Origin: Cytauxzoon felis
Taxonomy: Eukaryota > Apicomplexa > Aconoidasida > Piroplasmida > Theileriidae
Reading direction: 5' to 3'
Assembly (NCBI GenBank): GCA_020283715.1
Contig: JAIQCW010000234.1
Location: 19,459-83,458 of the forward strand
DNA length: 64,000 nt
A program made the translations under genes and the position numbers. The notes under the pieces were generated by a model. That model worked only from the letters and a program-made list of their open reading frames with translations. It did not search any database and was not told the origin of the DNA. This document shows, one piece after another, positions 1 to 64,000 of the stretch. Positions within the stretch are counted from its first letter, which is position 1; each line of letters starts with the position of its first letter.

Positions 1-8
1 AAGATACT

Positions 9-1313
9 ATGATTCAGGATGATTTTTATAATTCCAATGATCTTATCCATCGTAATATAAATCCTGTGGGCACATCAGCTGGTATAAATGATAATGTCAA
101 TGGATCCATTGATAATGAACAACCATTGTCTGAGGACGTACGGAATTTGTTATTTAGCCATTTCCCTAAATATCTGGGTACTAAGTTCCGTTTCAAAGTT
201 GGCGAACTTGTATATCTACAATGGCATGATGAATTATGTCTCGTGGTGATCAATTTCGCATCACAGAAACTCGTAGCGTGCAATGGTATTTTTAATTCCT
301 GGATCATTAACAATAAAATTATACAGACAATACATTCTACGAAAAAGATGATAGTGATGATTATGAAGGTGTTAGAAGTACTATCGAGACTAGCAAGACA
401 CAAATTCTAGACTGTTCCAAAATTCCCGTATGTTTTATACATTATAAACTATATCGAATATCCGATATACTATATCTTTATTTTCCATTGCATGAGCATT
501 CTCCACCTGAGGTCGTCTTGCAGACAGCTCTTCTAATTACTTCCCCTTCCAGCTCCCGTAGATCGCTTCCAGGTAGTCCACTTCCACTTGAGGTCATATC
601 CTTATCCTCCTTATCTTCGCCACGATCTCTGGGAGTGGCTCTACCCTTCAGGGATAGGTAATTGGAAGAGCTGTCTGCAAGACCAACGGTAGAGGTGAGT
701 GGAACCGTAGATGATAGTGACAGGACCTCGAGTGTATTGAGCATTGTATTCATTTTGGTTGTGATATTTATATATTGTATGATTATAATGATTATAGGGT
801 GTGAGGCGTACGGTATGGTTGCATGATAATAATGAAAATTTATTTACGGATGTTGATTCACATAATTTGTATTCTCGTTTGAATGCATTGAAGCCGATGA
901 GGTTATCATTTTCTAATGATGAGGATTATGATTATAAATTTCCAAAGGATGATTATGAGTCATTATTAGAGCCAGAAGCTCGTAGAATGGTTATGAGATA
1001 TTATTTTATACCAATTTATTATGTTACATTTCCTGGTTATAAAAGGAAATGTGCTAAAACATTTAGATTTTGGGTTAAAGAAAAGGATTTGATTAAATTT
1101 AATAGTGTTAAATGGCATAATAGACTTAGTATGAAACCAGAAATTAATTTAAATATAGATTCTGGTAAAACTAAACATGATCGTACATGGTGTAAAAGAG
1201 ATGTTGAACCTGTCAATGAATACGTCTATAGTGTCAAGCATAATAGATACTTCTATGAAGTCGTATCAGGATTCTACTCATCTGGTATGTTTATACAATA
1301 TAAACACGACTAA
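9..1313 (+). CDS. hypothetical protein, three exons, Tudor/chromo-like patch
   Basis: I read one gene of 297 codons with exons 9-285, 327-427 and 798-1313. Both introns begin with GT and end with AG, all phases agree, and the second donor is a consensus GTATGT at 428. The first exon carries a motif GELVYLQWHDELCLVV near residues 60-75 that resembles the first strands of a Tudor or chromo-barrel fold (inference). The rest is basic and aromatic-rich with no family I recognise. It has no signal peptide or membrane segment. The 370-bp second intron holds a mosaic element in antisense. The start ATG lies 9 bases from the window edge, so an upstream exon cannot be excluded. Confidence 0.65.
503..734 (-). 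repeat. mosaic element copy E1 (intron, antisense to host)
   Basis: It runs from CCACCTGAGGTC to GACCTCGAGTG, with CTTGCAGACAGCT and its complement AGCTGTCTGCAAG inside. Core B' (TCCCGTAGATCGC) precedes core A' (CCACGATCTCTGGGAGTGG), so it is in the reverse orientation. It lies within intron 2 of the hypothetical gene. Confidence 0.9.
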
Positions 1314-1366
1314 TTAACCATTGTCCATTTAACTTGAGATCCTCAACTTGTCCTACAGAGTACTCT

Positions 1367-1513
1367 CCACCTGAGGTCCAATCCAACTCTCTTCGTCTTT
1401 CAGACAGCTCTTCTCCACTCTAGATCCAATCCAACTCCTCACCACTCGCCGTGGAGGCTTCTTCCAATTACCTATCTCTAAAGAGTAGAGCCACACCCAG
1501 AGATCGTGGCCGA
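1367..1513 (+). repeat. mosaic element copy E2 (partial)
   Basis: It has the left end CCACCTGAGGTCC, a GCCGTGGAGG module and core A (CTATCTCTAAAGAG, AGAGATCGTGGC). Core B and the right end are missing. It lies between the first gene and the membrane gene. Confidence 0.85.
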
Positions 1514-1549
1514 AGTTTATATATAACCTAAGGTGTAATGGATAGATGA

Positions 1550-3192
1550 ATTGCAATATCAAGTGCGATAGCAGTGTTTGTTCTGTTCAATGAACTAGCC
1601 AAAGATTCTTCCAGTGGTCAACCAAGACCTAATGAAACTCTTAATAATGCGTTAATTAGTAGTGGCGTACTCCTTGCATCATTATTGATTATTTTTGATG
1701 TTGTTTTTGTACCTTCTGCAGAATATTCAAATATACTGCCAATAGTACTCGGATTCTTGACTTTCGGATTTCTTGCGGCAATAGTTTCCGCAGTCACCGC
1801 AGACTCTGGTATAAAGAAATTATTTGCAGGTGATACAAATGCCGGTGCGGATTGGTCTCCTATTTTAATGTTGGCGTATTCAATGGGTCTTGTTTATTTT
1901 TTACCCTCTAAAAATTTCCAATATTGGATATTGATTTTGATCCCGGAACGAAGGATGCATATGTATTTGGACCAAATAGGAGGTGGTATCATAATCCTTC
2001 CGATAGAAATCATGGACCTGCCGCTAATGAGGCTAATAAAAGTAATACTAGCCCTAGTGATTTTACTGATCATAATCATGCATGGTGGCATCTTACGTGG
2101 ATACTCACCATTCCTTCCTATGGACCATAGATCAATGTTGGAATATATTGAAGCCGGATTACAAGGCGTGGGAAATTGGCGGTTTGCTTGCCGCAGCTAA
2201 CAATCAGAATATCGATTATACAGGAAAGAAATATACGTGGGGGACAAGTGATTCTCCTAGTGGTACTTATAAAACTGTTGAAGCTAACACAGATGCAGAT
2301 AGGAAAAATAATCTATTAGTTGGAAAACTTAATGATCAAAATGATGGTGTTGCTAAGAAAGTTGGAAAAGTTTGGGGTGATTTGAAGAGTGATTGGAGGA
2401 AATTATGGAAGGATCTACCATTTGATGTACCTGTTAGGATATTATCTGTTGTTGGAGGAGTATTGGGTTTATTATTCATCATGGGGTTAATTATCACTAT
2501 ATTTGTTAATAAAAATGGGGCATTCATTGTTATTGGCATATCATTCTCCGTATTGGCTGCAATATCTATCATATCTCCTCTTCTTTCAGCAAATGGTAAA
2601 GATAAGGATAGCCTAAGGAATGCCACCGTAGCATATAAATATACCGGAATAACAGGATATAATATTAAAACTGGTACTACTTGGAATGCCACTGCCACAA
2701 ATGCTAGTAGTGGTGAAGTACCTAATGATACTCTAGGAACTGATAAAGAAATACATTTAAGGACAAGTGGTACTACAGCTCCTACGGTAGCGGTTAAAAA
2801 TGATACTGCACCTGTTCTTAAAGAGGAAGAGTTAGCTGAGATTAATATTCATTGCATTATTGGATATTGATTATCAACCTACAAATAATTTGGCGTATGT
2901 ATATGGACCAAATAGACGCTGGTATAAATATCCCAATAAAAAACATGTTGAAAGTGTTACAGATCATGCTACTCAGGCTAACAAAGAAACGGCAGGTGCT
3001 AATGATTTTACGTCGGATAATCATAAATTGTGGCATCTTACGTGGGTATTTATTATTCCATACCAATATTGCATATTTTATAATATTATAATTATGGGGA
3101 TAATTTATACTATAATTTCCCTATTAGCCGCATATATTTCCTTATATCCCCACTTTGATCCTATAACTTCACTTATAATTAAATTCCAATGA
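1550..3192 (+). pseudogene. multi-pass membrane protein, fragmentary, duplicated internal block
   Basis: Three reading frames carry clear protein. Frame one (1550-1910) has about three hydrophobic spans, including VLLASLLIIFDVVFV. A second frame (about 1924-2110) has YVFGPNRRWYHN and WWHLTW. A third (about 2130-2850) has two more spans around PVRILSVVGGVLGLLF. The YVxGPNRRWY...WHLTW block recurs at 2860-3060, 936 bp further on. No ATG opens the first frame. The first frame change falls at A5 (1910-1914), where one extra A would join the frames; an intron 1892-1953 is an alternative. The architecture recalls the Tpr/Tar multi-pass families of Theileria, but I cannot confirm membership. It may be a decayed gene, a spliced gene, or one with sequencing indels. 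Confidence 0.45.
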
Positions 3193-3214
3193 TATTACTT
3201 CCTACAGAGAGCTC

Positions 3215-3409
3215 TCCATTTGAGGTTACAAACAGTGTTCCACTAGGCGTGGATGCTTCTTCCACTTACCTATCTCTAAAGAGTATGGCCACTCCCAGAG
3301 ATCGTGACTGAAGTGTAGTGGATTGGACCTCAAGTGGAACCCGCAGCTGATCTAAGGGAAGCGGAGGGGGAAGTAATTAGAAGAGCTGTCTGCAAGACCT
3401 CAAGTTGAA
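3215..3409 (+). repeat. mosaic element copy E3
   Basis: It contains CCATTTGAGG, a CCACTAGGCGTGG palindrome, core A, an inner GACCTCAAGTGG, core B (GCAGCTGATCTAAGGGAAGC) and CTGTCTGCAAGACCTC. It probably lies in an intron upstream of the acceptor at 3490-3491. Confidence 0.9.
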
Positions 3410-3491
3410 CGCCTTGTGGATGAGATGTTATAGGACATGTTTATGGATGATGTTTAATAATTATTGTATTTGTTAAATAATGATATTATAG

Positions 3492-4223
3492 GTGATGAGA
3501 TAACGGGTGATATATATTTACCATGGGTGGTTCCGAAATCATTGCGTAAGATGGTTTATGATCATTATAAATTGGTATCGGAGGCATCAGGGAAGTTGAT
3601 GGATAATATACCTTTGAATTTGGAGAGATTATTTAGTGTATCACCATTGACTAGTCGTTTAAGTTCTCAATCTATTGTACAAAATTTCAAATTTATAATA
3701 TTATTGATTGGAAATTTAATAAAAAAATCTCATGATATAATAATAAAAGGTGATAATAATAGATTTTATAATGAAAATATTAATTATAATATGAATGAAT
3801 TTTATTGTAATGAATTATCAATCCCATCATTAAGATTATTAGAATTTTTAGAAACATCTAGTGATGAATATTTAAATTATCAAAAATTTTTAGATTTATA
3901 TGTAAATAATTTATATTGGATTGATTTTTATTTACATTGGATGGATTATAATTTTATTAATAAATGTTGTTATAATATTAATGAATATACCTTTATTACA
4001 CAAATTATTCATGAAAAAAAATTCTTCAATCACTAATACATTAGGTATAGAATATATCTCTAGATTATTCTGTTTTGATGTATTCTATAAAAATTGCCTA
4101 GAAAGAATCGAAAAAAATGGTAAACCATATCTAGCATACCTACCAATCACACAATTATTCATTCAATACCTAGTTTTCATTAAACATGATTACTATCAAA
4201 CACAAGAATATGGACTTGTATAA
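3492..4223 (+). CDS. hypothetical protein, 5' exon not found
   Basis: An open frame follows an acceptor (ATTATAG at 3485-3491) and reads DEITGDIYLPWVVPKSLRK, so an upstream exon is needed and was not found. The frame changes near 4014-4050. Either an intron (3966 or 3969 to 4044) or a one-base indel in the A8 run at 4014-4021 would join it to the second segment, which ends at 4223. The protein is about 230 residues, Asn- and aromatic-rich, with one moderately hydrophobic stretch (FIILLIGNLI). I do not recognise a family. Confidence 0.5.
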
Positions 4224-4254
4224 CCTAAACAAACGTAATGAATTGAAGTCTACT

Positions 4255-4467
4255 CCACTCGAGGTCCAATCCCACTCTGTTCCACTCGCCGTGGAGGCCT
4301 CTTCTAATTACCTATCTCTAAAGAGTAAAGCCACTCCCGGAGATCGTGGCTGAATAATAGTACTGGACCTCAAGTGGAAAACCCGTAGCTGATCTCAGGG
4401 AAGCGGAGGGAGAAGTAAAAGGAGAAGGCCACCACGGCGAGTGGCAACAGCAGGACGACCTCAGGTG
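4255..4467 (+). repeat. mosaic element copy E4
   Basis: It is a full element: CCACTCGAGGTCC, CGCCGTGGAGGC, core A, GGACCTCAAGTGG, core B, an inverted CCACCACGGCGAGTGG and a terminal GACCTCAGGTG. The left flank is C-rich and the right flank G-rich. It is intergenic, between convergent genes. Confidence 0.92.
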
Positions 4468-4552
4468 TTCGTTAGGTTAATTGCATTATATATTATGTGG
4501 ATATAAATCGTGATATTAATTTCATTTTTGGTATGCCCATGATATGGCATTA

Positions 4553-6208
4553 TTATGTGTGATTAAGTTTGTTGCGATAATAAATGTGATTGATTTGATA
4601 CCATTTCCAGTGTATTCTTTCAAGATGGATATCATTATTGTTGTTAATGTACAAGTGTATTAATAATATGTTTAATATTTTAAAAATCGTAAGGTTGATT
4701 TTATAACATGATGAATTATTTTCAAAATCCCATATTAATAAATTATCATCGAATATTTTAATGAATTCATAACCATTTCTTGGATAATAATCTATTTTCA
4801 TTACTTCTCCATCATCAATTGTTCTTACCCAGTATAATTTATTATCATTTGTTAATGTTATATCTATATATATACCCATATAATTCTTTGAAGTCTTATG
4901 AGATGGTATATAATGTGCAATTTGTGGATTTACCATCGAGTTATTTTCTTGTACAGATGAAATGTCCGTATCCGTAGATTCTCCACCCTCCATCTCTTCA
5001 TATAATGAAATGAACTTCAAATAGTCAACTTTGACATATCTGTCATTACGTTTAATGAGATAAATGTAGTTATAGCCATATATTTCAGTAGCGTATAGAA
5101 TAATAAAGCTTATCTCTTCATCTTTTAATATAATCGTTACTCTACTACACTCGATAGAATTAATACTTTTCCACAATACAGTGCTGAAATCTATTACAGC
5201 ATCAAGTTTGTAACCGTCTTCGATTATAAAGTCACATGAATATGAATTGATACCATTCAATACATACATTTTCATGCCATCAACTTCCTCCCTAACGTCC
5301 ACATTGAGAGTAATGGTATCTGATATCGTAGTTGTTCTTCCTTTATTCACGTTTCTAAAACCAAATGTATGGTACCATGAGTAACTTTCAATAGTGATTA
5401 AATTTTTATTAAATTCATCTTCACCTACAATCGTCCATCTCCCTTCAATCTTCTTGTAATAAATTTGTACGAAATTCGAGCCTTTATTTATGGAAATTTC
5501 ACCCAGTATTAGATTGTTGGACCTTTTATCATAATAAACTATACATCTGACATTACAATTCATGCCTCCGTAAGACCAAATTACATTCTGTCCATCAAGT
5601 ATCTCAGCTATAATATAATATTCATTGGGTACATATTCGTATTTAGTGATATTTCTTTTATCAATGAAAAACATGTTATATCCATCACCACGACTTTTAG
5701 AATTTACGTCCACTGACACGTAGTAATCATTGGACAATAAGATTTCATATTCGTTATATTTACCAATCAAACATTGGTATTTAATGTAATTGAACTTTTC
5801 ACCTAATACAGACGACCATCTATATCTATAATTAATAAAATATAATTCTTCTACATTTACGCCATCATTTAATGTTAAATGCAACGATACAACTTTATTT
5901 ACACCATTATATTTATATATTCGAAGGCAACTACATCTCTTGTTATAATTTTCAGATTTCCATATCCTATACGAATTATCATATACACGGTTTATCCTAG
6001 GACGTTTCAACGATGATATTTTTAATATTTTCAAACGTCCAACTACATATTCCGTCAACCTTAACTTGTCACTGTAGGATATATTATTAATGTTTATCCT
6101 TATGCTGGCACTATTGCCGAATAATTTACCTTTGTTTCCATAACCATTCCCAGCTATACATTCATAACGTATTGTAACCAAACATAAATATATTGCGATA
6201 AACTGCAT
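4553..6208 (-). CDS. secreted FAINT-domain (DUF529-type) protein
   Basis: Single-exon ORF of 551 residues. The N-terminus MQFIAIYLCLVTIRYECIAG fits a signal peptide. The body repeats the FAINT pattern of Theileria secreted proteins: alternating strands with Y/F-K-P or YxPNxGY followed by vIWdf/vlW (for example YYPRNGYEFIKIFDDNLLIW around residues 470-490), then a Cys- and Lys-containing strand. At least three such units are visible, about residues 130-250, 290-390 and 430-530. FAINT proteins are typically exported, fast-evolving and of unknown function. The gene has no intron or coding element. Its promoter must lie in the AT-rich 1.1 kb to the right. Confidence 0.75.
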   Translation of the reverse strand: MQFIAIYLCLVTIRYECIAGNGYGNKGKLFGNSASIRININNISYSDKLRLTEYVVGRLKILKISSLKRPRINRVYDNSYRIWKSENYNKRCSCLRIYKYNGVNKVVSLHLTLNDGVNVEELYFINYRYRWSSVLGEKFNYIKYQCLIGKYNEYEILLSNDYYVSVDVNSKSRGDGYNMFFIDKRNITKYEYVPNEYYIIAEILDGQNVIWSYGGMNCNVRCIVYYDKRSNNLILGEISINKGSNFVQIYYKKIEGRWTIVGEDEFNKNLITIESYSWYHTFGFRNVNKGRTTTISDTITLNVDVREEVDGMKMYVLNGINSYSCDFIIEDGYKLDAVIDFSTVLWKSINSIECSRVTIILKDEEISFIILYATEIYGYNYIYLIKRNDRYVKVDYLKFISLYEEMEGGESTDTDISSVQENNSMVNPQIAHYIPSHKTSKNYMGIYIDITLTNDNKLYWVRTIDDGEVMKIDYYPRNGYEFIKIFDDNLLIWDFENNSSCYKINLTIFKILNILLIHLYINNNNDIHLERIHWKWYQINHIYYRNKLNHT

Positions 6209-7318
6209 AGCATAATCATAACCATGATAGATTTATTAATATTACTCATTATTTATAAATATAAACGAGATTATACAAGCATACATGGACTTATATCAAT
6301 AATCACATGAATGGGGAATGTTATTTTATATTATAAATACTTTAAAATCATAAACATTTATTACATTTATCACTAGCCATTTCATATATAATTGGTATTA
6401 ACTACATCAGACTATAATGTCAATCAAAGTATGAATTTATTTTAGACATCCAATTGGGATGCGCTCAAAAGGTCTGTAATTTAAATCCCGAATATGATCA
6501 AATCATAAATCGGATAATTCTTCAATAAATACCATAAATTGACCATGATTTATAAATACATTGAAATTACTTCAAACTATACATTATTTAACGTTAAATA
6601 TATAATCCAGAAATCCAGATAAATTAATAACACTGCCACGAATTATATAAATTCCATAAGTGTGGTTAAAATATCCTGTTGTATTTCATAACAATTAATA
6701 ATCCTTTATAACGTGGATAAGAATATTTATTTTAGTGTGTGAAGTAAATGTTTAATAAGCATTAGTTTAAAAATTAGATACTATGAAGTTCTTAAATACC
6801 TGGTGACAAATTCCATTTAGATAATTAAAGATTAAATAACCACAGAATATAATTTAAACTTTATAAATCATTTAAATAAACATATTATTACTGAACTAAG
6901 ATGATTTTAAATTTTTAAATTTAAATTGGTACTATTTATTTACATTTGTACAGCTATATTACATGTATACAAATGTTATCATGATTGATGTTTATGATAA
7001 TCTAGAGATTCAATATAATTAAATTTAGTTGTTTAAATACTATATTATATTTTTTATAGCGTATTTATGACTAATTCAATAGTTTTTATGCATACGGTGG
7101 TATTAAAATGCTTGAAATTTTATGAATGCGATATAAATTAGGAAATGGTGGATTACATGTATAAAAGTGTTGGAAACATATTGAATATATCCAATATTAT
7201 ACACCACCACAATATAACTAGAACTATGGTACATTATAATAATCCACATTTACCTTATTTCAACCCGCTATTCAACCTGAAGTTACCACACCATATATAG
7301 TTCAGTACACCTTATGTT
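6209..7318. other. AT-rich intergenic region
   Basis: I see no gene here: all frames are closed at short intervals and no RNA gene is apparent. It is the upstream region of the minus-strand FAINT gene and the far downstream region of rpoA. The last 120 bases become C-rich and G-poor as element E5 approaches. Confidence 0.6.
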
Positions 7319-7507
7319 CCACTAGGCGTGGAGCCTCCTCTAATTACCTATCTCTAAAGAGTAAAGCCACTCCCGGAGATCGTGGTGAAGGTAGAGGTAG
7401 TGATTGGACCTCAAGTGGAACCCGTAGCTGATCTCAGGGAAGCGAAGGGGGAGGTAAATAGAGAGGCTGACGGCATGACGAAAAAAGGTGGATTGGACAT
7501 CAGGTGG
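7319..7507 (+). repeat. mosaic element copy E5
   Basis: It opens with the CCACTAGGCGTGGAGCC palindrome rather than the CCACYTGAGG end, followed by core A, GGACCTCAAGTGG, core B, GCTGACGGCA and ATCAGGTGG. It sits 40 bp beyond the rpoA stop codon. Confidence 0.92.
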
Positions 7508-7548
7508 AACGGCAAGTGAAATATATTTATTATATAAATGAAAGTATA

Positions 7549-10073
7549 TTAGTGAAATTCGTCATTAGTTGGCCCGATTGGTATTTGGTCATCATTATCG
7601 AAATCTGTTACATATTTCTGACTATAATATCCGGGTCCTGTAGGATCTTTGAAAACCCATGACGGTGGATTTATTTCTTTAAGTCTTTGTTCTTTTTCTT
7701 TTGGATCATCTGGATCATCAAACATAGGTTTTCTAGGTGTGCCATCATCGTGACATATTTGCGATGCACGTTTTTCAAATAAGATCTGTTGATCTAATGT
7801 GTCCTGCCATTCAGCTAATTGTTCTTGTTTAGCCAGAGGTGAATCTGGATCTATACTATACTGCCTACGAACATCCTTTCTATAGTACCAAAGTTGACGT
7901 TGAGATACACGATCCTTAGGCGTCAAATAAGGATTCCATGGTACATTCTTATGTCTAAAGAAATTTATATATAATCTTATTAACAAACAAATGAAATGTT
8001 CAGTCCACCTGATATTACAGTCCTACTCTCTTCATCCTGCCGTCAGCTTTCCACCTGAGGTCGTCCTGCAGACAGCTTCTCTATTTACTTCCCCCTTCGC
8101 TTCCCTGAGATCAGCTACGGGTATTCCACTTGAGGTCACATCACTTTACTTTCGCCACGATCTCCGGGAGTGGCATCACCCTTCAGGGATAGGTAAATGG
8201 AGAAGCTGTCTGCAAGACAAAGAGATGTAGGTTGGACCTCGTGTGGATGTGATATTATTCGACTTACAGTTCTGGGTGTACGAGTTCTGCTTTGGTGATG
8301 GCTCTTTTTGCGGATTCAATTGCAAAGTAATCATAAGAATAATTGGATTTTAATGCTTTTAATGTTCTTTCGAACCAATGTAATAATATTGATGATGATT
8401 TAAGTAATGCTAATCTAGGTGTCATTGATCCATCTGTATGTAATTCTAATGTTACAATTTCGCTTGTATTATTTTCATTTATACCTCTACGTTCCCCATT
8501 AAATGCAAATATTTGTACAGGATAACAATATGATGGGAAATGTATAAATCCATCATCTGTTATATCACGATTTAATGAATCTGGACCATGTTCTGTTATA
8601 ACATAATTAGAAATATATTCAATTTTAACATCCATTGTTAAATATGATTCTGGTGATAATGTACATATATAATGATTTTTATTTATTATATCTATTTTAT
8701 TATCATCTTTAGTACCACTACTTGAACCAATAATATCTTTATTATTTATATTATTATTTAATTGTATATGACCAGCTACTGATATTATAGGACCTTTTAT
8801 TCTTAATCTACCTATAATTGGATTATCAAATGTAGCTGTTTCAGGTACATTACGAAATATAATACCAGTTAAATTACGCGCTAAATCAAAAAAATCTTCA
8901 CGCATACCAACTACAGAACAAAATTCATTCTCCATACCAGGTATACGTAATGCTGTTATTCTACCCGAACCCAAATTCCTTTTTGATACTCTACGTAAAC
9001 TATTCAATAATACAGGTATAATATCAGTATGTAATGAATGAATATAATAAAATGTATACGCCTTCCCATTATGATATCTTATTGGCTGTATCTGCTTAAA
9101 CTTAAAACCATAACTCTTAAATTTTACCGTCTATATTTCATTATAATATCTTTAATTTATAAAGCATTCCACCCGAGGTCCAATCCTACTCTCTTCGTCC
9201 TCCCTCTTCTTCCACTCCACCTGAGGTCGTCTTGCAGACAGCTCTTCTAATTACCTATCTCCAAAGAGTAGAGCCACTCCCAGAGATCGTGGCGGAATTG
9301 TAGTGATTGGACCTCAAGTGGAAGTGGAATATCCGCAGCTGATCTACGGGAAGCAGAGGGAGAGATAAATAGAAGAGGCTCCACGCCTAGTGGGAAGACC
9401 TCATGTGGAGATGAAGAGTAGGATGAAGAAAGTTGGATTGTATCTCAGGTGGAAGTAGCTTAAGTGTAAGAGTCCGATAGACAATACTTTAGTTATGATG
9501 TTCTTTGGTCTGGTTGATGTATAAACTAACCTTTGATTCATCGACATGTTTGGTTTCTGACTGTTTGCGTGTTTGTTCCTAAGATGTGTAAGGGTTTATA
9601 AAGTGTATAAATTTACATTAAATTTCCCAATTTCTTTTAGAATTTCCTTTTGTGTATAGTGCCTTGGTACATATTCTTCTTTTGGTTTATTATCGCCTAT
9701 GAATTCTACAGCCCCTATGTATTATATATGGAATTTCTAGTCAATTTATAAACACACATGGTGGTAAAGGATAATTTGATAGTGGCGCTCCATGCTCAAA
9801 TGGGAATCTTCTTTTATCTTGGTGTTTGGGCTCATCTGTACTGGATGAGATGGGTCTGACATTAAAATCTTTGAAATTCTTATTAAATGGTTCAATAAAA
9901 TTTATGTTATTGTATTTGTTGCGATTTGTATTAATTAATGCGATATTATGATCAAATTTGAAGTCATTATGCTCCTGGATAGGATGGAATCTACCTTGAG
10001 CGAGTGATTGACAATATCCATACTTCAAAGTGTAAAATATATAGAATTTTATAAATTTTAACCATTTAGACAT
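7549..10073 (-). CDS. rpoA: apicoplast RNA polymerase alpha subunit, nuclear-encoded
   Basis: Five exons in coding order: 10073-9758, 9714-9617, 9578-9531, 9130-8268 and 7954-7549. All junctions are GT-AG, the phases close exactly and the product is 576 residues. Exon 1 begins MSKWLKFIKFYIFYTLKYG, a signal-like leader followed by a basic Asn-rich stretch, which fits apicoplast targeting. Exon 4 is a bacterial RpoA N-terminal domain: an HTD...LLNSLRRV assembly motif (E. coli HTLGNALRR position), then NLTGIIFRNV, GPIISVAGHI, HYICTLSPESYLTMDVKIE, FPSYCYPVQIF and VTLELHTDGSMTPRLAL. The last 136 residues are Pro/Asp-rich, and I see no helix-hairpin-helix alpha-CTD. Introns 3 and 4 each hold a mosaic element. 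Confidence 0.85.
8005..8245 (-). repeat. mosaic element copy E6 (rpoA intron 4, sense to host)
   Basis: It lies inside the 313-bp intron 8267-7955. Order on the plus strand: CCACCTGATATTAC, CCTGCCGTCAGCT, CCACCTGAGGTCG, CCTGCAGACAGCT, core B', CCACTTGAGGTC, core A', AGCTGTCTGCAAGAC and GACCTCGTGTGG. Confidence 0.92.
9169..9452 (+). repeat. mosaic element copy E7 (rpoA intron 3, antisense to host)
   Basis: It lies inside intron 9530-9131. It has CCACCCGAGGTCC, a second CCACCTGAGGTCG, CTTGCAGACAGCT, core A, core B with TGATCTACGGGAAGC, CCACGCCTAGTGG and a terminal ATCTCAGGTGG. Confidence 0.92.
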
Positions 10074-11082
10074 AACGATAACATTATTAAGAGCTTATAT
10101 AAGATATAATATAAACTCTATATATAATTTTATTAAAGCCATGATATGCATTCTGTGCTATGCGCCATGACACCATTACAGTGAATTTGAGGTTATTTTT
10201 GCAATTATGTCATTATAATTACCTTATGTTATTAATTAAAATTTGCTAAAGTATTAAATGCGTGATTTGGGATTATTTGAAAAAAATCGATTGCTGATCT
10301 ATTATAACTATGCATATATTTGTATACAGGCTTGAGGTCTAGAGTAATAATTTTACTGAAATGAACATAAATATTTAATATAATGTTAATAACTGAAACT
10401 GAATGCTATGTTTCACTTTAGTTGATGTTAAAATTTTCTACACATTATACGGACGATAGGCGTGCTTTTGAATGGCACCGTAGATACTCTGTTTGTTTAA
10501 TTATGATGGTTGGTGAGTAGAGTTGGATAAAAGGTTAGTGTAATGAAATGGATTTCAAAGTACACATTGGATTGGGGTTTGTTAATTTTAATAAATTATA
10601 TTTGGTGTGTTATGATTCTATTGATGTGTAATAAAATATAAATTTTATGAGAGGTTGATGATGATTCTATATTTTATAATCGTTTAGAATTTTATTGAGT
10701 CATTGGATGTTGTGAGTTTATGTATGGATTGGTTGTCTTGACCGTGTGGAATTTGATGTAAATTTTTCTGACGGAAATTGACTAATTGTTCAATATTAGC
10801 ATGGATAAACTGATAGACATTTTTGAAGTGATAAGATTAAATGGTTTATTTGTTGAAGAATAGGTTTGTCAGTACTGGATGTTGCATGTTGTAGTACACC
10901 CTAATGTACGCAAATCTATAGATTATAATGCAGTATTAAAGTACAATTTATATATAATCGGAATCATATTGCATCGCAGATTTATTTTTATATGTGAATC
11001 ATCGATTTTTAATGAAAACAATTGATTAATTGATAAAAAATATAAAGTGATTGAATTTAATCGACCCAATAAAAATTTTAGG
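10074..11082. other. divergent intergenic region
   Basis: One kilobase separates the divergent rpoA and CCCH genes, so both promoters should be here. I see no gene, element or convincing RNA. The right two thirds are G-rich on the plus strand. Confidence 0.55.
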
Positions 11083-12348
11083 ATGGAGACCATAAATAAC
11101 GATCATATATGCCTAAATGATAAGGAACTTGAAGAATTTAGAACTAAACAATGCCCATTATACATTAAAGGGCTATGTGCTAACAGTACAAGATGTAATA
11201 TGTCACACAGTGAGACATGGCCACGTAGAAATCCATCCGTGTATAAATATGAATACAAGCTATGCCCAAATATACAATTTTTCCGTATGGATAATAAAAT
11301 GCAGTTACATGGTAAATGCCATTATGGTAGGAAATGTAGATTCTCACATTCTAAAGAAGAACAATTATATCATCCAGACTTATATAAGACCAGATTCTGT
11401 CTAAACTATCCAAACTGTAAAGGATATTATTGCCCATTTGTACATGAACATGATGAATTACGAAATTTAAATAAAAAAATCAACATTAAACGCAAGGGTA
11501 GAAAAAATTTTGATAATATTTCATTGAATTCCACCATTTGTTCACCCTATTCATCACCACTTTCCAACGAGTACATCTCTAGTATTAAGCCTGAGGATGA
11601 TGACGAGGATGATGAATATGTAGTGGATGGAAATCTCATTGATTCTTACAATGAAACAGCCTTTTTCGACACGAGAGATGATGTAACCGATCAAGGAATC
11701 AACTGGGAGAGTATATTTGCCACGACACTCAAAATTAGCGACCCTAATACACATTCATGGTCCAATTTATTCAATGATGCAAGGGTGTCTAATGAGTTTA
11801 CAAGTGACCAGATGCCCTTACCACGCATCACTGTAAGCTCTCCTGTGTCAAAGGTTACATCTAATGTTCCACCTGAGGTCGGCATTGAAGACAACTCTTC
11901 TGATTACATATCTCTAAAGAGTAGAGACACTCCCGGCGATTGTGGATGTACACCCGGAGATTATCTCAGGGAAGTGGTGGAGGAAATAAATAAGGAAGAT
12001 CCATGCGATGAAATGGAAGTCAAGGAGATGACCTCAAGTGGAGGACCATCGGATAAACAACATCTAACTCACTTCGCTCCTTCTGGTGGTTGTTATCCGA
12101 CGTTATATTGTATGGAAAATTATAAGTCCAACTCCATTTGCATATCATCAACTTCAATATCATCAGTAGATTACAATGAAATGTCAATGGTAGAAGAAGA
12201 TGATAACGACTGGTTCGAGACAGTGATAGAGGCTGGTTTAAAGTTGTTGTGTGAAGAAGAGGAAAAAGAGTCTAGATGCGATGATGGAAAGAAGACGAAA
12301 TATAATTTAAAATCTAGTTATAGAAATAGATCACTTTTAAATTTTTAA
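11083..12348 (+). CDS. CCCH zinc-finger RNA-binding protein with in-frame element
   Basis: I start at the ATG at 11083 (METINNDH), because the open frame upstream has no ATG; this gives 421 residues. Three CCCH-type fingers lie in the first 130 residues: CPLYIKGLCANSTRCNMSH, CPNIQFF...CHYGRKCRFSH and CLNYPNCKGYYCPFVH. Tandem CCCH fingers of this type usually bind mRNA and govern stability or translation. The C-terminal two thirds are acidic and look disordered. Residues about 263-320 are a diverged copy of the mosaic element in its coding frame (PPEVGIEDNSSDYISLKS and later MTSSGG). It is divergent from rpoA, with the VPS13-like gene 260 bp downstream. Confidence 0.85.
   Translation: METINNDHICLNDKELEEFRTKQCPLYIKGLCANSTRCNMSHSETWPRRNPSVYKYEYKLCPNIQFFRMDNKMQLHGKCHYGRKCRFSHSKEEQLYHPDLYKTRFCLNYPNCKGYYCPFVHEHDELRNLNKKINIKRKGRKNFDNISLNSTICSPYSSPLSNEYISSIKPEDDDEDDEYVVDGNLIDSYNETAFFDTRDDVTDQGINWESIFATTLKISDPNTHSWSNLFNDARVSNEFTSDQMPLPRITVSSPVSKVTSNVPPEVGIEDNSSDYISLKSRDTPGDCGCTPGDYLREVVEEINKEDPCDEMEVKEMTSSGGPSDKQHLTHFAPSGGCYPTLYCMENYKSNSICISSTSISSVDYNEMSMVEEDDNDWFETVIEAGLKLLCEEEEKESRCDDGKKTKYNLKSSYRNRSLLNF
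11869..12041 (+). repeat. mosaic element copy E8 (exonic, in frame, diverged)
   Basis: CCACCTGAGGTCG, ATATCTCTAAAGAGTAGAG, CACTCCCGGCGATTGTGG, CTCAGGGAAG and GACCTCAAGTGG remain, but the spacers have drifted far more than in other copies. The reading frame is intact. It looks like an old, accepted insertion. Confidence 0.85.
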
Positions 12349-12608
12349 TTTGAAGAATGCTATATATATATATGATTATAAATATATAAAATTTTTTCCT
12401 AAATCATAGCTCCTCAATGTAGATCACCCATCATTCATGTGCTGTGATGTATATAGGTGGTGATGTGAGTAATAGTATGAAACGATTTCTAGTGTATAAG
12501 ATGGTAATAACTTTAAAAATTTTCCTGTCTTGACTTGTATAATAACTAAAAATGTTAAATGTGTAGTTGATAATGTGACGATTCAGTGACCAGAGTTACG
12601 AATGTAAG

Positions 12609-15600
12609 ATGTTACAGTATATTGTACATCAATTAATCAAGGCATTTGGTAAAGATGTATTGGAGCAATGGATACCTTTGGATAGGATATGTATAACATC
12701 GATAACAGATCCTGAAATACATTTGTCTAATATACCTGTACCTGATATACTATTCCAGACTTATTCACTGCCATTCGCAATTGTAAAGTCTAACATCTCA
12801 AGAGTAGTGATTAAATGTCCATGGACTTCATTTTTTAAAAAGTTTGAGAAGGACACATTAAAAATTGACATAGATGTTGTTGAACTGGTATTACGCATTA
12901 AGCAGTTGGATGAGTTGAGCGAGTCTTCATGCAGAGAACTATATATTAGTAGCAAGGCCAAGAAGCTGTCAAAGTGGTTAAAGGCTAAATCGTCGATAAA
13001 GTTATTGAATAGAGCAAATAATAGCCGCAATAATGTACAAAAAATACTAAATGCTCTAAACATTGAAATCAAGAGAATAGAAATTACATTAATTGACGAT
13101 TTACTATATAAAACACCATTTTCAGTGATCATCAAAGGCAATAATATCAAAGGGAATGGAATCGATCCAAATGATAGGAAATCGAATGAAAATTGGATTA
13201 ATGATAACGACGTACGCGGACTCTCAAAGTCACTCTTAACCGCATTATCGTTTCACTCCGATGACGTTAGTATATACTTTATAGAGTATAGAACCCAAAC
13301 TAGAAATGTTACTAAGTCATCGTCTACCGAATGTTCATACACCTCCACTAGTCATGCAGATCCACCTGAAGCTGTAACCTTGTCTTCCACTAGGCGTGGA
13401 GCCTCCTCCAATTACCTCCCCATAAACGGTAGATCCACTCCCGGAGATCGTGGCAAAGGAGAGGGTAGTGAGGTAACCTCAAGTGGAATACCTGGAAGCG
13501 ATCCACGGGAGCTGGAAGGGAAAGTAAATAGAAGAGCTGACGGCAGGACTGACCTCAGGTGGAAAGACGAGGAAAGGATCCAAAGTGAAAGAGAAGATAG
13601 GGTTGATATCTCATTGGATGGACGTATAAGTCGTGACACTTCATCGGATGATGTATTTTATTCTCCATTATCGTCGGAAGATGAAATTTATCTTGGTAGT
13701 GAAGATGTGAATGTACTGTTAGATGTGAAGAGTAGTGTATTTTGTTCATATTGTACTGTTGGATGTTGTGATTATGGTAGTGACAAAATCGATTATGAGA
13801 AGTTGAACATAAAGAGTGATGCTTATAGATATTTATCTTTGCTTAAATTACCATGTAATGTATATAAATTGACCCCAGATTTGGGTATAAAATTGGATAT
13901 TGTGTTTAAATTTTGGTCTATTAATAGTTTATTTGTTAATGATATAAGGCATGATTCATATCGTGATTTGTATATTGTATTATCATCTAATAGTGAAAAA
14001 ACCCCATTGAAATTAACTTTTACGAGTACTAGTGTGATATGTTTGTACAATTTGATACGTTTTATGCAGATATTATCCTCATTTAAGGGGATGTCTTTAT
14101 TTGATTTAAATAAAACACCCAATATTGAAGATTCCATTAAATATATAAAATTAATTAACACTCGTAGTATATTAAAATCCCCATCTAATGATGACTTGGA
14201 ATTCATTAAAAAATTTTGAAGAATCTACCCCATTAAGTATAATCATTAAATTAAGAGAATTGTCTACAACTCATAAGTGGAATAGTAATGTACATGAATT
14301 TTTATTCGGTTCATGCTGCGATTTTGATAAATGTGGGGGTAGTGGTAATGTGGGGAAAGATGAAATTAATCTCTTGGATCATAGCCACTGGTTTACAAGC
14401 GAATTTAACATGCATATAATCATACCTGATGTCGAATTTCATATTATTGCATTGGAAAATATGAAGTCTCATAGAGGACCTGAATGTGATGAACAGAGTG
14501 CACGATCTAATCGTAGATGGAAGCGAAGACGTGAAAGTAGAATTGATGAACCCTCAGGATCTCATAACACTACTACAGCTTCCATACACCCTTCCTTTGT
14601 CATCAAGTCAAGCGTATTCCTTTTGAAGTCATCAACATTTCTACCAAAGAGGTACACTATGGGGATTAATTTCATCAGGCCTATAATCACATTAGGTACA
14701 GTCAACCTCGATTCTAAAATTAATGAAAATAAAACATTCATCAACTTTTACATCAATAATTATAATAATACCCTATTTATTTACCCCGACATTATGTTCA
14801 ATAATGCATCACAATTTTTTAATGAATATGGGGTTTTTTATCATGATAAACTGGATGAAGATGTGGGGTTAAGGATTGTGATTAATGAGTATAGAAATTT
14901 TGTAAAGTATATATTGATAGATGTACCTAATATAAATATAATATTATCATCATTGATAAATTACCTTGAGGATTTTAATAAAGGGTTATTAATAAGTATA
15001 ATGAATGATCTGTTGACTCTAAATATGTTAAATTGTAGGGTTAAATTACACCACATAAATAATGATACTGTTATTATGAAGATGATAGATTGGGCTAAGT
15101 ATAGTAATAGAAGTATAACTAAGTTACCATTAGTGGATATCAACATCAAGTTGTTTATATCGACAGATAGTTCAATCGGTACAGATGATGAATTCAATTT
15201 CGATAATGCAAACGATATCTACGGTATCAATGATGAAATTCTCAATAAATGGGAATACTGCCATGATATCATAGACCCATTTGAATCCAAAAATACATCC
15301 AAAACACATTCTATTGATGATCCAACATTGTCTTCCACCAAGAATACCACCGTTCCACCTGAGGTCCAATCCAACTCTGTTCCACTCGCCTCCACCGTTG
15401 GTCTTGCAGACAGCTCTCCACCTGAGATTACAACCTCTGATCCCACTAGGCGTGGAGCCTCTCCCAATCACCTATCTCTAAAGAGTAGAGCCACTCCCGG
15501 AGATCGTGGCGGAAGTGAGGATGTATCCTCAAGTGGAATACCCGCAGCTGATCTCAGGGAAGCGGAGGGGGAACTAAGTAGAGAGAGCCTCCACGGCGAG

Positions 15601-18600
15601 TGGAAAGACATCGGTGGTGAAGCTGACGGTAGGACGACCTCAGGTAGTACATCAAGTGGAATGGATGTGGATAGGGCCTTACGTGGAGGAAATAATACAT
15701 CTGTGATGGACTCTACATATAATATGGATATGATTAGGGTATGGTATAGGAACACATGTAGATTGAGACGTAAATATGATTATGATCCCATGGTTTTGGT
15801 ATTTGATTCTATTGAATATTTTTATGATGGCTTTGGTGATATTGATATTAAATTTAACGATTTTAGGCTTAAGTTCAATAATTCTATTGATATATTCATT
15901 GTTAATAATTTCCAATTTTTAAAATCTAATAATATGAGGCGATGTAGGGTAAATTATCTCTTGTTTACGGTGTATGATAAATTTATTAATATATTATTAA
16001 AATATAATAATCTAATGTCATCAATATTATATGATATTATGGGGTTATTTAACCGCATACGGTATGTGATTGATCAATTAATAAGGATAAAACGTATACC
16101 TATTAAATTAGATGATGATGGTACGGAATTATTCAAATGTCTAACATTTCATGATTTAGATATTAACAGTATAAAAAACCCCATAATTGTTAAAAATGCG
16201 GGTGATGGGGATATATTATTGGTGAAGTTGAAGAAGATGATAATATATTATTTGAATGAGTATGTATATATAACGCGTTTTTATAATATTAAATTTGAAA
16301 TTATAAAAAATGATGAAATTAAGACATTATTACTAAATATTAATGACGCGCGCGTCATTAAATTTATAAATTCAGCTGATAATAATAAGCGCGTCATTCT
16401 TACAAATAATCTCAATACACTCAAAAATAATAAGATCATACCCAACAATACAAATCAAAACCAAATTAATATCGAATACCAACTCTCAAACACCAATAAA
16501 AATATCAAAATTGATATCAGAAAATTACATATACTCCTAGATCTACAATACACAATACTCACCATCAAATTCATACAAAATCTCATTAATACAATAAAAC
16601 CATTTGAACATATCAAAACAAGCAATATAATAAACAATTCATCCTCCACTACATCCGAATTTACCTCTACCGTTCCACTCGCCTCCACCGAGGTCCAATC
16701 TACCTCTCCTTGTCTTGCAGACAGCTCTTCCAATTACCTATCTCTAAAGAGTAGAGCCACTCCCGGAGATCGTGGCGAAGGTAGTGAGGATGTAACCTCA
16801 AGTGGAGTACCCGCAGCTTATCTCAGGGAAGCGAAGGGGGAACTAAATAGAAGAGCTGACGGCAGGACGACCTCAGGTAGATCGGCGAGTGGAAGAGATG
16901 AAGGTAATGATCGTGATGTTCCTTCTGTTAAGATGAGTATGATATTATATGATATATCTGTAAATTATGATGGTATGGGTTTGAGATTTGAGATGTATAG
17001 TATATTTGAATTGGTATATGATCCAATGAACATAATATTGGATATGCCTAGGGTTCATGTTACATTAATCAATGATTATGTTTATAATTTATTGACATTT
17101 TGTATATTAAATATGAAATTAAATTCAGATATATTTTTCGATTTCAATTTATATGATAATACTAATTTAATTATCGATCTTAAATGTAGCCATTGTGCAT
17201 TATGGGGTTATGATTATATAAATAATGGGGTTGATGGAAATGAAATTGATAATGGGGGTAAGAATATTTATATGAATAAGGATCCTTATAATTTATTATT
17301 GGGTTTATTAAATGAGGATTGGTATAGTCAATTAACTCATGCATTATTACCATCATGTATAGATAAAAATACAATATTGATACCAATAATATTAACACAT
17401 ATACCAAAATGTGTAAGATTGATACCATTATTAAATAAACAATGGATCACTAATTGGTTATCACGTAATTATCCCCATATTAATTTAAATTATGGGGAAA
17501 TTGCAAATAAAATTATAAATAATATTAAATTTAATAAAAATATTAATAAACGAGATTCAATTACAATTAAAATACAATCAAAAATCATTAATAATATTAA
17601 ATATATTACAGGTAATATCAATATCAACGACTATATAATCTCATTACACCCTAGCATTATTGTCAAATATATCAACACCATTTCTAAAACTACATTACAT
17701 AAATTAGAACATGATCTCAAACTTATCAAAAAATATATCAAATATATAAAAAAATCATATAAATACAACCAAGTAAATTTTAATGAATCTACCATTCAAA
17801 GGTATAAAACCACAGATACATTATCCACCATCAGATCCCTGTCCAGCGCCATCTCTATTCCACCTGAGGTCCAATCCGCCTCGCGTTCTCTTGCAGAGAG
17901 TTCTCCACCTGAGGTCAGTCCTGCCGTCAGCTCTTCTCCACTTGAGGTCCAATCCAACTCTCCTTCTCTTGCAGAGAGCTCTTTTAATTCACTCCCCGTA
18001 AACGGTAAAGCCACTCCCAGAGATCGTGGCAAAGAATCCGAGACGATCAATGGGAGTCGAGGGGAAGTAAATAGAGAAGCTGTCTGCAAGACGACCTCAG
18101 GTGGAACGGCGAGTGGAATGAAGAGTAGTACTGGACCTCGAGTGGAACCCGTAGCTGATCTCAGGGAAGCGAAGGGACAACTAAATAGAGAAGACACCAC
18201 GCCTAGTGGGAAGACCTCAAGTGGAGAAGCTGTCTGCAAGACGACCTCAGGTGGAACATTGGGTGTAGAGGGTTTGGTGGTGGATATATTATTGAATATA
18301 GAGGAGGTGGATATGATGATACCTTATAGATGTGATATAATGTTGGAGAATAGTGTACCAATTAGTATGTTACCTGAGGATATATATATTATGAATAGAT
18401 ATTATAAGAGACCTAATGATGATATGAATGATTATAAGATATTATGTATATTACAATTGGATAGATTATATTCGAAATTTTCATTTAAATCAAATATAAT
18501 AGGTCAATATTGTATAAATAATATTAATGAATTATATAATATTAATAATATAATTATAAATATATTTAAATATCAAAAATAGTATAAAATTTTTTAATGA

Positions 18601-21600
18601 TAATATAAATGGTGTATATAATTATTGGATATTTACAAATTTATGTAAAAATTAAATATAGATTTATATATAATAAGATTAGATGAAGATAATTTATTAA
18701 TTGGTTTAATAAATATAAATGATTTAAATATTGATTTATGTTATAAAAGTAATAATAAATGTAAAATTAATTTAACTATAAATCGTTTAGAAATATTTAA
18801 TAATAATAATCAATTTATTATAAAAAATATATATAAAATACGAAAATTATTTAAAAATTCATTAAATTATAATAAAAATCAAATTATAATAAATATTTTA
18901 ATTAATAATAATATTATTAATATTAATTCTATTATAAATCATACAAGATGTCTAATTTATCCTAATCTTATACAATCATTATTACAATTCAATTATTCTC
19001 ATAATAATACACATATCAAATATCATAATAATAAAATTATCAATTTTACCTCATCATTCAATATGCTCGAAATCTGGATACATCCATCCAATATTATACA
19101 TAACCATTATAATAAATCCGAAATTATATACAACTATACTCCATATGAGGTCCAATCCAACTCTTCTCACACTTCCACCCGAGGTCCAATCACTACCTTC
19201 ACCTCTTCCACTCGGCGTGGAGCCTCTTCTAATTTGTTATCCCTAAAGGGTAGTGCCACTCCCGGAGATCGTGGCGGAGGCGATGATGGGGTAATGGGGG
19301 ATAGTGGGGGTAAAAAACACTATAATTATGATCTACCCCATGAATTAGATAATAAACCCCATTGTGTTCCCCATACTTTTTCAAATGGAACAGAGGATGT
19401 AACCTCGAGTGGACAACCCGTAGCTGATCTCAGGGAAGCGGAGGGGGAGATAAACAAAGGAGCTGACGGCAGGATGACCTCAAGTGGAATGTCTAGTGGC
19501 AACAGTAGGACTGTAACTTCAGGTGGAAGTGGACAATATTTTATTTCATCTCGTAGGATGAATATATTGAATAAATTACGTTTATTGGAGTTTAGTATGA
19601 AGAGGGATGGTATGGGTGTATTGCCTAAGATAATAAATGATGCTGATATGATTGATAATGGACTAACGGATTATGATGATAGAAGAGATTATAATGATGA
19701 TGTTAATGTTATTGGTATAATGATGGATATAACTTGTAATTATTCCAATAATAAAACATCAAATATAATATTGAAATATTTTGGTATCGCATTAGGAATA
19801 ATTAAATATATCAATAATATCGATATACTTGTCGATTATAAAGATAATTTTCTATTTATAAATTATGGTGATGGGGATAAAGATAATAGTGATTGTGGGG
19901 TTAACAATCATTTATTGATGGAATTATATGATGCATGTTTGAAGATGAAGAGAGTAGATAATGGACATTTATTAATATCGATAGAATTAAATAATATAAA
20001 AGTATCATTAAGATTAGATAATATTGTACAATTAATACAATATAAAGAATTTTTTAATGAAATTATAAATAAATTTTATAAAAAAAATATACCAAACAAC
20101 AATATGAAGGTGATATCAATGATTTCATTAATCATATCCAATCAATCTATAACAAATATGGTATCAATGTCAATATCCTTTCCGATGATGATATCAAATT
20201 AAAACACTTTAATATCAACACCATGAATCATAACAGTAAAAGAAAATCAAATCTTAATAATCATCCACAATTTAACTCTACTCCACCCGAGGTCCAATCC
20301 AACTCCTCTCCACTCGCCGTGGAGGCCTCTTCCAATTACCTATCTCTAAAGAGTAATGCCACTCCCGGAGATCGTGGCGAAGGTGATGGAAGTAGGGTTA
20401 AGAATGTAACCTCAAGTGGAGAAAATGGGGGTTATGGGGATAAAAAACCTCATAATGACAATAAACCCCATGATTCATATGTGGCACGATGTGGAGGTGA
20501 TGAGTACATGACCTCAAGTGGAAGTGGAGAACCCGCAGCTGATCTCAGGGAAGCGGAGGGGGAGGTAATTAAAAAAGCTGACGGCAGGACCTCGAGTAGA
20601 GGTGACTGTAAGACTTCAGATATTGGATACTTTGATGATGATAAATCTTTGATTAATAATTCTGGTACGAGTATATTTTATGAATTGATATCATTATTTG
20701 ATATATTGTATGATTTATATTATAATAGTAAGGATGAATTGACGATATCTGTATATATAAAGGATATTAGATTATTATTATATTCATTTGTAAATGAATT
20801 ATCATTATGTATTAATATTCAATATTGTAAATCAGATTTAACATTATGTAGAATAATTAATGATAATTTAAGATATAAATTAGTACCTAAATTAATATTT
20901 GATTATTCATTAATATTTAATATACAATTATTAAATTCTAATTTAAATACTCAAGATTATATTTTAAAAAATACTGTTATTACTATAAAAATTTTATATG
21001 AAAATAATATAAATTCTTTATCAATTAATATTGGTATAAGTAGTATTACTCTTGAATTAAGTACATCATTATTAAAATTTATACAATATATTACATCAAT
21101 ACTACCCATCATCAATCTCAATTATAATCGATACACCACCAAAAATATCTATACCATCTATAATGAACTCGAATATGATGTCAATCTATTCGTCAATCGC
21201 AAAAATAAAATAATATTCAAACTTAAAAATCATCCACAATATAACCCTACTCCACTTGAGGTTACAACCTCTCCACCTGAGGTCCAATCCAACTCTTCTC
21301 CCACTCGCCGTGGTGGCTCTTCTAATTTGTTATCTCTAAAGAGTAATGCCACTCCCAGAGATCGTGGAGAAGGTGAAGGTATTGATGGATCATCCATCAT
21401 GGGAATGATGGAAGATGGTGCTAAGGATCTGTTGGATGTAACCTCAAGTGGAAAACCCGAAAGCGATCTACGGGAGCTTGAGGGGGAAGTAAATAGAGAA
21501 GCTGACGGCAGGACTGACTTCAAGTGGAAAGGCCGTCTGCAAGACAAAGAAAAGGTGGATAAAACTTTAGGTGGTGATGAATTGGTGATGATACCGAGTG

Positions 21601-24600
21601 GTATGTGTACTAGAGTGTATAGTGGTGAATTTTTGTTATTTTTGCGTAGTAATGGTATGATTGGTGAGGGTGTAATGAATGAGATGATGGGTGATGATTA
21701 TATGAATGATGAGTATAAGAATTTATTATTTGGTAATAGTAATAATGTAAAGATGTTGATGGGGATATTAAGGGATGATAGATGTATGGATGAGATAACA
21801 GATATGGGATTGAGGGAAATGATGTATAATGATCCATCATTGATGTATATTGGTAATTATGTTGATATAATAAGATTATATAATATACCTAATAAAGGTA
21901 ATATATTATTAGTTGAACCATATGTAAATGATGAAGATGATAATATAAATATAATAATTAGTACAAATATACGTATTATTAATAATACTAATATTACATT
22001 TTTATTAACACAAGATTTTAAATTAAATTATTTTAATAAATTAGCATATAAATTATTACAAAAAGATCAACCAAATGATACATATAATAAATATCTATAT
22101 ATTAATCCACTCACTTCTATATCTATACCAATTTCTTGGTATAATAATGGATATATGCCCGTCATTACCCCCATATTTGATGGGGTTGGTGGAAATTATG
22201 GTGGTGATGATGAAGAAGATAATTCATTAGATTTTCAAGAATTATATAAATTATTAAATAAACAAAATATAATAAATAATGAAGAAAATCAACAACAAGA
22301 TTTAAATAAAATTGAATTTAATTTAAATTTTAAAAATTGTTTATCATTTAAATGTAATATTATACAACAAGAAATTAATAAAATAGATAATCAACATGAT
22401 ATCATATCATATAAATATCTTATTTATATCAACCCCATTATTAATATTATTAATAATCTACCATTTAATCTTACCATAAATATCTCTAAAAATAAAACAA
22501 ATATTATCAATCATAAAATACTTAAACCTAATGAAACATGGGGATTACCATTCGGTGAACAAAAATTCTATATGAAAATTAAAATCAATGGATGCCAACT
22601 CGAATGTACACAAATAAATAAACAATACTATACAAAAAATTATCATTATAAAGGAAATTATCCACACTACTTGAAACAATCTCAATCAAATACTTACTCA
22701 CATGAAATACAATCAAACGAAAAATATACAAAATCTCCACACGAGGTCCAATCCAACTCTTCTTACACTCTACCGTTCATTCGTCCTGCAGACAGATCTC
22801 CACCAGAGGTTGGTCCTGCCGTCAGCTCTCCTAATTACCTATCTCTAAAGAGCAGAACCACTCCCGGAGATCGTGGCGAAGAATCCGAGACGATCCATGG
22901 GAGTCGAGGGGAGGTAAATAGAGAGGCCACCACGGCGAGTGGAATGAAGAGTAGGATTGGACCTCTAGTGGAACCCGTAGCTGATCTCAGGGAAGCTGAG
23001 GGACAACTAAATAGAAGAGCTGACGGCAGGACGACCTCAGGTGGATTGGACCTCAAGTGGTATGGTCGTAATATTCCTTCGAGTAGTATGTTAGAGTATG
23101 TATCACCGATGATGTATATATATATACCAAATGTTGGTGTGACATCGATGGTGAAATTGTTGCGTTATATGGATGGTCCATTAGATGAGATTATTGGGTT
23201 ATTTTATGAGATGATATTACAGAGTGTGAATGATTATTATAAAAACTATGAAATATTATATGAATATATGAAGAGGATGTATATAACTATAGATATAACT
23301 AGGAATACTATAAAAATAAGTTGGCCTTATATATTTGAAAATATAACAACAAATTTTATATTATTAAATAATTATTTAATACCACCTGGTTATAGATTCT
23401 ATGGTAATCTACATGATGCATATAATACAAAATTAAGAGCATTTATAAATCTAGGAAATAAAATATATCTTCATACAAATCAATCATCTAAATTAGATCT
23501 TACACAAACTACACAATTAAGACCACCCATCAATCTTAATGTACCATTCACTCAAATCAAAAAATATATCATACAAGATAATATCGATAATAACCATCAC
23601 AAACAATTTCATGAACCTAATACAAATACCAATGATACATCATCCACCGAAAGTTATACAAAATCTCCACTTGAGGTCCAATCCAACTCTCTTCGTCCTG
23701 CGGACAGCTCTTCCAATTACCTATCTCTAAAGAGTATAGCCACTCCCGGAGATCGTGGTGAAGTTAGTGATGGATCATCCATCATGGGAATGATGGAAGA
23801 TGGTGCTAAGGTGGAGATAAGGATTGGACCTCAGGTGGAACCCGTAGCTGATCTCAGGGAAGCGAAGGGAGAAGTAAATAGAAGAGCTGTCCGCAGGACG
23901 ACGAAAGTTGGAGGTAATGTTGCTAAGGATGTGTTGGATGTAACCTCAGGTGGAGAAGATGGGGTAAAAATGGGTTATGGGGATAATAAACCCCATATTT
24001 CTAATCATCCTCATAATGCAATAAATAACATGACCCCTGGTGGAAAGGAAGTGGATGGTACTTTGGGTGATGTATCATTGGTTGATGATGGTGTATTATT
24101 GATGGGGTATGATAAATTGCGTAGATTGAAGAGGCGTGTGATGCGTATAATAGATGATAATGATGAGAAGAATAAATTATTATCGATGATGAATATGGGA
24201 TCTATATCAGAAGATGATAGATTGAGACAGGATGATAGGGGTGTGAGTATATGTATAGGTTGTAGTGTTCGTTATATAGATAATGGTATAAGGGTTATAT
24301 CAATTGGTAATTTATATACATTTGTAAATAATTTACCATTTACTATATGTATAGTTGGTGTACCAGGTGATATAAATAATATAATAGAATTTAATTGTAA
24401 TAATAATTTAATAAAAGATTTAATATTAAAACCAGGTGAAATGAATAATTTTAATACCCCATATAGTCATGCATATATAATAAAATTAGAAAATACAATG
24501 TATAGTGGTAGTTTTCCATTAATAACATCACATATACCTAATGTTATACAATTAGAATTAAATTCATTATCAATTGTATATACAACAATGGTAACACGTG

Positions 24601-26807
24601 GTATATTAATACAAATTGATATAATAACAGGTAATTTTAATAATAATAAATTACCATATATATATAATGGTTATTATTATATTTTATCTATACCAAATAA
24701 ACCACAATATCAAATATTAAATTTAACATCATATAATATATCATTTACTATACCAGATAATATTAAAACTATTGAAGCACAAATGGTTGATAATTATGAT
24801 ACATATGATAATTTTGAAACAAATTTAATTAATAAAATAAATATATTATCACCATTTTGTATTACACATTATGTACCCAATAATATTATTTATAAAAATC
24901 TTAATCAACATCAAGTTGCATTAAAAATACTTAATGTAAATAATTGTGATTGGTTTATACAAAAATTCTCATTTATTAATAATAATATAAATACCATTAA
25001 ATTAAATCATAATAATACCATATATACCAATGTCATCATTAGACACTCTGGTACTATTATCATCATACTCTCCGATAATCTCAATGTCATACAAGATATT
25101 AATACACAACATCTCAAATTCAATTGGAACTCTATACTATTCAATCTCAAACTACCCAAAATCTCAATCACCATCGCTAATAAAAGAAAAATCTTCCTCG
25201 CACTTCATCTCACCAATATACAATCATACCTCAAAATAATACCCAAATTCAATACAAACTCACGAAATATCGAAACTAATTATAATAATATACCCGAAGA
25301 TTATACAACCACTGATTCCACTAGGCGTCCACCTAAAGTTACAACCTTGTCTTCCACTAGCCGTTCCACCGTTGGTCTTGCAGACAGCTCTCCTAATTAC
25401 CTATCCCTAAATGGTGGAGCCACTCCCGGAGATCGTGGCAGTGAGGAGACATGGATTGGACCTCAAGTGGAAGTGGAACCCGTAGCTGATCTCAGGGAAG
25501 CGAAGGGGGAAGTAATTAAAAGAGCTGACGGCAGGACCAAGGGTGGAGGTGACTGGAAAACCTGTGGTGGTGTATGGAATGGTGAGTGTGATGGTTGGGT
25601 GATAGAGACATCGACGATAATAAAGATGGTTCATGTGGATCATTTTGTTCAAGGTTATATACCGGTAATACTGAAGAGTTTGGCTAAGCGTCATTCAAGG
25701 CAGGAGTCATTTTTACAGGTTAGGATTGTATGTATATTGAGTCCGAAATCATTACCGATATATGATTCGATATATATAAAGACATCACCTTTATCAATAA
25801 ATGTAGAGATGCGTGTTTTAGAGCAGTTGTTTGATTATATTGAGATGATTAAGTTACAATCTGATGGTAATGATAAACAAGATTATGATTATTCTTTACA
25901 ATCTAGGGGTATTGCATTACCTGAGCCTAGATGGATAGATACTAAAAGTAGATTACCAGTATATATAATGAAGTTTAATATTGAGCCGATCAATCTAGTA
26001 TTGGCTATACGTACTAGTGAAGTTAAATTATCCAGACAAACTTTACAATTATTGGATTCATTACCATTAGATACTCCATCAGTATGTGTACATTTTGCAT
26101 CTGAGAAGAGGAATCATACAATATTATGTTGGAATGAATTAGTACAATCACTAAAGCATTCATATTTACGTCAATTGATAAGACAATCATTACCTAGTGC
26201 ATGGTTATCAAGTTCATTTGCATTATTACATGGTGTTATAAAGGGTACATGTTTATTATTTTCACAACCATTTGTATCATGTAACAAATTTAAAAATTCA
26301 TTTGAAGGTTTTATATTGGGTATAGGTAATGGGATTATATTATTTATTTTATATATATTCGGTGGACTTGCACAAAGTCTTGGTCATGTATTAAATATAT
26401 TTCATAAACTTATGGGTAGAGGTAGACCTAGACCACAAAGTATATTAGATGCATTATGGTTGGGTATTAATGGTTTATTATTAGATTTATTCTTTAGACC
26501 ATGGAAAAGATTAATATCAGATTTTAGGAAATCACATGGCAAAGGTGATTCAAAAACTAAAATTGGATGGAAATTAATTTCAAATTTAACAAAATGTATT
26601 CTGTGCCCTATAATTGGTATTGTAAATATGTTAATTACTATTGTTGAAGGTCTATCTAATGTATTATTAGGAGACTTCGAACAATTCACACACGTTTATG
26701 AAAGTGATCAATTGGGAAATCTTTTACAAACTGTGGATGATAAAGATAAACAACCAACAACTTTCATCAAGAGAATGAAGACAGCCACATTACGTAAATT
26801 CACCTAA
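12609..26807 (+). CDS. giant VPS13-like bridge lipid-transfer protein carrying ten in-frame elements
   Basis: Up to about 4,700 residues. The N-terminus (MLQYIVHQLIKAFGKDVLEQW, then LPFAIVKSNISRVVIKCPW) is a chorein domain. The C-terminus (SLKHSYLRQLIRQSL...FEGFILGIGNGI... GGLAQSLGHVLNIFHKL) matches the VPS13 C-terminal helical region. VPS13 proteins bridge membrane contact sites and move lipids. Open segments are 12609-14219, 14188-18582, about 18662-20202 (in frame from 18662, before its first ATG at 19063) and about 20090-26807. They join by an intron 14164-14221 or an indel in A6 at 14208-14213, by an intron 18512-18661, and by a one-base indel in A8 at 20080-20087 or an unseen intron. 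Ten mosaic elements interrupt the coding sequence without breaking it. Between them the protein is extremely Asn/Ile-rich. Confidence 0.8.
13362..13562 (+). repeat. mosaic element copy E9 (VPS13 exon, in frame)
   Basis: Ends CCACCTGAAGCTG and GACCTCAGGTGG. Encodes [18 protein letters not shown], then TPGDRGK and RELEGKVNRRADGRT. Core B is the variant GCGATCCACGGGAGCTGGA. Confidence 0.93.
15355..15660 (+). repeat. mosaic element copy E10 (VPS13 exon, in frame)
   Basis: It has two left ends (CCACCTGAGGTCC and CCACCTGAGATTAC), CTTGCAGACAGCT, CCACTAGGCGTGG, core A, core B, CCACGGCGAGTGG and GCTGACGGTAGG. It encodes [20 protein letters not shown] and [10 protein letters not shown]. Confidence 0.94.
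16675..16892 (+). repeat. mosaic element copy E11 (VPS13 exon, in frame)
   Basis: A near-consensus short form: CTTGCAGACAGCT, core A, ACCTCAAGTGG, core B, GCTGACGGCAGG and GACCTCAGG. The left end is reduced to CCACCGAGGTCC. Confidence 0.94.
17860..18254 (+). repeat. mosaic element copy E12 (VPS13 exon, in frame)
   Basis: A long composite with three left ends, two right ends and the nested module GAATCCGAGACGATC. Core A is altered (CTCCCCGTAAACGGTAAAG). It encodes [28 protein letters not shown] and two KTTSGGT motifs. The flanking skew flip is very clear here. Confidence 0.94.
19141..19526 (+). repeat. mosaic element copy E13 (VPS13 exon, in frame)
   Basis: Cores A and B are separated by an extra G-then-C-rich nested module (GGGGGTAAAAAACAC to CCCCAT) that encodes GGKKHYNYDLPHELDNKPH. 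It ends with ACTTCAGGTGG. Confidence 0.92.
20283..20603 (+). repeat. mosaic element copy E14 (VPS13 exon, in frame)
   Basis: CCACCCGAGGTCC, CGCCGTGGAGGCC, core A, then the nested GGGGTTATGGGGATAA module (GYGDKKPHNDNKPH), GACCTCAAGTGG, core B and GCTGACGGCAGGACC. Confidence 0.92.
21252..21544 (+). repeat. mosaic element copy E15 (VPS13 exon, in frame)
   Basis: Two left ends, CGCCGTGGTGG, core A, the nested GGATCATCCATCATGGGAA module (SSIMGMMEDGAK), a KDLLDVTSSGK segment, the core B variant AGCGATCTACGGGAGCTTGA and CGTCTGCAAGAC. Confidence 0.92.
22737..23060 (+). repeat. mosaic element copy E16 (VPS13 exon, in frame)
   Basis: CCACACGAGGTCC, CCTGCAGACAG, CCACCAGAGGTTGG, CCTGCCGTCAGCT, core A, the nested GAATCCGAGACGATC module (ESETIHGSRGE), CCACCACGGCGAGTGG, core B, GCTGACGGCAGG and GACCTCAGGTGG, then a second right end. 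Confidence 0.93.
23667..24042 (+). repeat. mosaic element copy E17 (VPS13 exon, in frame)
   Basis: CCACTTGAGGTCC, core A, the same SSIMGMMEDGAK module as E15, core B, KDVLDVTSGG, then a GGGGTTATGG-like module (MGYGDNKPHI) as in E14. It ends with the degenerate ACCCCTGGTGG. Confidence 0.92.
25318..25570 (+). repeat. mosaic element copy E18 (VPS13 exon, in frame)
   Basis: It opens with CCACTAGGCGTCC, then CCACCTAAAGTTAC, CTTGCAGACAGCT, core A with a CCTAAATGGTGG variant, GGACCTCAAGTGG, core B and GCTGACGGCAGG. The right end is degenerate. It is the last copy before the conserved C-terminal region. Confidence 0.92.
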
Positions 26808-27372
26808 CTTTAAACTAGCTTTTGTAATTTATTTAAAAATTAATTGATGATGTGATGAAATTAGAAGTCAGTTATATAGTTGATTTTAATAATAAAGTTT
26901 AGTCTTGATGTTATTAATCTTTGACATGCATCATTACTTGTGTATCAGACATGTCTATAATTTGTTGAAATTTAGCTAGCTAAAATATAATTTTTAATAT
27001 TAGATCTTGTGGTGTTTATTAAATGCAATTTAAGTTCAATGCATGGTTTTGTTTTTAATTAATTTGTTACATGATCGTGAATAAATTAATTTATAATTTA
27101 TTGTCTAAATGTGTTTGAATGGTAGTTGGTGAATAACCACTGTTGCAAAAATTATTTCATGTGAAGATCTTAATTACAAAATAGTTATAATGTATTATTT
27201 TTAATGTGAGATGTTCAATTTAATTAAAAAGACTTATTATAAATCATGTCTATGATCTAATTTAGTTCCCCCATTATATGATGTTGGAAATTAGGATTGT
27301 AGTTTGAACGCATTCAATGCGAATTAAATGGTAGTCTTGTATGTATTGTAGTATATTTTTAATAATAATTGT
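26808..27372. other. AT-rich intergenic region
   Basis: No gene, element or RNA is seen. It separates the VPS13-like stop codon from the FAINT gene and should hold the FAINT promoter. Confidence 0.6.
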
Positions 27373-29784
27373 ATGTGTACAATGAAGTTCTTAATATTTG
27401 TCATATTTATATTATGTGAATATATGTCTATTGGTGGTAAAGATGTACTATCTGGTAGGAATTATGTAGATGTTAATATTTTGGATGGAGATGAAGATTA
27501 TATAGTAGTAAAGGAATATGATGATAGTATAGATGTTTCTACTTACATTTTTGTATCGAGATTAGAATCGGAGATAACGATGGTTAAGGATGGCTCACAG
27601 ATGATACATTATGGTCCTAAAGAGTGTAAATCTATTTGTATGAAAGTACATGATAATGTTAATTTAATAGTTATATGTATAGAAATTGGTACTGGTATAT
27701 TTGCAAGGAAAAAGTGCTATTATTATCGTAAACTTACTGAATCATGGAGTATTATTGAGAAGGATCAGTATGATGAATATTTGAAATTATGGAACCAAAA
27801 TATCGATTTGACACCTGTAGAATTGCCGAGCACATCGGATGGTAAAGTGATATTGAATGTATTGAAGACTAAACTAAATGATATGTATGATATAAGTATT
27901 GATAAATTTGGTAGTATAACGACTACTACATTTACTCCAAAGGAGGGTGTACATTTTACATCTATAAAATTACCGGGTATGAGTGGTAGATGGGATATAT
28001 CAGATGATGTGAATTGTAATAGGGTTATATATACAAAGGCTGGAGAAAATATGTTAATATCTGCGGAATCGTCTGATAAAAATACAGGTAATGAAGTTAT
28101 TGAATGTATGGAGAAGAAAGGTAGGAGATTATGGAATAGAATAGAGAGAAGAGAGTATATGTATGGTGTATATAAATTGATGAATGGTAGAAGGAATATT
28201 ACATTGGATCTGTCATTGAGGCAGCATCAACATTTTTCTATTACACTTGTCAAATATAGTATGTTTAATGAGAATAAAGTAATATTTGTACCTAAAAATA
28301 ATGTGGAAATAGTATCTATTGTTGATAAAAATTATGATATTGAAAATTTGTTCGATGATTTATGTACTTGTGCTGTATATATTTATAATGATTCGAGTAA
28401 GATATTAAAATTGAAAATTGTAAGTGGTCATATGGAAACACTTTTTAAATATTACAAGAAATTTTATGGATTATGGGTTCAGATTGATGGTGAAGAGTTT
28501 GAATCTATAAGATTCAGTATCAAAAATAGTTTACACGACGCTGTATTATGCCTTGAACAATTTGAGGATGAAAAGTTTATAACTACTGTGGAAGTCGATA
28601 GATATGATATAGTTAGCAAAGTAATTAAACCTAGAGAAAAGGTGAAGGTTACAGCGATTGAGGGTATATCTACAGAACCTATTGAAATAAAAGACGTAGT
28701 TTTATGTCGAAAAGTAACTTATACATGTGATGATGAGTTAAAATTATTGAAAATTGATGCGGAATGTACCGCAACTAAAGAGAGTTTATGTAATTATTAT
28801 ATGTTAATTGATTCTTCATGGGCTAAGATTACACATGATGGTTATAATTCAGCCATGTATAGACTGAAAAATAATATTAAATCTGTTGATATGAATATTA
28901 AAAGTATTGGTGATATTGATGGAGTCAGTAAAAAGGTTATATTTATTAAAAGTACTGGTGCTAAATGTACTGTATTTGAGCCCAATTCTGGATACATCAT
29001 TAGTTCTGTATTTGATGATAATGGTAATATTCTTAAACCCGAAGTTACGCATGGATATTGTAAAGTTGTATATAATCAGAGGGATGATCAAGGCTATATC
29101 AAACTTAAAAGTAAGAAACTATCAGTTATAGGCGGTTATAAATTCAACTGTTATTATGATGATGGTGGTGATTTAACAGAAATTGATTTGGGTAAATATG
29201 AATTTGGAGCCCCCCATCTACTATACAGTGTAGATACTTCAACCAAAATGAAGTATCAACCGATACCAGAAGAATCTAGTAGTGCTAGTGAAACTATCGC
29301 TAGTGCATCTTCCACTCACCGTGGCGGTTCTACTTTAAGTGGAGTTGGTCCAACAGATGGTGATGGTGGAAGAGATTTGGGTGCAAGACCAAAAGTACCA
29401 AGTATGAGACATAAATCTAAAGGTGGTAAAGGAGGAATGATAAAACCAAACGTAATTAGAGTCAATATAAAGTCGACGAAAACAACAAATTATTATGATA
29501 TCACAGAAAGTAGAACAAGCACAATGGCTACAGTTATATATACACCTAAAGATAATAACGTCTTCACACTCGTATACCACGGAAACGATTTGGTATGGGA
29601 ATCTAGTGATATATCAACCTACTGCCATAAAATAATAGTCACAGTTGATGAAAGTACTGAATCAATACTCGCTAGGCTAGTGTTAACAGACGGAGAAGTA
29701 CTCTTGCACAAAAAAGATGGTGATTGGAACACAATCACCAGAGGAGAATACTACGAACTCGTCATGAAAAACTACGCTTTCTAA
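27373..29784 (+). CDS. secreted multi-FAINT-domain protein
   Basis: Single-exon ORF of 803 residues; the ATG at 27382 gives a cleaner signal peptide (MKFLIFVIFILCEYMSIGG) and 800 residues. Several FAINT-type units follow, each with a Y/F-x-P-K/x-x-G/N strand, a short loop and a W or I strand, for example TFTPKEGVHFTSIKLPGMSG, VFEPNSGYIISSVFDDNGN and IYTPKDNNVFTLVYHGNDLV followed by WES. FAINT proteins in Theileria are mostly secreted; their role is unknown. Around residues 635-690 a low-complexity Ser/Gly/Lys linker contains a lone element module (SSTHRGGS). It has the same signal peptide plus FAINT layout as the protein at 4.5-6.2 kb but little similarity in sequence. Confidence 0.8.
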   Translation: MCTMKFLIFVIFILCEYMSIGGKDVLSGRNYVDVNILDGDEDYIVVKEYDDSIDVSTYIFVSRLESEITMVKDGSQMIHYGPKECKSICMKVHDNVNLIVICIEIGTGIFARKKCYYYRKLTESWSIIEKDQYDEYLKLWNQNIDLTPVELPSTSDGKVILNVLKTKLNDMYDISIDKFGSITTTTFTPKEGVHFTSIKLPGMSGRWDISDDVNCNRVIYTKAGENMLISAESSDKNTGNEVIECMEKKGRRLWNRIERREYMYGVYKLMNGRRNITLDLSLRQHQHFSITLVKYSMFNENKVIFVPKNNVEIVSIVDKNYDIENLFDDLCTCAVYIYNDSSKILKLKIVSGHMETLFKYYKKFYGLWVQIDGEEFESIRFSIKNSLHDAVLCLEQFEDEKFITTVEVDRYDIVSKVIKPREKVKVTAIEGISTEPIEIKDVVLCRKVTYTCDDELKLLKIDAECTATKESLCNYYMLIDSSWAKITHDGYNSAMYRLKNNIKSVDMNIKSIGDIDGVSKKVIFIKSTGAKCTVFEPNSGYIISSVFDDNGNILKPEVTHGYCKVVYNQRDDQGYIKLKSKKLSVIGGYKFNCYYDDGGDLTEIDLGKYEFGAPHLLYSVDTSTKMKYQPIPEESSSASETIASASSTHRGGSTLSGVGPTDGDGGRDLGARPKVPSMRHKSKGGKGGMIKPNVIRVNIKSTKTTNYYDITESRTSTMATVIYTPKDNNVFTLVYHGNDLVWESSDISTYCHKIIVTVDESTESILARLVLTDGEVLLHKKDGDWNTITRGEYYELVMKNYAF
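29309..29328 (+). repeat. lone element module E19 in FAINT exon
   Basis: TCTTCCACTCACCGTGGCGG matches the TCTTCCACTCGCCGTGGAGG module in 18 of 20 positions and is in the same coding frame (SSTHRGGS against SSTRRGAS). No other part of the element is nearby, so this is either a remnant or a chance match. Confidence 0.4.
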
Positions 29785-29887
29785 TTTGTTAAACTACAAT
29801 AATTAATCTAGTTAATTAAATATCTCTATATACGAATTATAAACACTCTAATTCACGTCTAGCTTACTTTGTCTTGCAGAGAACTCT

Positions 29888-29979
29888 CCACTTGAGGTCG
29901 TCCTGCCGTCAGCTTCTTTATTTAGTTCCCCCTCCGCTTCCCTGAGATCAGCTTCGGGTATTCCACTCGAGGTCCAATC
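29888..29979 (-). repeat. mosaic element copy E20 (partial)
   Basis: A reverse half-element: CCACTTGAGGTCG, CCTGCCGTCAGCT, core B' (CTTCCCTGAGATCAGC) and CCACTCGAGGTCC. Core A is absent. Confidence 0.88.
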
Positions 29980-30325
29980 TACCGCATCTAATATAGACTA
30001 TATTTATCGGGATAATAAACACCATTTCCACTACAATGTTAATGTCTATTGATGCTTTTTCTATGAATATAATATATACTTATGTATCAATACAATTGAA
30101 GGATGATGTATAGTTATAGGAAGATATATATGTATTAATATAAATAATAATTATAATATATATACTGTATTACTACTAACATGATGTGAAGTATTATGGT
30201 AACTATATTATACTTATAATAATACTAACTATATATACTTTTATAAAATTATTAAAATATTATAAGAAGGTTGTAAATGATTAGATTCATCATTCAAATT
30301 TATTTAATATAGTATTTCGTAATGT

Positions 30326-30450
30326 CTACTGAGATTGATATCAGGGAAATAATAGAGGGGTAAGAAGGAGAATTATAGCAGAGAATTACACTGTGCGAAA
30401 AAAAATGTTATATATACTTCTTCCCAATTGATAAAAGACTATCTCAGTAG
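30326..30450. ncRNA. candidate structured RNA or hairpin locus
   Basis: CTACTGAGAT (30326-30335) and ATCTCAGTAG (30441-30450) are exact inverted repeats enclosing 105 bp. Inside, GGGGTAAGAAGG can pair with CTTCTTCCC. This unusually GC-richer island stands in AT-rich intergenic DNA and has no open frame. I match it to no known RNA family, so it is a structure candidate only. Confidence 0.28.
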
Positions 30451-30562
30451 CCGAAGGTCCAATTTTGCCATGATAACCTTTTAAATTGTACCAACTTTAA
30501 AGTCCATAAATTTTAGTTACAATGTATCAAAATGAGTAATTTTTTAAAAAAATCGCGATAAT

Positions 30563-30871
30563 TTATTTCCTTGCAGCGTGTAATACAGTGAGTACAACAA
30601 ATATCATGTATGTGACAGCATGGTTATGATAGTTAATTAATGCTTCAGCATATGGTGTAGCAGGATCGAAACCACCCACACTAGTTCTCCATCTTTCAGG
30701 TGCATCAGCGCTATAAAAAATTGTATTTATCACATTTAATATGAATTGCTAAACATACTATGCTGGCATAGCTCTAAAAGTCGGTATGTTGAGCTTGGAT
30801 TTTAAAACTTTAAATAACGAGCCTGAGCCTTTAGACTCCGAATCTAATTCGGCACTTGTAATATTATACAT
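30563..30871 (-). CDS. small single-TM protein, possibly mitochondrial
   Basis: Two exons, 30871-30759 and 30710-30563, are joined at a consensus GTATGT donor and a TTTTTTATAG acceptor and give 86 residues. The protein starts MYNITSAELDSES, continues with a basic amphipathic stretch (FKVLKSKLNIPTFRAMPAYA) and WRTSVGGFDPATPYAEALIN, and ends in one membrane helix (VTYMIFVVLTVL) with the tail HAARK. Size and layout resemble small inner-membrane respiratory or ATP synthase subunits, which is inference only; no family is recognised. The gene is too short and too split to be found by a simple ORF search. Confidence 0.7.
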
Positions 30872-31334
30872 TTTAATAATTTCAGTGCAGAAATCATTAG
30901 ATTTTAGTACTGCAAACTAATGATGAGATACAATGATCTCAGTGGGGACACTGGGAACTATGTGTAGAAGACTGGATAAATCTCAGAACTAAAAGGTTGG
31001 AAATGAAGCATTTTAATTAATGCAGTTGATACTTAACAATATTATTGTCCAGATTTTGGTGTTTTTATAAAATTTTTATCGCATTATCGGTTAATTTTTG
31101 GCATACGTAATTAGGATGATCAAGATGAGCTAGAAAGGTACAGTAAGTACGCCTTAGACAAGAGAAACATAATTTTGTTAATAAATTAATTGTCATATCG
31201 CATTTTTTAAATTAAATCTTTGCCATCTTATCGAAGCTACTGCTATAGGGTCGTGGATGCATACTTGAGGAACTGAATTCTACCATATACCCTTATATTC
31301 AATAGGCAACCCATTTAAACTCGATCCATCTTTC
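30872..31334. other. intergenic region
   Basis: Upstream region of the small minus-strand gene. I see no further gene. The last 120 bases are C-rich as element E21 approaches. Confidence 0.5.
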
Positions 31335-31549
31335 CCACTCGCCGTGGTGGCTTTCTCTATTTACTTCCCCCTCCGCCTCCCTGAGATCAGCTACGGGTTC
31401 CACTTGAGGTCCAATCACTATCTTCGTCACGATCTCTGGGAGTGGCATTACTCTTTAGAGATAGGTAATTAGAAGAGCTGACGGCAGGACTAACCTAAGG
31501 TGGAGAGCTGTCTGCAAGACGAAAAGAGGTGAATTGGACCCCAGGTGGA
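31335..31549 (-). repeat. mosaic element copy E21
   Basis: CCACTCGCCGTGGTGGC, core B', CCACTTGAGGTCC, core A' (with CACGATCTCTGGGAGTGG), AGCTGACGGCAGG, AGCTGTCTGCAAG and a terminal GACCCCAGGTGG. It is intergenic, 88 bp upstream of the Ctu1 start. Confidence 0.92.
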
Positions 31550-31636
31550 AGGCAAGGTTGTAACCTCGGATGTACGAGTTTTTCAAGATAACTGGTGTTA
31601 AAGTAGTTATTTACAAGTGTATATCATTTATATAAG

Positions 31637-32554
31637 ATGGAATGTCATAATTGTGGTAATATGGCTGTATTGAGACGGTCGTTATCTCGTTTACCTTCAT
31701 GTAGGGAGTGTTTTATTTCATCATTTGAAGAGGATGTATATAATTTGATTATGAATGAGGAAATGATAATTAAAGGTGATCGTGTATGTGTTGGTGTATC
31801 TGGTGGTAAGGATTCGTCTGTATTGGCACATGTATTGAGTATAATTAATGAGAGATATGATTGTGGTTGGAATTTATTTTTGTTAGCTATTGATGAGGGT
31901 ATAAGAGGTTATCGTGATGATTCACTAAAAGTTGTATATAATATATATAAGAAGTATAATTTGGAATTAGTAGTATTAGATTTTAAGGAGAGATTTGGTT
32001 ATTCTATGGATGAAGTAGTAGAATTGATTGGTAATAGAGGTAATTGTACAATATGTGGTACATTTAGGCGTAAAATATTAGAAATTGGTTGTAGATTAAT
32101 AGGTGCAAATAAATTATGTACTGGACATAATGCTGATGATATGGCAGAGACTGTATTATTGAATTTATTCAGAGGTGATATATTAAAATTAACAAAATCG
32201 GATAAAGATATAAAATTAAGACGTATAAAACCATTAAAATTAACATTACAGAAAGAAATTGTATTATATGCACGTTATTTAAATTTAGAATATTTTACTA
32301 CAGAATGTATATATTCATCAGAAGCATATCGTGGTTATATGCGTAATTTTATAAAAAATTTAGAAATATTAAATCCACAAATATTAATTAATATTTTAAT
32401 ATCAGGTAATAAATTTATTACAAATAATAATAATTATAATAATAAAAAATTAATTAATTGTTTATCTTGTAATGAATTAAATTATAATATTAAATGTAAA
32501 TGTTGTACAATTATTGATAATTTAAATAATCGTCTATATTTAAAAGATAATTAG
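31637..32554 (+). CDS. NCS6: cytoplasmic tRNA 2-thiolation protein Ctu1/Ncs6
   Basis: Single-exon ORF of 305 residues. It is the ATP-pyrophosphatase that activates U34 of tRNAs (Lys, Glu, Gln) for 2-thiolation, normally with Ctu2/Ncs2 and the Urm1 sulfur relay. Seen directly: an N-terminal zinc ribbon (C3-x2-C6 and C22-x2-C25), the PP-loop SGGKDS at 55-60, the C137-TIC140-G motif, GHNADDMAETVLLN near residue 165, and a C-terminal Cys cluster (CLSCNE...CKCC). The length is a little shorter than typical Ncs6. The second half is strongly AT- and Asn-rich. The start is the first ATG, at the conserved MxCxxC. Confidence 0.93.
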   Translation: MECHNCGNMAVLRRSLSRLPSCRECFISSFEEDVYNLIMNEEMIIKGDRVCVGVSGGKDSSVLAHVLSIINERYDCGWNLFLLAIDEGIRGYRDDSLKVVYNIYKKYNLELVVLDFKERFGYSMDEVVELIGNRGNCTICGTFRRKILEIGCRLIGANKLCTGHNADDMAETVLLNLFRGDILKLTKSDKDIKLRRIKPLKLTLQKEIVLYARYLNLEYFTTECIYSSEAYRGYMRNFIKNLEILNPQILINILISGNKFITNNNNYNNKKLINCLSCNELNYNIKCKCCTIIDNLNNRLYLKDN

Positions 32555-32802
32555 TCTTTTTTTTTCTTCATAAATAATTATATTTAATACAGTGGGGGAT
32601 TTAGCACATTATAGCATATAATATGAATATATATCACGCTTATAATAATTACTTAATTTGTATTACATCTTATATATTTATATATTATTTAAATTTAATG
32701 GAATAGTATTTCTATTATTATATGTATAAATTCAAATGTAGATTGTTACTTGTTGTATATCTCATCCATTACATTTAATATATCCAAACTTTATAATAAA
32801 CA

Positions 32803-34888
32803 ATGGCACAAACCGATGGAAGTAAGTTTTTACATGTCAAATAAAGTTTTATTAACCGTTATATACTATATTCCTTATTATTTTCATAAAGATCCATTAT
32901 ATCCACACTCATTTAATATTTAACCCGAAGTACTAAATATCTTCCATTACATCCATATGATGTCATACATACAAATTTCCATACAAAATCCATTCTAACG
33001 TCAAGTCTTCCACTTGAGGTCCAATCCAACTCTTCTTTCCACTTACATCAACCATAGGTCTTGCAGACAGCTCTCCACCGTAGGTTACCTCTACCGTTCC
33101 ACCTGAGGTCCAATCCAACTCTTCTTCCACTCGGCGTGGAGCCTCTTCCAATTACCTATCTCTAAAGAGTATAGCCACTCCCAGAGATCGTGGCGAAGGT
33201 AGAGGTGTAGATAGAAGTGGAATGAGGAATAGTACTGGACCTCGAGTGGAATACCAGAAGCTGATCTCAGGGAAGCGGAGGGGGAGATAAATAAAGAAGC
33301 TGACGGCAGGACGACCTAGGGTGGAGAGCTCCATGCAATGGAAAAGATAGACCTCGTGTGGACTATTATTGATGTTTAAGATGTATAAATTATAATTTAC
33401 AGATCCGAGTGTAACTACTCGTAGGAATAAGATAGTATTATTAGGTGAACAGAGTTCTGGTAAAACATCTATAGTGACACGTTTTGTATATGAGCATTTT
33501 GTACCGTCATATGCTGCTACTATCGGTATTGATTTTTTGAGTAAACTTGTAACAGTAAATCAAAAGAATGTTAGATTACAATTATGGGATACAGCTGGTC
33601 AAGAAAGATTCCGTAGTCTTATGCCATCATATATTAGAGATTCTTCTGCGGCCATCATTGTATATGATATCACAAATAGAGAATCATTCATTAAAACCGA
33701 ACAATGGGTCAAAGACGTCAAAGAAAGTAAGTACAAATTCCACTCCACTCAAGGTCCACTCCTACTCTCTTCGTCCTGCAGACAGCTCTTCCAATTACCT
33801 ATCCCTAAAGGGTGGAGCCACTCCCGGAGATCGTGGTGAAGGTAGTGATTCGAGTGTAGTTAATACTGGACCTCAAGTGGAATACCCGAAAGTGATCTAC
33901 GGGAGCTTGAGGGAGAGGTAAATAGAGAAGCTGACGGCAGGACGACCTCAGGTGGAACTGTGGTTGATTTATACCTTTCACGTTTGACACAATTAATTTT
34001 AATATTTTAGTGAGGGGTGATAAAGCCCTTATAATTATTGTTGGTAATAAAACTGATATCGTAGATAAACGGTATGTATATGGATTATTTAACGTCTAAT
34101 ATAATTTTATTTTAGTAAAGTATCATATGAAGAAGGAGAAAAACATTCTCAAGATGTATGTTTACTTGTCATTTAAATTAATTATTAGCTATTGTCCACT
34201 TCAATTCTACATTCCACCCCTAATGGATGGCAATGAAATTTAGTGGATATTCATCTTCATTGTTAATGATTTTATATTCTATAATAATATAGTTGGGCTG
34301 TTATTTCCGTGAAACTAGTGCTAAAAATGGTGATAATGTACATGAACTATTCAATTTTATTGCTGCCGAACTACTTAAAAGAACCGAACCTACACCACTC
34401 AATGATAAATGTACGTTTAACCCATAAATAAATAACTCTCCACCCGAGGTTCAATCCTACTTTCCTTTCACTCGAGGTCCTGCCGTCAGCTCCTCTATTT
34501 ACTTCCCCCTCCGCTTCCCGTAGATCAGCTTCGGGTAATCCAGTTCCACTTGAGGTCCAATCATCACATCTGCCACGATCTCTGGGAGTGGCTATACTCT
34601 TTAGAGATAGGTAATTGGAAGAGCTGTCTGCAGGACTGACCTCAGGTGGAGTGGAAAGAAGAGGTGGTGGAGAAGGTAGTTGGATTGGACCTAAGGTGGA
34701 GGTATAATGGTTAGACCTCAAGTGGTTGTTGGGATGTAGAATTGATATAATATAATATTTTTATATTTTTAGTGGTTGATATTGATTTAAAGCCATCTGT
34801 TCCGGATGAAAAGTTGACGTGTATGAGTCGTACGAGGGCGGGTATAAGTGGTGTATTTGGTAATAGTTGTTCAAAAGGTGAATTATAA
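32803..34888 (+). CDS. RAB6: Rab6 small GTPase, six exons, elements in three introns
   Basis: Exons 32803-32821, 33403-33726, 34011-34071, 34116-34155, 34293-34410 and 34773-34888. Donors are GTAAGT, GTATGT or GTACGT, all phases close and the product is 225 residues. Seen: P-loop GEQSSGKTS, switch [31 protein letters not shown] (characteristic of Rab6), NKTD and ETSAK. Rab6 controls Golgi and retrograde transport. Introns 1, 2 and 5 each carry a mosaic element, two in sense and one antisense. The C-terminus as read is NSCSKGEL, with one cysteine six residues from the end instead of the usual CxC or CC prenylation motif; a missed last exon is possible. Confidence 0.92.
33010..33361 (+). repeat. 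mosaic element copy E22 (Rab6 intron 1, sense)
   Basis: CCACTTGAGGTCC, CTTGCAGACAGCT, a second CCACCTGAGGTCC, CACTCGGCGTGGAGCC, core A, GGACCTCGAGTGG, core B, GCTGACGGCAGG and GACCTCGTGTGG. It fills most of a 581-bp intron. Confidence 0.93.
33745..33955 (+). repeat. mosaic element copy E23 (Rab6 intron 2, sense)
   Basis: CCACTCAAGGTCC, CCTGCAGACAGCT, core A, GGACCTCAAGTGG, the core B variant GTGATCTACGGGAGCTTGA, GCTGACGGCAGG and GACCTCAGGTGG. It begins 18 bp after the GTAAGT donor. Confidence 0.93.
34440..34725 (-). repeat. mosaic element copy E24 (Rab6 intron 5, antisense)
   Basis: CCACCCGAGGTTC, CCTGCCGTCAGCT, core B', CCACTTGAGGTCC, core A', AGCTGTCTGCAGG, GACCTCAGGTGG, GACCTAAGGTGG and GACCTCAAGTGG. 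The right end is repeated three times. Confidence 0.93.
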
Positions 34889-34910
34889 TATTTAATGAGC
34901 ATTTATATAT

Positions 34911-35801
34911 ATGGATTATTTAATTATATTATTTTTGAAGGTTTTATTGGTGATTGGTGTAAGAATACCTTATGATAATGATAGAATCATATATGCACAT
35001 GTGGTAAATGTACCTAGAGTTGACACATTTATAGTACCGAGTATAAAAACTACAAAGAAATTGAATGTTAATAAACTATATAATTCAAATTTAAAGGATT
35101 CTACAGTGAATCGTATCGATAATGTATCTAATAGATGGTCTGTTAAGAATATTATTGGATCTACATATGAATTTCTAAATAAAGTTATAAAATCGCATAC
35201 TAATGCATCAAATATAATATGTATTATAGCATCTTTAGCATATATTATACCATATATTGATATTACACAGGTAATACTAATATTACATTTACACATTATA
35301 TAAATCTATATGTAGTTATTTGGTTTGACATTATTAAAAGTATCATTACCAGATTTTATTAAAAATATAATTATAAAATCATTAAATATAGCGAGTATAT
35401 ATTCATCTATACCATTTTTGTCTTATGTTATATTCTCTATAATTTATATAATTTTTGTTAAAAAAAATCAACTAAATTTACATTATTTTATAAGATTTAA
35501 TTATCTACAGGTGATATTTATAAAAAATTTCTATTATAATATGATTACATTATAGAGTTTAATTATATGCTCATTTGAACAAGTATTATCAATGTTATTT
35601 CTAAAATTATATCCATATTCCATACTTGATGAAGGATTTATTGCAAATGTATTATTCTATACCACCATATTATCTTCATATGGAGCCATTCTATATTCTG
35701 TCATACTAACTTTATTAGGAAAATACCCATTATTACCAATCATATCAGACGCCGTCAAATTACACATTGGAGATCCACCCAATACAAGCATTACAATCTA
35801 A
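34911..35801 (+). CDS. Tic20-like apicoplast membrane translocon protein
   Basis: Three exons, 34911-35270, 35316-35510 and 35556-35801, with introns of 45 bp, all in phase 0, giving 266 residues. The N-terminus MDYLIILFLKVLLVIGVRI is a signal peptide, followed by a basic, Asn-rich leader as expected for an apicoplast protein. From about residue 95 there are four hydrophobic spans with the Tic20 signature layout: IPYIDIT, SIPFLSYVIFSIIYIIFVKK, then HYFIRFNYLQ (the HFIRFNxMQ position of Tic20), then FYTTILSSYGAILYSVILTLLG. Tic20 forms part of the inner-membrane import channel of plastids, and apicomplexan Tic20 is needed for apicoplast import. It starts 22 bp after the Rab6 stop codon. Confidence 0.78.
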
Positions 35802-35862
35802 TTTCATTACATATATCATAATATATACCAAACTAAAATCGTTTTCCCTCAATACAAACTCT

Positions 35863-36160
35863 CTTCGTCCTGCCGTCAGCTCTTACAATTACCTATCCCT
35901 GAAGGGTAGAGCCACTCCCGGAGATCGTGGCGTTGTTAATGAGGAAGAACAAAGAGTGTCAACCCGGAGGAACGTGATATAGTTAACAGACCTCAAGTGG
36001 AAAACCTGGAAGCGATCTACGGGAGCTTGAGGGGGAGGTAAATAAGGAAGCCTCCACGGCAAGTGGAAAGAACAGCTGGTACGAGATAAGGATGTATATA
36101 TTACTTCCTCTTACAGACAGCTCTTCTATTCAGTTCCCCTTCCAGATCCTGTAGATGCTT
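35863..36160 (+). repeat. mosaic element copy E25 with an adjacent reverse fragment
   Basis: 35863-36066: CCTGCCGTCAGCT, core A, the nested module ACCCGGAGGAACGTG, GACCTCAAGTGG, the core B variant GCGATCTACGGGAGCTTGA and CCACGGCAAGTGG. At 36106-36160 a reverse core-B-like piece (CAGACAGCTCTTC, CCTGTAGATGC) follows. It lies between the Tic20-like gene and eL18, which converge. Confidence 0.9.
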
Positions 36161-36230
36161 ACAGATATATTTAATGTGTATAATATAATAGTTGAATGAT
36201 ATTAGATAATGGTAATCGTATAATTTTAGT

Positions 36231-37346
36231 TTATACCTTAAAGCCTCTACTATGTCTTCTACCTCTTGCTTTTTCGAATTTTCTACCCTTAGATCTAACA
36301 TATGGTTTAACATTTTCGCATTTTGTTGCATTTTTAAAGTGTTTAACAGCTTCTCTCGATTTAGTAGCACCACGCAATAATGTGCACTTTGAACCAGTAG
36401 GCGATCTTGATGTCAATTCATCAAATGTCAATATCTCACCACCCGCCTCCAAAATACGCTTCCTAGCCGTCTCTGTTACATGTAATGCACAAACGGACAA
36501 CTTTGGCACATTAATCAATCTCTTGTCATCTAAATATATATGTGTGAAGTGAAATAAGAATTAATTTTCATATCAACTCCCACCGGCAATGTCACCGATG
36601 TCCAATCCACCTCTCCTTGTCTTGCAGACAGCTCTTATAATTACCTATCTCTAAAGAGTATAACCACTCCCGGAGATCGTGGCGATGATGAAGTTAGTGA
36701 TTGGACCTCGAGTGGAACCCGCAGCTGATCTACGGGAAGCGAAGGGGGAGGTAAATAGAGAAAGCTGTCTGCAAGACGAAGATAGGGATGGACTTCAGGT
36801 GGAAGGAAAGGTAGTAGTCATTGGACCTCATTCATTAATTTGTCCGGATATAAATGGAAAAATAAGGTAGTTGGTACTATCCCATAAATTAGAAATCAGC
36901 TTTATGTATTTCTACCGTCTCCATGATAGAGTCAGAAGACCGTCGTGAAAAGTAGAAATGAAATCATCATATTATAGGGATTCTTTTTAATATTTTTGAA
37001 AAATAAATACTTACCAGTAATGGTACCAACAACTACAGCAGTTGTATCAAGACGATTTCTCATATGTTTAGATAATTTAGATAATGATAGTGGTGCTTTA
37101 AATCTTTTTGGCATTATTAAACGTTTTAATACTACTCTATTAAATGACGAATCAGTACGTCTTGCTAAAAATTTATACATTTTAACCAATAAACGTAGGT
37201 ATGGATTCTGGCTAACCAATGCCTTACGGCCTGGTTTCTTTACACGTCCAGCCTTCTTCAAATCTATACCCTATATAAAATTATATGTAAATCAATTATA
37301 TAAATTATATATATATCTTATATGAAAAACTAAATAAACTTACCAT
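36231..37346 (-). CDS. RPL18: 60S ribosomal protein eL18
   Basis: Exons 37346-37344, 37270-37015 and 36529-36231; 185 residues, matching the usual length of about 188. Exon 1 is only the ATG codon, followed at once by GTAAGT. Exon 2 begins [18 protein letters not shown] and contains [20 protein letters not shown] and TAVVVGTIT. Exon 3 has [30 protein letters not shown] and the C-terminal [20 protein letters not shown], all diagnostic of eL18. It is a structural protein of the large cytosolic subunit. Intron 2 (485 bp) contains a mosaic element antisense to the gene. Confidence 0.95.
36580..36802 (+). repeat. mosaic element copy E26 (eL18 intron 2, antisense to host)
   Basis: CTTGCAGACAGCT, core A, GGACCTCGAGTGG, core B (TGATCTACGGGAAGC), AGCTGTCTGCAAGAC and GACTTCAGGTGG. 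The left end is weak (CCACCGGCAATGTC). Confidence 0.92.
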
Positions 37347-37777
37347 CTTATCCAAATAATTAAGATTAAATTCTAATAATAATCTTTATACCACTCCAAC
37401 CAACACCCCCACCATGGGGAAATGATGATCCAATTAAGTAATAAAAGTATGTGATCAACCTATTTACTTAAATTAGTAAATCCCAAAAATAAACTTTTAT
37501 ATGATTTATTGTTGGATATTTGATTATTTTAATATATTATCTCTAATCATTTATAAAACACATCATGTAATCATATTCTACCTTCATTACATCACCTAAG
37601 CTTCATGTTCCACCCGATATTACAACTTCTGTTCCACTAGCCATGGAGGCCTCCTCTAGTTAGTTCCTCCTCAAGTTCCCGTAGATCAGCTACGGATAAT
37701 ATACCATCATATATCTAGCGATGTATCAAACAGACTCTATGTATATTATAACTGACATTAATGTAATAAAAAATTAA
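37347..37777. other. intergenic region between two ribosomal protein genes
   Basis: Upstream of eL18 and downstream of eL20, both on the minus strand. It holds the partial element E27 and no gene. The plus strand is C-rich before E27. Confidence 0.55.
37610..37696 (-). repeat. mosaic element copy E27 (partial)
   Basis: CCACCCGATATTAC, CCACTAGCCATGGAGGCC and a degenerate core B' (TCCCGTAGATCAGCTACGG). Core A and the right end are missing. Confidence 0.82.
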
Positions 37778-38344
37778 TTAAAGAGAGATACTTGGACGTT
37801 TAGTAATAAAAAGTTTGCGGTTACGCCTAGCTGTATGTGACGATGGCCTAATAATTGGAAATTTAAGTTTACCACCATGGAAGTGTAATGCTTTTGGCTT
37901 TCTACAATCTTCATCTTTAATTTGTGATACCCTTATAATTTGTATACAACTAGATCTTGCTCTATGTGTACCTGCCATATCACCATACATTTGTGAAACA
38001 GCACCAGTCTTTGTTAAGTCCCTATACTCTTTGTACATATTATGAGTACCAGTCCTCGAATCATATCTTAATAATATACCAAAATTTTTTACAACACCTG
38101 GTTTAGGCTCATTTAATTTATTACATGCCAATATTTCACCGCCAGTACGCTTAGCTTTATTTAATCTTTTCATAAAATACCAAAATCTACTCTTAGCTAA
38201 TACAGAATTTTTTGCAAATATACTCATTCTATATATATGTGGGTTCGGATTCTTTTTTGTAGGTGCCGCTCTACCAATTATATGATAATGAGTTAAATTC
38301 TGTGCCAATGATGGCTTTATTGATGAAGTAGTCCTCTTCGTCAT
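37778..38344 (-). CDS. RPL18A: 60S ribosomal protein eL20 (L18a)
   Basis: Single-exon ORF of 188 residues. Diagnostic segments are [72 protein letters not shown] and [20 protein letters not shown], then [13 protein letters not shown]. These match eukaryotic L18a throughout. The first 15 residues precede the usual start of the family (the position near LTHYHIIG), so a shorter N-terminus is possible, though no other ATG lies between. A structural component of the cytosolic large subunit, next to eL18 on the same strand. Confidence 0.95.
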
Positions 38345-39005
38345 GTTAACAAACTATATTTTTAATATTATTTTATTTTAAATCAAAATTATAATCCTAT
38401 ACAACAGGTATTATAGAAAATAAAGTCTATGAGATCATTCAACCTTCCAACACTACAACATTCCCCATCCTATATACATAAACCATATAACTCGAGATAC
38501 CTTAATTATCCTTATCATTTCTTTATCTAATCATTTTGATAAAGTTGACTTTATTTATTTAAACTTTGTAAACTCTTCTTCATTAACTTTTAAAAATTCC
38601 AAATTTCCAAATTTCCAAATTTTGAAGGCATACAGCCGTCCTCTATATATATAATCAAATTTTCAAGTAATTAGTTTATATTATATGTTTATTTGACTAT
38701 TTCACATAAATTTATATTTGGCTCCATAAAATTATAAAGAATTTTACAATTTTATATACTTTTATACGATCCAACAAATTTACACGAGCTTATAACCTCC
38801 TGTCGTTGTTATTAATCCATGAATATCATATAAATTACTTTATTAATTGTATTTTAGATTTTACGCAACCTTTATTGTCATCCATATGTCGATGATATTA
38901 TAGACACTACACCCCCATGGTATTAGTAGGTGGTCTACGTTTAATAATTACAATTTATCTTCGGGTATTGTATTAAGTGGTTGATTTTATTATTTAAATG
39001 TGAAG
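38345..39005. other. divergent intergenic region
   Basis: Between the divergent eL20 and ATP synthase c genes, so it probably contains both promoters. It is AT-rich and includes a short direct repeat of CCAAATTT near 38600. No gene or element is seen. Confidence 0.55.
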
Positions 39006-39494
39006 ATGGCACCTGTACAACGTTTTTTTAGGACAGGAGTATCAAAATTTATGGAGAATAGTAGATTAATGAATAATATTTCATTGATTCCATCCATATC
39101 AAATGAGAGAACTTATATGACAAGTGCGGGAAATAATGGTAGAAATAATAATAAATTATTAATTTCATCAAATTTTCATGGCGTAAGTTATTATTTTTTA
39201 TAATGTCTAATATTAATTATTTAGGGTTCTATGAATACATTATCACCATACGCTAACAAATTTGGTGTAAGATATGATGGTGGTATTGCTACATTAGGTG
39301 CAGCTGTTGCATTAATGTCTGTAGGTGGTGTCGCTCAAGGTATTGGTAACCTTTTTGCAGCTCTAGTATCTGGTACAGCCAGGAATCCATCTATTAAAGA
39401 AGATCTATTCACATATACCCTTATTGGTATGGGTTTCCTCGAATTTCTAGGAATTATCTGTGTACTTATGAGTGCAATTATGCTCTACTCATAA
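39006..39494 (+). CDS. ATP9: mitochondrial ATP synthase subunit c (proteolipid)
   Basis: Exons 39006-39182 and 39225-39494 (donor GTAAGT, 42-bp intron), 148 residues. The first 70 residues form a mitochondrial presequence rich in Arg, Ser and Asn. The mature part has two membrane helices: GGIATLGAAVALMSVGGVAQ onwards, the ARNPSI loop that contacts F1, and YTLIGMGFLEFLGIICVLMS with the proton-carrying glutamate in GFLEFLG. It builds the rotor ring of F1Fo ATP synthase. The ATG at 39006 is used because the frame upstream of it offers only GTG. Confidence 0.95.
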
Positions 39495-39574
39495 ATATAA
39501 ATATAATTTATATAATTGATATACATATACTGTAGATAATCATTATATATGATAGAGCTCGTAACTGGGGTGTT

Positions 39575-39725
39575 CCACTTCCACAATGAGGTTACAACCT
39601 TAACTCTACTTCCATCTTCGCCACGATCTCTGGGAGTGGCTCTACTCTTTAGAGATAGGTAATTGTAAGAGCTGTCTGCAAGACCAACAGTGGAGGCGAG
39701 TGGAACAGTATTTGTAACCTCAGGT
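39575..39725 (-). repeat. mosaic element copy E28 (partial)
   Basis: CCACTTCCACAATGAGGTTAC, core A' (CCACGATCTCTGGGAGTGG, CTCTTTAGAGATAGG), AGCTGTCTGCAAGAC and AACCTCAGG. Core B is missing. It is intergenic, between subunit c and the GINS-like gene. Confidence 0.88.
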
Positions 39726-40038
39726 AGAGATCTGTCTGCAATGAGAATGGAAGGTGTAATGGTAGTAGAAAAAGATATTGGGTGATATATACGAGTTCAA
39801 TATCAATTGGTGATTGATAGGAATTAAATTTTATTATATGGATCAATTTGAAAAGAATGAATTAGTTCCTACTATAAATTAATTTTTACTAGTAAATAAT
39901 ACTTGATTAATGATTAGTAAGAATAAATAGATTATATTCCTTGTAGATTTCTTTACACATTAATTGATCGATGGGGACATGAGTGTGTATGAACTATGGT
40001 CATTTATTCATATTATTATTGATGATTAATTTCATATA

Positions 40039-40665
40039 ATGGATCATCAGCATGTTACAAATGGTACTTACTATAGTATAGATGTATTAACTGATATATT
40101 TAAGAATGAAGATGTATCTCTTAATATTCAATCATATCCAGAAGAGGTATCTAGACGTGTAATGGAAGAAATCGAATCATTATTGGATAATTTTATAATA
40201 AATTCTAAAAAATATGCAAATGCTAAAATATTTGATGAAAATGATCGCAATAAATTATTTAAATTTAAATTATTAATGGATTATTATGCTATAACATATA
40301 TACAAGCTTCTAAAAATTTCCATATTTATAGAGCATCTAGATGGAATCTTGTAGAAGAATTAGCTACCGTTTATAATGGATATTATGATTTTATACCTTT
40401 AAATGTTATTAATAATTTATCCGATATGGAAGCTACACATCTTAGAGATCGTTGTCAAGAGATACGTTCATCACTAACTGTCATTAATACAGGAAAATTC
40501 AGTCTAATCGCAATATTAGAAGATATTGTAACTGATGATATCACTGAACCTAATAGTCGTGTCTCAAGATTTTATCAAAGAGGAAGTAAATTAACTGTAC
40601 CTTCACATATGATTGAACTACTTCGACCTTCAAATTGGATCAAAATCATACAGATTGATTTATAA
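40039..40665 (+). CDS. GINS complex subunit, Psf1-like
   Basis: Single-exon ORF of 208 residues. The central helices include LLMDYYAITY...FHIYRASRWNL, which fits the Psf1 pattern of a tyrosine-rich helix followed by R-A-x-RW. The segment LSDMEATHLRDRCQEIRSSL fits the next GINS helix. The C-terminal piece YQRGSKLTVPSHMIELLRP could be the small B-domain. GINS joins Mcm2-7 and Cdc45 in the replicative helicase. No signal or membrane segment is seen. The assignment to Psf1 rather than another GINS subunit rests on a short motif and is moderate. Confidence 0.5.
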   Translation: MDHQHVTNGTYYSIDVLTDIFKNEDVSLNIQSYPEEVSRRVMEEIESLLDNFIINSKKYANAKIFDENDRNKLFKFKLLMDYYAITYIQASKNFHIYRASRWNLVEELATVYNGYYDFIPLNVINNLSDMEATHLRDRCQEIRSSLTVINTGKFSLIAILEDIVTDDITEPNSRVSRFYQRGSKLTVPSHMIELLRPSNWIKIIQIDL

Positions 40666-40795
40666 AATGTAAAATTTTCTATAATTGTACATTATAACCT
40701 ACAAACCAATACTCATAAATACAGTCATTTTCTACCCGAAATAATCTTTAATAATGTAAAATATTATACTAATTTATACTACATATACCTCTTCT

Positions 40796-41148
40796 CCACC
40801 CAAGATCAATCCTACTCTTCATTACACTCGCCTCCTCCTGAGGTCCTGGCGTCAGCTCTACACTCGAGGTCCAATGCTACACTTCTCGACCATCTACCTG
40901 AGGTTATAACCTCTGTTCCCACTCGCCGTGGTGGCCTTCCTTATTTACCTCCCCTCGGATTCCCGTAGATCATCCTCGGTATAATGTCTACCCGGAAGAA
41001 TGTGATGAAGTATTGACTAAACCTCAAGTGGAAGTGGAGCCCGTAGCTGATCTACGGGAAGCGGAGGGACAACTAAATAGAAAAGCTGACGGCAGGACTG
41101 ACCTCAAGAGGAGAGCTCCATGCAATGGGAAAGATGGATCTCAGGTGG
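40796..41148 (+). repeat. mosaic element copy E29 (composite, core A lost)
   Basis: Three left ends of varying quality, CCACTCGCCGTGGTGGCC, a reverse core-B-like piece (TCCCGTAGATC), the nested ACCCGGAAGAATGTG, AACCTCAAGTGG, core B (TGATCTACGGGAAGC), GCTGACGGCAGG, GACCTCAAG and ATCTCAGGTGG. It is intergenic, between convergent genes. Confidence 0.9.
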
Positions 41149-41306
41149 TTGACATTAGTTAGACGAGGTATGATTAAAAAAGGTATACTTTAATCGAAGT
41201 TGGATATAATGGATTTAATATATTGGGAATGAACAATAATAATATAAGAATTTAATATATTTCCTTCAAATAAAAGACATTAAAATACAATTACAAGATG
41301 AATAAT

Positions 41307-41837
41307 TTATGATATAACCACACTTTCTGTTTTCTCTTTCTCTTTCTCTTTTTCCTTTTCCTTTTCAATGACCTTCTTTCTATTAGCAAGCAAATTGCTT
41401 GTAATTAATGTAGCGCATCCAGAAAGTGATAATGTAGTATGAACCCATTTGATAGTAACGAAGTGTGATATAATAATAATTGTAACAGCAACAGTTCCCA
41501 TTATTGTTAATTTAATATCACCAACTTCTCTATGATTCATGATAACACATAATGAACCAAGAGGTATAACAAGTGCTAATTCCAACTATATTAATAATAA
41601 TGAATAAATTATATATATTATTATAAACATACGATATGCACTACATATTCAACCCTTTCAAAATCATTAAAAACGTTCAAAAATCCTGTTATAGCAATAA
41701 TAGCTGGTAAAAAAACACAGTCTATTAAGCATAAGAAACTAGCGTAATTAGCTATGAAAGGGCCAACAGATTTAATCCATCTAATAATAATATATTATTC
41801 ATTTATATAATTAAATAAAAACTAACTTATAACCCAT
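41307..41837 (-). CDS. four-TM membrane protein of unknown function
   Basis: Exons 41837-41827, 41780-41633 and 41585-41307 in coding order, phases closing, 145 residues. The tiny first exon encodes MGY plus two bases before GTTAGT. Four hydrophobic spans are visible: FIANYASFLCLIDCVFLPAI, ELALVIPLGSLCVI, IKLTIMGTVAVTIIIISHFV and TTLSLSGCATLITSNLLA. A charged Lys-Glu repeat (EKEKEKEKEKEK) and ESVVIS form the tail. I do not recognise the family. The KE repeat is coded by a purine microsatellite and may vary in length. Confidence 0.7.
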
Positions 41838-42645
41838 TTTAGTACAAATTCAATATCAAATGTATTATACCATCAAGTGTCAAATATAACAAAGAATGGT
41901 TCTTTACAAATGAATAATTCGTAACGAGTAAAGGTAAATTTTAGAAAAAAAAATTCTTTTAATTTTTATCAAATTAATTTCGATAAAAATTATATTAACC
42001 AAATTAAAATAATAATTTATATCATGTTACCATCGTAATGGAAAAATCGTCAGCATGATACCAACATGTAAAGAAGATGTGTCACCGAAGATATATACAC
42101 CTTCAATCCTATTCGTCATTTATATAATAAAAATTGCTTATATTCTCTACATTTTATCGCGCAGACACCTCTCATATAGTACATATCAGCAATTTTATAG
42201 ATCAATTTGTGGGAACTGCATGAAAACAAAAAGGAAGAGCATTCATCAATAGGATGATAAATATGAATTTCTATAGTATTTATAACGTCTTTATTGGTAT
42301 TTTAATCCGTAATTTACATGATAAATCTAGTTATGGAGTATAAGTGTGTTCGATAATTAATTTATATTATGTATTCATATAATCTCATTTGCTGTAATTC
42401 TAATGATTAAGTTCATTAAATGTCTCCTGTAAACTCTAATGGGCCAGAAGCGTCAGATAATCGTGCTTCTTCAATTAATAGATTCCGTGGGGTCTCGATG
42501 TATTTCTTAATGTAATTAACGTGATAAATACAAGGTAAAATCGTGTTGAAATTAATTATAATTTGTTACACGTATTATATTATATCGCTTAATTTAATAA
42601 ATACGACATTTTCGTGCTTTGTTATTTTAAAACTCTGTAGATAAA
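41838..42645. other. intergenic region with one doubtful small ORF
   Basis: Divergent promoters for the four-TM gene and the nucleolin-like gene should lie here. An ORF at 42055-42252 (65 codons) has one hydrophobic span and ends GNCMKTKRKSIHQ; it may be chance. A shorter ATG frame at 42420 (MSPVNSNGPEAS...) is also open for about 30 codons. Neither is supported by a recognisable family. Confidence 0.4.
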
Positions 42646-44606
42646 ATGGCTAAAAAGCAATCTAATGATGCTGAAAATGGTAAGTATATTCTCCAATTTT
42701 TTTACAGTTAATGATGATTTTAATATTTGCTACTTCTGATTCCCATGAAGATTCTCTTTAAATTCACCTGAAACTGTCATTTAAAAAATAATTAATATTT
42801 TTTTTACATATAGAAGCATCCGCCATATACACTGATTCAAGTGATGAAGAAAGTGATGAAGAATTTGAAAATGTAGTTGAAAAGGCTACCACCACTATAC
42901 AGGAAAGTATGAAGGGGAAAAAGAAGACCGAACGCAAAACAAAGGGTAAAAAGGCTTCAGAAGAAGTAGAAGTGGAATCTGAACCTGTAACACAAAAGAC
43001 TAAAAAGGGTGCTAAGAAGGCAGCAGCTAAAAAAGCACCTGCTCCTAAAAAAGCAAAGAAAGATGTTGTAGTTGAAGAACCTAAACCTTTACCTGTCGAA
43101 ACACCCGAACCTAAGGTTTCCTCATCAGACTCGGATTCTGATTCAGATTCTGATTCATCCGATTCTAGTGATACCATAATCAACGCCCCTTTAAAGCCAC
43201 CGACATCATTAGAAGATGATGATGAGGAGGAGGAATTGAAAGAAGAGGAAGAGGAGGAAGAAAAAGAAGAAGTCAAAGTAGAAGAAGAACTACAAGAAGA
43301 AAATTTACAATTACAAAATCAGACATCTTCAGAACAAGGTATGTGTTTTATTTTTAATAATAGTGGTCAAAATGCATATGATTTAAAAAAAAATCTCCTA
43401 TTTAACATGAGGAAACATTAGAGTGAAGCTATGAGCATTATTGACTGTAAATTAATATTTCATTCATGGGTTGTTTTACCCTTTTTTTCTACACTAGTCT
43501 TCACCTGAACTCTAATCCTACTCCACTTCCACTCACCATACCACCTTCCTTTCCACTAGGCGTGGAGCCTTCTCTATTTAGTTGTCCCTCCGCTTCCCTG
43601 AGATCAGCTACGGGCATTCCACTTGAGGTTACATCCTCACTACCTTCACTTCTGCCACGATCTCTGGGAGTGGCTATACTCTTTAGAGATAGGTAATTGA
43701 AGGAGCTGTCTGCAGGACGAATAGAGGTGGATTGGACCTCAAGTGGAGAAGTGTTGGATTGGACTTATGGTTTATAATTTACTGGTTGAAATATCATTTT
43801 TTGTATTTCTGGTGATTATTTAAATTTTACAATATTATATATTAATTATTTTAGCTTTTGAGCGTGGTCAGGGTAATGAGATATATTGTGGTGGTTTGCC
43901 GTTGGATGTGACAGAGGATCAATTGCGTGAATTATTTGAGAGTGACTGTGGTCCTATAATACGTATAAATTTGTTGCATAGGAAGGGGATAGCATTTATA
44001 GCCTTTAAGGATAATGAATGTGCTAATAAGGCAGTAGAATTAAATGAGACACCATATATGGGTAAAACATTGAGTATAAATATAACAACTGATCGTAAAA
44101 AGAATAAAAAGAGTGCAAAATCTTCTAAGAGGAGAAAGAAATTTAATTTATCTGAAATACCACCAAGTAACGAAGTTTGTATTAGAAATATAAGTTTTCA
44201 ATCAACTGAGGATGGTATGCGTGAATTATTTAGTGAATGTGGTGTTGTTACAAGATGTTATATACCAAAATTTAGAGATTCTGGTAAAAGTATGGGTAGA
44301 TGTTTTATAGCATTTAATTCTGTTGATGCAGCTACTAGAGCTGTAGCATATAATAATACAGATATAGATGGACGAACTGTAAGAATAGAATATGCTTTAC
44401 CTAGAGGTAGTAATCCTAATTCAAGATCTAATTTTAAAGGTCGTTCTGCATCTGGTCGTAGAGGTGGTGCTATGGTTAGAAGTAAAAATAATTTTAATAA
44501 TAATGATAATAATAATTTACAAAAAAGAGAACATGATGATCAATTAGAAAATGAACAAATCAAAAAACCAAAATCTATAATATTCGATGATGAAGATGAT
44601 GATTAA
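42646..44606 (+). CDS. nucleolin/Nsr1-like protein with two RRMs
   Basis: Exons 42646-42679, 42814-43338 and 43855-44606, phases closing, 436 residues. The N-terminal half alternates Lys/Ala-rich and acidic Ser/Asp/Glu runs (SDSDSDSDSDSSDSSD and long Glu stretches), like nucleolin or Nsr1. RRM1 has IYCGGLP (RNP2) and KGIAFIAF (RNP1). RRM2 has VCIRNISF and GRCFIAF. The tail has Gly/Arg-rich pieces (GRSASGRRGG) and an acidic end with a KKPK signal. The layout indicates a nucleolar factor in pre-rRNA processing. Intron 2 (516 bp) carries a mosaic element in antisense. Confidence 0.87.
43502..43746 (-). repeat. mosaic element copy E30 (intron 2 of nucleolin-like gene, antisense)
   Basis: CCACTAGGCGTGGAGCC, core B', CCACTTGAGGTTAC, core A', AGCTGTCTGCAGGAC and GGACCTCAAGTGG. 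The left end is degenerate (TCACCTGAACTC). Confidence 0.92.
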
Positions 44607-44737
44607 AATTTATAATAATCAATATCATATTTTATATTAAACACTCCAATACTCACCCATATATAAACATACACCTCGTAACACATCAATACAACCTTTG
44701 TTCCACCCCTACCATAACTATACCTCTTCTTCCACTT

Positions 44738-45007
44738 CCACCCGAGGTCCAATCCACCTCTCCTTCTCTTGCAGACAGCTCCCCACCTGAGGCTACAACA
44801 TTCCCTTCCACTCGCCGTGGAGGCCTCTTCCAATTACCTATCTCTAAAGAGTATAGCCACTCCCGGAGATCGTGGCGGATGTGTAGGTGATAGTGATTGG
44901 ACCTCAAGTGGAACTGGAATACCCGTAGCTGATCTCCGGGAAGCGGAGGGGGAAGTAAATAGAGAAGGCTCTCTGCAAGAGGAATACAAGGTTGCAACCT
45001 CAGGTGG
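44738..45007 (+). repeat. mosaic element copy E31
   Basis: CCACCCGAGGTCC, CTTGCAGACAGCT, CCACCTGAGGCTAC, CGCCGTGGAGGCC, core A, GGACCTCAAGTGG, core B (TGATCTCCGGGAAGC) and AACCTCAGGTGG. It is intergenic. The left flank 44641-44700 has 20 C and 2 G; the right flank 45061-45120 has 9 G and 2 C (hand counts). Confidence 0.93.
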
Positions 45008-45243
45008 AAGAAGAGCAGAGTTGGACATCGGGTAGTGTAGAAAAGATTTCAGTTATGTTTATCTTTTGGGTATTTGGTACAAATAGAATATGTTGTATTA
45101 TTTATATTTAAATTTAATTGTAAATAATTAGACTTGTTGATTTTGTATTGTTCAATTATTACTACATAATTTATTATATAATGTGGAATGTTTAGTAATG
45201 TAGTTGTTATATATAGAGTATATATTATTATTAAATTTATTTA

Positions 45244-46275
45244 TTAAAGTGATATTAATGTAAATAGTACAATAATTGATATGATTGTATTAGTTTTGAA
45301 TCTAGATGAATCCATAATCTCTTTTAATTTATCTGTAACTGCTGTTAATTCTTTACCAGGTTCTTTTTTAAAACTTTCATTATCTAATTCTATTTTCTTG
45401 ATTAATTCGAATTTTTTAGAAAATGTATTTTTATCCACCTTTTTAAAATCACGGAAACTAATTAGATAATATTCTTTTTTTATTATACCATTTTTATTTA
45501 AATATATTAATGTTGATGTTACTGGTTCATCTAGTAATAATAATGATAATGCACTTATTAATATATTATTATCTTTTGGTTTCCATAATTCAGTAAAATT
45601 AAGTTCTATATGATCAATATCTGATCTCAAATCTGGTACAAATAATGCTATATCTAATTTATCAAATGGTGATTTCAATTCATAACCTTTGTATACCTTT
45701 AAATTATATTTATTATTATCATCTATATCATCATCTAGTTCTAATTCTAATGTACCTTTAATAAATGGATCTAATTTATTCCTAATCTCTAATACTTTCT
45801 TGTAAAATATATTTACATCAACAGAATACCATTTATCTTCATCATCCTTAAAATATGTATACATACCTAATTGTCCTGTATTGTCAACATAATTTATTAC
45901 TAATCCTTTAAATGGTCTATCATTATATATTATCAAATGTGTAAATGTTTCTAAATCTTTTGGTTTCCATTCAAAATTCCCATCATCAATTATACCAGTA
46001 ACAATTTCAGTTGATGTTACAGTCTTTTTAATTAAAGTTTTAAAAGCTTCTACATCCACATTAACATTAGGATTATCACCACCTAGTGGCTTAACGTTAT
46101 ACCTAAATCGAAAATGATCCAATTTTAATCCAGCTGTACCCTCATCTATCCTATTCTGTCCATGCTCCACCACATCCAAATTGATCACATTACCAGTATC
46201 TGCTCTTATAGCAATACAATATAATATAACTACCGATTGTATTATTTTGTACATCTTTACATATTTTATTATCAT
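45244..46275 (-). CDS. EMA/p32-type merozoite surface antigen, paralogue 1
   Basis: Single-exon ORF of 343 residues. The start could also be the internal ATG at MYKIIQSVV, which gives a better signal peptide. After the signal peptide comes VNVDVEAFKTLIKKTVTSTE, then FEWKPKD, the strand pattern THLIIYNDRPFKGLVINY and DKLDIALFVPDLR. This follows the order of its two neighbours (VDVE/WKxxD/FVPDL). A C-terminal hydrophobic tail (TIISIIVLFTLISL) after a small-residue site suggests a GPI anchor. The family is the major surface antigen of piroplasm merozoites (Tams1, MPSP, EMA). It is the most divergent and Asp/Asn-rich of the three copies. Confidence 0.72.
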   Translation of the reverse strand: MIIKYVKMYKIIQSVVILYCIAIRADTGNVINLDVVEHGQNRIDEGTAGLKLDHFRFRYNVKPLGGDNPNVNVDVEAFKTLIKKTVTSTEIVTGIIDDGNFEWKPKDLETFTHLIIYNDRPFKGLVINYVDNTGQLGMYTYFKDDEDKWYSVDVNIFYKKVLEIRNKLDPFIKGTLELELDDDIDDNNKYNLKVYKGYELKSPFDKLDIALFVPDLRSDIDHIELNFTELWKPKDNNILISALSLLLLDEPVTSTLIYLNKNGIIKKEYYLISFRDFKKVDKNTFSKKFELIKKIELDNESFKKEPGKELTAVTDKLKEIMDSSRFKTNTIISIIVLFTLISL

Positions 46276-46550
46276 TTAGTATCATTTTTATATAAATATG
46301 AAAGCTTGATCTATAAAGTACTATGTTGAGCACATTATTCCATTGAAAGAGGAAAAATCATATATTATTAAATTATAGGAATATTTACTCCATCTACATT
46401 TTATTAAAAAATTAATTTCAAATTAAGACATAATATATTATCTCGATAATAGATATTTAAACACTTAGTTCATTCGTCGTTAAATCGAAGGTCCCTCCAC
46501 TAACCATTTCATTGTCTTACAGACTCCATTCTCAGTCATGTCCACGTTCT

Positions 46551-46739
46551 AATTGTCTTGCAGACAGCTTCTCTATCTACTTCTCCCTCCGCTTCCCTGA
46601 GATCAGCTGCGGGTAGTCCGCTTGAGGTCCAATCACTACACTTCTGCCACGATCTCTGGGAGTGGCTTTACCCTTCAGGGATAGGTAATTGGAAGAAGCC
46701 TCCACGGCAGTGGAAAATAAGGTTGTAACCTCGAGTGGA
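46551..46739 (-). repeat. mosaic element copy E32
   Basis: CTTGCAGACAGCT, core B' (CTTCCCTGAGATCAGC), CCGCTTGAGGTCC, core A', CCTCCACGGCAGTGG and AACCTCGAGTGG. It lies between the first and second antigen genes. Confidence 0.9.
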
Positions 46740-46824
46740 GAGCTGAGGGCATGACGATAGATAGTTGTAATAGAATATATATGTGTAATAAATATTAAAA
46801 TAATTTTTAATAAAAGGAAATTGC

Positions 46825-47844
46825 CTAGATAATGGCAGCAAGTACTAATAAGATTAAGGACAATGTCCAATGGTAATTTACCCAACCTGCCATCAAAATA
46901 TCTCTATATTTTTTATCTAATTCCAGGGTCTCATCAAGGTCACGATTATCAAGTCTAGCCTTATTTACCTGAACTGCTTTAACTTTTTCAATGGTAGCCC
47001 TATATTCCTCTTTAGTAGTTTTAAGATAATCATCCTTTCTCAATGCGTAATGCGAGAGGGATAACTTGTTACCGGAATCTAATGATAGTACAAGGGCCAA
47101 TACTGCCAAACCAGAATAATAATGAACATGAACGGCAACTACCTTTTCACCTTCTTTTAGCTCCATAAATGGTTTAGTATCTGCATCAAGACTCTCCAAG
47201 TTAAAGAATAAATCGGGTATAAATACCTTTGCAGACAATGCACCATAAGGAAGTCTAGTTTCATAAGATTCCGCATAAGTTGTAAACTTTAGATTTGGAT
47301 CAATATCTGAATCATCCTCTAAAACTTCGAGTTCTGACTGGGGTAAATCTTTAACCTTCTGTTTAAGATTGAAGACGGATGAGAAAAATTGTGAGCTTGG
47401 AACAGGATTCCACCCATTAGAATCACTTTGTTTAACAAAGAAAAGTGATTGAGCATCACCATAAAAATCGAAATTATAAAGAGATAAACCATTGAAGCCA
47501 TGACCAGAATAAAATACCAGATATGTGAACTTAGTAGTATCAGTAGGTTCCCATATTTTGGTGGAGTTGTCCTGAACTGAAGTTATAGGAGAGGTTGCCG
47601 TGACTATCTTTTTAGTAATATTACTATTTACTTCTACATGCACATTTACCGTATCTTGGCCTTTTTTTATAGTGGTATTTGACTTCATAGTTCCTTGGTT
47701 AGGATGAGGCCTAGCAACACCTTCAACCTCATCTACAGTTACAACGAGCGCAGAATTTGCGTTTTTGCACGAAAACAAAAATAGAATTATAAATACCACA
47801 TTCATCATTTCTTTAAAATAATGTTTTGAAGATTCTTGAACCAA
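46825..47844 (-). CDS. EMA/p32-type merozoite surface antigen, paralogue 2
   Basis: Single-exon ORF of 339 residues. The internal ATG of MMNVVFIILFLFSCKNANSA starts a good signal peptide. The body includes VNVHVEVNSNITKKIVTATS, KIWEPTDTTKFTYLVFYSGH, GFNGLSLYNFDFYG, AKVFIPDLFFNLESL and VVAVHVHYYSGLAVLALVLS. The C-terminal hydrophobic tail (WTLSLILLVLAAII) fits a GPI-anchor signal. This copy has more balanced codon composition than paralogue 1. It stands head-to-tail with its neighbours. Confidence 0.78.
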   Translation of the reverse strand: MVQESSKHYFKEMMNVVFIILFLFSCKNANSALVVTVDEVEGVARPHPNQGTMKSNTTIKKGQDTVNVHVEVNSNITKKIVTATSPITSVQDNSTKIWEPTDTTKFTYLVFYSGHGFNGLSLYNFDFYGDAQSLFFVKQSDSNGWNPVPSSQFFSSVFNLKQKVKDLPQSELEVLEDDSDIDPNLKFTTYAESYETRLPYGALSAKVFIPDLFFNLESLDADTKPFMELKEGEKVVAVHVHYYSGLAVLALVLSLDSGNKLSLSHYALRKDDYLKTTKEEYRATIEKVKAVQVNKARLDNRDLDETLELDKKYRDILMAGWVNYHWTLSLILLVLAAII

Positions 47845-48151
47845 AATTTTATATTAATATACAAACATAACTTAATGCATGGAAAATATAAATAGTAATA
47901 AAGCTGGAATAAATTACAAATAACAAATAAATTTGATATTAATTACAAGCAATTCCTATTGTAAATGAACTGATAAACTTATAAAGGAAGATAACGGAAC
48001 CTTATTGGACATCAGCAGGAATCATTAATGGCCTACCCCTACTACTCTCCTGTGTGGTTGAAAATGTGGGAAAACACATCACAAAAGTAAACACATTGTT
48101 ATGTATTATGAATAATTTAAAATTCAACAATTAAAGAAATAAATTAATATA
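47845..48151. other. spacer between antigen genes 2 and 3
   Basis: AT-rich spacer without an element or gene. It must contain the promoter of paralogue 2 and the terminator of paralogue 3. Confidence 0.55.
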
Positions 48152-49072
48152 TTACAATAAAGCGTAAGTTAATAATGATAATAACAAAGCTGCTAAATGT
48201 ATATTTAATGTAGAGAAAGAATCCTCAGCTATACGTTTTTCGACTTCCCCCTTATTTAATTTTTCTTTTGAGTTGCTGTTATCCAACTTAGATAAACTGT
48301 GTCTGACACTATCCTCATCGCTTTCAACCCAAGCGTTATTCACAAACTTAAAGTGCTTATAAGTTACACTCGAGTCAGATTCCAATACCGAAAAAACGGC
48401 GGCATAAAAAGTCTTTTCAAACTTATATGTATAAACATTTAATAACTCTTGATTATTAGTCAACATTAAAACGACACTACCACCTAGAAGAGACTTAAAT
48501 AGATTTTTACCGAAACTTGGAACCACAACTGCCGTATCCAAAACTAATTCTAAATAGTCTAGTGGTAATTTTTTGAAATCAGTTCCTGAATCAGATTTCA
48601 GATCCAAAGTAGATTTTTCTAGGCCGCCCAAATGGCCATGAAATGTTGCCAATGATGAAAAATGCTCCTTTTCAGTTAGCTGTTTCCATGTCTTTTTATC
48701 TTTATCAAGCATGAAATAGACTGCTCCTAAAGAACAAGTTTTGCTACCAAAGTATACAGAAGCACCTAAAAATGAGTCCTTCTCCTCGTGCAATAATACA
48801 TAAGTGCAACCCTTTTTATATTCAGGATCTGTTTTCCACAACAACTGATGTCCATCTCTAACCTCAACAACTTGAGAGCCAGAATAGAAAAGCTTTCTTG
48901 TAAATTTTGTTTTGAGAACTTCTACATCTACTGTTACATCTGGCTGAGATTGTTTACTCAAATCAAGAGTAACAAACTTAGAATCTTTAGTGGAGCGAAT
49001 GGAGGGCGAATCATGCTCACCAAGAACAGCCAATGGCACTACGAAAATCAAGGTACTAATTACAAACTTCAT
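48152..49072 (-). CDS. EMA/p32-type merozoite surface antigen, paralogue 3
   Basis: Single-exon ORF of 306 residues, with a clear signal peptide (MKFVISTLIFVVPLAVLGEH) and a C-terminal hydrophobic tail (LNIHLAALLLSLLTYALL). The core contains VTVDVEVLKTKFTRKLFYSG, LLWKTDPEYKKGCTYVLLHE, GASVYFGSK, AVVVPSFGKNLFKSL and GGSVVLMLTNNQELLNVYTY. Length and layout are closest to the classical piroplasm 28-34 kDa antigen family, which is GPI-anchored on merozoites and immunodominant. Its codon composition is far less AT-biased than that of paralogue 1, which suggests high expression. Confidence 0.85.
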   Translation of the reverse strand: MKFVISTLIFVVPLAVLGEHDSPSIRSTKDSKFVTLDLSKQSQPDVTVDVEVLKTKFTRKLFYSGSQVVEVRDGHQLLWKTDPEYKKGCTYVLLHEEKDSFLGASVYFGSKTCSLGAVYFMLDKDKKTWKQLTEKEHFSSLATFHGHLGGLEKSTLDLKSDSGTDFKKLPLDYLELVLDTAVVVPSFGKNLFKSLLGGSVVLMLTNNQELLNVYTYKFEKTFYAAVFSVLESDSSVTYKHFKFVNNAWVESDEDSVRHSLSKLDNSNSKEKLNKGEVEKRIAEDSFSTLNIHLAALLLSLLTYALL

Positions 49073-49462
49073 CTCTTAAATCTTATAAAATAATAATACA
49101 CTAAATTATAAATACTATTAATACTACAAAGTATTGAGTGTTGGAAATAAACCAATTTTGTTTTAGCGAGTAAGGGTAATTTAGTGTGGATGAAACATAT
49201 GGGGTACAATGTCTTAAATATTTCGCAAATACCATACCAACAGGGTAGGATTCCTTCCATCTGCCCGTTTTAATTGGTTATTTGTTCTATATGTTGATGT
49301 TACCACCCTTGTAGTTAATCTGAGTGTTTCCTAATTTAGCTACTAATTCTGTCCTTTTTATTAAATGTGACACTATATATCCTTCTATTGTCCTATAGGA
49401 CTTATCCTATATTTACATGCTTCTCTATCCTCTTAAATCGACCCCTATACCTGTAGTACCAT
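49073..49462. other. upstream region of antigen paralogue 3
   Basis: No gene is seen. The plus strand becomes C-rich towards the partial element E33. It should hold the promoter of paralogue 3. Confidence 0.5.
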
Positions 49463-49600
49463 TGCATGGAGCCCCATCTATTTAGTTATCCCTCTGCTTC
49501 CCTGAGATCAGCTACGGGTTCTCCACTTGAGGTTACATCTACTATACTAGAGGTTTCGTTCTTCCGAGTTAACACCCTCTGTTCCTCCGGGTTGGGAATC
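49463..49600 (-). repeat. mosaic element copy E33 (partial)
   Basis: A degenerate left part (CCATTGCATGGAGCC), core B', CCACTTGAGGTTAC and the nested module (TTAACACCCTCTGTTCCTCC) that appears in reverse in E25. Core A is absent. Confidence 0.8.
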
Positions 49601-49800
49601 TCCGTTCTAGAAGTTTCGCCATAAACGATACGTGTGAATTATATAATGTAAAAAAGTATATGCATGTCTAATGTATAAGAGATAACCATAAAATCTCTGG
49701 GATTGAAATACAATATAAGTGAGAGATAATGATACGATTATCACTGTTTGGATCAAAAGAGGATTTCTTTATAGATATTGTCTAGTTCGATATTATTTAG

Positions 49801-52800
49801 CTACTTCTGTTTGATTTTTTGATGTCTTTTTATTGGATCCGTATGTAATTTCTTTTTCTGGTTTGGTTCATATTGAAGAGCACATGTTTGTTCTGAATAT
49901 TCAAGAAGGACTGGTGGTGGTCTAGCAATAATATCGTATAATATATTATCAATTTCAACTTTGTCTACCTCTTCTAACCAATCATCTGCTATAGTACATT
50001 TAAACGATTTATTCTCTATATTTAAATCCAGATATTCTATTGGTATCGAATTTTTTACCCTTAAGTTGCCACTTGGTACATAATCTGGACATTGAAGTTT
50101 GTTTGTTTTAAATTTTTGTGGATATGTGTAAATCTTAAGATCTATATCATTATTTTCATTCACGTTTAATTTTTCCAATACAATAGAATTGTTATCATTA
50201 TTATTACATCTACTAGATGTCGATAATCCTTTATTTAATTCCCCACCCACCTCCAGTGGGTCAGTTATGGGTAATATACCTGAAATCTTATCATATGTTC
50301 CTTCTGAAGTATTCCCACTAGGCAATCCACCTGAGTTTAGATCTACTAGACCTTCCTTTCCACTCACCGTGGAGGCTTTTCTGTTTAGTTGTCCCTCCAG
50401 CTCCCGTGGATCACTTTCGGGTTTTCCACTTGAGGTTACATCCAACACATCCTTTCCACTCGCCGTGGAGGCCTCTATATTTATCTCACCTCGACTCCCA
50501 TAAATCGTCTCGGATTCTTCACCACGATCTCCGGGAGTGGCATTACCGTTTACGGGGAGTGAATTGGAAGAGCTGTCTGCAAGACGAAGTGAGTTGGATT
50601 GGACTTCAGGTGGAGTGGTGGGAATATCTTCGCTGGATATATGATTGGAATTGTTGTATAAAGATTTGTTATTAGATGTATATGATTGTTGTTGATCATC
50701 ATGATTAGATGAATAAAATGTATTGGATAATGTATTATTAAATGATGATTCATTACATCTTTTGTTGGTATAAACATTCATATAATTATTAGATAATATA
50801 AAACATCTAATTGAATAACTTGGTTTAGATACTTGTATCTTTTTATAATCACAAGTAGCATATTTATAATTTGTTAGATTACAAATTGATCTAACTAATA
50901 TTAAATCACCTGGATAAACTCTATATTCACGATCTAATAATATTAAATTTGTATACCAACTTTCACATTGACCAAATCTTGTACCAAAATGTTCACCTGG
51001 TCTAATTTCTACATCAATACCAACTAGAAATCCACAAAAATCACCATATTGTATTATTTCAAATAAATTTTCAAAATGTTGACACATTTGTGGTTCCATC
51101 CATTCTTCAAATTTTAATTCTTCCATTGGTAACCAATAATTACATAATGGTAAATTATCAATTTTCATACCAGCACTTTGTAATAATTTATATGATGGAC
51201 TAATAATTGTCATACCAATATCTGTTGATGCTTTATTTAAAATATTTCTATGATCTGGAAATAAACAAGGTATAAACATTGTAGATGCACCAAATGGTAT
51301 ACTTTTTACACTTTTTATAAATAATTCATTCTCAAATAAAATTCTACGTTGTAAATCTAAAAATACATCAGCTACACCCTCTTGTGATGCAAAATCACCT
51401 AATATTTCACTAATTATCATATCATATGGTGGATTATCAGGTAATTTTATATCCATAACACCTGATTTATAATCTGAAAAATATTTAGTCTGATTAAAAA
51501 TAAACTGTTTAGAATGTGAATTAAATACATGTATAATATCATCAGTACCATAAGCAGCCATCAATCTACTAGCTAATCTTGATGAATATGTTGAAACTTC
51601 TAATGCATCAATTGATTTTGCACCCGCATTTCTTGCATTCATAGCTAATACACATAATGGACCTGTACCAATTTCTAATATTGTCTTACCATGACAATAT
51701 GGATTAGGTATACTAATATCTACAACAACTCTAGAATCACGTAATGTATCCGTAGTTTCTATACTACTAAATGTTGAATATTTTAAATTTGTATTTAATG
51801 ATAAATAATGTAAATCAGAATTATTATTTACATTTTTAATCGCTTTCTCCGATTTAATTCCTTCCGAATCTCGGAAATTTTCAATACAATCAACTAGTGT
51901 ATCAGGATTAATAAAGGAAATTCCACCTGAATCATTATTAGTTATCTTTAAATCTTCATTAATATTATGGCTACTTTCATTCAATGAAGGACCATAATCA
52001 TATAAACCTTTATATAAAAATTTTGTATCACTATTTTTAGATACAGTTGAAATATTATTAAATTCACCCTCATTATATATTGTATTCTTTATACCTTCAT
52101 TCCCATTCTCAGATGTATAACAAAAATCTTCCGTATCAGAATCAAAACAACTGGTACTTACACTAGTAGGATCACTAAGCGTAACAGGAATAGGTATAAA
52201 TGATCCTTTAACAACTGAACTATCCTTTATGACATTCGTTGTCATAATTCCATTATCTTTATATCCAGTCCAAAATATTGCTGTACGATAATAATGGATT
52301 CGGTCACTATCAGCGACCATAGATTCATGATTATCTAATGTATACTGATTGCAAATACTAAGTGTAGTTGGCTCTTTACCATCGATAAAATGTGTATGAT
52401 TAGCAATATTTTTACTAATAAAGGAGTTTATTTTGTCCCTTAAAGTCATTTTCGATGCCCAAACAGGCCTTCTATAATCAGTGGACACATCTTCAAATTT
52501 CCTTTTTAATTTTCGGTTAACAACAAACAATCCCAAACCATCAGAAACTTGTGCATTATCTACTAAAGATGAACTAGGACTATTTGATAAATTAGTAATG
52601 GGGGTATTAAAACCTGATTTTTCTTTACTTTTTCGCGTTACTTCCACCATTTCATCTGTTATAGATCCAATGGTTTTAGCCGAAATTTGCTGTCTATCCA
52701 TACCATATGTTTTAACTTCTTTAATCGTATGTGTAAAAGTGTTGGAAGATTTTATGTTGTTAGGTTTCCTAATCTTTTTAGTGGTCTGTTCTTTCTTGTC

Positions 52801-53001
52801 CCTGGTTGCAGCTGGCTTCGCCTCTGACGCATTATCAATTTTCCCATGTTTACCTTCATTTTGTACACTATTATTTGATCTTTTGCGCATTTTATATCCG
52901 CCATACAACCATGTCAAATGCTTTATAAGTTTGGCATCCTCCTCAGAGATTCCACCAAGGTCAATAGGACAATCATCCAAAACACCAATAGACTCTACCA
53001 T
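49801..53001 (-). CDS. PRMT-like SAM methyltransferase with in-frame element
   Basis: Single-exon ORF of 1,066 residues. Residues 1-430 are low-complexity, basic then Ser/Asn-rich. A class-I methyltransferase fold follows: motif I ILEIGTGPLCVLAMNARNAG (about 443-460), ALEVS, and a double-Glu loop SEILGDFASQE (about 534-544). After it comes a PRMT-type beta-barrel (FGQCESWYTNLILLDREYRV, YPGDLILVRSICNLTN). The double-E loop is unlike the SExMG of PRMT1/CARM1 and shorter than that of PRMT5, so the exact class is open; arginine methylation is inferred. Residues about 796-926 are a mosaic element ([20 protein letters not shown]). The C-terminal 110 residues beyond it are conserved-looking. Confidence 0.72.
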   Translation of the reverse strand: MVESIGVLDDCPIDLGGISEEDAKLIKHLTWLYGGYKMRKRSNNSVQNEGKHGKIDNASEAKPAATRDKKEQTTKKIRKPNNIKSSNTFTHTIKEVKTYGMDRQQISAKTIGSITDEMVEVTRKSKEKSGFNTPITNLSNSPSSSLVDNAQVSDGLGLFVVNRKLKRKFEDVSTDYRRPVWASKMTLRDKINSFISKNIANHTHFIDGKEPTTLSICNQYTLDNHESMVADSDRIHYYRTAIFWTGYKDNGIMTTNVIKDSSVVKGSFIPIPVTLSDPTSVSTSCFDSDTEDFCYTSENGNEGIKNTIYNEGEFNNISTVSKNSDTKFLYKGLYDYGPSLNESSHNINEDLKITNNDSGGISFINPDTLVDCIENFRDSEGIKSEKAIKNVNNNSDLHYLSLNTNLKYSTFSSIETTDTLRDSRVVVDISIPNPYCHGKTILEIGTGPLCVLAMNARNAGAKSIDALEVSTYSSRLASRLMAAYGTDDIIHVFNSHSKQFIFNQTKYFSDYKSGVMDIKLPDNPPYDMIISEILGDFASQEGVADVFLDLQRRILFENELFIKSVKSIPFGASTMFIPCLFPDHRNILNKASTDIGMTIISPSYKLLQSAGMKIDNLPLCNYWLPMEELKFEEWMEPQMCQHFENLFEIIQYGDFCGFLVGIDVEIRPGEHFGTRFGQCESWYTNLILLDREYRVYPGDLILVRSICNLTNYKYATCDYKKIQVSKPSYSIRCFILSNNYMNVYTNKRCNESSFNNTLSNTFYSSNHDDQQQSYTSNNKSLYNNSNHISSEDIPTTPPEVQSNSLRLADSSSNSLPVNGNATPGDRGEESETIYGSRGEINIEASTASGKDVLDVTSSGKPESDPRELEGQLNRKASTVSGKEGLVDLNSGGLPSGNTSEGTYDKISGILPITDPLEVGGELNKGLSTSSRCNNNDNNSIVLEKLNVNENNDIDLKIYTYPQKFKTNKLQCPDYVPSGNLRVKNSIPIEYLDLNIENKSFKCTIADDWLEEVDKVEIDNILYDIIARPPPVLLEYSEQTCALQYEPNQKKKLHTDPIKRHQKIKQK
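50222..50614 (-). repeat. mosaic element copy E34 (PRMT-like exon, in frame, sense)
   Basis: A long composite on the minus strand: [26 protein letters not shown], the nested ESETIYGSRGE and KDVLDVTSSGK modules, a core B variant (SDPRELEGQLNR) and a diverged second core B (ITDPLEVGGELNK). It combines modules seen in E12, E15 and E16. Confidence 0.93.
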
Positions 53002-53053
53002 CTCATCTAATATGCGATAATTATAGTATAATATACATTATTTTTTAAAATAA

Positions 53054-55205
53054 TTAGTTTAAAAATATTAAAAGTTTTCTGGTTATACATACATTTGATT
53101 CGCAATGTGGTTGGTCCAGACCCCAATCAGTTAATATTTCTGTAGATATATTATATAATTTACAAACTTCGAGTAAATCATCAGGATTTAGACGTATAAA
53201 ATATTCGTGAACCATTAGAGCTATCCTTTCTAAGAGTGTTATGAAGCGCGTAAATGTTAAACCATGATTATTCCTATATTCAAAGTACATTAAACTTAAT
53301 AGCTTTCTTTTGGTAGACATCACTTTATTATAACCTTTTGCGTAATTTTTTTTTAAGTGTGTCTTCACGTTCTCCAACGATGTGAATGAATTCTTTATTT
53401 CCTATCTTTTTTCCATGACCTTGTCGCTCATCATAAATTGCACTCAAAAGATTAATCAATTTCGTAGACACACCAAATTTAATCCATTGTTGTCTACTAA
53501 TAAATGTTTTTTTCCAATTATCATTCTTTGCTTTAATATATAATTCTAAAAATCCCTTAAAATCTGCTGACATTTCAATATTTAGTTCACACCATCTTTT
53601 GGTGGATATGTTCTTAATACCTTCTAAGTATTGGTGAATTATTGTTAAACTATCCCTTAATAATGGGAATTTTATGGAGTGATCTACTGGATCCTCTTTA
53701 ATTATTCCTTTGGAATTACTGTAATTAATTTTTAGACTTGGATTACTATTAACCTCCAATAACCATGCCTTGCCATATACGTCTAAAATAACATCTAGTC
53801 CTAAAATTTGAAAATAGTTACATTCTTTAGTATTAAATGAACATGTTTTATGATTTATAAGAAGTTGTGGATATATAGCTGTTGATACGTTTGTAGATAT
53901 TTCAGTAATTTGCTTCCAAATATCATTCTTGTCATAGCCTAATTTAGATAAATTATTCAAAACTATAGATAATGGTAATTTATTATTATTATAATCATCA
54001 ATATCATTACTGCGATGATAATTTAATGTATTAGATTTATTGATACTGTAATTCGTTAGGTGTATATAATTATTACATGTATTACTAGTACAAGGATATC
54101 TGTATATTTCTGTACATACACGCACTAATGATAATTCATATAACAAAGCTTTATAATCTGATCCAATACTTGTTATTAATATATATATTCTTATATCAAA
54201 CTTTTTTCCATTAATTAATAATGGGTTTGTAATATATTCCTGTGCTACATAATCCTCAAATACTGAATCATATTCCTCAGGTATTGTAACTACCTTTATT
54301 CCATTTCCCATCGATCCATTTGATGGTTTAAATATCAACGGTATTTTACATTTTAATATATTTATTATGATATCTTTATCCTCAGGTATCCTAAATGTAC
54401 TAGGATACCCATTGAAATCTTTAGAATTATAAACCTTATAATATCTCATTAATTCAGAAAAATTGCTCTTTCTTGTTATTTCATGCATATTTGGATATCT
54501 ATTTATCATTATGTAATTATAATTTACACTTTTGTATCTATTTATTATTTCAATTACTTGTTCCGTAGTCAAACTAGTACTAGTCCAATATATATCACTA
54601 TCACAATGTGAAGTTATATGCCATTTAAGCAGTTTTATACACTTTTCAATCAATGAATTATCTGTTCTGCATTTTGCTATGTTTATTATAGGTTGTAAAT
54701 TCTTTATTTTATCTCCATTGTATGCTGCTACGAATTCATGCGCAGTTCCATAATTATTGAAGAAACCGATCCTATTAGAGTCTAACGAAGATACTGAATG
54801 TGAGTTTGAAGTTGTAGAAGTGTTTTCATAGTCATATTTAAAATTAAATGGATATTGCGCATAATGAGAGTGATGGCATTTTAATGATTCATATGATGTA
54901 TTTATTGGTTGATAATAATTCGAACCTATTACATCCGATCGAAAATTGTAATTATCTTGAACATCCATACATCTGAAATTCTCATAATTGTTAATATTCG
55001 ACAAATCATGCTCAGGATAGTATATTATATTACCTTGATTAACCACAACACTCTCCTTATGATTTTTATTATTACGTGAATTTGTTGTACTACATCCTAA
55101 ATTTGAACTAATATAATGCCCATTACCAGAAATTTCACCCAGTATATGATCTATATAACGGTAAATGTCATTTTTGGAGTTGTTTTCTTTAATGAGTTTA
55201 TACAT
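53054..55205 (-). CDS. tubulin tyrosine ligase-like (TTLL) enzyme
   Basis: ORF 55205-53328 (625 residues), continued in another frame to 53054 if one base is adjusted in the T9 run at 53346-53354 or a small intron is used. The TTL/ATP-grasp core is clear: PLIFKPSNGSMGNGIKVV near residue 285, AQEYITNPLLINGKKFDIRI, NYIHLTNYSINK, and the metal-binding segment LGLDVILDVYGKAWLLEVNS with NPSLKI near 465-490. The N-terminal 180 residues are Asn/His-rich. TTLLs add Glu, Gly or Tyr to tubulin tails and act on spindle and subpellicular microtubules in apicomplexans. Its 3' end lies 52 bp from the PRMT-like ATG. Confidence 0.82.
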
Positions 55206-55378
55206 AATTTTGGAGGCGATACAAATAATTATTAATAAACAACCACCAATTTAACAAAATTCAAAGGAAATGACGTTATCATAGGTGATCTCTGATTCTA
55301 GGTGTTAGTTTGAGATAATTCTTCTAGACAACAGGATAAGATGTGTAAGATCATCAGTGTGATTATAATGTAGTCAGC

Positions 55379-57305
55379 ATGGAATCTTCAATTCTAATCA
55401 TGAAAAGGCGTACAGAAGATGCCATTAGAGCCTTAAATGATGTAAAATTACTTATTAATGATATTGAAACTCTAGAAAAGGTAGGATTTTATATACAAGT
55501 CACAATCTACAATAGTCTTAAATTTATAGGATTCCAACGGATTTTTTATTATAAACGAAGGTAACTAAATGTAAAATTTTATTTAATTTAATATTCTTGA
55601 TATATAGAGGAGTATATTTATGAATATTCGTCAAATGTGCTCATTAAATATATAACAAGCCTTTGCAAAGGTGTAGAGTATATCAATGATGAGATTTCTT
55701 CTGATAGAATTGAGGAAACAGTTGAAAGTCAGGCTCTTGTTGAATATGATTGTATTAATATCTTGTCAAAGAGGCTATCCATAATATTAATGGGTGAATC
55801 TGAAACTATTACTGAAGTTTACATTCGAAGGACAGAAAAATTAAAAAAAGAGGATATACATGGGAAGTATGATACAGATATAATTAAATTAGAGGGTATA
55901 GATGAGTTCTTGATGAATTTAAAGTGCTATAATATATGCATAAAAATTTTGTCTGATGTTTGTATAGGTGACTATTTGATAATAGTCAATGAACATGGTA
56001 GAACAGTTTTGGAGAAATTGAAACTCCTATTTAGTAAAAGTGAAGTTTTGGTTGATAATCATTTGAATTATCTTACTAAACACTTAAGTTTAACTGGTGA
56101 TTGTAAAATTTTAAAATTAGATTATCTTAGTGCCTCAAGACCATGGATTGTATATTGGACATTGCATTCACTCAACATCCTAGGTGTGGACATTGAAATT
56201 TATAAGGAAAGGTAAGTCAAATAATCGTTTGGTCTTTAGTCATATCTGAACAATTTAATGTAATCCATGATCAAAACCATATTGAGTGGCACAATTATGC
56301 TACTATAGATATATACATGTATGCAATATTGTATTCATATAATAAGAGTCAAATATCCTGTTGTATTGAGATGTATAATTGTTTACCAATACCTCAATAC
56401 TTGTGATACCTGAATCCTGCATACATAAACGAATGAACATATAAATATAGTGAAACTTTTACAATCAATTAACATATTATCTATGTTTGCTTCGATCATA
56501 TTTGATATTAAATTTCATTACTTTATTGTTATTTCATAGGGCCATTAATACTTTACAATTGTGTTGGGACGAAGAATACGGTGGTTACGGTGGAGGATAT
56601 GGTCAACGAGGTCATCTGGCTACGAGTTATGCTGCAATTGCAACATTTAAGATGCTGAATTCAATTGATTTAATCCATGTTACCAAATTTGAGCGCTTTT
56701 TACAAATGCTAAAAAATGACAACGGTACTTTCAATGCTCATTTGTATGGTGAGGCCGATACTCGTAGTACATATTGTGCCATAGCGTGTGCTTTTATGTT
56801 AAATATTCTTACACTAGAACTTAGTCATAATACTGTAAATTGGATTGTTCGTTGTCAAACTTATGAGGGCGGTATATCATCTGAGCCTGGATTAGAGGCT
56901 CATGCAGGATATACCTACTGTGGAACTGCTACATTAAAATTATTGAATTCTTTATCATGTATAGATACAAATAAATTATATCAATGGTCATTGGATAGAT
57001 TTACTCCTCAATTTGGTTTTCAAGGGAGACCGCATAAATTAGTAGACGTATGTTATTCTTTTTGGATTGGTGCTACAATTAGAATATTAAGAGAGCATAA
57101 TGGAGATAAAAACGAGTATTTAATGGATGACCTTTTGTCCATTTACATCCTTGAATTATCGCAAACTATGTTTGGTTTTCAGGATAAACCATATAGAAAG
57201 TCTGATTTATATCACACATGTTACGCACTATCATATTTAAATACTAGCAAATATATAACTACGAATAATAAACAGCATGATATTAACATTAACATTCTTA
57301 TTTAG
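55379..57305 (+). CDS. FTB: protein farnesyltransferase beta subunit
   Basis: Exons 55379-55480, 55610-56211 and 56540-57305, phases closing, 489 residues. The catalytic beta subunit transfers farnesyl to CaaX cysteines, paired with the alpha subunit. Seen: NYLTKHL...YLSASRPWIVYWTLHSL across exon 2, then GGYGGGYGQRGHLATSYAAI, GEADTRSTYCA, CQTYEGGISSEPGLEAHAGY, QGRPHKLVDVCYSFW (the Asp and Cys zinc ligands) and YHTCYALSYL (the His zinc ligand). All three zinc ligands are present. The first 150 residues are extended relative to animal enzymes. It was split in ORF searches by two introns of 129 and 328 bp. Confidence 0.94.
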
Positions 57306-57786
57306 AGGCTTAATTTTGTGTTTTCTACATAATACATATTGCTCTATATTTTATGTGACAAAAGATTTCAGGTATCGAGTGGTCACATGTACAACCTAAT
57401 TCCATTATTAAATGTTATTTACTCCCCTCGTACATCTTTATATGTATCCCATTATTAAGCTTATAACTTGAAGCTATATATGAGAGCTGGATGAAGAATT
57501 AGAAAAGAAGAACTATTGATAGCTGTTATCTTTAGAGAGATCTTTGTTACTTGGACTAGGGTTGTAAGTTACGTGAATCAAACTTTAATCCTAGGGTAAT
57601 AGAAATATGATGTATTATATTTATTAAAATGACTAGTATTTTTAATTAAAAAAATCATACAGATCACACATAAAATACAATATCTTGAACATGAGTTAAT
57701 TCGGTTGATCGGCTAATCTTGATAGGAATATTAAGTTTTGATGTAATGTAGAGCAATTGCTGATGATAAAATATGAATTATTATTA
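57306..57786. other. convergent intergenic region
   Basis: It contains ACTAGGGTTGTAAG and CTTTAATCCTAGGGT, an imperfect hairpin near 57560. No gene or element is seen. Confidence 0.45.
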
Positions 57787-58266
57787 TTAAACAAACTTTA
57801 TAAATTGTGGGTCATGAAGATTTTGTGTTTTATTTAATTGTAGTAATAAATTAGCATTTTGTTGTAACATATTGTTAATATCATTTGTATTTATTTGTAT
57901 CCTTCTAGAATTTGCATAATTATGATGATGTATTTGTTCAACTAATTCCATTGGGACTTGTTTATATATTGGAGGTATATTATAATCATATTTTATATTT
58001 GGTATATTCTGTAGTTCTATATTATTATGCATATAAGGCATATTTTGATGATGATAACTTTTAATATATACATCCATTCCTGGATGTCTCATCATATGTT
58101 GTTGTTGTTGTTGAATATGTTGTTGTTGTATTTGTTGTTGATGATGATGTGCAATTAATTGTTGCTGGTGATGTTGATATTGCTGTTGTTGAGCAATATA
58201 TTGCATATATTGTGGATGTTGAAAAGTATATCCATAATTATAACCAGCTTTATTATTCATCATCAT
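57787..58266 (-). CDS. Gln/His-rich low-complexity protein
   Basis: Single-exon ORF of 159 residues starting MMMNNKAGYNYGYTF. Residues 24-60 are mostly Gln and His (QQQQYQHHQQQ and similar). The rest contains short Met/Pro/Asn motifs (MPYMHNNIELQNIPN, NNMLQQNANLLLQLN). There is no fold that I recognise, signal or membrane segment. Such Q-rich proteins often belong to RNA-granule or transcription assemblies, but this is only inference. The repeats are coded by mixed CAA/CAT codons, so it is not a simple microsatellite. Confidence 0.6.
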   Translation of the reverse strand: MMMNNKAGYNYGYTFQHPQYMQYIAQQQQYQHHQQQLIAHHHQQQIQQQHIQQQQQHMMRHPGMDVYIKSYHHQNMPYMHNNIELQNIPNIKYDYNIPPIYKQVPMELVEQIHHHNYANSRRIQINTNDINNMLQQNANLLLQLNKTQNLHDPQFIKFV

Positions 58267-58642
58267 ATTAGTTGATCAAATGATCTAAAAAAAAATAAAC
58301 TACAATTATATTACATTTTGAAATATTATACACTTATATATATAATTATGGATTATATTAATATATCATATGTGGGCAAAATTAATATAATCAATACAAT
58401 ATTTACAGTAATACATGGATAATATTATAATTAGATATAATTAAGTATATATTCAATGAAATGTGTATATCATATAATTTACTTTTTAATGAGATGATGA
58501 ATATGTTATGTGGTATACTATTAATACTTATGATTGAATAATTATTCATAAAAATTTGAAATCTTGTAACATAAATTTCAAATATATATTTAAATTATTT
58601 ATAGAAATTAATAAAATGATATTAATATCATTTCAAATATAA
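58267..58642. other. divergent intergenic region
   Basis: Very AT-rich spacer between the Q-rich gene and the next plus-strand gene. No feature is recognised. Confidence 0.5.
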
Positions 58643-59320
58643 ATGTTAAATTATAAAGATTATAAAAAATTAACATTATTAGGCAATAGATTAATTAAAC
58701 TAAATTTTAATAATAAAGCTAAATTATCATCAAATTATTTACTAAAATCTGTTTTAAAATATTTTAATAAAAATCCTAGGTGGAATAAAATAATTTATAA
58801 AAATTTATTTATCAATTCAAAATGTCTATTTGATGGAAAATATCTCAAAAATTTTAATGAAAGAATAATACATTTTGACGAATTACCAGATCGTAAAATA
58901 ATAGAAAATGAGTGGCTAAAATTCGTAATGATAATTTTACATTATAAAAATTATTATAAAATATCATCATCACCTATATATGGACTTGATCGTTATAATT
59001 ATAATTTAATCCATATAGATTTCTTTATAGAACATCTACTTAACTACCATAATTCAGATTCTATAATAATATTACCGAAATTATTAATCATAAGGTCCTT
59101 GTTAACACATATAACATTAGAGGTAATTCGGTTACACATATACAATTATTTATACTCTCATTTCATTTAGAAAATTGGATTCGTTATATTATCACTACTT
59201 ATAGATATAAAGGCAAATGTTAATAATCTTTTTGCTATAGATTTAGCCATAGATTTGCTTCATGGAATTGATCACGACAATTGGAAAGTTCTGTGTTATA
59301 TTAGAGAAAATTTTATTTGA
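58643..59320 (+). CDS. hypothetical protein, two exons
   Basis: Exons 58643-59122 and 59171-59320 are joined in phase 0 (donor GTAATT, acceptor TCATTTAG), 209 residues. It is basic and helical in appearance (NRLIKLNFNNKAKLSSNYLL, NKNPRWNKIIYKNLF), with LPKLLIIRSLLTH before the junction and LFAIDLAIDLLHGIDHDNWK near the end. No signal or membrane segment is seen. I do not recognise a family. The extreme AT content and Lys/Asn richness resemble the AT-rich stretches of the neighbouring genes. Confidence 0.6.
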
Positions 59321-59472
59321 AATAATAATTAATTCCATAATCTTATAATCTATATAATAAGACATAATATAAATCTATTATAAAATGTATATTTCTGAAC
59401 ATAATACACATTGACAACCTCCACACAAGACAAGACAGTATACACTACCCCTTTGTTAATGAAAATGCTAAA

Positions 59473-60168
59473 ATGCATCATGGAAATTGTGGATGTAAAT
59501 TAGAAAGTGAATTACAGACGAGTTACATTTGTTTGAGGAATTATTTAAATATACCTGGTATACGAGTATATAACAGTAGCGTTGTAAGTTTAAATTTATA
59601 AAATCTCCGTAGAAGGTATAAAGGTATTCTTTATCTTCTATTTGATTATTTTTATTCCATTATATTATCTCTATATTCTATATTATAGGATTCTAATGAT
59701 GGCGGAATAGTATTCAAAGAATATAACAACCGTTTGAGCCCAGAATTTATAACTAGTGACGAAGACGAATGTGAGTTGTTGTTTAAGGTACCGTTTTTAC
59801 AAGCTTGTGATATTGGTAATTTCCTTTTAATTAACGAAAGCTCATGTCAACTTGAAGTGAAATTATATGTTAATCGCTCTGAAGTAGATTTTAGTGATAT
59901 AGAAACTGTCAATCCTACTCAAACTTTAAATATACCACCAGATTTTCATGGATCTTTCATTCATACACTCAACATTACTAAGTTTAAAAATACGACATAT
60001 CTTACTGTATATTTAAATTCCAAAGGTCCAGAGGTCAAAATCAAATACATTGGTCTACGAGGGAAACCATTACAATATTATACAGGCGTTTATAATACTA
60101 AATATGAAGTTGTCCCTTCTAATAACCAAAATATTGAGAAAATAGATAAGAATCTTTGTATATCATAA
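59473..60168 (+). CDS. PITH-domain (DUF1000) protein
   Basis: Exons 59473-59583 and 59689-60168, phase 0, 196 residues. It starts MHHGNCGCKLESELQTSYIC, follows the PITH order with NNRLSP...DEDECELLFKVPFLQACDIG, LYVNRSEVDFSDIE, a hydrophobic strand and FKNTTYLTVYL, then IKYIGLRGKPLQY and YEVVPS. PITH domains occur at the C-terminus of thioredoxin-like TXNL1 and as stand-alone proteins; they associate with the proteasome or act in cytosolic quality control. No thioredoxin domain is attached here. Confidence 0.83.
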
Positions 60169-60333
60169 CAATTTGATTAAAAGAACAATAATAAAGTTAT
60201 GTAAGAATAAAATAATTAAATATAAATTTGTGAGCAACAGTATATTCTATGATACATAATAGAAAAGGGAGTCTTGCACATGTATAAATGGATCTAAAGA
60301 TTATTTGTAATTATAGAATAGGTTGAAACTTCA

Positions 60334-61104
60334 ATGAATTTAATTCATATTCAATTGATTTTATCTGTCAATTTCGCTTATAGTTTTTTAATACCCTCTG
60401 GGAATTCACGTTGTTTTTGTATATATGGTAAGAATCCCGATTATGAAAAAAAGAAACTTGAGCAAAGACGCAGTAAAATATTTAAACGTGTTTTACCACA
60501 AGAATCTGATAAATTAGATCGTCAGATTAAAAATCTAATAAAAACTCATACTAATTATCAAATTTCCGCATTTGGTCATAGATTATCGCAATATCCTGGA
60601 GATGGTGGTGAGATTCCAAATTTGAATAGTGCTACAGATAAAATTAAATGTGTTAAAAATTATTATCGTTTTTTAACTAAAATTGATAATAATAATGAAA
60701 ATTTTAAATTATATAAATCAGATGAAGATAAATATGCTAGACTTATAGCAGAAAATCCAAGAATAACTTTTGGTATATACGAAAGTAAAGGAGCAATATT
60801 AAATGATGTCTTCTATAAACCTTTACCAGATTTTTTCCCCGATGAAGAATTTAAAGAAACTATTCGTAGAAAAATTAAAAGAAAGAAATTCAAACTTGAT
60901 ATGGATAACATTACAAAAAGAACTAGAGGTTATCATGGATTAAAGTCAGAAGTCTTATTTAGTAATCTCAAAAAAGAATATTTAGATAATTTAAGAGAAA
61001 TAGAAATAGCTACCAAAAGTGGTAACTTCAGTCAGTATAATCCACTGTTTAAAATCAGAAGAAAAAAAAACACAAAAATCACATGCATCACTAACAAAAC
61101 TTAA
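60334..61104 (+). CDS. secretory-pathway or apicoplast-targeted protein of unknown function
   Basis: Single-exon ORF of 256 residues. The N-terminus MNLIHIQLILSVNFAYSFLI is a signal peptide. It is followed by Ser/Arg/Lys-rich sequence (PSGNSRCFCIYGKNPDYEKK), which would suit an apicoplast transit peptide. The mature part is strongly basic, with RRKIKRKKFKLDMDNITKRT and a Lys-rich end, and could bind nucleic acid. No family is recognised; an organellar ribosomal protein is one possibility. Confidence 0.6.
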   Translation: MNLIHIQLILSVNFAYSFLIPSGNSRCFCIYGKNPDYEKKKLEQRRSKIFKRVLPQESDKLDRQIKNLIKTHTNYQISAFGHRLSQYPGDGGEIPNLNSATDKIKCVKNYYRFLTKIDNNNENFKLYKSDEDKYARLIAENPRITFGIYESKGAILNDVFYKPLPDFFPDEEFKETIRRKIKRKKFKLDMDNITKRTRGYHGLKSEVLFSNLKKEYLDNLREIEIATKSGNFSQYNPLFKIRRKKNTKITCITNKT

Positions 61105-61220
61105 ATAGATGATAATATTTATAAATTAAGAATATATATGCTAAATCTCATCACATCTAGTATAATAACCTCCTCTCCAATTCTATCATGTCTTCACTTC
61201 TCATTGTAGACAGCTTTTGT

Positions 61221-61402
61221 CCACCTGAGGTTACAACCTCGCGTTATCTTGCAGAGAGCTCTTCCAATTACCTATCTCTAAAGAGTAGAGCCACTCCCGG
61301 AGATCGTGGCAGAAGTGTAGTTATTGGACCTCAAGTGGAACCCGCAGCTGATCTAAGGGAAGCGGAGGGGGAAGTAATTAGAAGAGCTGTCTGCAAGACG
61401 AA
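61221..61402 (+). repeat. mosaic element copy E35
   Basis: CCACCTGAGGTTAC, CTTGCAGAGAGCT, core A, GGACCTCAAGTGG, core B (TGATCTAAGGGAAGC) and AGCTGTCTGCAAGACG. It is intergenic, between convergent genes. The left flank is C-rich and the right flank strongly G-rich. Confidence 0.93.
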
Positions 61403-61498
61403 GGAATAGGTGAAGGTTGTGATTATACATCAGGATGAAGATAGAGGAATAGTTGATTTTAGTGAATAATTAATGTATAGAGCAGGTATGAATTTAAA

Positions 61499-62146
61499 TT
61501 AATTAAATTTTGGATTTAAGCTTAAATCCGTTATCTTTAATAAATAACTAGAATCTATATTAGTGATTGCGATAATTTTATTTTCTTCCATATTAGTTTC
61601 CAGCAAATATAATACCTTGGAATCTGGAGTTGTAATATAAATTGGTATATCTTCATTTCTATAACATGGGTCTTTATCAATGTCTACATCGTTCAACATT
61701 AATATATCATGATAAATATGCTTCCTATAAAATTTAACTAAATCACAAGTCTCTATTACATTGCCCTTATCATGTGTTTCTATAGATTCCGATAAAAGTT
61801 CATCATCATGATGATCGTAGATCATGGATGGACCCTGTAATACTATAGGATTTGTATTTATCTTTTTAAGCGTTAAATAGACGTTGATTCTCATTAAAAA
61901 TTTTAAACTAGCTGTTTCCATAAGAATTCTAAATAAATCTAAGATAGTTATAGGCCTTTTATCCCTAAAATTAATAAGCAAAAAATTAGTTCTCATTAAG
62001 GCATAAACAGTTTCTTCAATTGTTAATATCTTATTACCCTTTTTACTGTTAATTATCTTATGAAATGTCTTTCCTTTATAATCTAATATACGACAGTAAG
62101 TATCATACCAGATTCCTATAGCCTTTCTATCAATGCTATTGCACAT
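61499..62146 (-). CDS. hypothetical protein, possibly tRNA-splicing endonuclease Sen54-like
   Basis: Single-exon ORF of 215 residues. The N-terminal part has IGIWYDTYCRILDYKGKTFH, then KILTIEETVYALMRTNFLLI and PITILDLFRILM, which resembles the Sen54 N-terminal layout (modified surface strand, PEE-like helix, then a hydrophobic helix). The later half is acidic and contains IYITTPDSKVLYLLE. Sen54 is a structural subunit of the tRNA intron endonuclease. The resemblance is weak and the protein may be something else. Confidence 0.35.
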   Translation of the reverse strand: MCNSIDRKAIGIWYDTYCRILDYKGKTFHKIINSKKGNKILTIEETVYALMRTNFLLINFRDKRPITILDLFRILMETASLKFLMRINVYLTLKKINTNPIVLQGPSMIYDHHDDELLSESIETHDKGNVIETCDLVKFYRKHIYHDILMLNDVDIDKDPCYRNEDIPIYITTPDSKVLYLLETNMEENKIIAITNIDSSYLLKITDLSLNPKFN

Positions 62147-63065
62147 TTTTATATTTAAGAGTCAAAATCTTATAGAAGGTACGATCATTTATTTAAAGAT
62201 TAATATTAAATGCTAATACTTATGTAAATTAATGTGAATTATTATATAAATAACAAATAAATATTCAAGACATATTGCACAATTAATGGAATGGATTATG
62301 CCAGATGATGGAAACACTGAAACACATCAGACATCAAATTATTATAACGTCGAATTAGAATATAAATGGACACATTAGAAACATCGTTAATATTTCATTA
62401 TTGAATACCATTACAATCCGATGTAAATTAAGAATTAGAGTGTAATTAAATTACGCATAACCAATAATTATCAAGAAATATATGTAGATTCAATAGAATG
62501 ATATTCTGAATTAATTTGTTGCTATTTTTGTCAATATAAATATCGATTTTATTATGGAATTCAAGTAAGATATAGCAACATACTTATGGGCTAATAAGTG
62601 ATGGTTAATAGATTAAATGGGACCAAAAAATGTAGATTTTATGTGATGCTATTTTGAAAAACGTTTAATTATACGTCGTAATTCTTATATTTCACCCCCC
62701 AGTACCATCCTTCATGTGTGTACTCTTCTCACCTCCTCCTCCCACTATCATCCCCCCTCTACACTCTCATCTCTCCCCTTGTCACATAATTGTGGTGGTA
62801 CTATCATATTTCCATCACCTCATCCCCTATCTAATGGAGGGAACTTACTTATTCCATATACATTATCCTTCATTGACATGGGGTTAAGCTCAACCCCTTT
62901 CTAATTACCATCATTAAAACTATAGACCACCCATTATCATCAATGATATATATTTAAAATTTTATATTTAATGATGGTAATTAAATTTCCATCATTTCCA
63001 TGTATATTCCAATATACATGGTCATATAGTTTATCATTTGAAATGTAGTACTTGTATATTAGAAA
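62147..63065. other. intergenic region with C-rich tract and hairpins
   Basis: It holds a pyrimidine tract (about 62692-62780), the hairpin GGGGTTAAGCTCAACCCC, a diverged element (E36), an inverted repeat pair (AATTACCATCATTAAA against TTTAATGATGGTAATT) and the palindrome at 62998-63021. No convincing gene is seen; a 62-codon ORF there reads through the C-rich tract. Confidence 0.5.
62880..62945 (+). repeat. diverged element-like copy E36
   Basis: CTTTCTAATTACCATCATTA followed by AACTATAGACCACCC aligns with core A (CTCTTCTAATTACCTATCTC, TAAAGAGTAGAGCCACTCCC). The other modules are absent. It sits next to a C-rich left flank. Confidence 0.4.
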
Positions 63066-64000
63066 ATGGCAGTAGAATTTAGGAGTTCGACTAAATTGAA
63101 CTCATATTTATCATTTTTTTTATTGGGTTTATGTTCTATGCTTATACATTCAGTTATAAATTTGGAATCAAATTTATTTTTACGTTTATTCGGTATAACA
63201 TTGTATGACTCGCAAGGGACATGTTTCTTTTTAAGAAGATTCCATTATCTTGTAGGTATTGTAGTTATAGCATTATGTTTATATATGCAAACTATCAATA
63301 TTTATATTTTCAATGCAATATTAGTCATATTATATTTAATCGGTTGTATTTATATTAATTGTATAATCGGAGGATATATTAAGATTACGAAGTTATTGGC
63401 CATTTACATTCTTATATTATCCATTATTTCACACTGTTTATTATCATCTTCCATTTCTTATATGTTAGATCTTCACAATAATATTGGTGATAATTCTTTA
63501 AGGTTGACCTCACTGGTCTGTGGTATGTTCTCATCAGGTATATTTATGCACTTTATATTTATGAACAAATATCAATCCACATCTTTGTTCTATGAATTTG
63601 ATACAACCATTAGAATTTTTAAAAACCTTGTTTATTTTTGTACGATTATATCTTTTATATCTTTTTTAAATATTAAATTTACATTCCCTCACCCGAAATC
63701 TCAAATCCAACGTGGTGAAGATGACGATCCAGAGGTAAGTGATCCCTTTTGTCGTAACAAATCACGTCCTGCCATCAATTTGAGTAAAGTAAGTTGGATT
63801 TGCATAGTATGCGCATTTTCTATATCAAATTCACCCATGTTCAATAATCTCTCGGTTATTTTGAATACATATGAAGACGATAATTTAATATCTTTTGGTT
63901 ATTTCCATTATTATATGTCATTTATTATCGGAGTTATAATATTCATTTTAATATACACAAAAATTTGGGTGTATGACTGTGATATTGATGAAGATGATTT
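63066..64000 (+). CDS. multi-pass membrane protein, truncated by window end
   Basis: The ATG at 63066 opens a frame without stop to position 64000 (about 311 residues), so the 3' end is missing. Around eight hydrophobic spans are visible, for example YLSFFLLGLCSMLIHSVINL, LVGIVVIALCLYM, FNAILVILYLIGCIYINCII, ILILSIISHCLL, GMFSSGIFMHFIFM and YMSFIIGVIIFILIYTKIWV. An Asp/Glu-rich loop (GEDDDPEVSDPF) lies between two spans. The first TM pair could also serve as a signal anchor. The layout suggests a transporter, but no family motif is recognised. A donor-like GTAAGT follows GAG at 63735, but the frame remains open through it. Confidence 0.6.
   Translation, partial: MAVEFRSSTKLNSYLSFFLLGLCSMLIHSVINLESNLFLRLFGITLYDSQGTCFFLRRFHYLVGIVVIALCLYMQTINIYIFNAILVILYLIGCIYINCIIGGYIKITKLLAIYILILSIISHCLLSSSISYMLDLHNNIGDNSLRLTSLVCGMFSSGIFMHFIFMNKYQSTSLFYEFDTTIRIFKNLVYFCTIISFISFLNIKFTFPHPKSQIQRGEDDDPEVSDPFCRNKSRPAINLSKVSWICIVCAFSISNSPMFNNLSVILNTYEDDNLISFGYFHYYMSFIIGVIIFILIYTKIWVYDCDIDEDD

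Follow-up and report, generated by a model that had tools for sequence, protein, structure and literature searches.

The window, the 64,000-nucleotide stretch of piroplasm DNA analyzed here (Theileria/Cytauxzoon group; tick-borne-type parasite), contains a VPS13-like gene and 33 GC-rich imperfect inverted repeats, which we call elements (Table 1). We defined an element as a cluster in which two or more of four motifs (A, B, T, and Q) occur. A scan of one strand of the reversed, uncomplemented sequence yielded no copy of any motif. Our cleaned set holds 133 elements in 314 kb, which consist of the window and three other stretches (C4:1-120000, C45:1-80000, and C8:1-50000). All are whole consecutive contig pieces that we chose and did not draw at random.

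Table 1. Elements and VPS13-like gene of the window. Left and right skew refer to the two flanks of each element.
Feature	Position	Strand	Left skew	Right skew	Remarks
Palindromic element	502..683	- (A core on -)	-0.04	+0.47	motif cluster
Palindromic element	1366..1509	+	-0.04	+0.13	
Palindromic element	3288..3408	+	-0.24	+0.58	
Palindromic element	4254..4404	+	-0.26	+0.32	
Palindromic element	7366..7508	+	-0.33	+0.10	
Palindromic element	8034..8218	-	-0.05	+0.26	
Palindromic element	9168..9409	+	-0.30	+0.34	
Palindromic element	11868..12042	+	-0.03	+0.13	inside ORF 11026-12345
Palindromic element	13434..13563	+	-0.22	+0.43	inside ORF 12579-14216
VPS13-like gene	14176..26807	+			three open stretches; carries nine elements, whose flanking sequence aligns with proteins of T. 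equi and Babesia
Element in frame, VPS13-like ORF	15354..15635	+	-0.13	+0.45	homologues without residues between flanks
Element in frame, VPS13-like ORF	16712..16881	+	-0.69	+0.47	homologues without residues between flanks
Element in frame, VPS13-like ORF	17859..18255	+	-0.58	+0.58	E12 of the initial annotation; compound, 13 motifs; homologues without residues between flanks
Element in frame, VPS13-like ORF	19174..19488	+	-0.74	+0.60	homologues without residues between flanks
Element in frame, VPS13-like ORF	20282..20614	+	-0.33	+0.48	homologues without residues between flanks
Element in frame, VPS13-like ORF	21251..21528	+	-0.57	+0.82	E15 of the initial annotation; homologues without residues between flanks
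Element in frame, VPS13-like ORF	22783..23061	+	-0.46	+0.51	homologues without residues between flanks
Element in frame, VPS13-like ORF	23666..23954	+	-0.70	+0.38	homologues without residues between flanks
Element in frame, VPS13-like ORF	25375..25537	+	-0.57	+0.52	E18 of the initial annotation; homologues without residues between flanks
Element	29871..29974	.	0.00	+0.11	no recognized A core
Palindromic element	31375..31549	-	-0.25	+0.41	
Palindromic element	33009..33312	+	-0.41	+0.26	
Palindromic element	33773..33956	+	+0.02	+0.35	folding example
Palindromic element	34477..34726	-	-0.19	+0.56	
Palindromic element	35867..36123	+	-0.48	-0.09	right flank without G skew
Palindromic element	36619..36803	+	-0.35	+0.16	
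Short element	39621..39684	-	+0.10	+0.47	left flank without C skew
Element	40833..41112	.	-0.55	+0.44	no recognized A core
Palindromic element	43592..43747	-	-0.40	+0.50	
Palindromic element	44737..45008	+	-0.49	+0.58	
Palindromic element	46555..46755	-	-0.37	-0.12	right flank without G skew
Element fragment	49496..49534	.	-0.36	+0.12	2 motifs
Element inside ORF	50425..50614	-	-0.28	+0.49	ORF 49804-53037 (- strand), core likewise on -
Palindromic element	61220..61399	+	-0.41	+0.38	

A dispersed inverted-repeat family with in-frame copies

The elements are 39 to 747 bp long. In the sampled DNA they occur at a density of 4.2 per 10 kb, with a median spacing of 1.5 kb, and occupy 10% of the sequence. 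Genome-wide there are 2,550 occurrences of their 18-base core when one position is left free. This inverted-repeat family has dispersed through the piroplasm genome, and its copies include some that are read in frame inside ORFs. Terminal inverted repeats are present: the T and Q motifs face outward on both sides of the element, with 4 exceptions. In the folding example of Table 1, 40-nt arms (33771-33810 and 33906-33945) are 80% complementary, and the predicted DNA fold of 33760-33962 has an energy of -38.3 kcal/mol (z -4.4), which none of 200 shuffles equaled. The median z of the hairpin potential across 136 elements is only -1.68, with 60 of them below -2.

Long ORFs contain 32 of 143 elements. 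The core lies on the ORF strand in all 29 single-core elements of this kind, and inside ORFs the A core is in phase 0 in 33 of 33 cases and B in 26 of 26. These elements keep one orientation and one frame, as do the Rickettsia palindromic elements (RPEs), palindromic repeats of about 150 bp that encode a conserved peptide and often lie in frame in unrelated protein genes (PMC10969869, excerpt). The piroplasm elements share with RPEs a foldable inverted-repeat structure and in-frame insertion into unrelated protein genes, a likeness in how they work and not a claim of membership. Unlike RPEs, they have a eukaryotic host, number in the thousands and not the tens, and are often longer or compound. 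A search with the element peptide, limited to proteins of similar length, gave no match.

The elements also resemble MITEs, being short, non-autonomous-looking, dispersed, and abundant, with inverted-repeat arms. The excerpted text of a survey of 64 apicomplexan genomes reports no class II transposons, with MITE candidates dropped as likely false positives, and no transposable elements in C. felis, T. parva, T. annulata, or T. orientalis (PMC9141347). The elements show an RPE-like habit, that of in-frame coding palindromes, in a eukaryote; they make up about 10% of the DNA sampled, although the survey of their phylum reported no class II transposons.

Reversal of GC skew across the elements

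The initial annotation had proposed, from five 60-base hand counts, that the flanks are C-rich to the left and G-rich to the right of almost every element. The counts are exact (15 C and 2 G at 17641-17700; 4 C and 18 G at 18301-18360; 0 C and 21 G at 21661-21720; 18 C and 3 G at 25141-25200; 5 C and 24 G at 25561-25620), and the generalization is borne out. Of 130 elements, 125 had a higher skew in the right flank than in the left, namely 33/33 in the window and 92/97 in 250 kb of other contigs; the remaining 5 did not flip. Three elements were excluded from this test because a flank met another element or the sequence end. The mean skew at 30 to 200 bp was -0.285 on the left and +0.279 on the right, values that describe a sample and not a genome-wide average, because the 314 kb cover 3.6% of the genome. 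A strict flip, with the left negative and the right positive, was seen in 105/130 elements (28/33 in the window).

Random element-free sites (n = 12,000) had a mean difference of -0.047, and none of 10,000 resamples attained the observed 0.564. GC-rich element-free sites, compared with the first element set, gave -0.017 at a GC content of at least 0.38 (n = 860) and -0.023 at 0.42 or more (n = 178). An equal flip at random GC-rich sites, which had been named in advance as evidence against the proposal, is therefore not seen (-0.017 and -0.023), because neither GC-rich nor random element-free sites flip. An insertion preference for junctions between C-rich and G-rich DNA gains no support here, since neither kind of element-free site flips on average. 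It would also require about 500 bp of pre-existing mirror skew at nine places in one conserved gene, at synonymous sites, and we give it next to no credence.

As had been claimed, the flip does not depend on the orientation of the element: it was found with 49/50 cores on the plus strand and 49/49 on the minus strand, as well as in 12/12 elements of the long form and 5/5 with several cores. It was less frequent among elements without a recognizable A core (only 10/14). Nor does it depend on gene orientation; it is seen inside and outside ORFs, including at 104 of the 110 elements that no long ORF spans. Transcription of the host gene fits poorly as the source of the skew and was rejected, in agreement with the initial annotation, since it cannot yield opposite signs on the two sides of an element.

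GC skew that is C-rich before and G-rich after a site is familiar from promoters, R-loops, and replication origins. The elements have the same order but differ in reach and density, in being anchored at an edge, and in not depending on gene context. An origin-like polarity was suggested initially. A replication origin at every element would match the skew if it were bidirectional and its leading strands were rich in G+T. However, there are about 4.2 elements per 10 kb, at a median spacing of 1.5 kb, and the skew is anchored to element edges and ends about 280 bp from them. Between neighboring elements it reverses, the first half of the gap being more positive than the second in 26 of 28 gaps of 160 to 700 bp, and the flip is not sustained over kilobases to a terminus zone. 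We consider the origin explanation hardly credible.

Reach and substitution type of the halo

The skewed flank, or halo, extends about 250 bp outward on both sides, and past 280 bp from the element edge almost none of it is left. At 30 to 80 bp from the edge, it was 0.31, 0.38, 0.34, and 0.37 for mean element lengths of 174, 250, 348, and 506 bp, respectively. In all four length classes it fell to 0.07 to 0.09 at 230 to 280 bp and to between -0.01 and 0.06 at 280 to 330 bp. At the same distance from the center (260 to 330 bp), long elements had the stronger skew (0.331 versus 0.209). The halo is therefore a function of distance from the element edge and not from the center, with a constant reach for lengths of about 170 to 500 bp. 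It is fainter near short remnants (rho with element length, 0.37). It also correlates with folding energy (rho -0.44, first element set), but after correction for length the hairpin z-score had no significant relation to it (partial r -0.13, p 0.13). Element length remained related after correction for z (0.25, p 0.003).

On the outward strand, read 5' to 3' away from the element, G rises at the expense of A, and C falls toward T. This bias is alike for both element orientations, both sides, and coding and noncoding DNA. We placed it in host DNA by using synonymous sites in codons aligned to T. equi and Babesia. In homologue-anchored codons of the VPS13-like gene, third-position skew at 30 to 120 bp was -0.79 on the left and +0.96 on the right. 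At 30 to 250 bp in this gene, NNY codons ended in C in 26/110 cases on the left, 1/116 on the right, and 21/221 far away, and NNR codons ended in G in 2/54, 22/39, and 14/102, respectively. Under a two-transition equilibrium model, which these estimates assume, the per-base excess above the background G/C-to-A/T rate beside elements 150 bp or longer is, for A>G, 0.26 in noncoding flanks and 0.47 at third positions and, for C>T, 0.27 and 0.79, respectively. Both transitions probably operate on one strand, the outward one. Within the motifs there was no outward A>G excess (pooled, for every 1,000 bases of consensus: 17.6 A>G, 22.3 T>C, 20.5 C>T, and 40.4 G>A), a comparison confounded by subfamilies and the mismatch limit.

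The flanks might instead be decayed outer arms of formerly longer elements, so that the skew would be element sequence and not host mutation. The first 25 bp past the outermost motif have the highest outward-strand G (0.275) and may still be element, and the complementarity of an element's own two flanks exceeded the 99th percentile in 4/132 elements (1.3 expected). However, own flanks were generally no more complementary than flanks of different elements (70/132, p 0.34). The skewed flanks in the VPS13-like gene align to T. equi and Babesia proteins, with the skew at synonymous sites, and all three homologues lack residues between the flanks at every one of the nine insertion points. On these alignments, the decayed-arm reading is contradicted for coding flanks, and we regard it as highly improbable overall.

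Possible sources of the outward bias

We favor, with a probability of about 0.4, low-fidelity DNA synthesis outward past the hairpin as the process that makes the halo. The single-stranded element would fold into a hairpin or cruciform and block DNA polymerase. Synthesis past the element, or restarting at it, would continue outward for up to about 250 nt in a low-fidelity mode, roughly the length of one Okazaki fragment or nucleosome. G.T wobble errors (dGTP opposite T and dTTP opposite G) would write G and T into the new outward strand. Forks from both directions would yield identical polarity, because the strand extended beyond the obstacle always points away from it. The halo would be maintained through evolutionary time as long as the element remains intact.

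The polarity fits nascent-strand errors and damage to an exposed outward strand alike. In E. coli and yeast, changes associated with indels are transversion-enriched (PMC3114760), unlike the transitions inferred here, which counts against low-fidelity synthesis. So do the lack of an outward A>G excess inside the motifs and the loss of the z-score correlation once length is taken into account. In the repeat-induced recurrent repair (3R) proposed in that study, a repeat persistently increases substitution around it, possibly through error-prone polymerases. A common feature here is that changes cluster at the repeat and decay from it, as an edge-anchored compositional halo that includes synonymous sites. 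Short inverted repeats also boost local mutability, chiefly in the spacer (PMC5737083, excerpt). Unlike either process, the halo is strongly strand asymmetric, transition-type, and edge anchored, and its reach stays at about 250 bp.

The main rival is outward transcription from each arm, which we think unlikely but a serious contender. The exposed non-template strand of an R-loop or bubble would gain C>T and A>G, the template would be shielded, and G-rich RNA would stabilize the R-loop. The polarity fits, and because nearly all T and Q motifs face outward (4 exceptions), promoters borne on the arms would be edge anchored. Genes too have a sense-strand G+T excess, with a third-position skew of +0.195 away from elements and of +0.25 to +0.31 over the opening 300 nt of ORFs. 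However, third positions of genes reach only +0.14 to +0.31, versus -0.57 and +0.63 in halos. The elements would therefore need to out-transcribe genes, even inside coding exons, because gene third-position skew stays below halo skew. The divergent transcription suggested initially survives as outward starts in each arm; a divergent promoter or R-loop starting at the element center was rejected, because the profile follows distance from the edge.

Human meiotic breaks, like the elements, show a mirror-image substitution asymmetry about a defined site (PMC7615360, excerpt). Left of the break, C>N and A>N changes fall on the forward strand, the exposed one; a hairpin-gap model with changes on the exposed strand would thus give the opposite sign to the halo. 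These breaks differ further in their 2-kb flanks, off-center peaks, and C>G component (same excerpt). A double-strand-break hotspot with resection mutagenesis, which predicts the same forward-strand C>N and A>N changes on the left side, was rejected: to the left of the elements C is in excess, and A>G and C>T lie on the reverse strand, a polarity opposite to that of resected breaks, as the initial annotation had recognized.

A break within the element might also be repaired by SDSA or break-induced replication across it, the new outward strand being error-prone or left single stranded. A nascent strand crossing the element has the right polarity, and rice transposon excision raises flanking mutation (PMC5023962, excerpt). 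A truncated element at C4:48797 is joined to a 335-bp inverted copy at 99% identity, by such repair or by misassembly. However, if the break lay at the hairpin tip, the halo should decay from the center and not from the edge. Mutagenesis by plain resection is of the opposite polarity (PMC7615360, excerpt), and the rice effect spans 3 kb (PMC5023962, excerpt) versus about 0.28 kb here. This explanation seems to us quite improbable.

A halo created once, at insertion, is more doubtful still. The outward strand, covalently linked to the incoming element and single stranded after 3'-to-5' trimming, would be mutated; edge anchoring would follow naturally, and the polarity matches the insertion intermediate proposed in rice (PMC5023962, excerpt). 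It would demand a great many substitutions in a single event, with NNR codons ending in G going from 14/102 far away to 22/39, and rice insertion sites show only a slight increase (same excerpt).

If low-fidelity outward synthesis is right, a short selfish repeat redirects mutation in its neighbors besides occupying sites, with the strength given by those NNR codons in one conserved gene. The elements would offer more than 100 replicates here, and thousands by extrapolation, of one natural experiment with a common edge and reach, and would allow measurement of how long a mutagenic DNA-synthesis patch is and which polarity it has. It is possible, though we would not lean on it, that the selfish palindromes, thousands in number, work as directional mutators of this eukaryotic genome. 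They would write low-fidelity patches of one Okazaki length outward on both sides, put G and T into the outgoing strand, reset nearby host codon usage and amino acids, and leave a natural genome-wide record of how long repair or lagging-strand patches are and on which strand they lie. For annotation, codon usage, skew, and phylogenetic signal beside elements should not be treated as neutral in this genome.

Two smaller observations concern contig C4. The element at C4:48797 is truncated just beyond its core, and the inverted copy fused to it is that of C4:22099-22433; misassembly is the alternative to break repair off a foreign template. One pair of paralogous genes was compared, C4:59352 versus 83311.

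An inverted-repeat element family and its in-frame copies

The genome surveyed comprises 8.62 Mb in 181 contigs. We recognized elements as clusters of at least two of four motifs, allowing up to four mismatches in A (GCCACTCCCRGAGATCGTGG) and B (GTAGCTGATCTCAGGGAAGC), one in T (GACCTCARGTGGA) and two in Q (GAGCTGWCKGCARGAC). A scan of one strand of the reversed sequence found none of these motifs. Genome-wide, the 18-base A core matches at 2,550 sites when one position is left free (1,242 plus, 1,308 minus), against 0 in the reversed genome. A 314-kb sample, made up of the window and parts of contigs C4, C8 and C45, held 133 elements of 39 to 747 bp (4.24 per 10 kb; 10.1% of bases) with a median spacing of 1,524 bp. 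Extrapolation from this sample gives roughly 3,650 elements in the genome. These 133 elements are the cleaned set, in which split long forms were merged. An earlier first set of 143, with 12 long forms each split in two, underlies the ORF contexts, the codon analysis of the VPS13-like gene, the GC-rich control, the hairpin z scores and the decay fits; the splitting mostly adds noise.

Around a single A core, the minus strand carries the Q (37 in A+ and 28 in A- elements) and T (43 and 71) motifs on the left side, and the plus strand carries Q (35 and 43) and T (78 and 34) on the right; four occurrences (two Q, two T) break this outward rule. T and Q thus almost always face outward, which makes the element an inverted repeat, though an imperfect one. 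By our reading of the consensus, the B half, reverse-complemented, resembles the A half. One example element has 40-nt arms with 80% complementarity, and its DNA fold was better than all 200 shuffles (z of -4.4). The median fold z across 136 elements of the first set was -1.68; therefore, hairpin potential is common and often modest.

The 12 long forms in the sample have a different center: a conserved, AT-richer segment of about 190 bp (GATATCTCAATGAATATAAATTGGAATGAAG...) replaces the A-core center. They lie at C4:46671, 62167, 67675, 69428, 115878, 118060 and 35594 and at five places in C8, and none was recognized in the window. The long form could be a fuller or parental form of the element.

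Within genes, 32 of the 143 first-set elements lie in a long ORF. The core of single-core elements there is on the coding strand in 29/29, and A (33/33) and B (26/26) occurrences are all in phase 0. Survival of the stop-free frame only would be the expected remainder after selection. In-frame palindromes are known in Rickettsia (PMC10969869), and the piroplasm elements share this insertion habit. The VPS13-like protein aligns to T. equi (best named match, 29%), Babesia caballi and one unnamed homologue, and is interrupted by nine elements. At all nine insertion points, the three homologues have 0 residues between the flanks; 19 to 71 of the approximately 73 codons within 250 bp were anchored gap-free on each side. 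The best named match of the TTL protein is also T. equi (44%). An element peptide (residues 800 to 910 of window ORF 49801-53037, minus strand) searched against 5.8 billion proteins gave 461 candidates, limited to 0.55 to 1.75 times the query length, none with an E value of ≤0.01.

Rfam scanning of 94 kb (the window and regions L015, L016 and L020) gave no RNA family for the element; its single match was a snoRNA. FAINT domains, carried by two proteins of the window, are typical of Theileria secreted families; together with the T. equi matches, they indicate a piroplasm of the Theileria/Cytauxzoon group. A non-coding AT-rich repeat, within which no element motifs were found, may represent another family of repeats or an RNA gene that has been duplicated.

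Other features of the window
Feature	Position in window	Strand	Remarks
FAINT-domain (DUF529) protein	4553-6232	-
FAINT-domain (DUF529) protein	27352-29784	+
Non-coding AT-rich repeat	30007-30283		84% identity with C4:57047-57322; another occurrence near C4:42932
snoRNA match plasmodium_snoR20 (RF01596)	36892-36976	-	46.5 bits; close beside element 36619-36803

The skew flip and its probable mutational signature

The initial annotation had described a flip of GC skew at almost every element, C-rich on the left and G-rich on the right, and its five 60-base C and G counts were all exact. In the flanks at 30 to 200 bp (cleaned set), the mean skew was -0.285 on the left and +0.279 on the right. After 3 of the 133 elements were dropped, the right value exceeded the left at 125 of 130 elements, with 33/33 in the window and 92/97 elsewhere (46/48, 16/17 and 30/32 by contig). 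T-A skew had the same sense at 27, 35, 13 and 31 elements of the window and these three contigs, respectively. The flip was independent of core orientation, as had been claimed (49/50 and 49/49), and was less regular in elements without a recognized A core (10 of 14). Random element-free sites gave a mean difference of -0.047, and 0 of 10,000 resamples reached the observed 0.564. Element-free GC-rich sites, where an equal flip would have spoken against the annotation, gave -0.017 and -0.023. Left and right skews of individual elements showed an r of 0.10 (P = 0.26; first set), so the two flanks are not strongly coupled.

The flip also held outside genes, at 104 of the 110 elements that no long ORF spans and at 87 of 93 with neither flank in such an ORF. 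Its sign follows the side of the element and not the gene: third positions, read in gene sense, had a skew of +0.63 downstream and -0.57 upstream of elements, against an ORF background of +0.195. At anchored codons of the VPS13-like gene, third-position skew at 30 to 120 bp was -0.79 on the left and +0.96 on the right, and +0.21 beyond 400 bp. Among two-fold codons at 30 to 250 bp, NNY codons ended in C in 26/110 cases on the left and 1/116 on the right (far, 21/221), and NNR codons ended in G in 2/54 and 22/39 (far, 14/102). Therefore, A>G and C>T are both raised on the outward strand, which runs 5' to 3' away from the element. Composition at these synonymous sites suggests that this halo is mutational.

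We estimated excess rates from a two-transition equilibrium at elements of at least 150 bp, in units of the background G/C->A/T rate. The excess in non-coding flanks was 0.26 (0.22 to 0.30) for A>G and 0.27 (0.16 to 0.39) for C>T; at third positions it was 0.47 (0.39 to 0.57) and 0.79 (0.32 to 1.59). In plain hydrolytic deamination, cytosine is expected to far outrun adenine, and the near parity of the two transitions slightly favors wobble misinsertion. The neighbor context of the A>G bias (first set) gave odds ratios of 1.1 to 1.9, highest before A, with no clear polymerase signature. Substitutions polarized with one paralogous gene pair were uninformative: at 150 to 300 bp, T>C and G>A changes numbered six each, A>G four and C>T one, with transversions in addition.

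Shape of the halo

Curves anchored at the element edge were nearly identical for mean element lengths of 174, 250, 348 and 506 bp. They ran at 0.31 to 0.38 at 30 to 80 bp, 0.30 to 0.41 at 80 to 130 bp, 0.19 to 0.27 at 130 to 180 bp, 0.11 to 0.21 at 180 to 230 bp, 0.07 to 0.09 at 230 to 280 bp and -0.01 to 0.06 at 280 to 330 bp. Shorter remnants were weaker (0.17 and 0.23 at 30 to 80 bp). At the same distance from the center, long elements were stronger (0.331 versus 0.209). The halo therefore has no point source at the center, and the acting agent is either the whole element or something in each arm. Skew reversed between near neighbors in 26 of 28 gaps (means of +0.22 and then -0.30), and 20 of the 28 had both expected signs; split long forms had inflated this count to 35/37 in the first set. 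Decay fits (first set) were not decisive between an exponential (AIC, 23.4) and a plateau-shaped curve (20.1).

Repair of breaks across the element, which we rank third and consider improbable, would call for center-based decay, and this is absent. In its favor, one element, at C4:48797, breaks off just beyond its core, and an inverted copy of a gene piece that lies 26 kb away follows directly (335 bp, 99% identity). The stretches involved are C4:48724-49131 and, for the gene piece, C4:22099-22433; the junction is either the scar of a recently repaired break or an assembly error.

Candidate sources of the halo

Parts of the phenomenon are already known. Mutation clusters occur close to repeats (PMC3114760), mutation at breaks can be strand-asymmetric (PMC7615360), and mutations arise in the DNA flanking excised transposons (PMC5023962). 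No class II transposons were reported in a survey of 64 apicomplexan genomes, in which MITE candidates were discarded (PMC9141347). Searches of open-licence papers turned up neither this piroplasm element nor any family of elements flanked by a mirror-image halo of transitions that is anchored at the element edge.

We tentatively favor outward low-fidelity synthesis past the element as an obstacle, with a probability of roughly 40%. Any synthesis that crosses the element and continues has the outward strand as its newly made strand. A polymerase might finish, restart or switch there, with forks arriving from either side, and such an obstacle would yield the observed polarity, edge anchoring and bounded reach. 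However, the hairpin score was not significant once length was fixed (first set). The motif interiors had no outward substitution excess, which also counts against a process within the arms. Human meiotic breaks, which show asymmetric changes on the exposed strand (PMC7615360), also speak against this choice.

Outward transcription from the element arms would give the same polarity and edge anchoring as obstacle synthesis, and gene sense strands here carry the same type of skew. However, that skew is far weaker (+0.14 to +0.31), and we therefore rank arm transcription second, as an unlikely source. Replication origins, host transcription, a central promoter or break, decayed arms and target-site preference were rejected or lowered. 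A longer palindrome through flank-to-flank complementarity was also rejected, since own pairs scored above other pairs in 70 of 132 cases (P = 0.34).

tRNA genes, considered as a second type of obstacle, were too few, at three in the scanned 250 kb of contigs other than that of the window. Across the 314-kb sample, the sense strands of ORFs that reach 900 bases or more have G- and T-rich third positions, and the skew is stronger, at +0.25 to +0.31, in the first 300 nt. We read this as a milder, transcription-type asymmetry.
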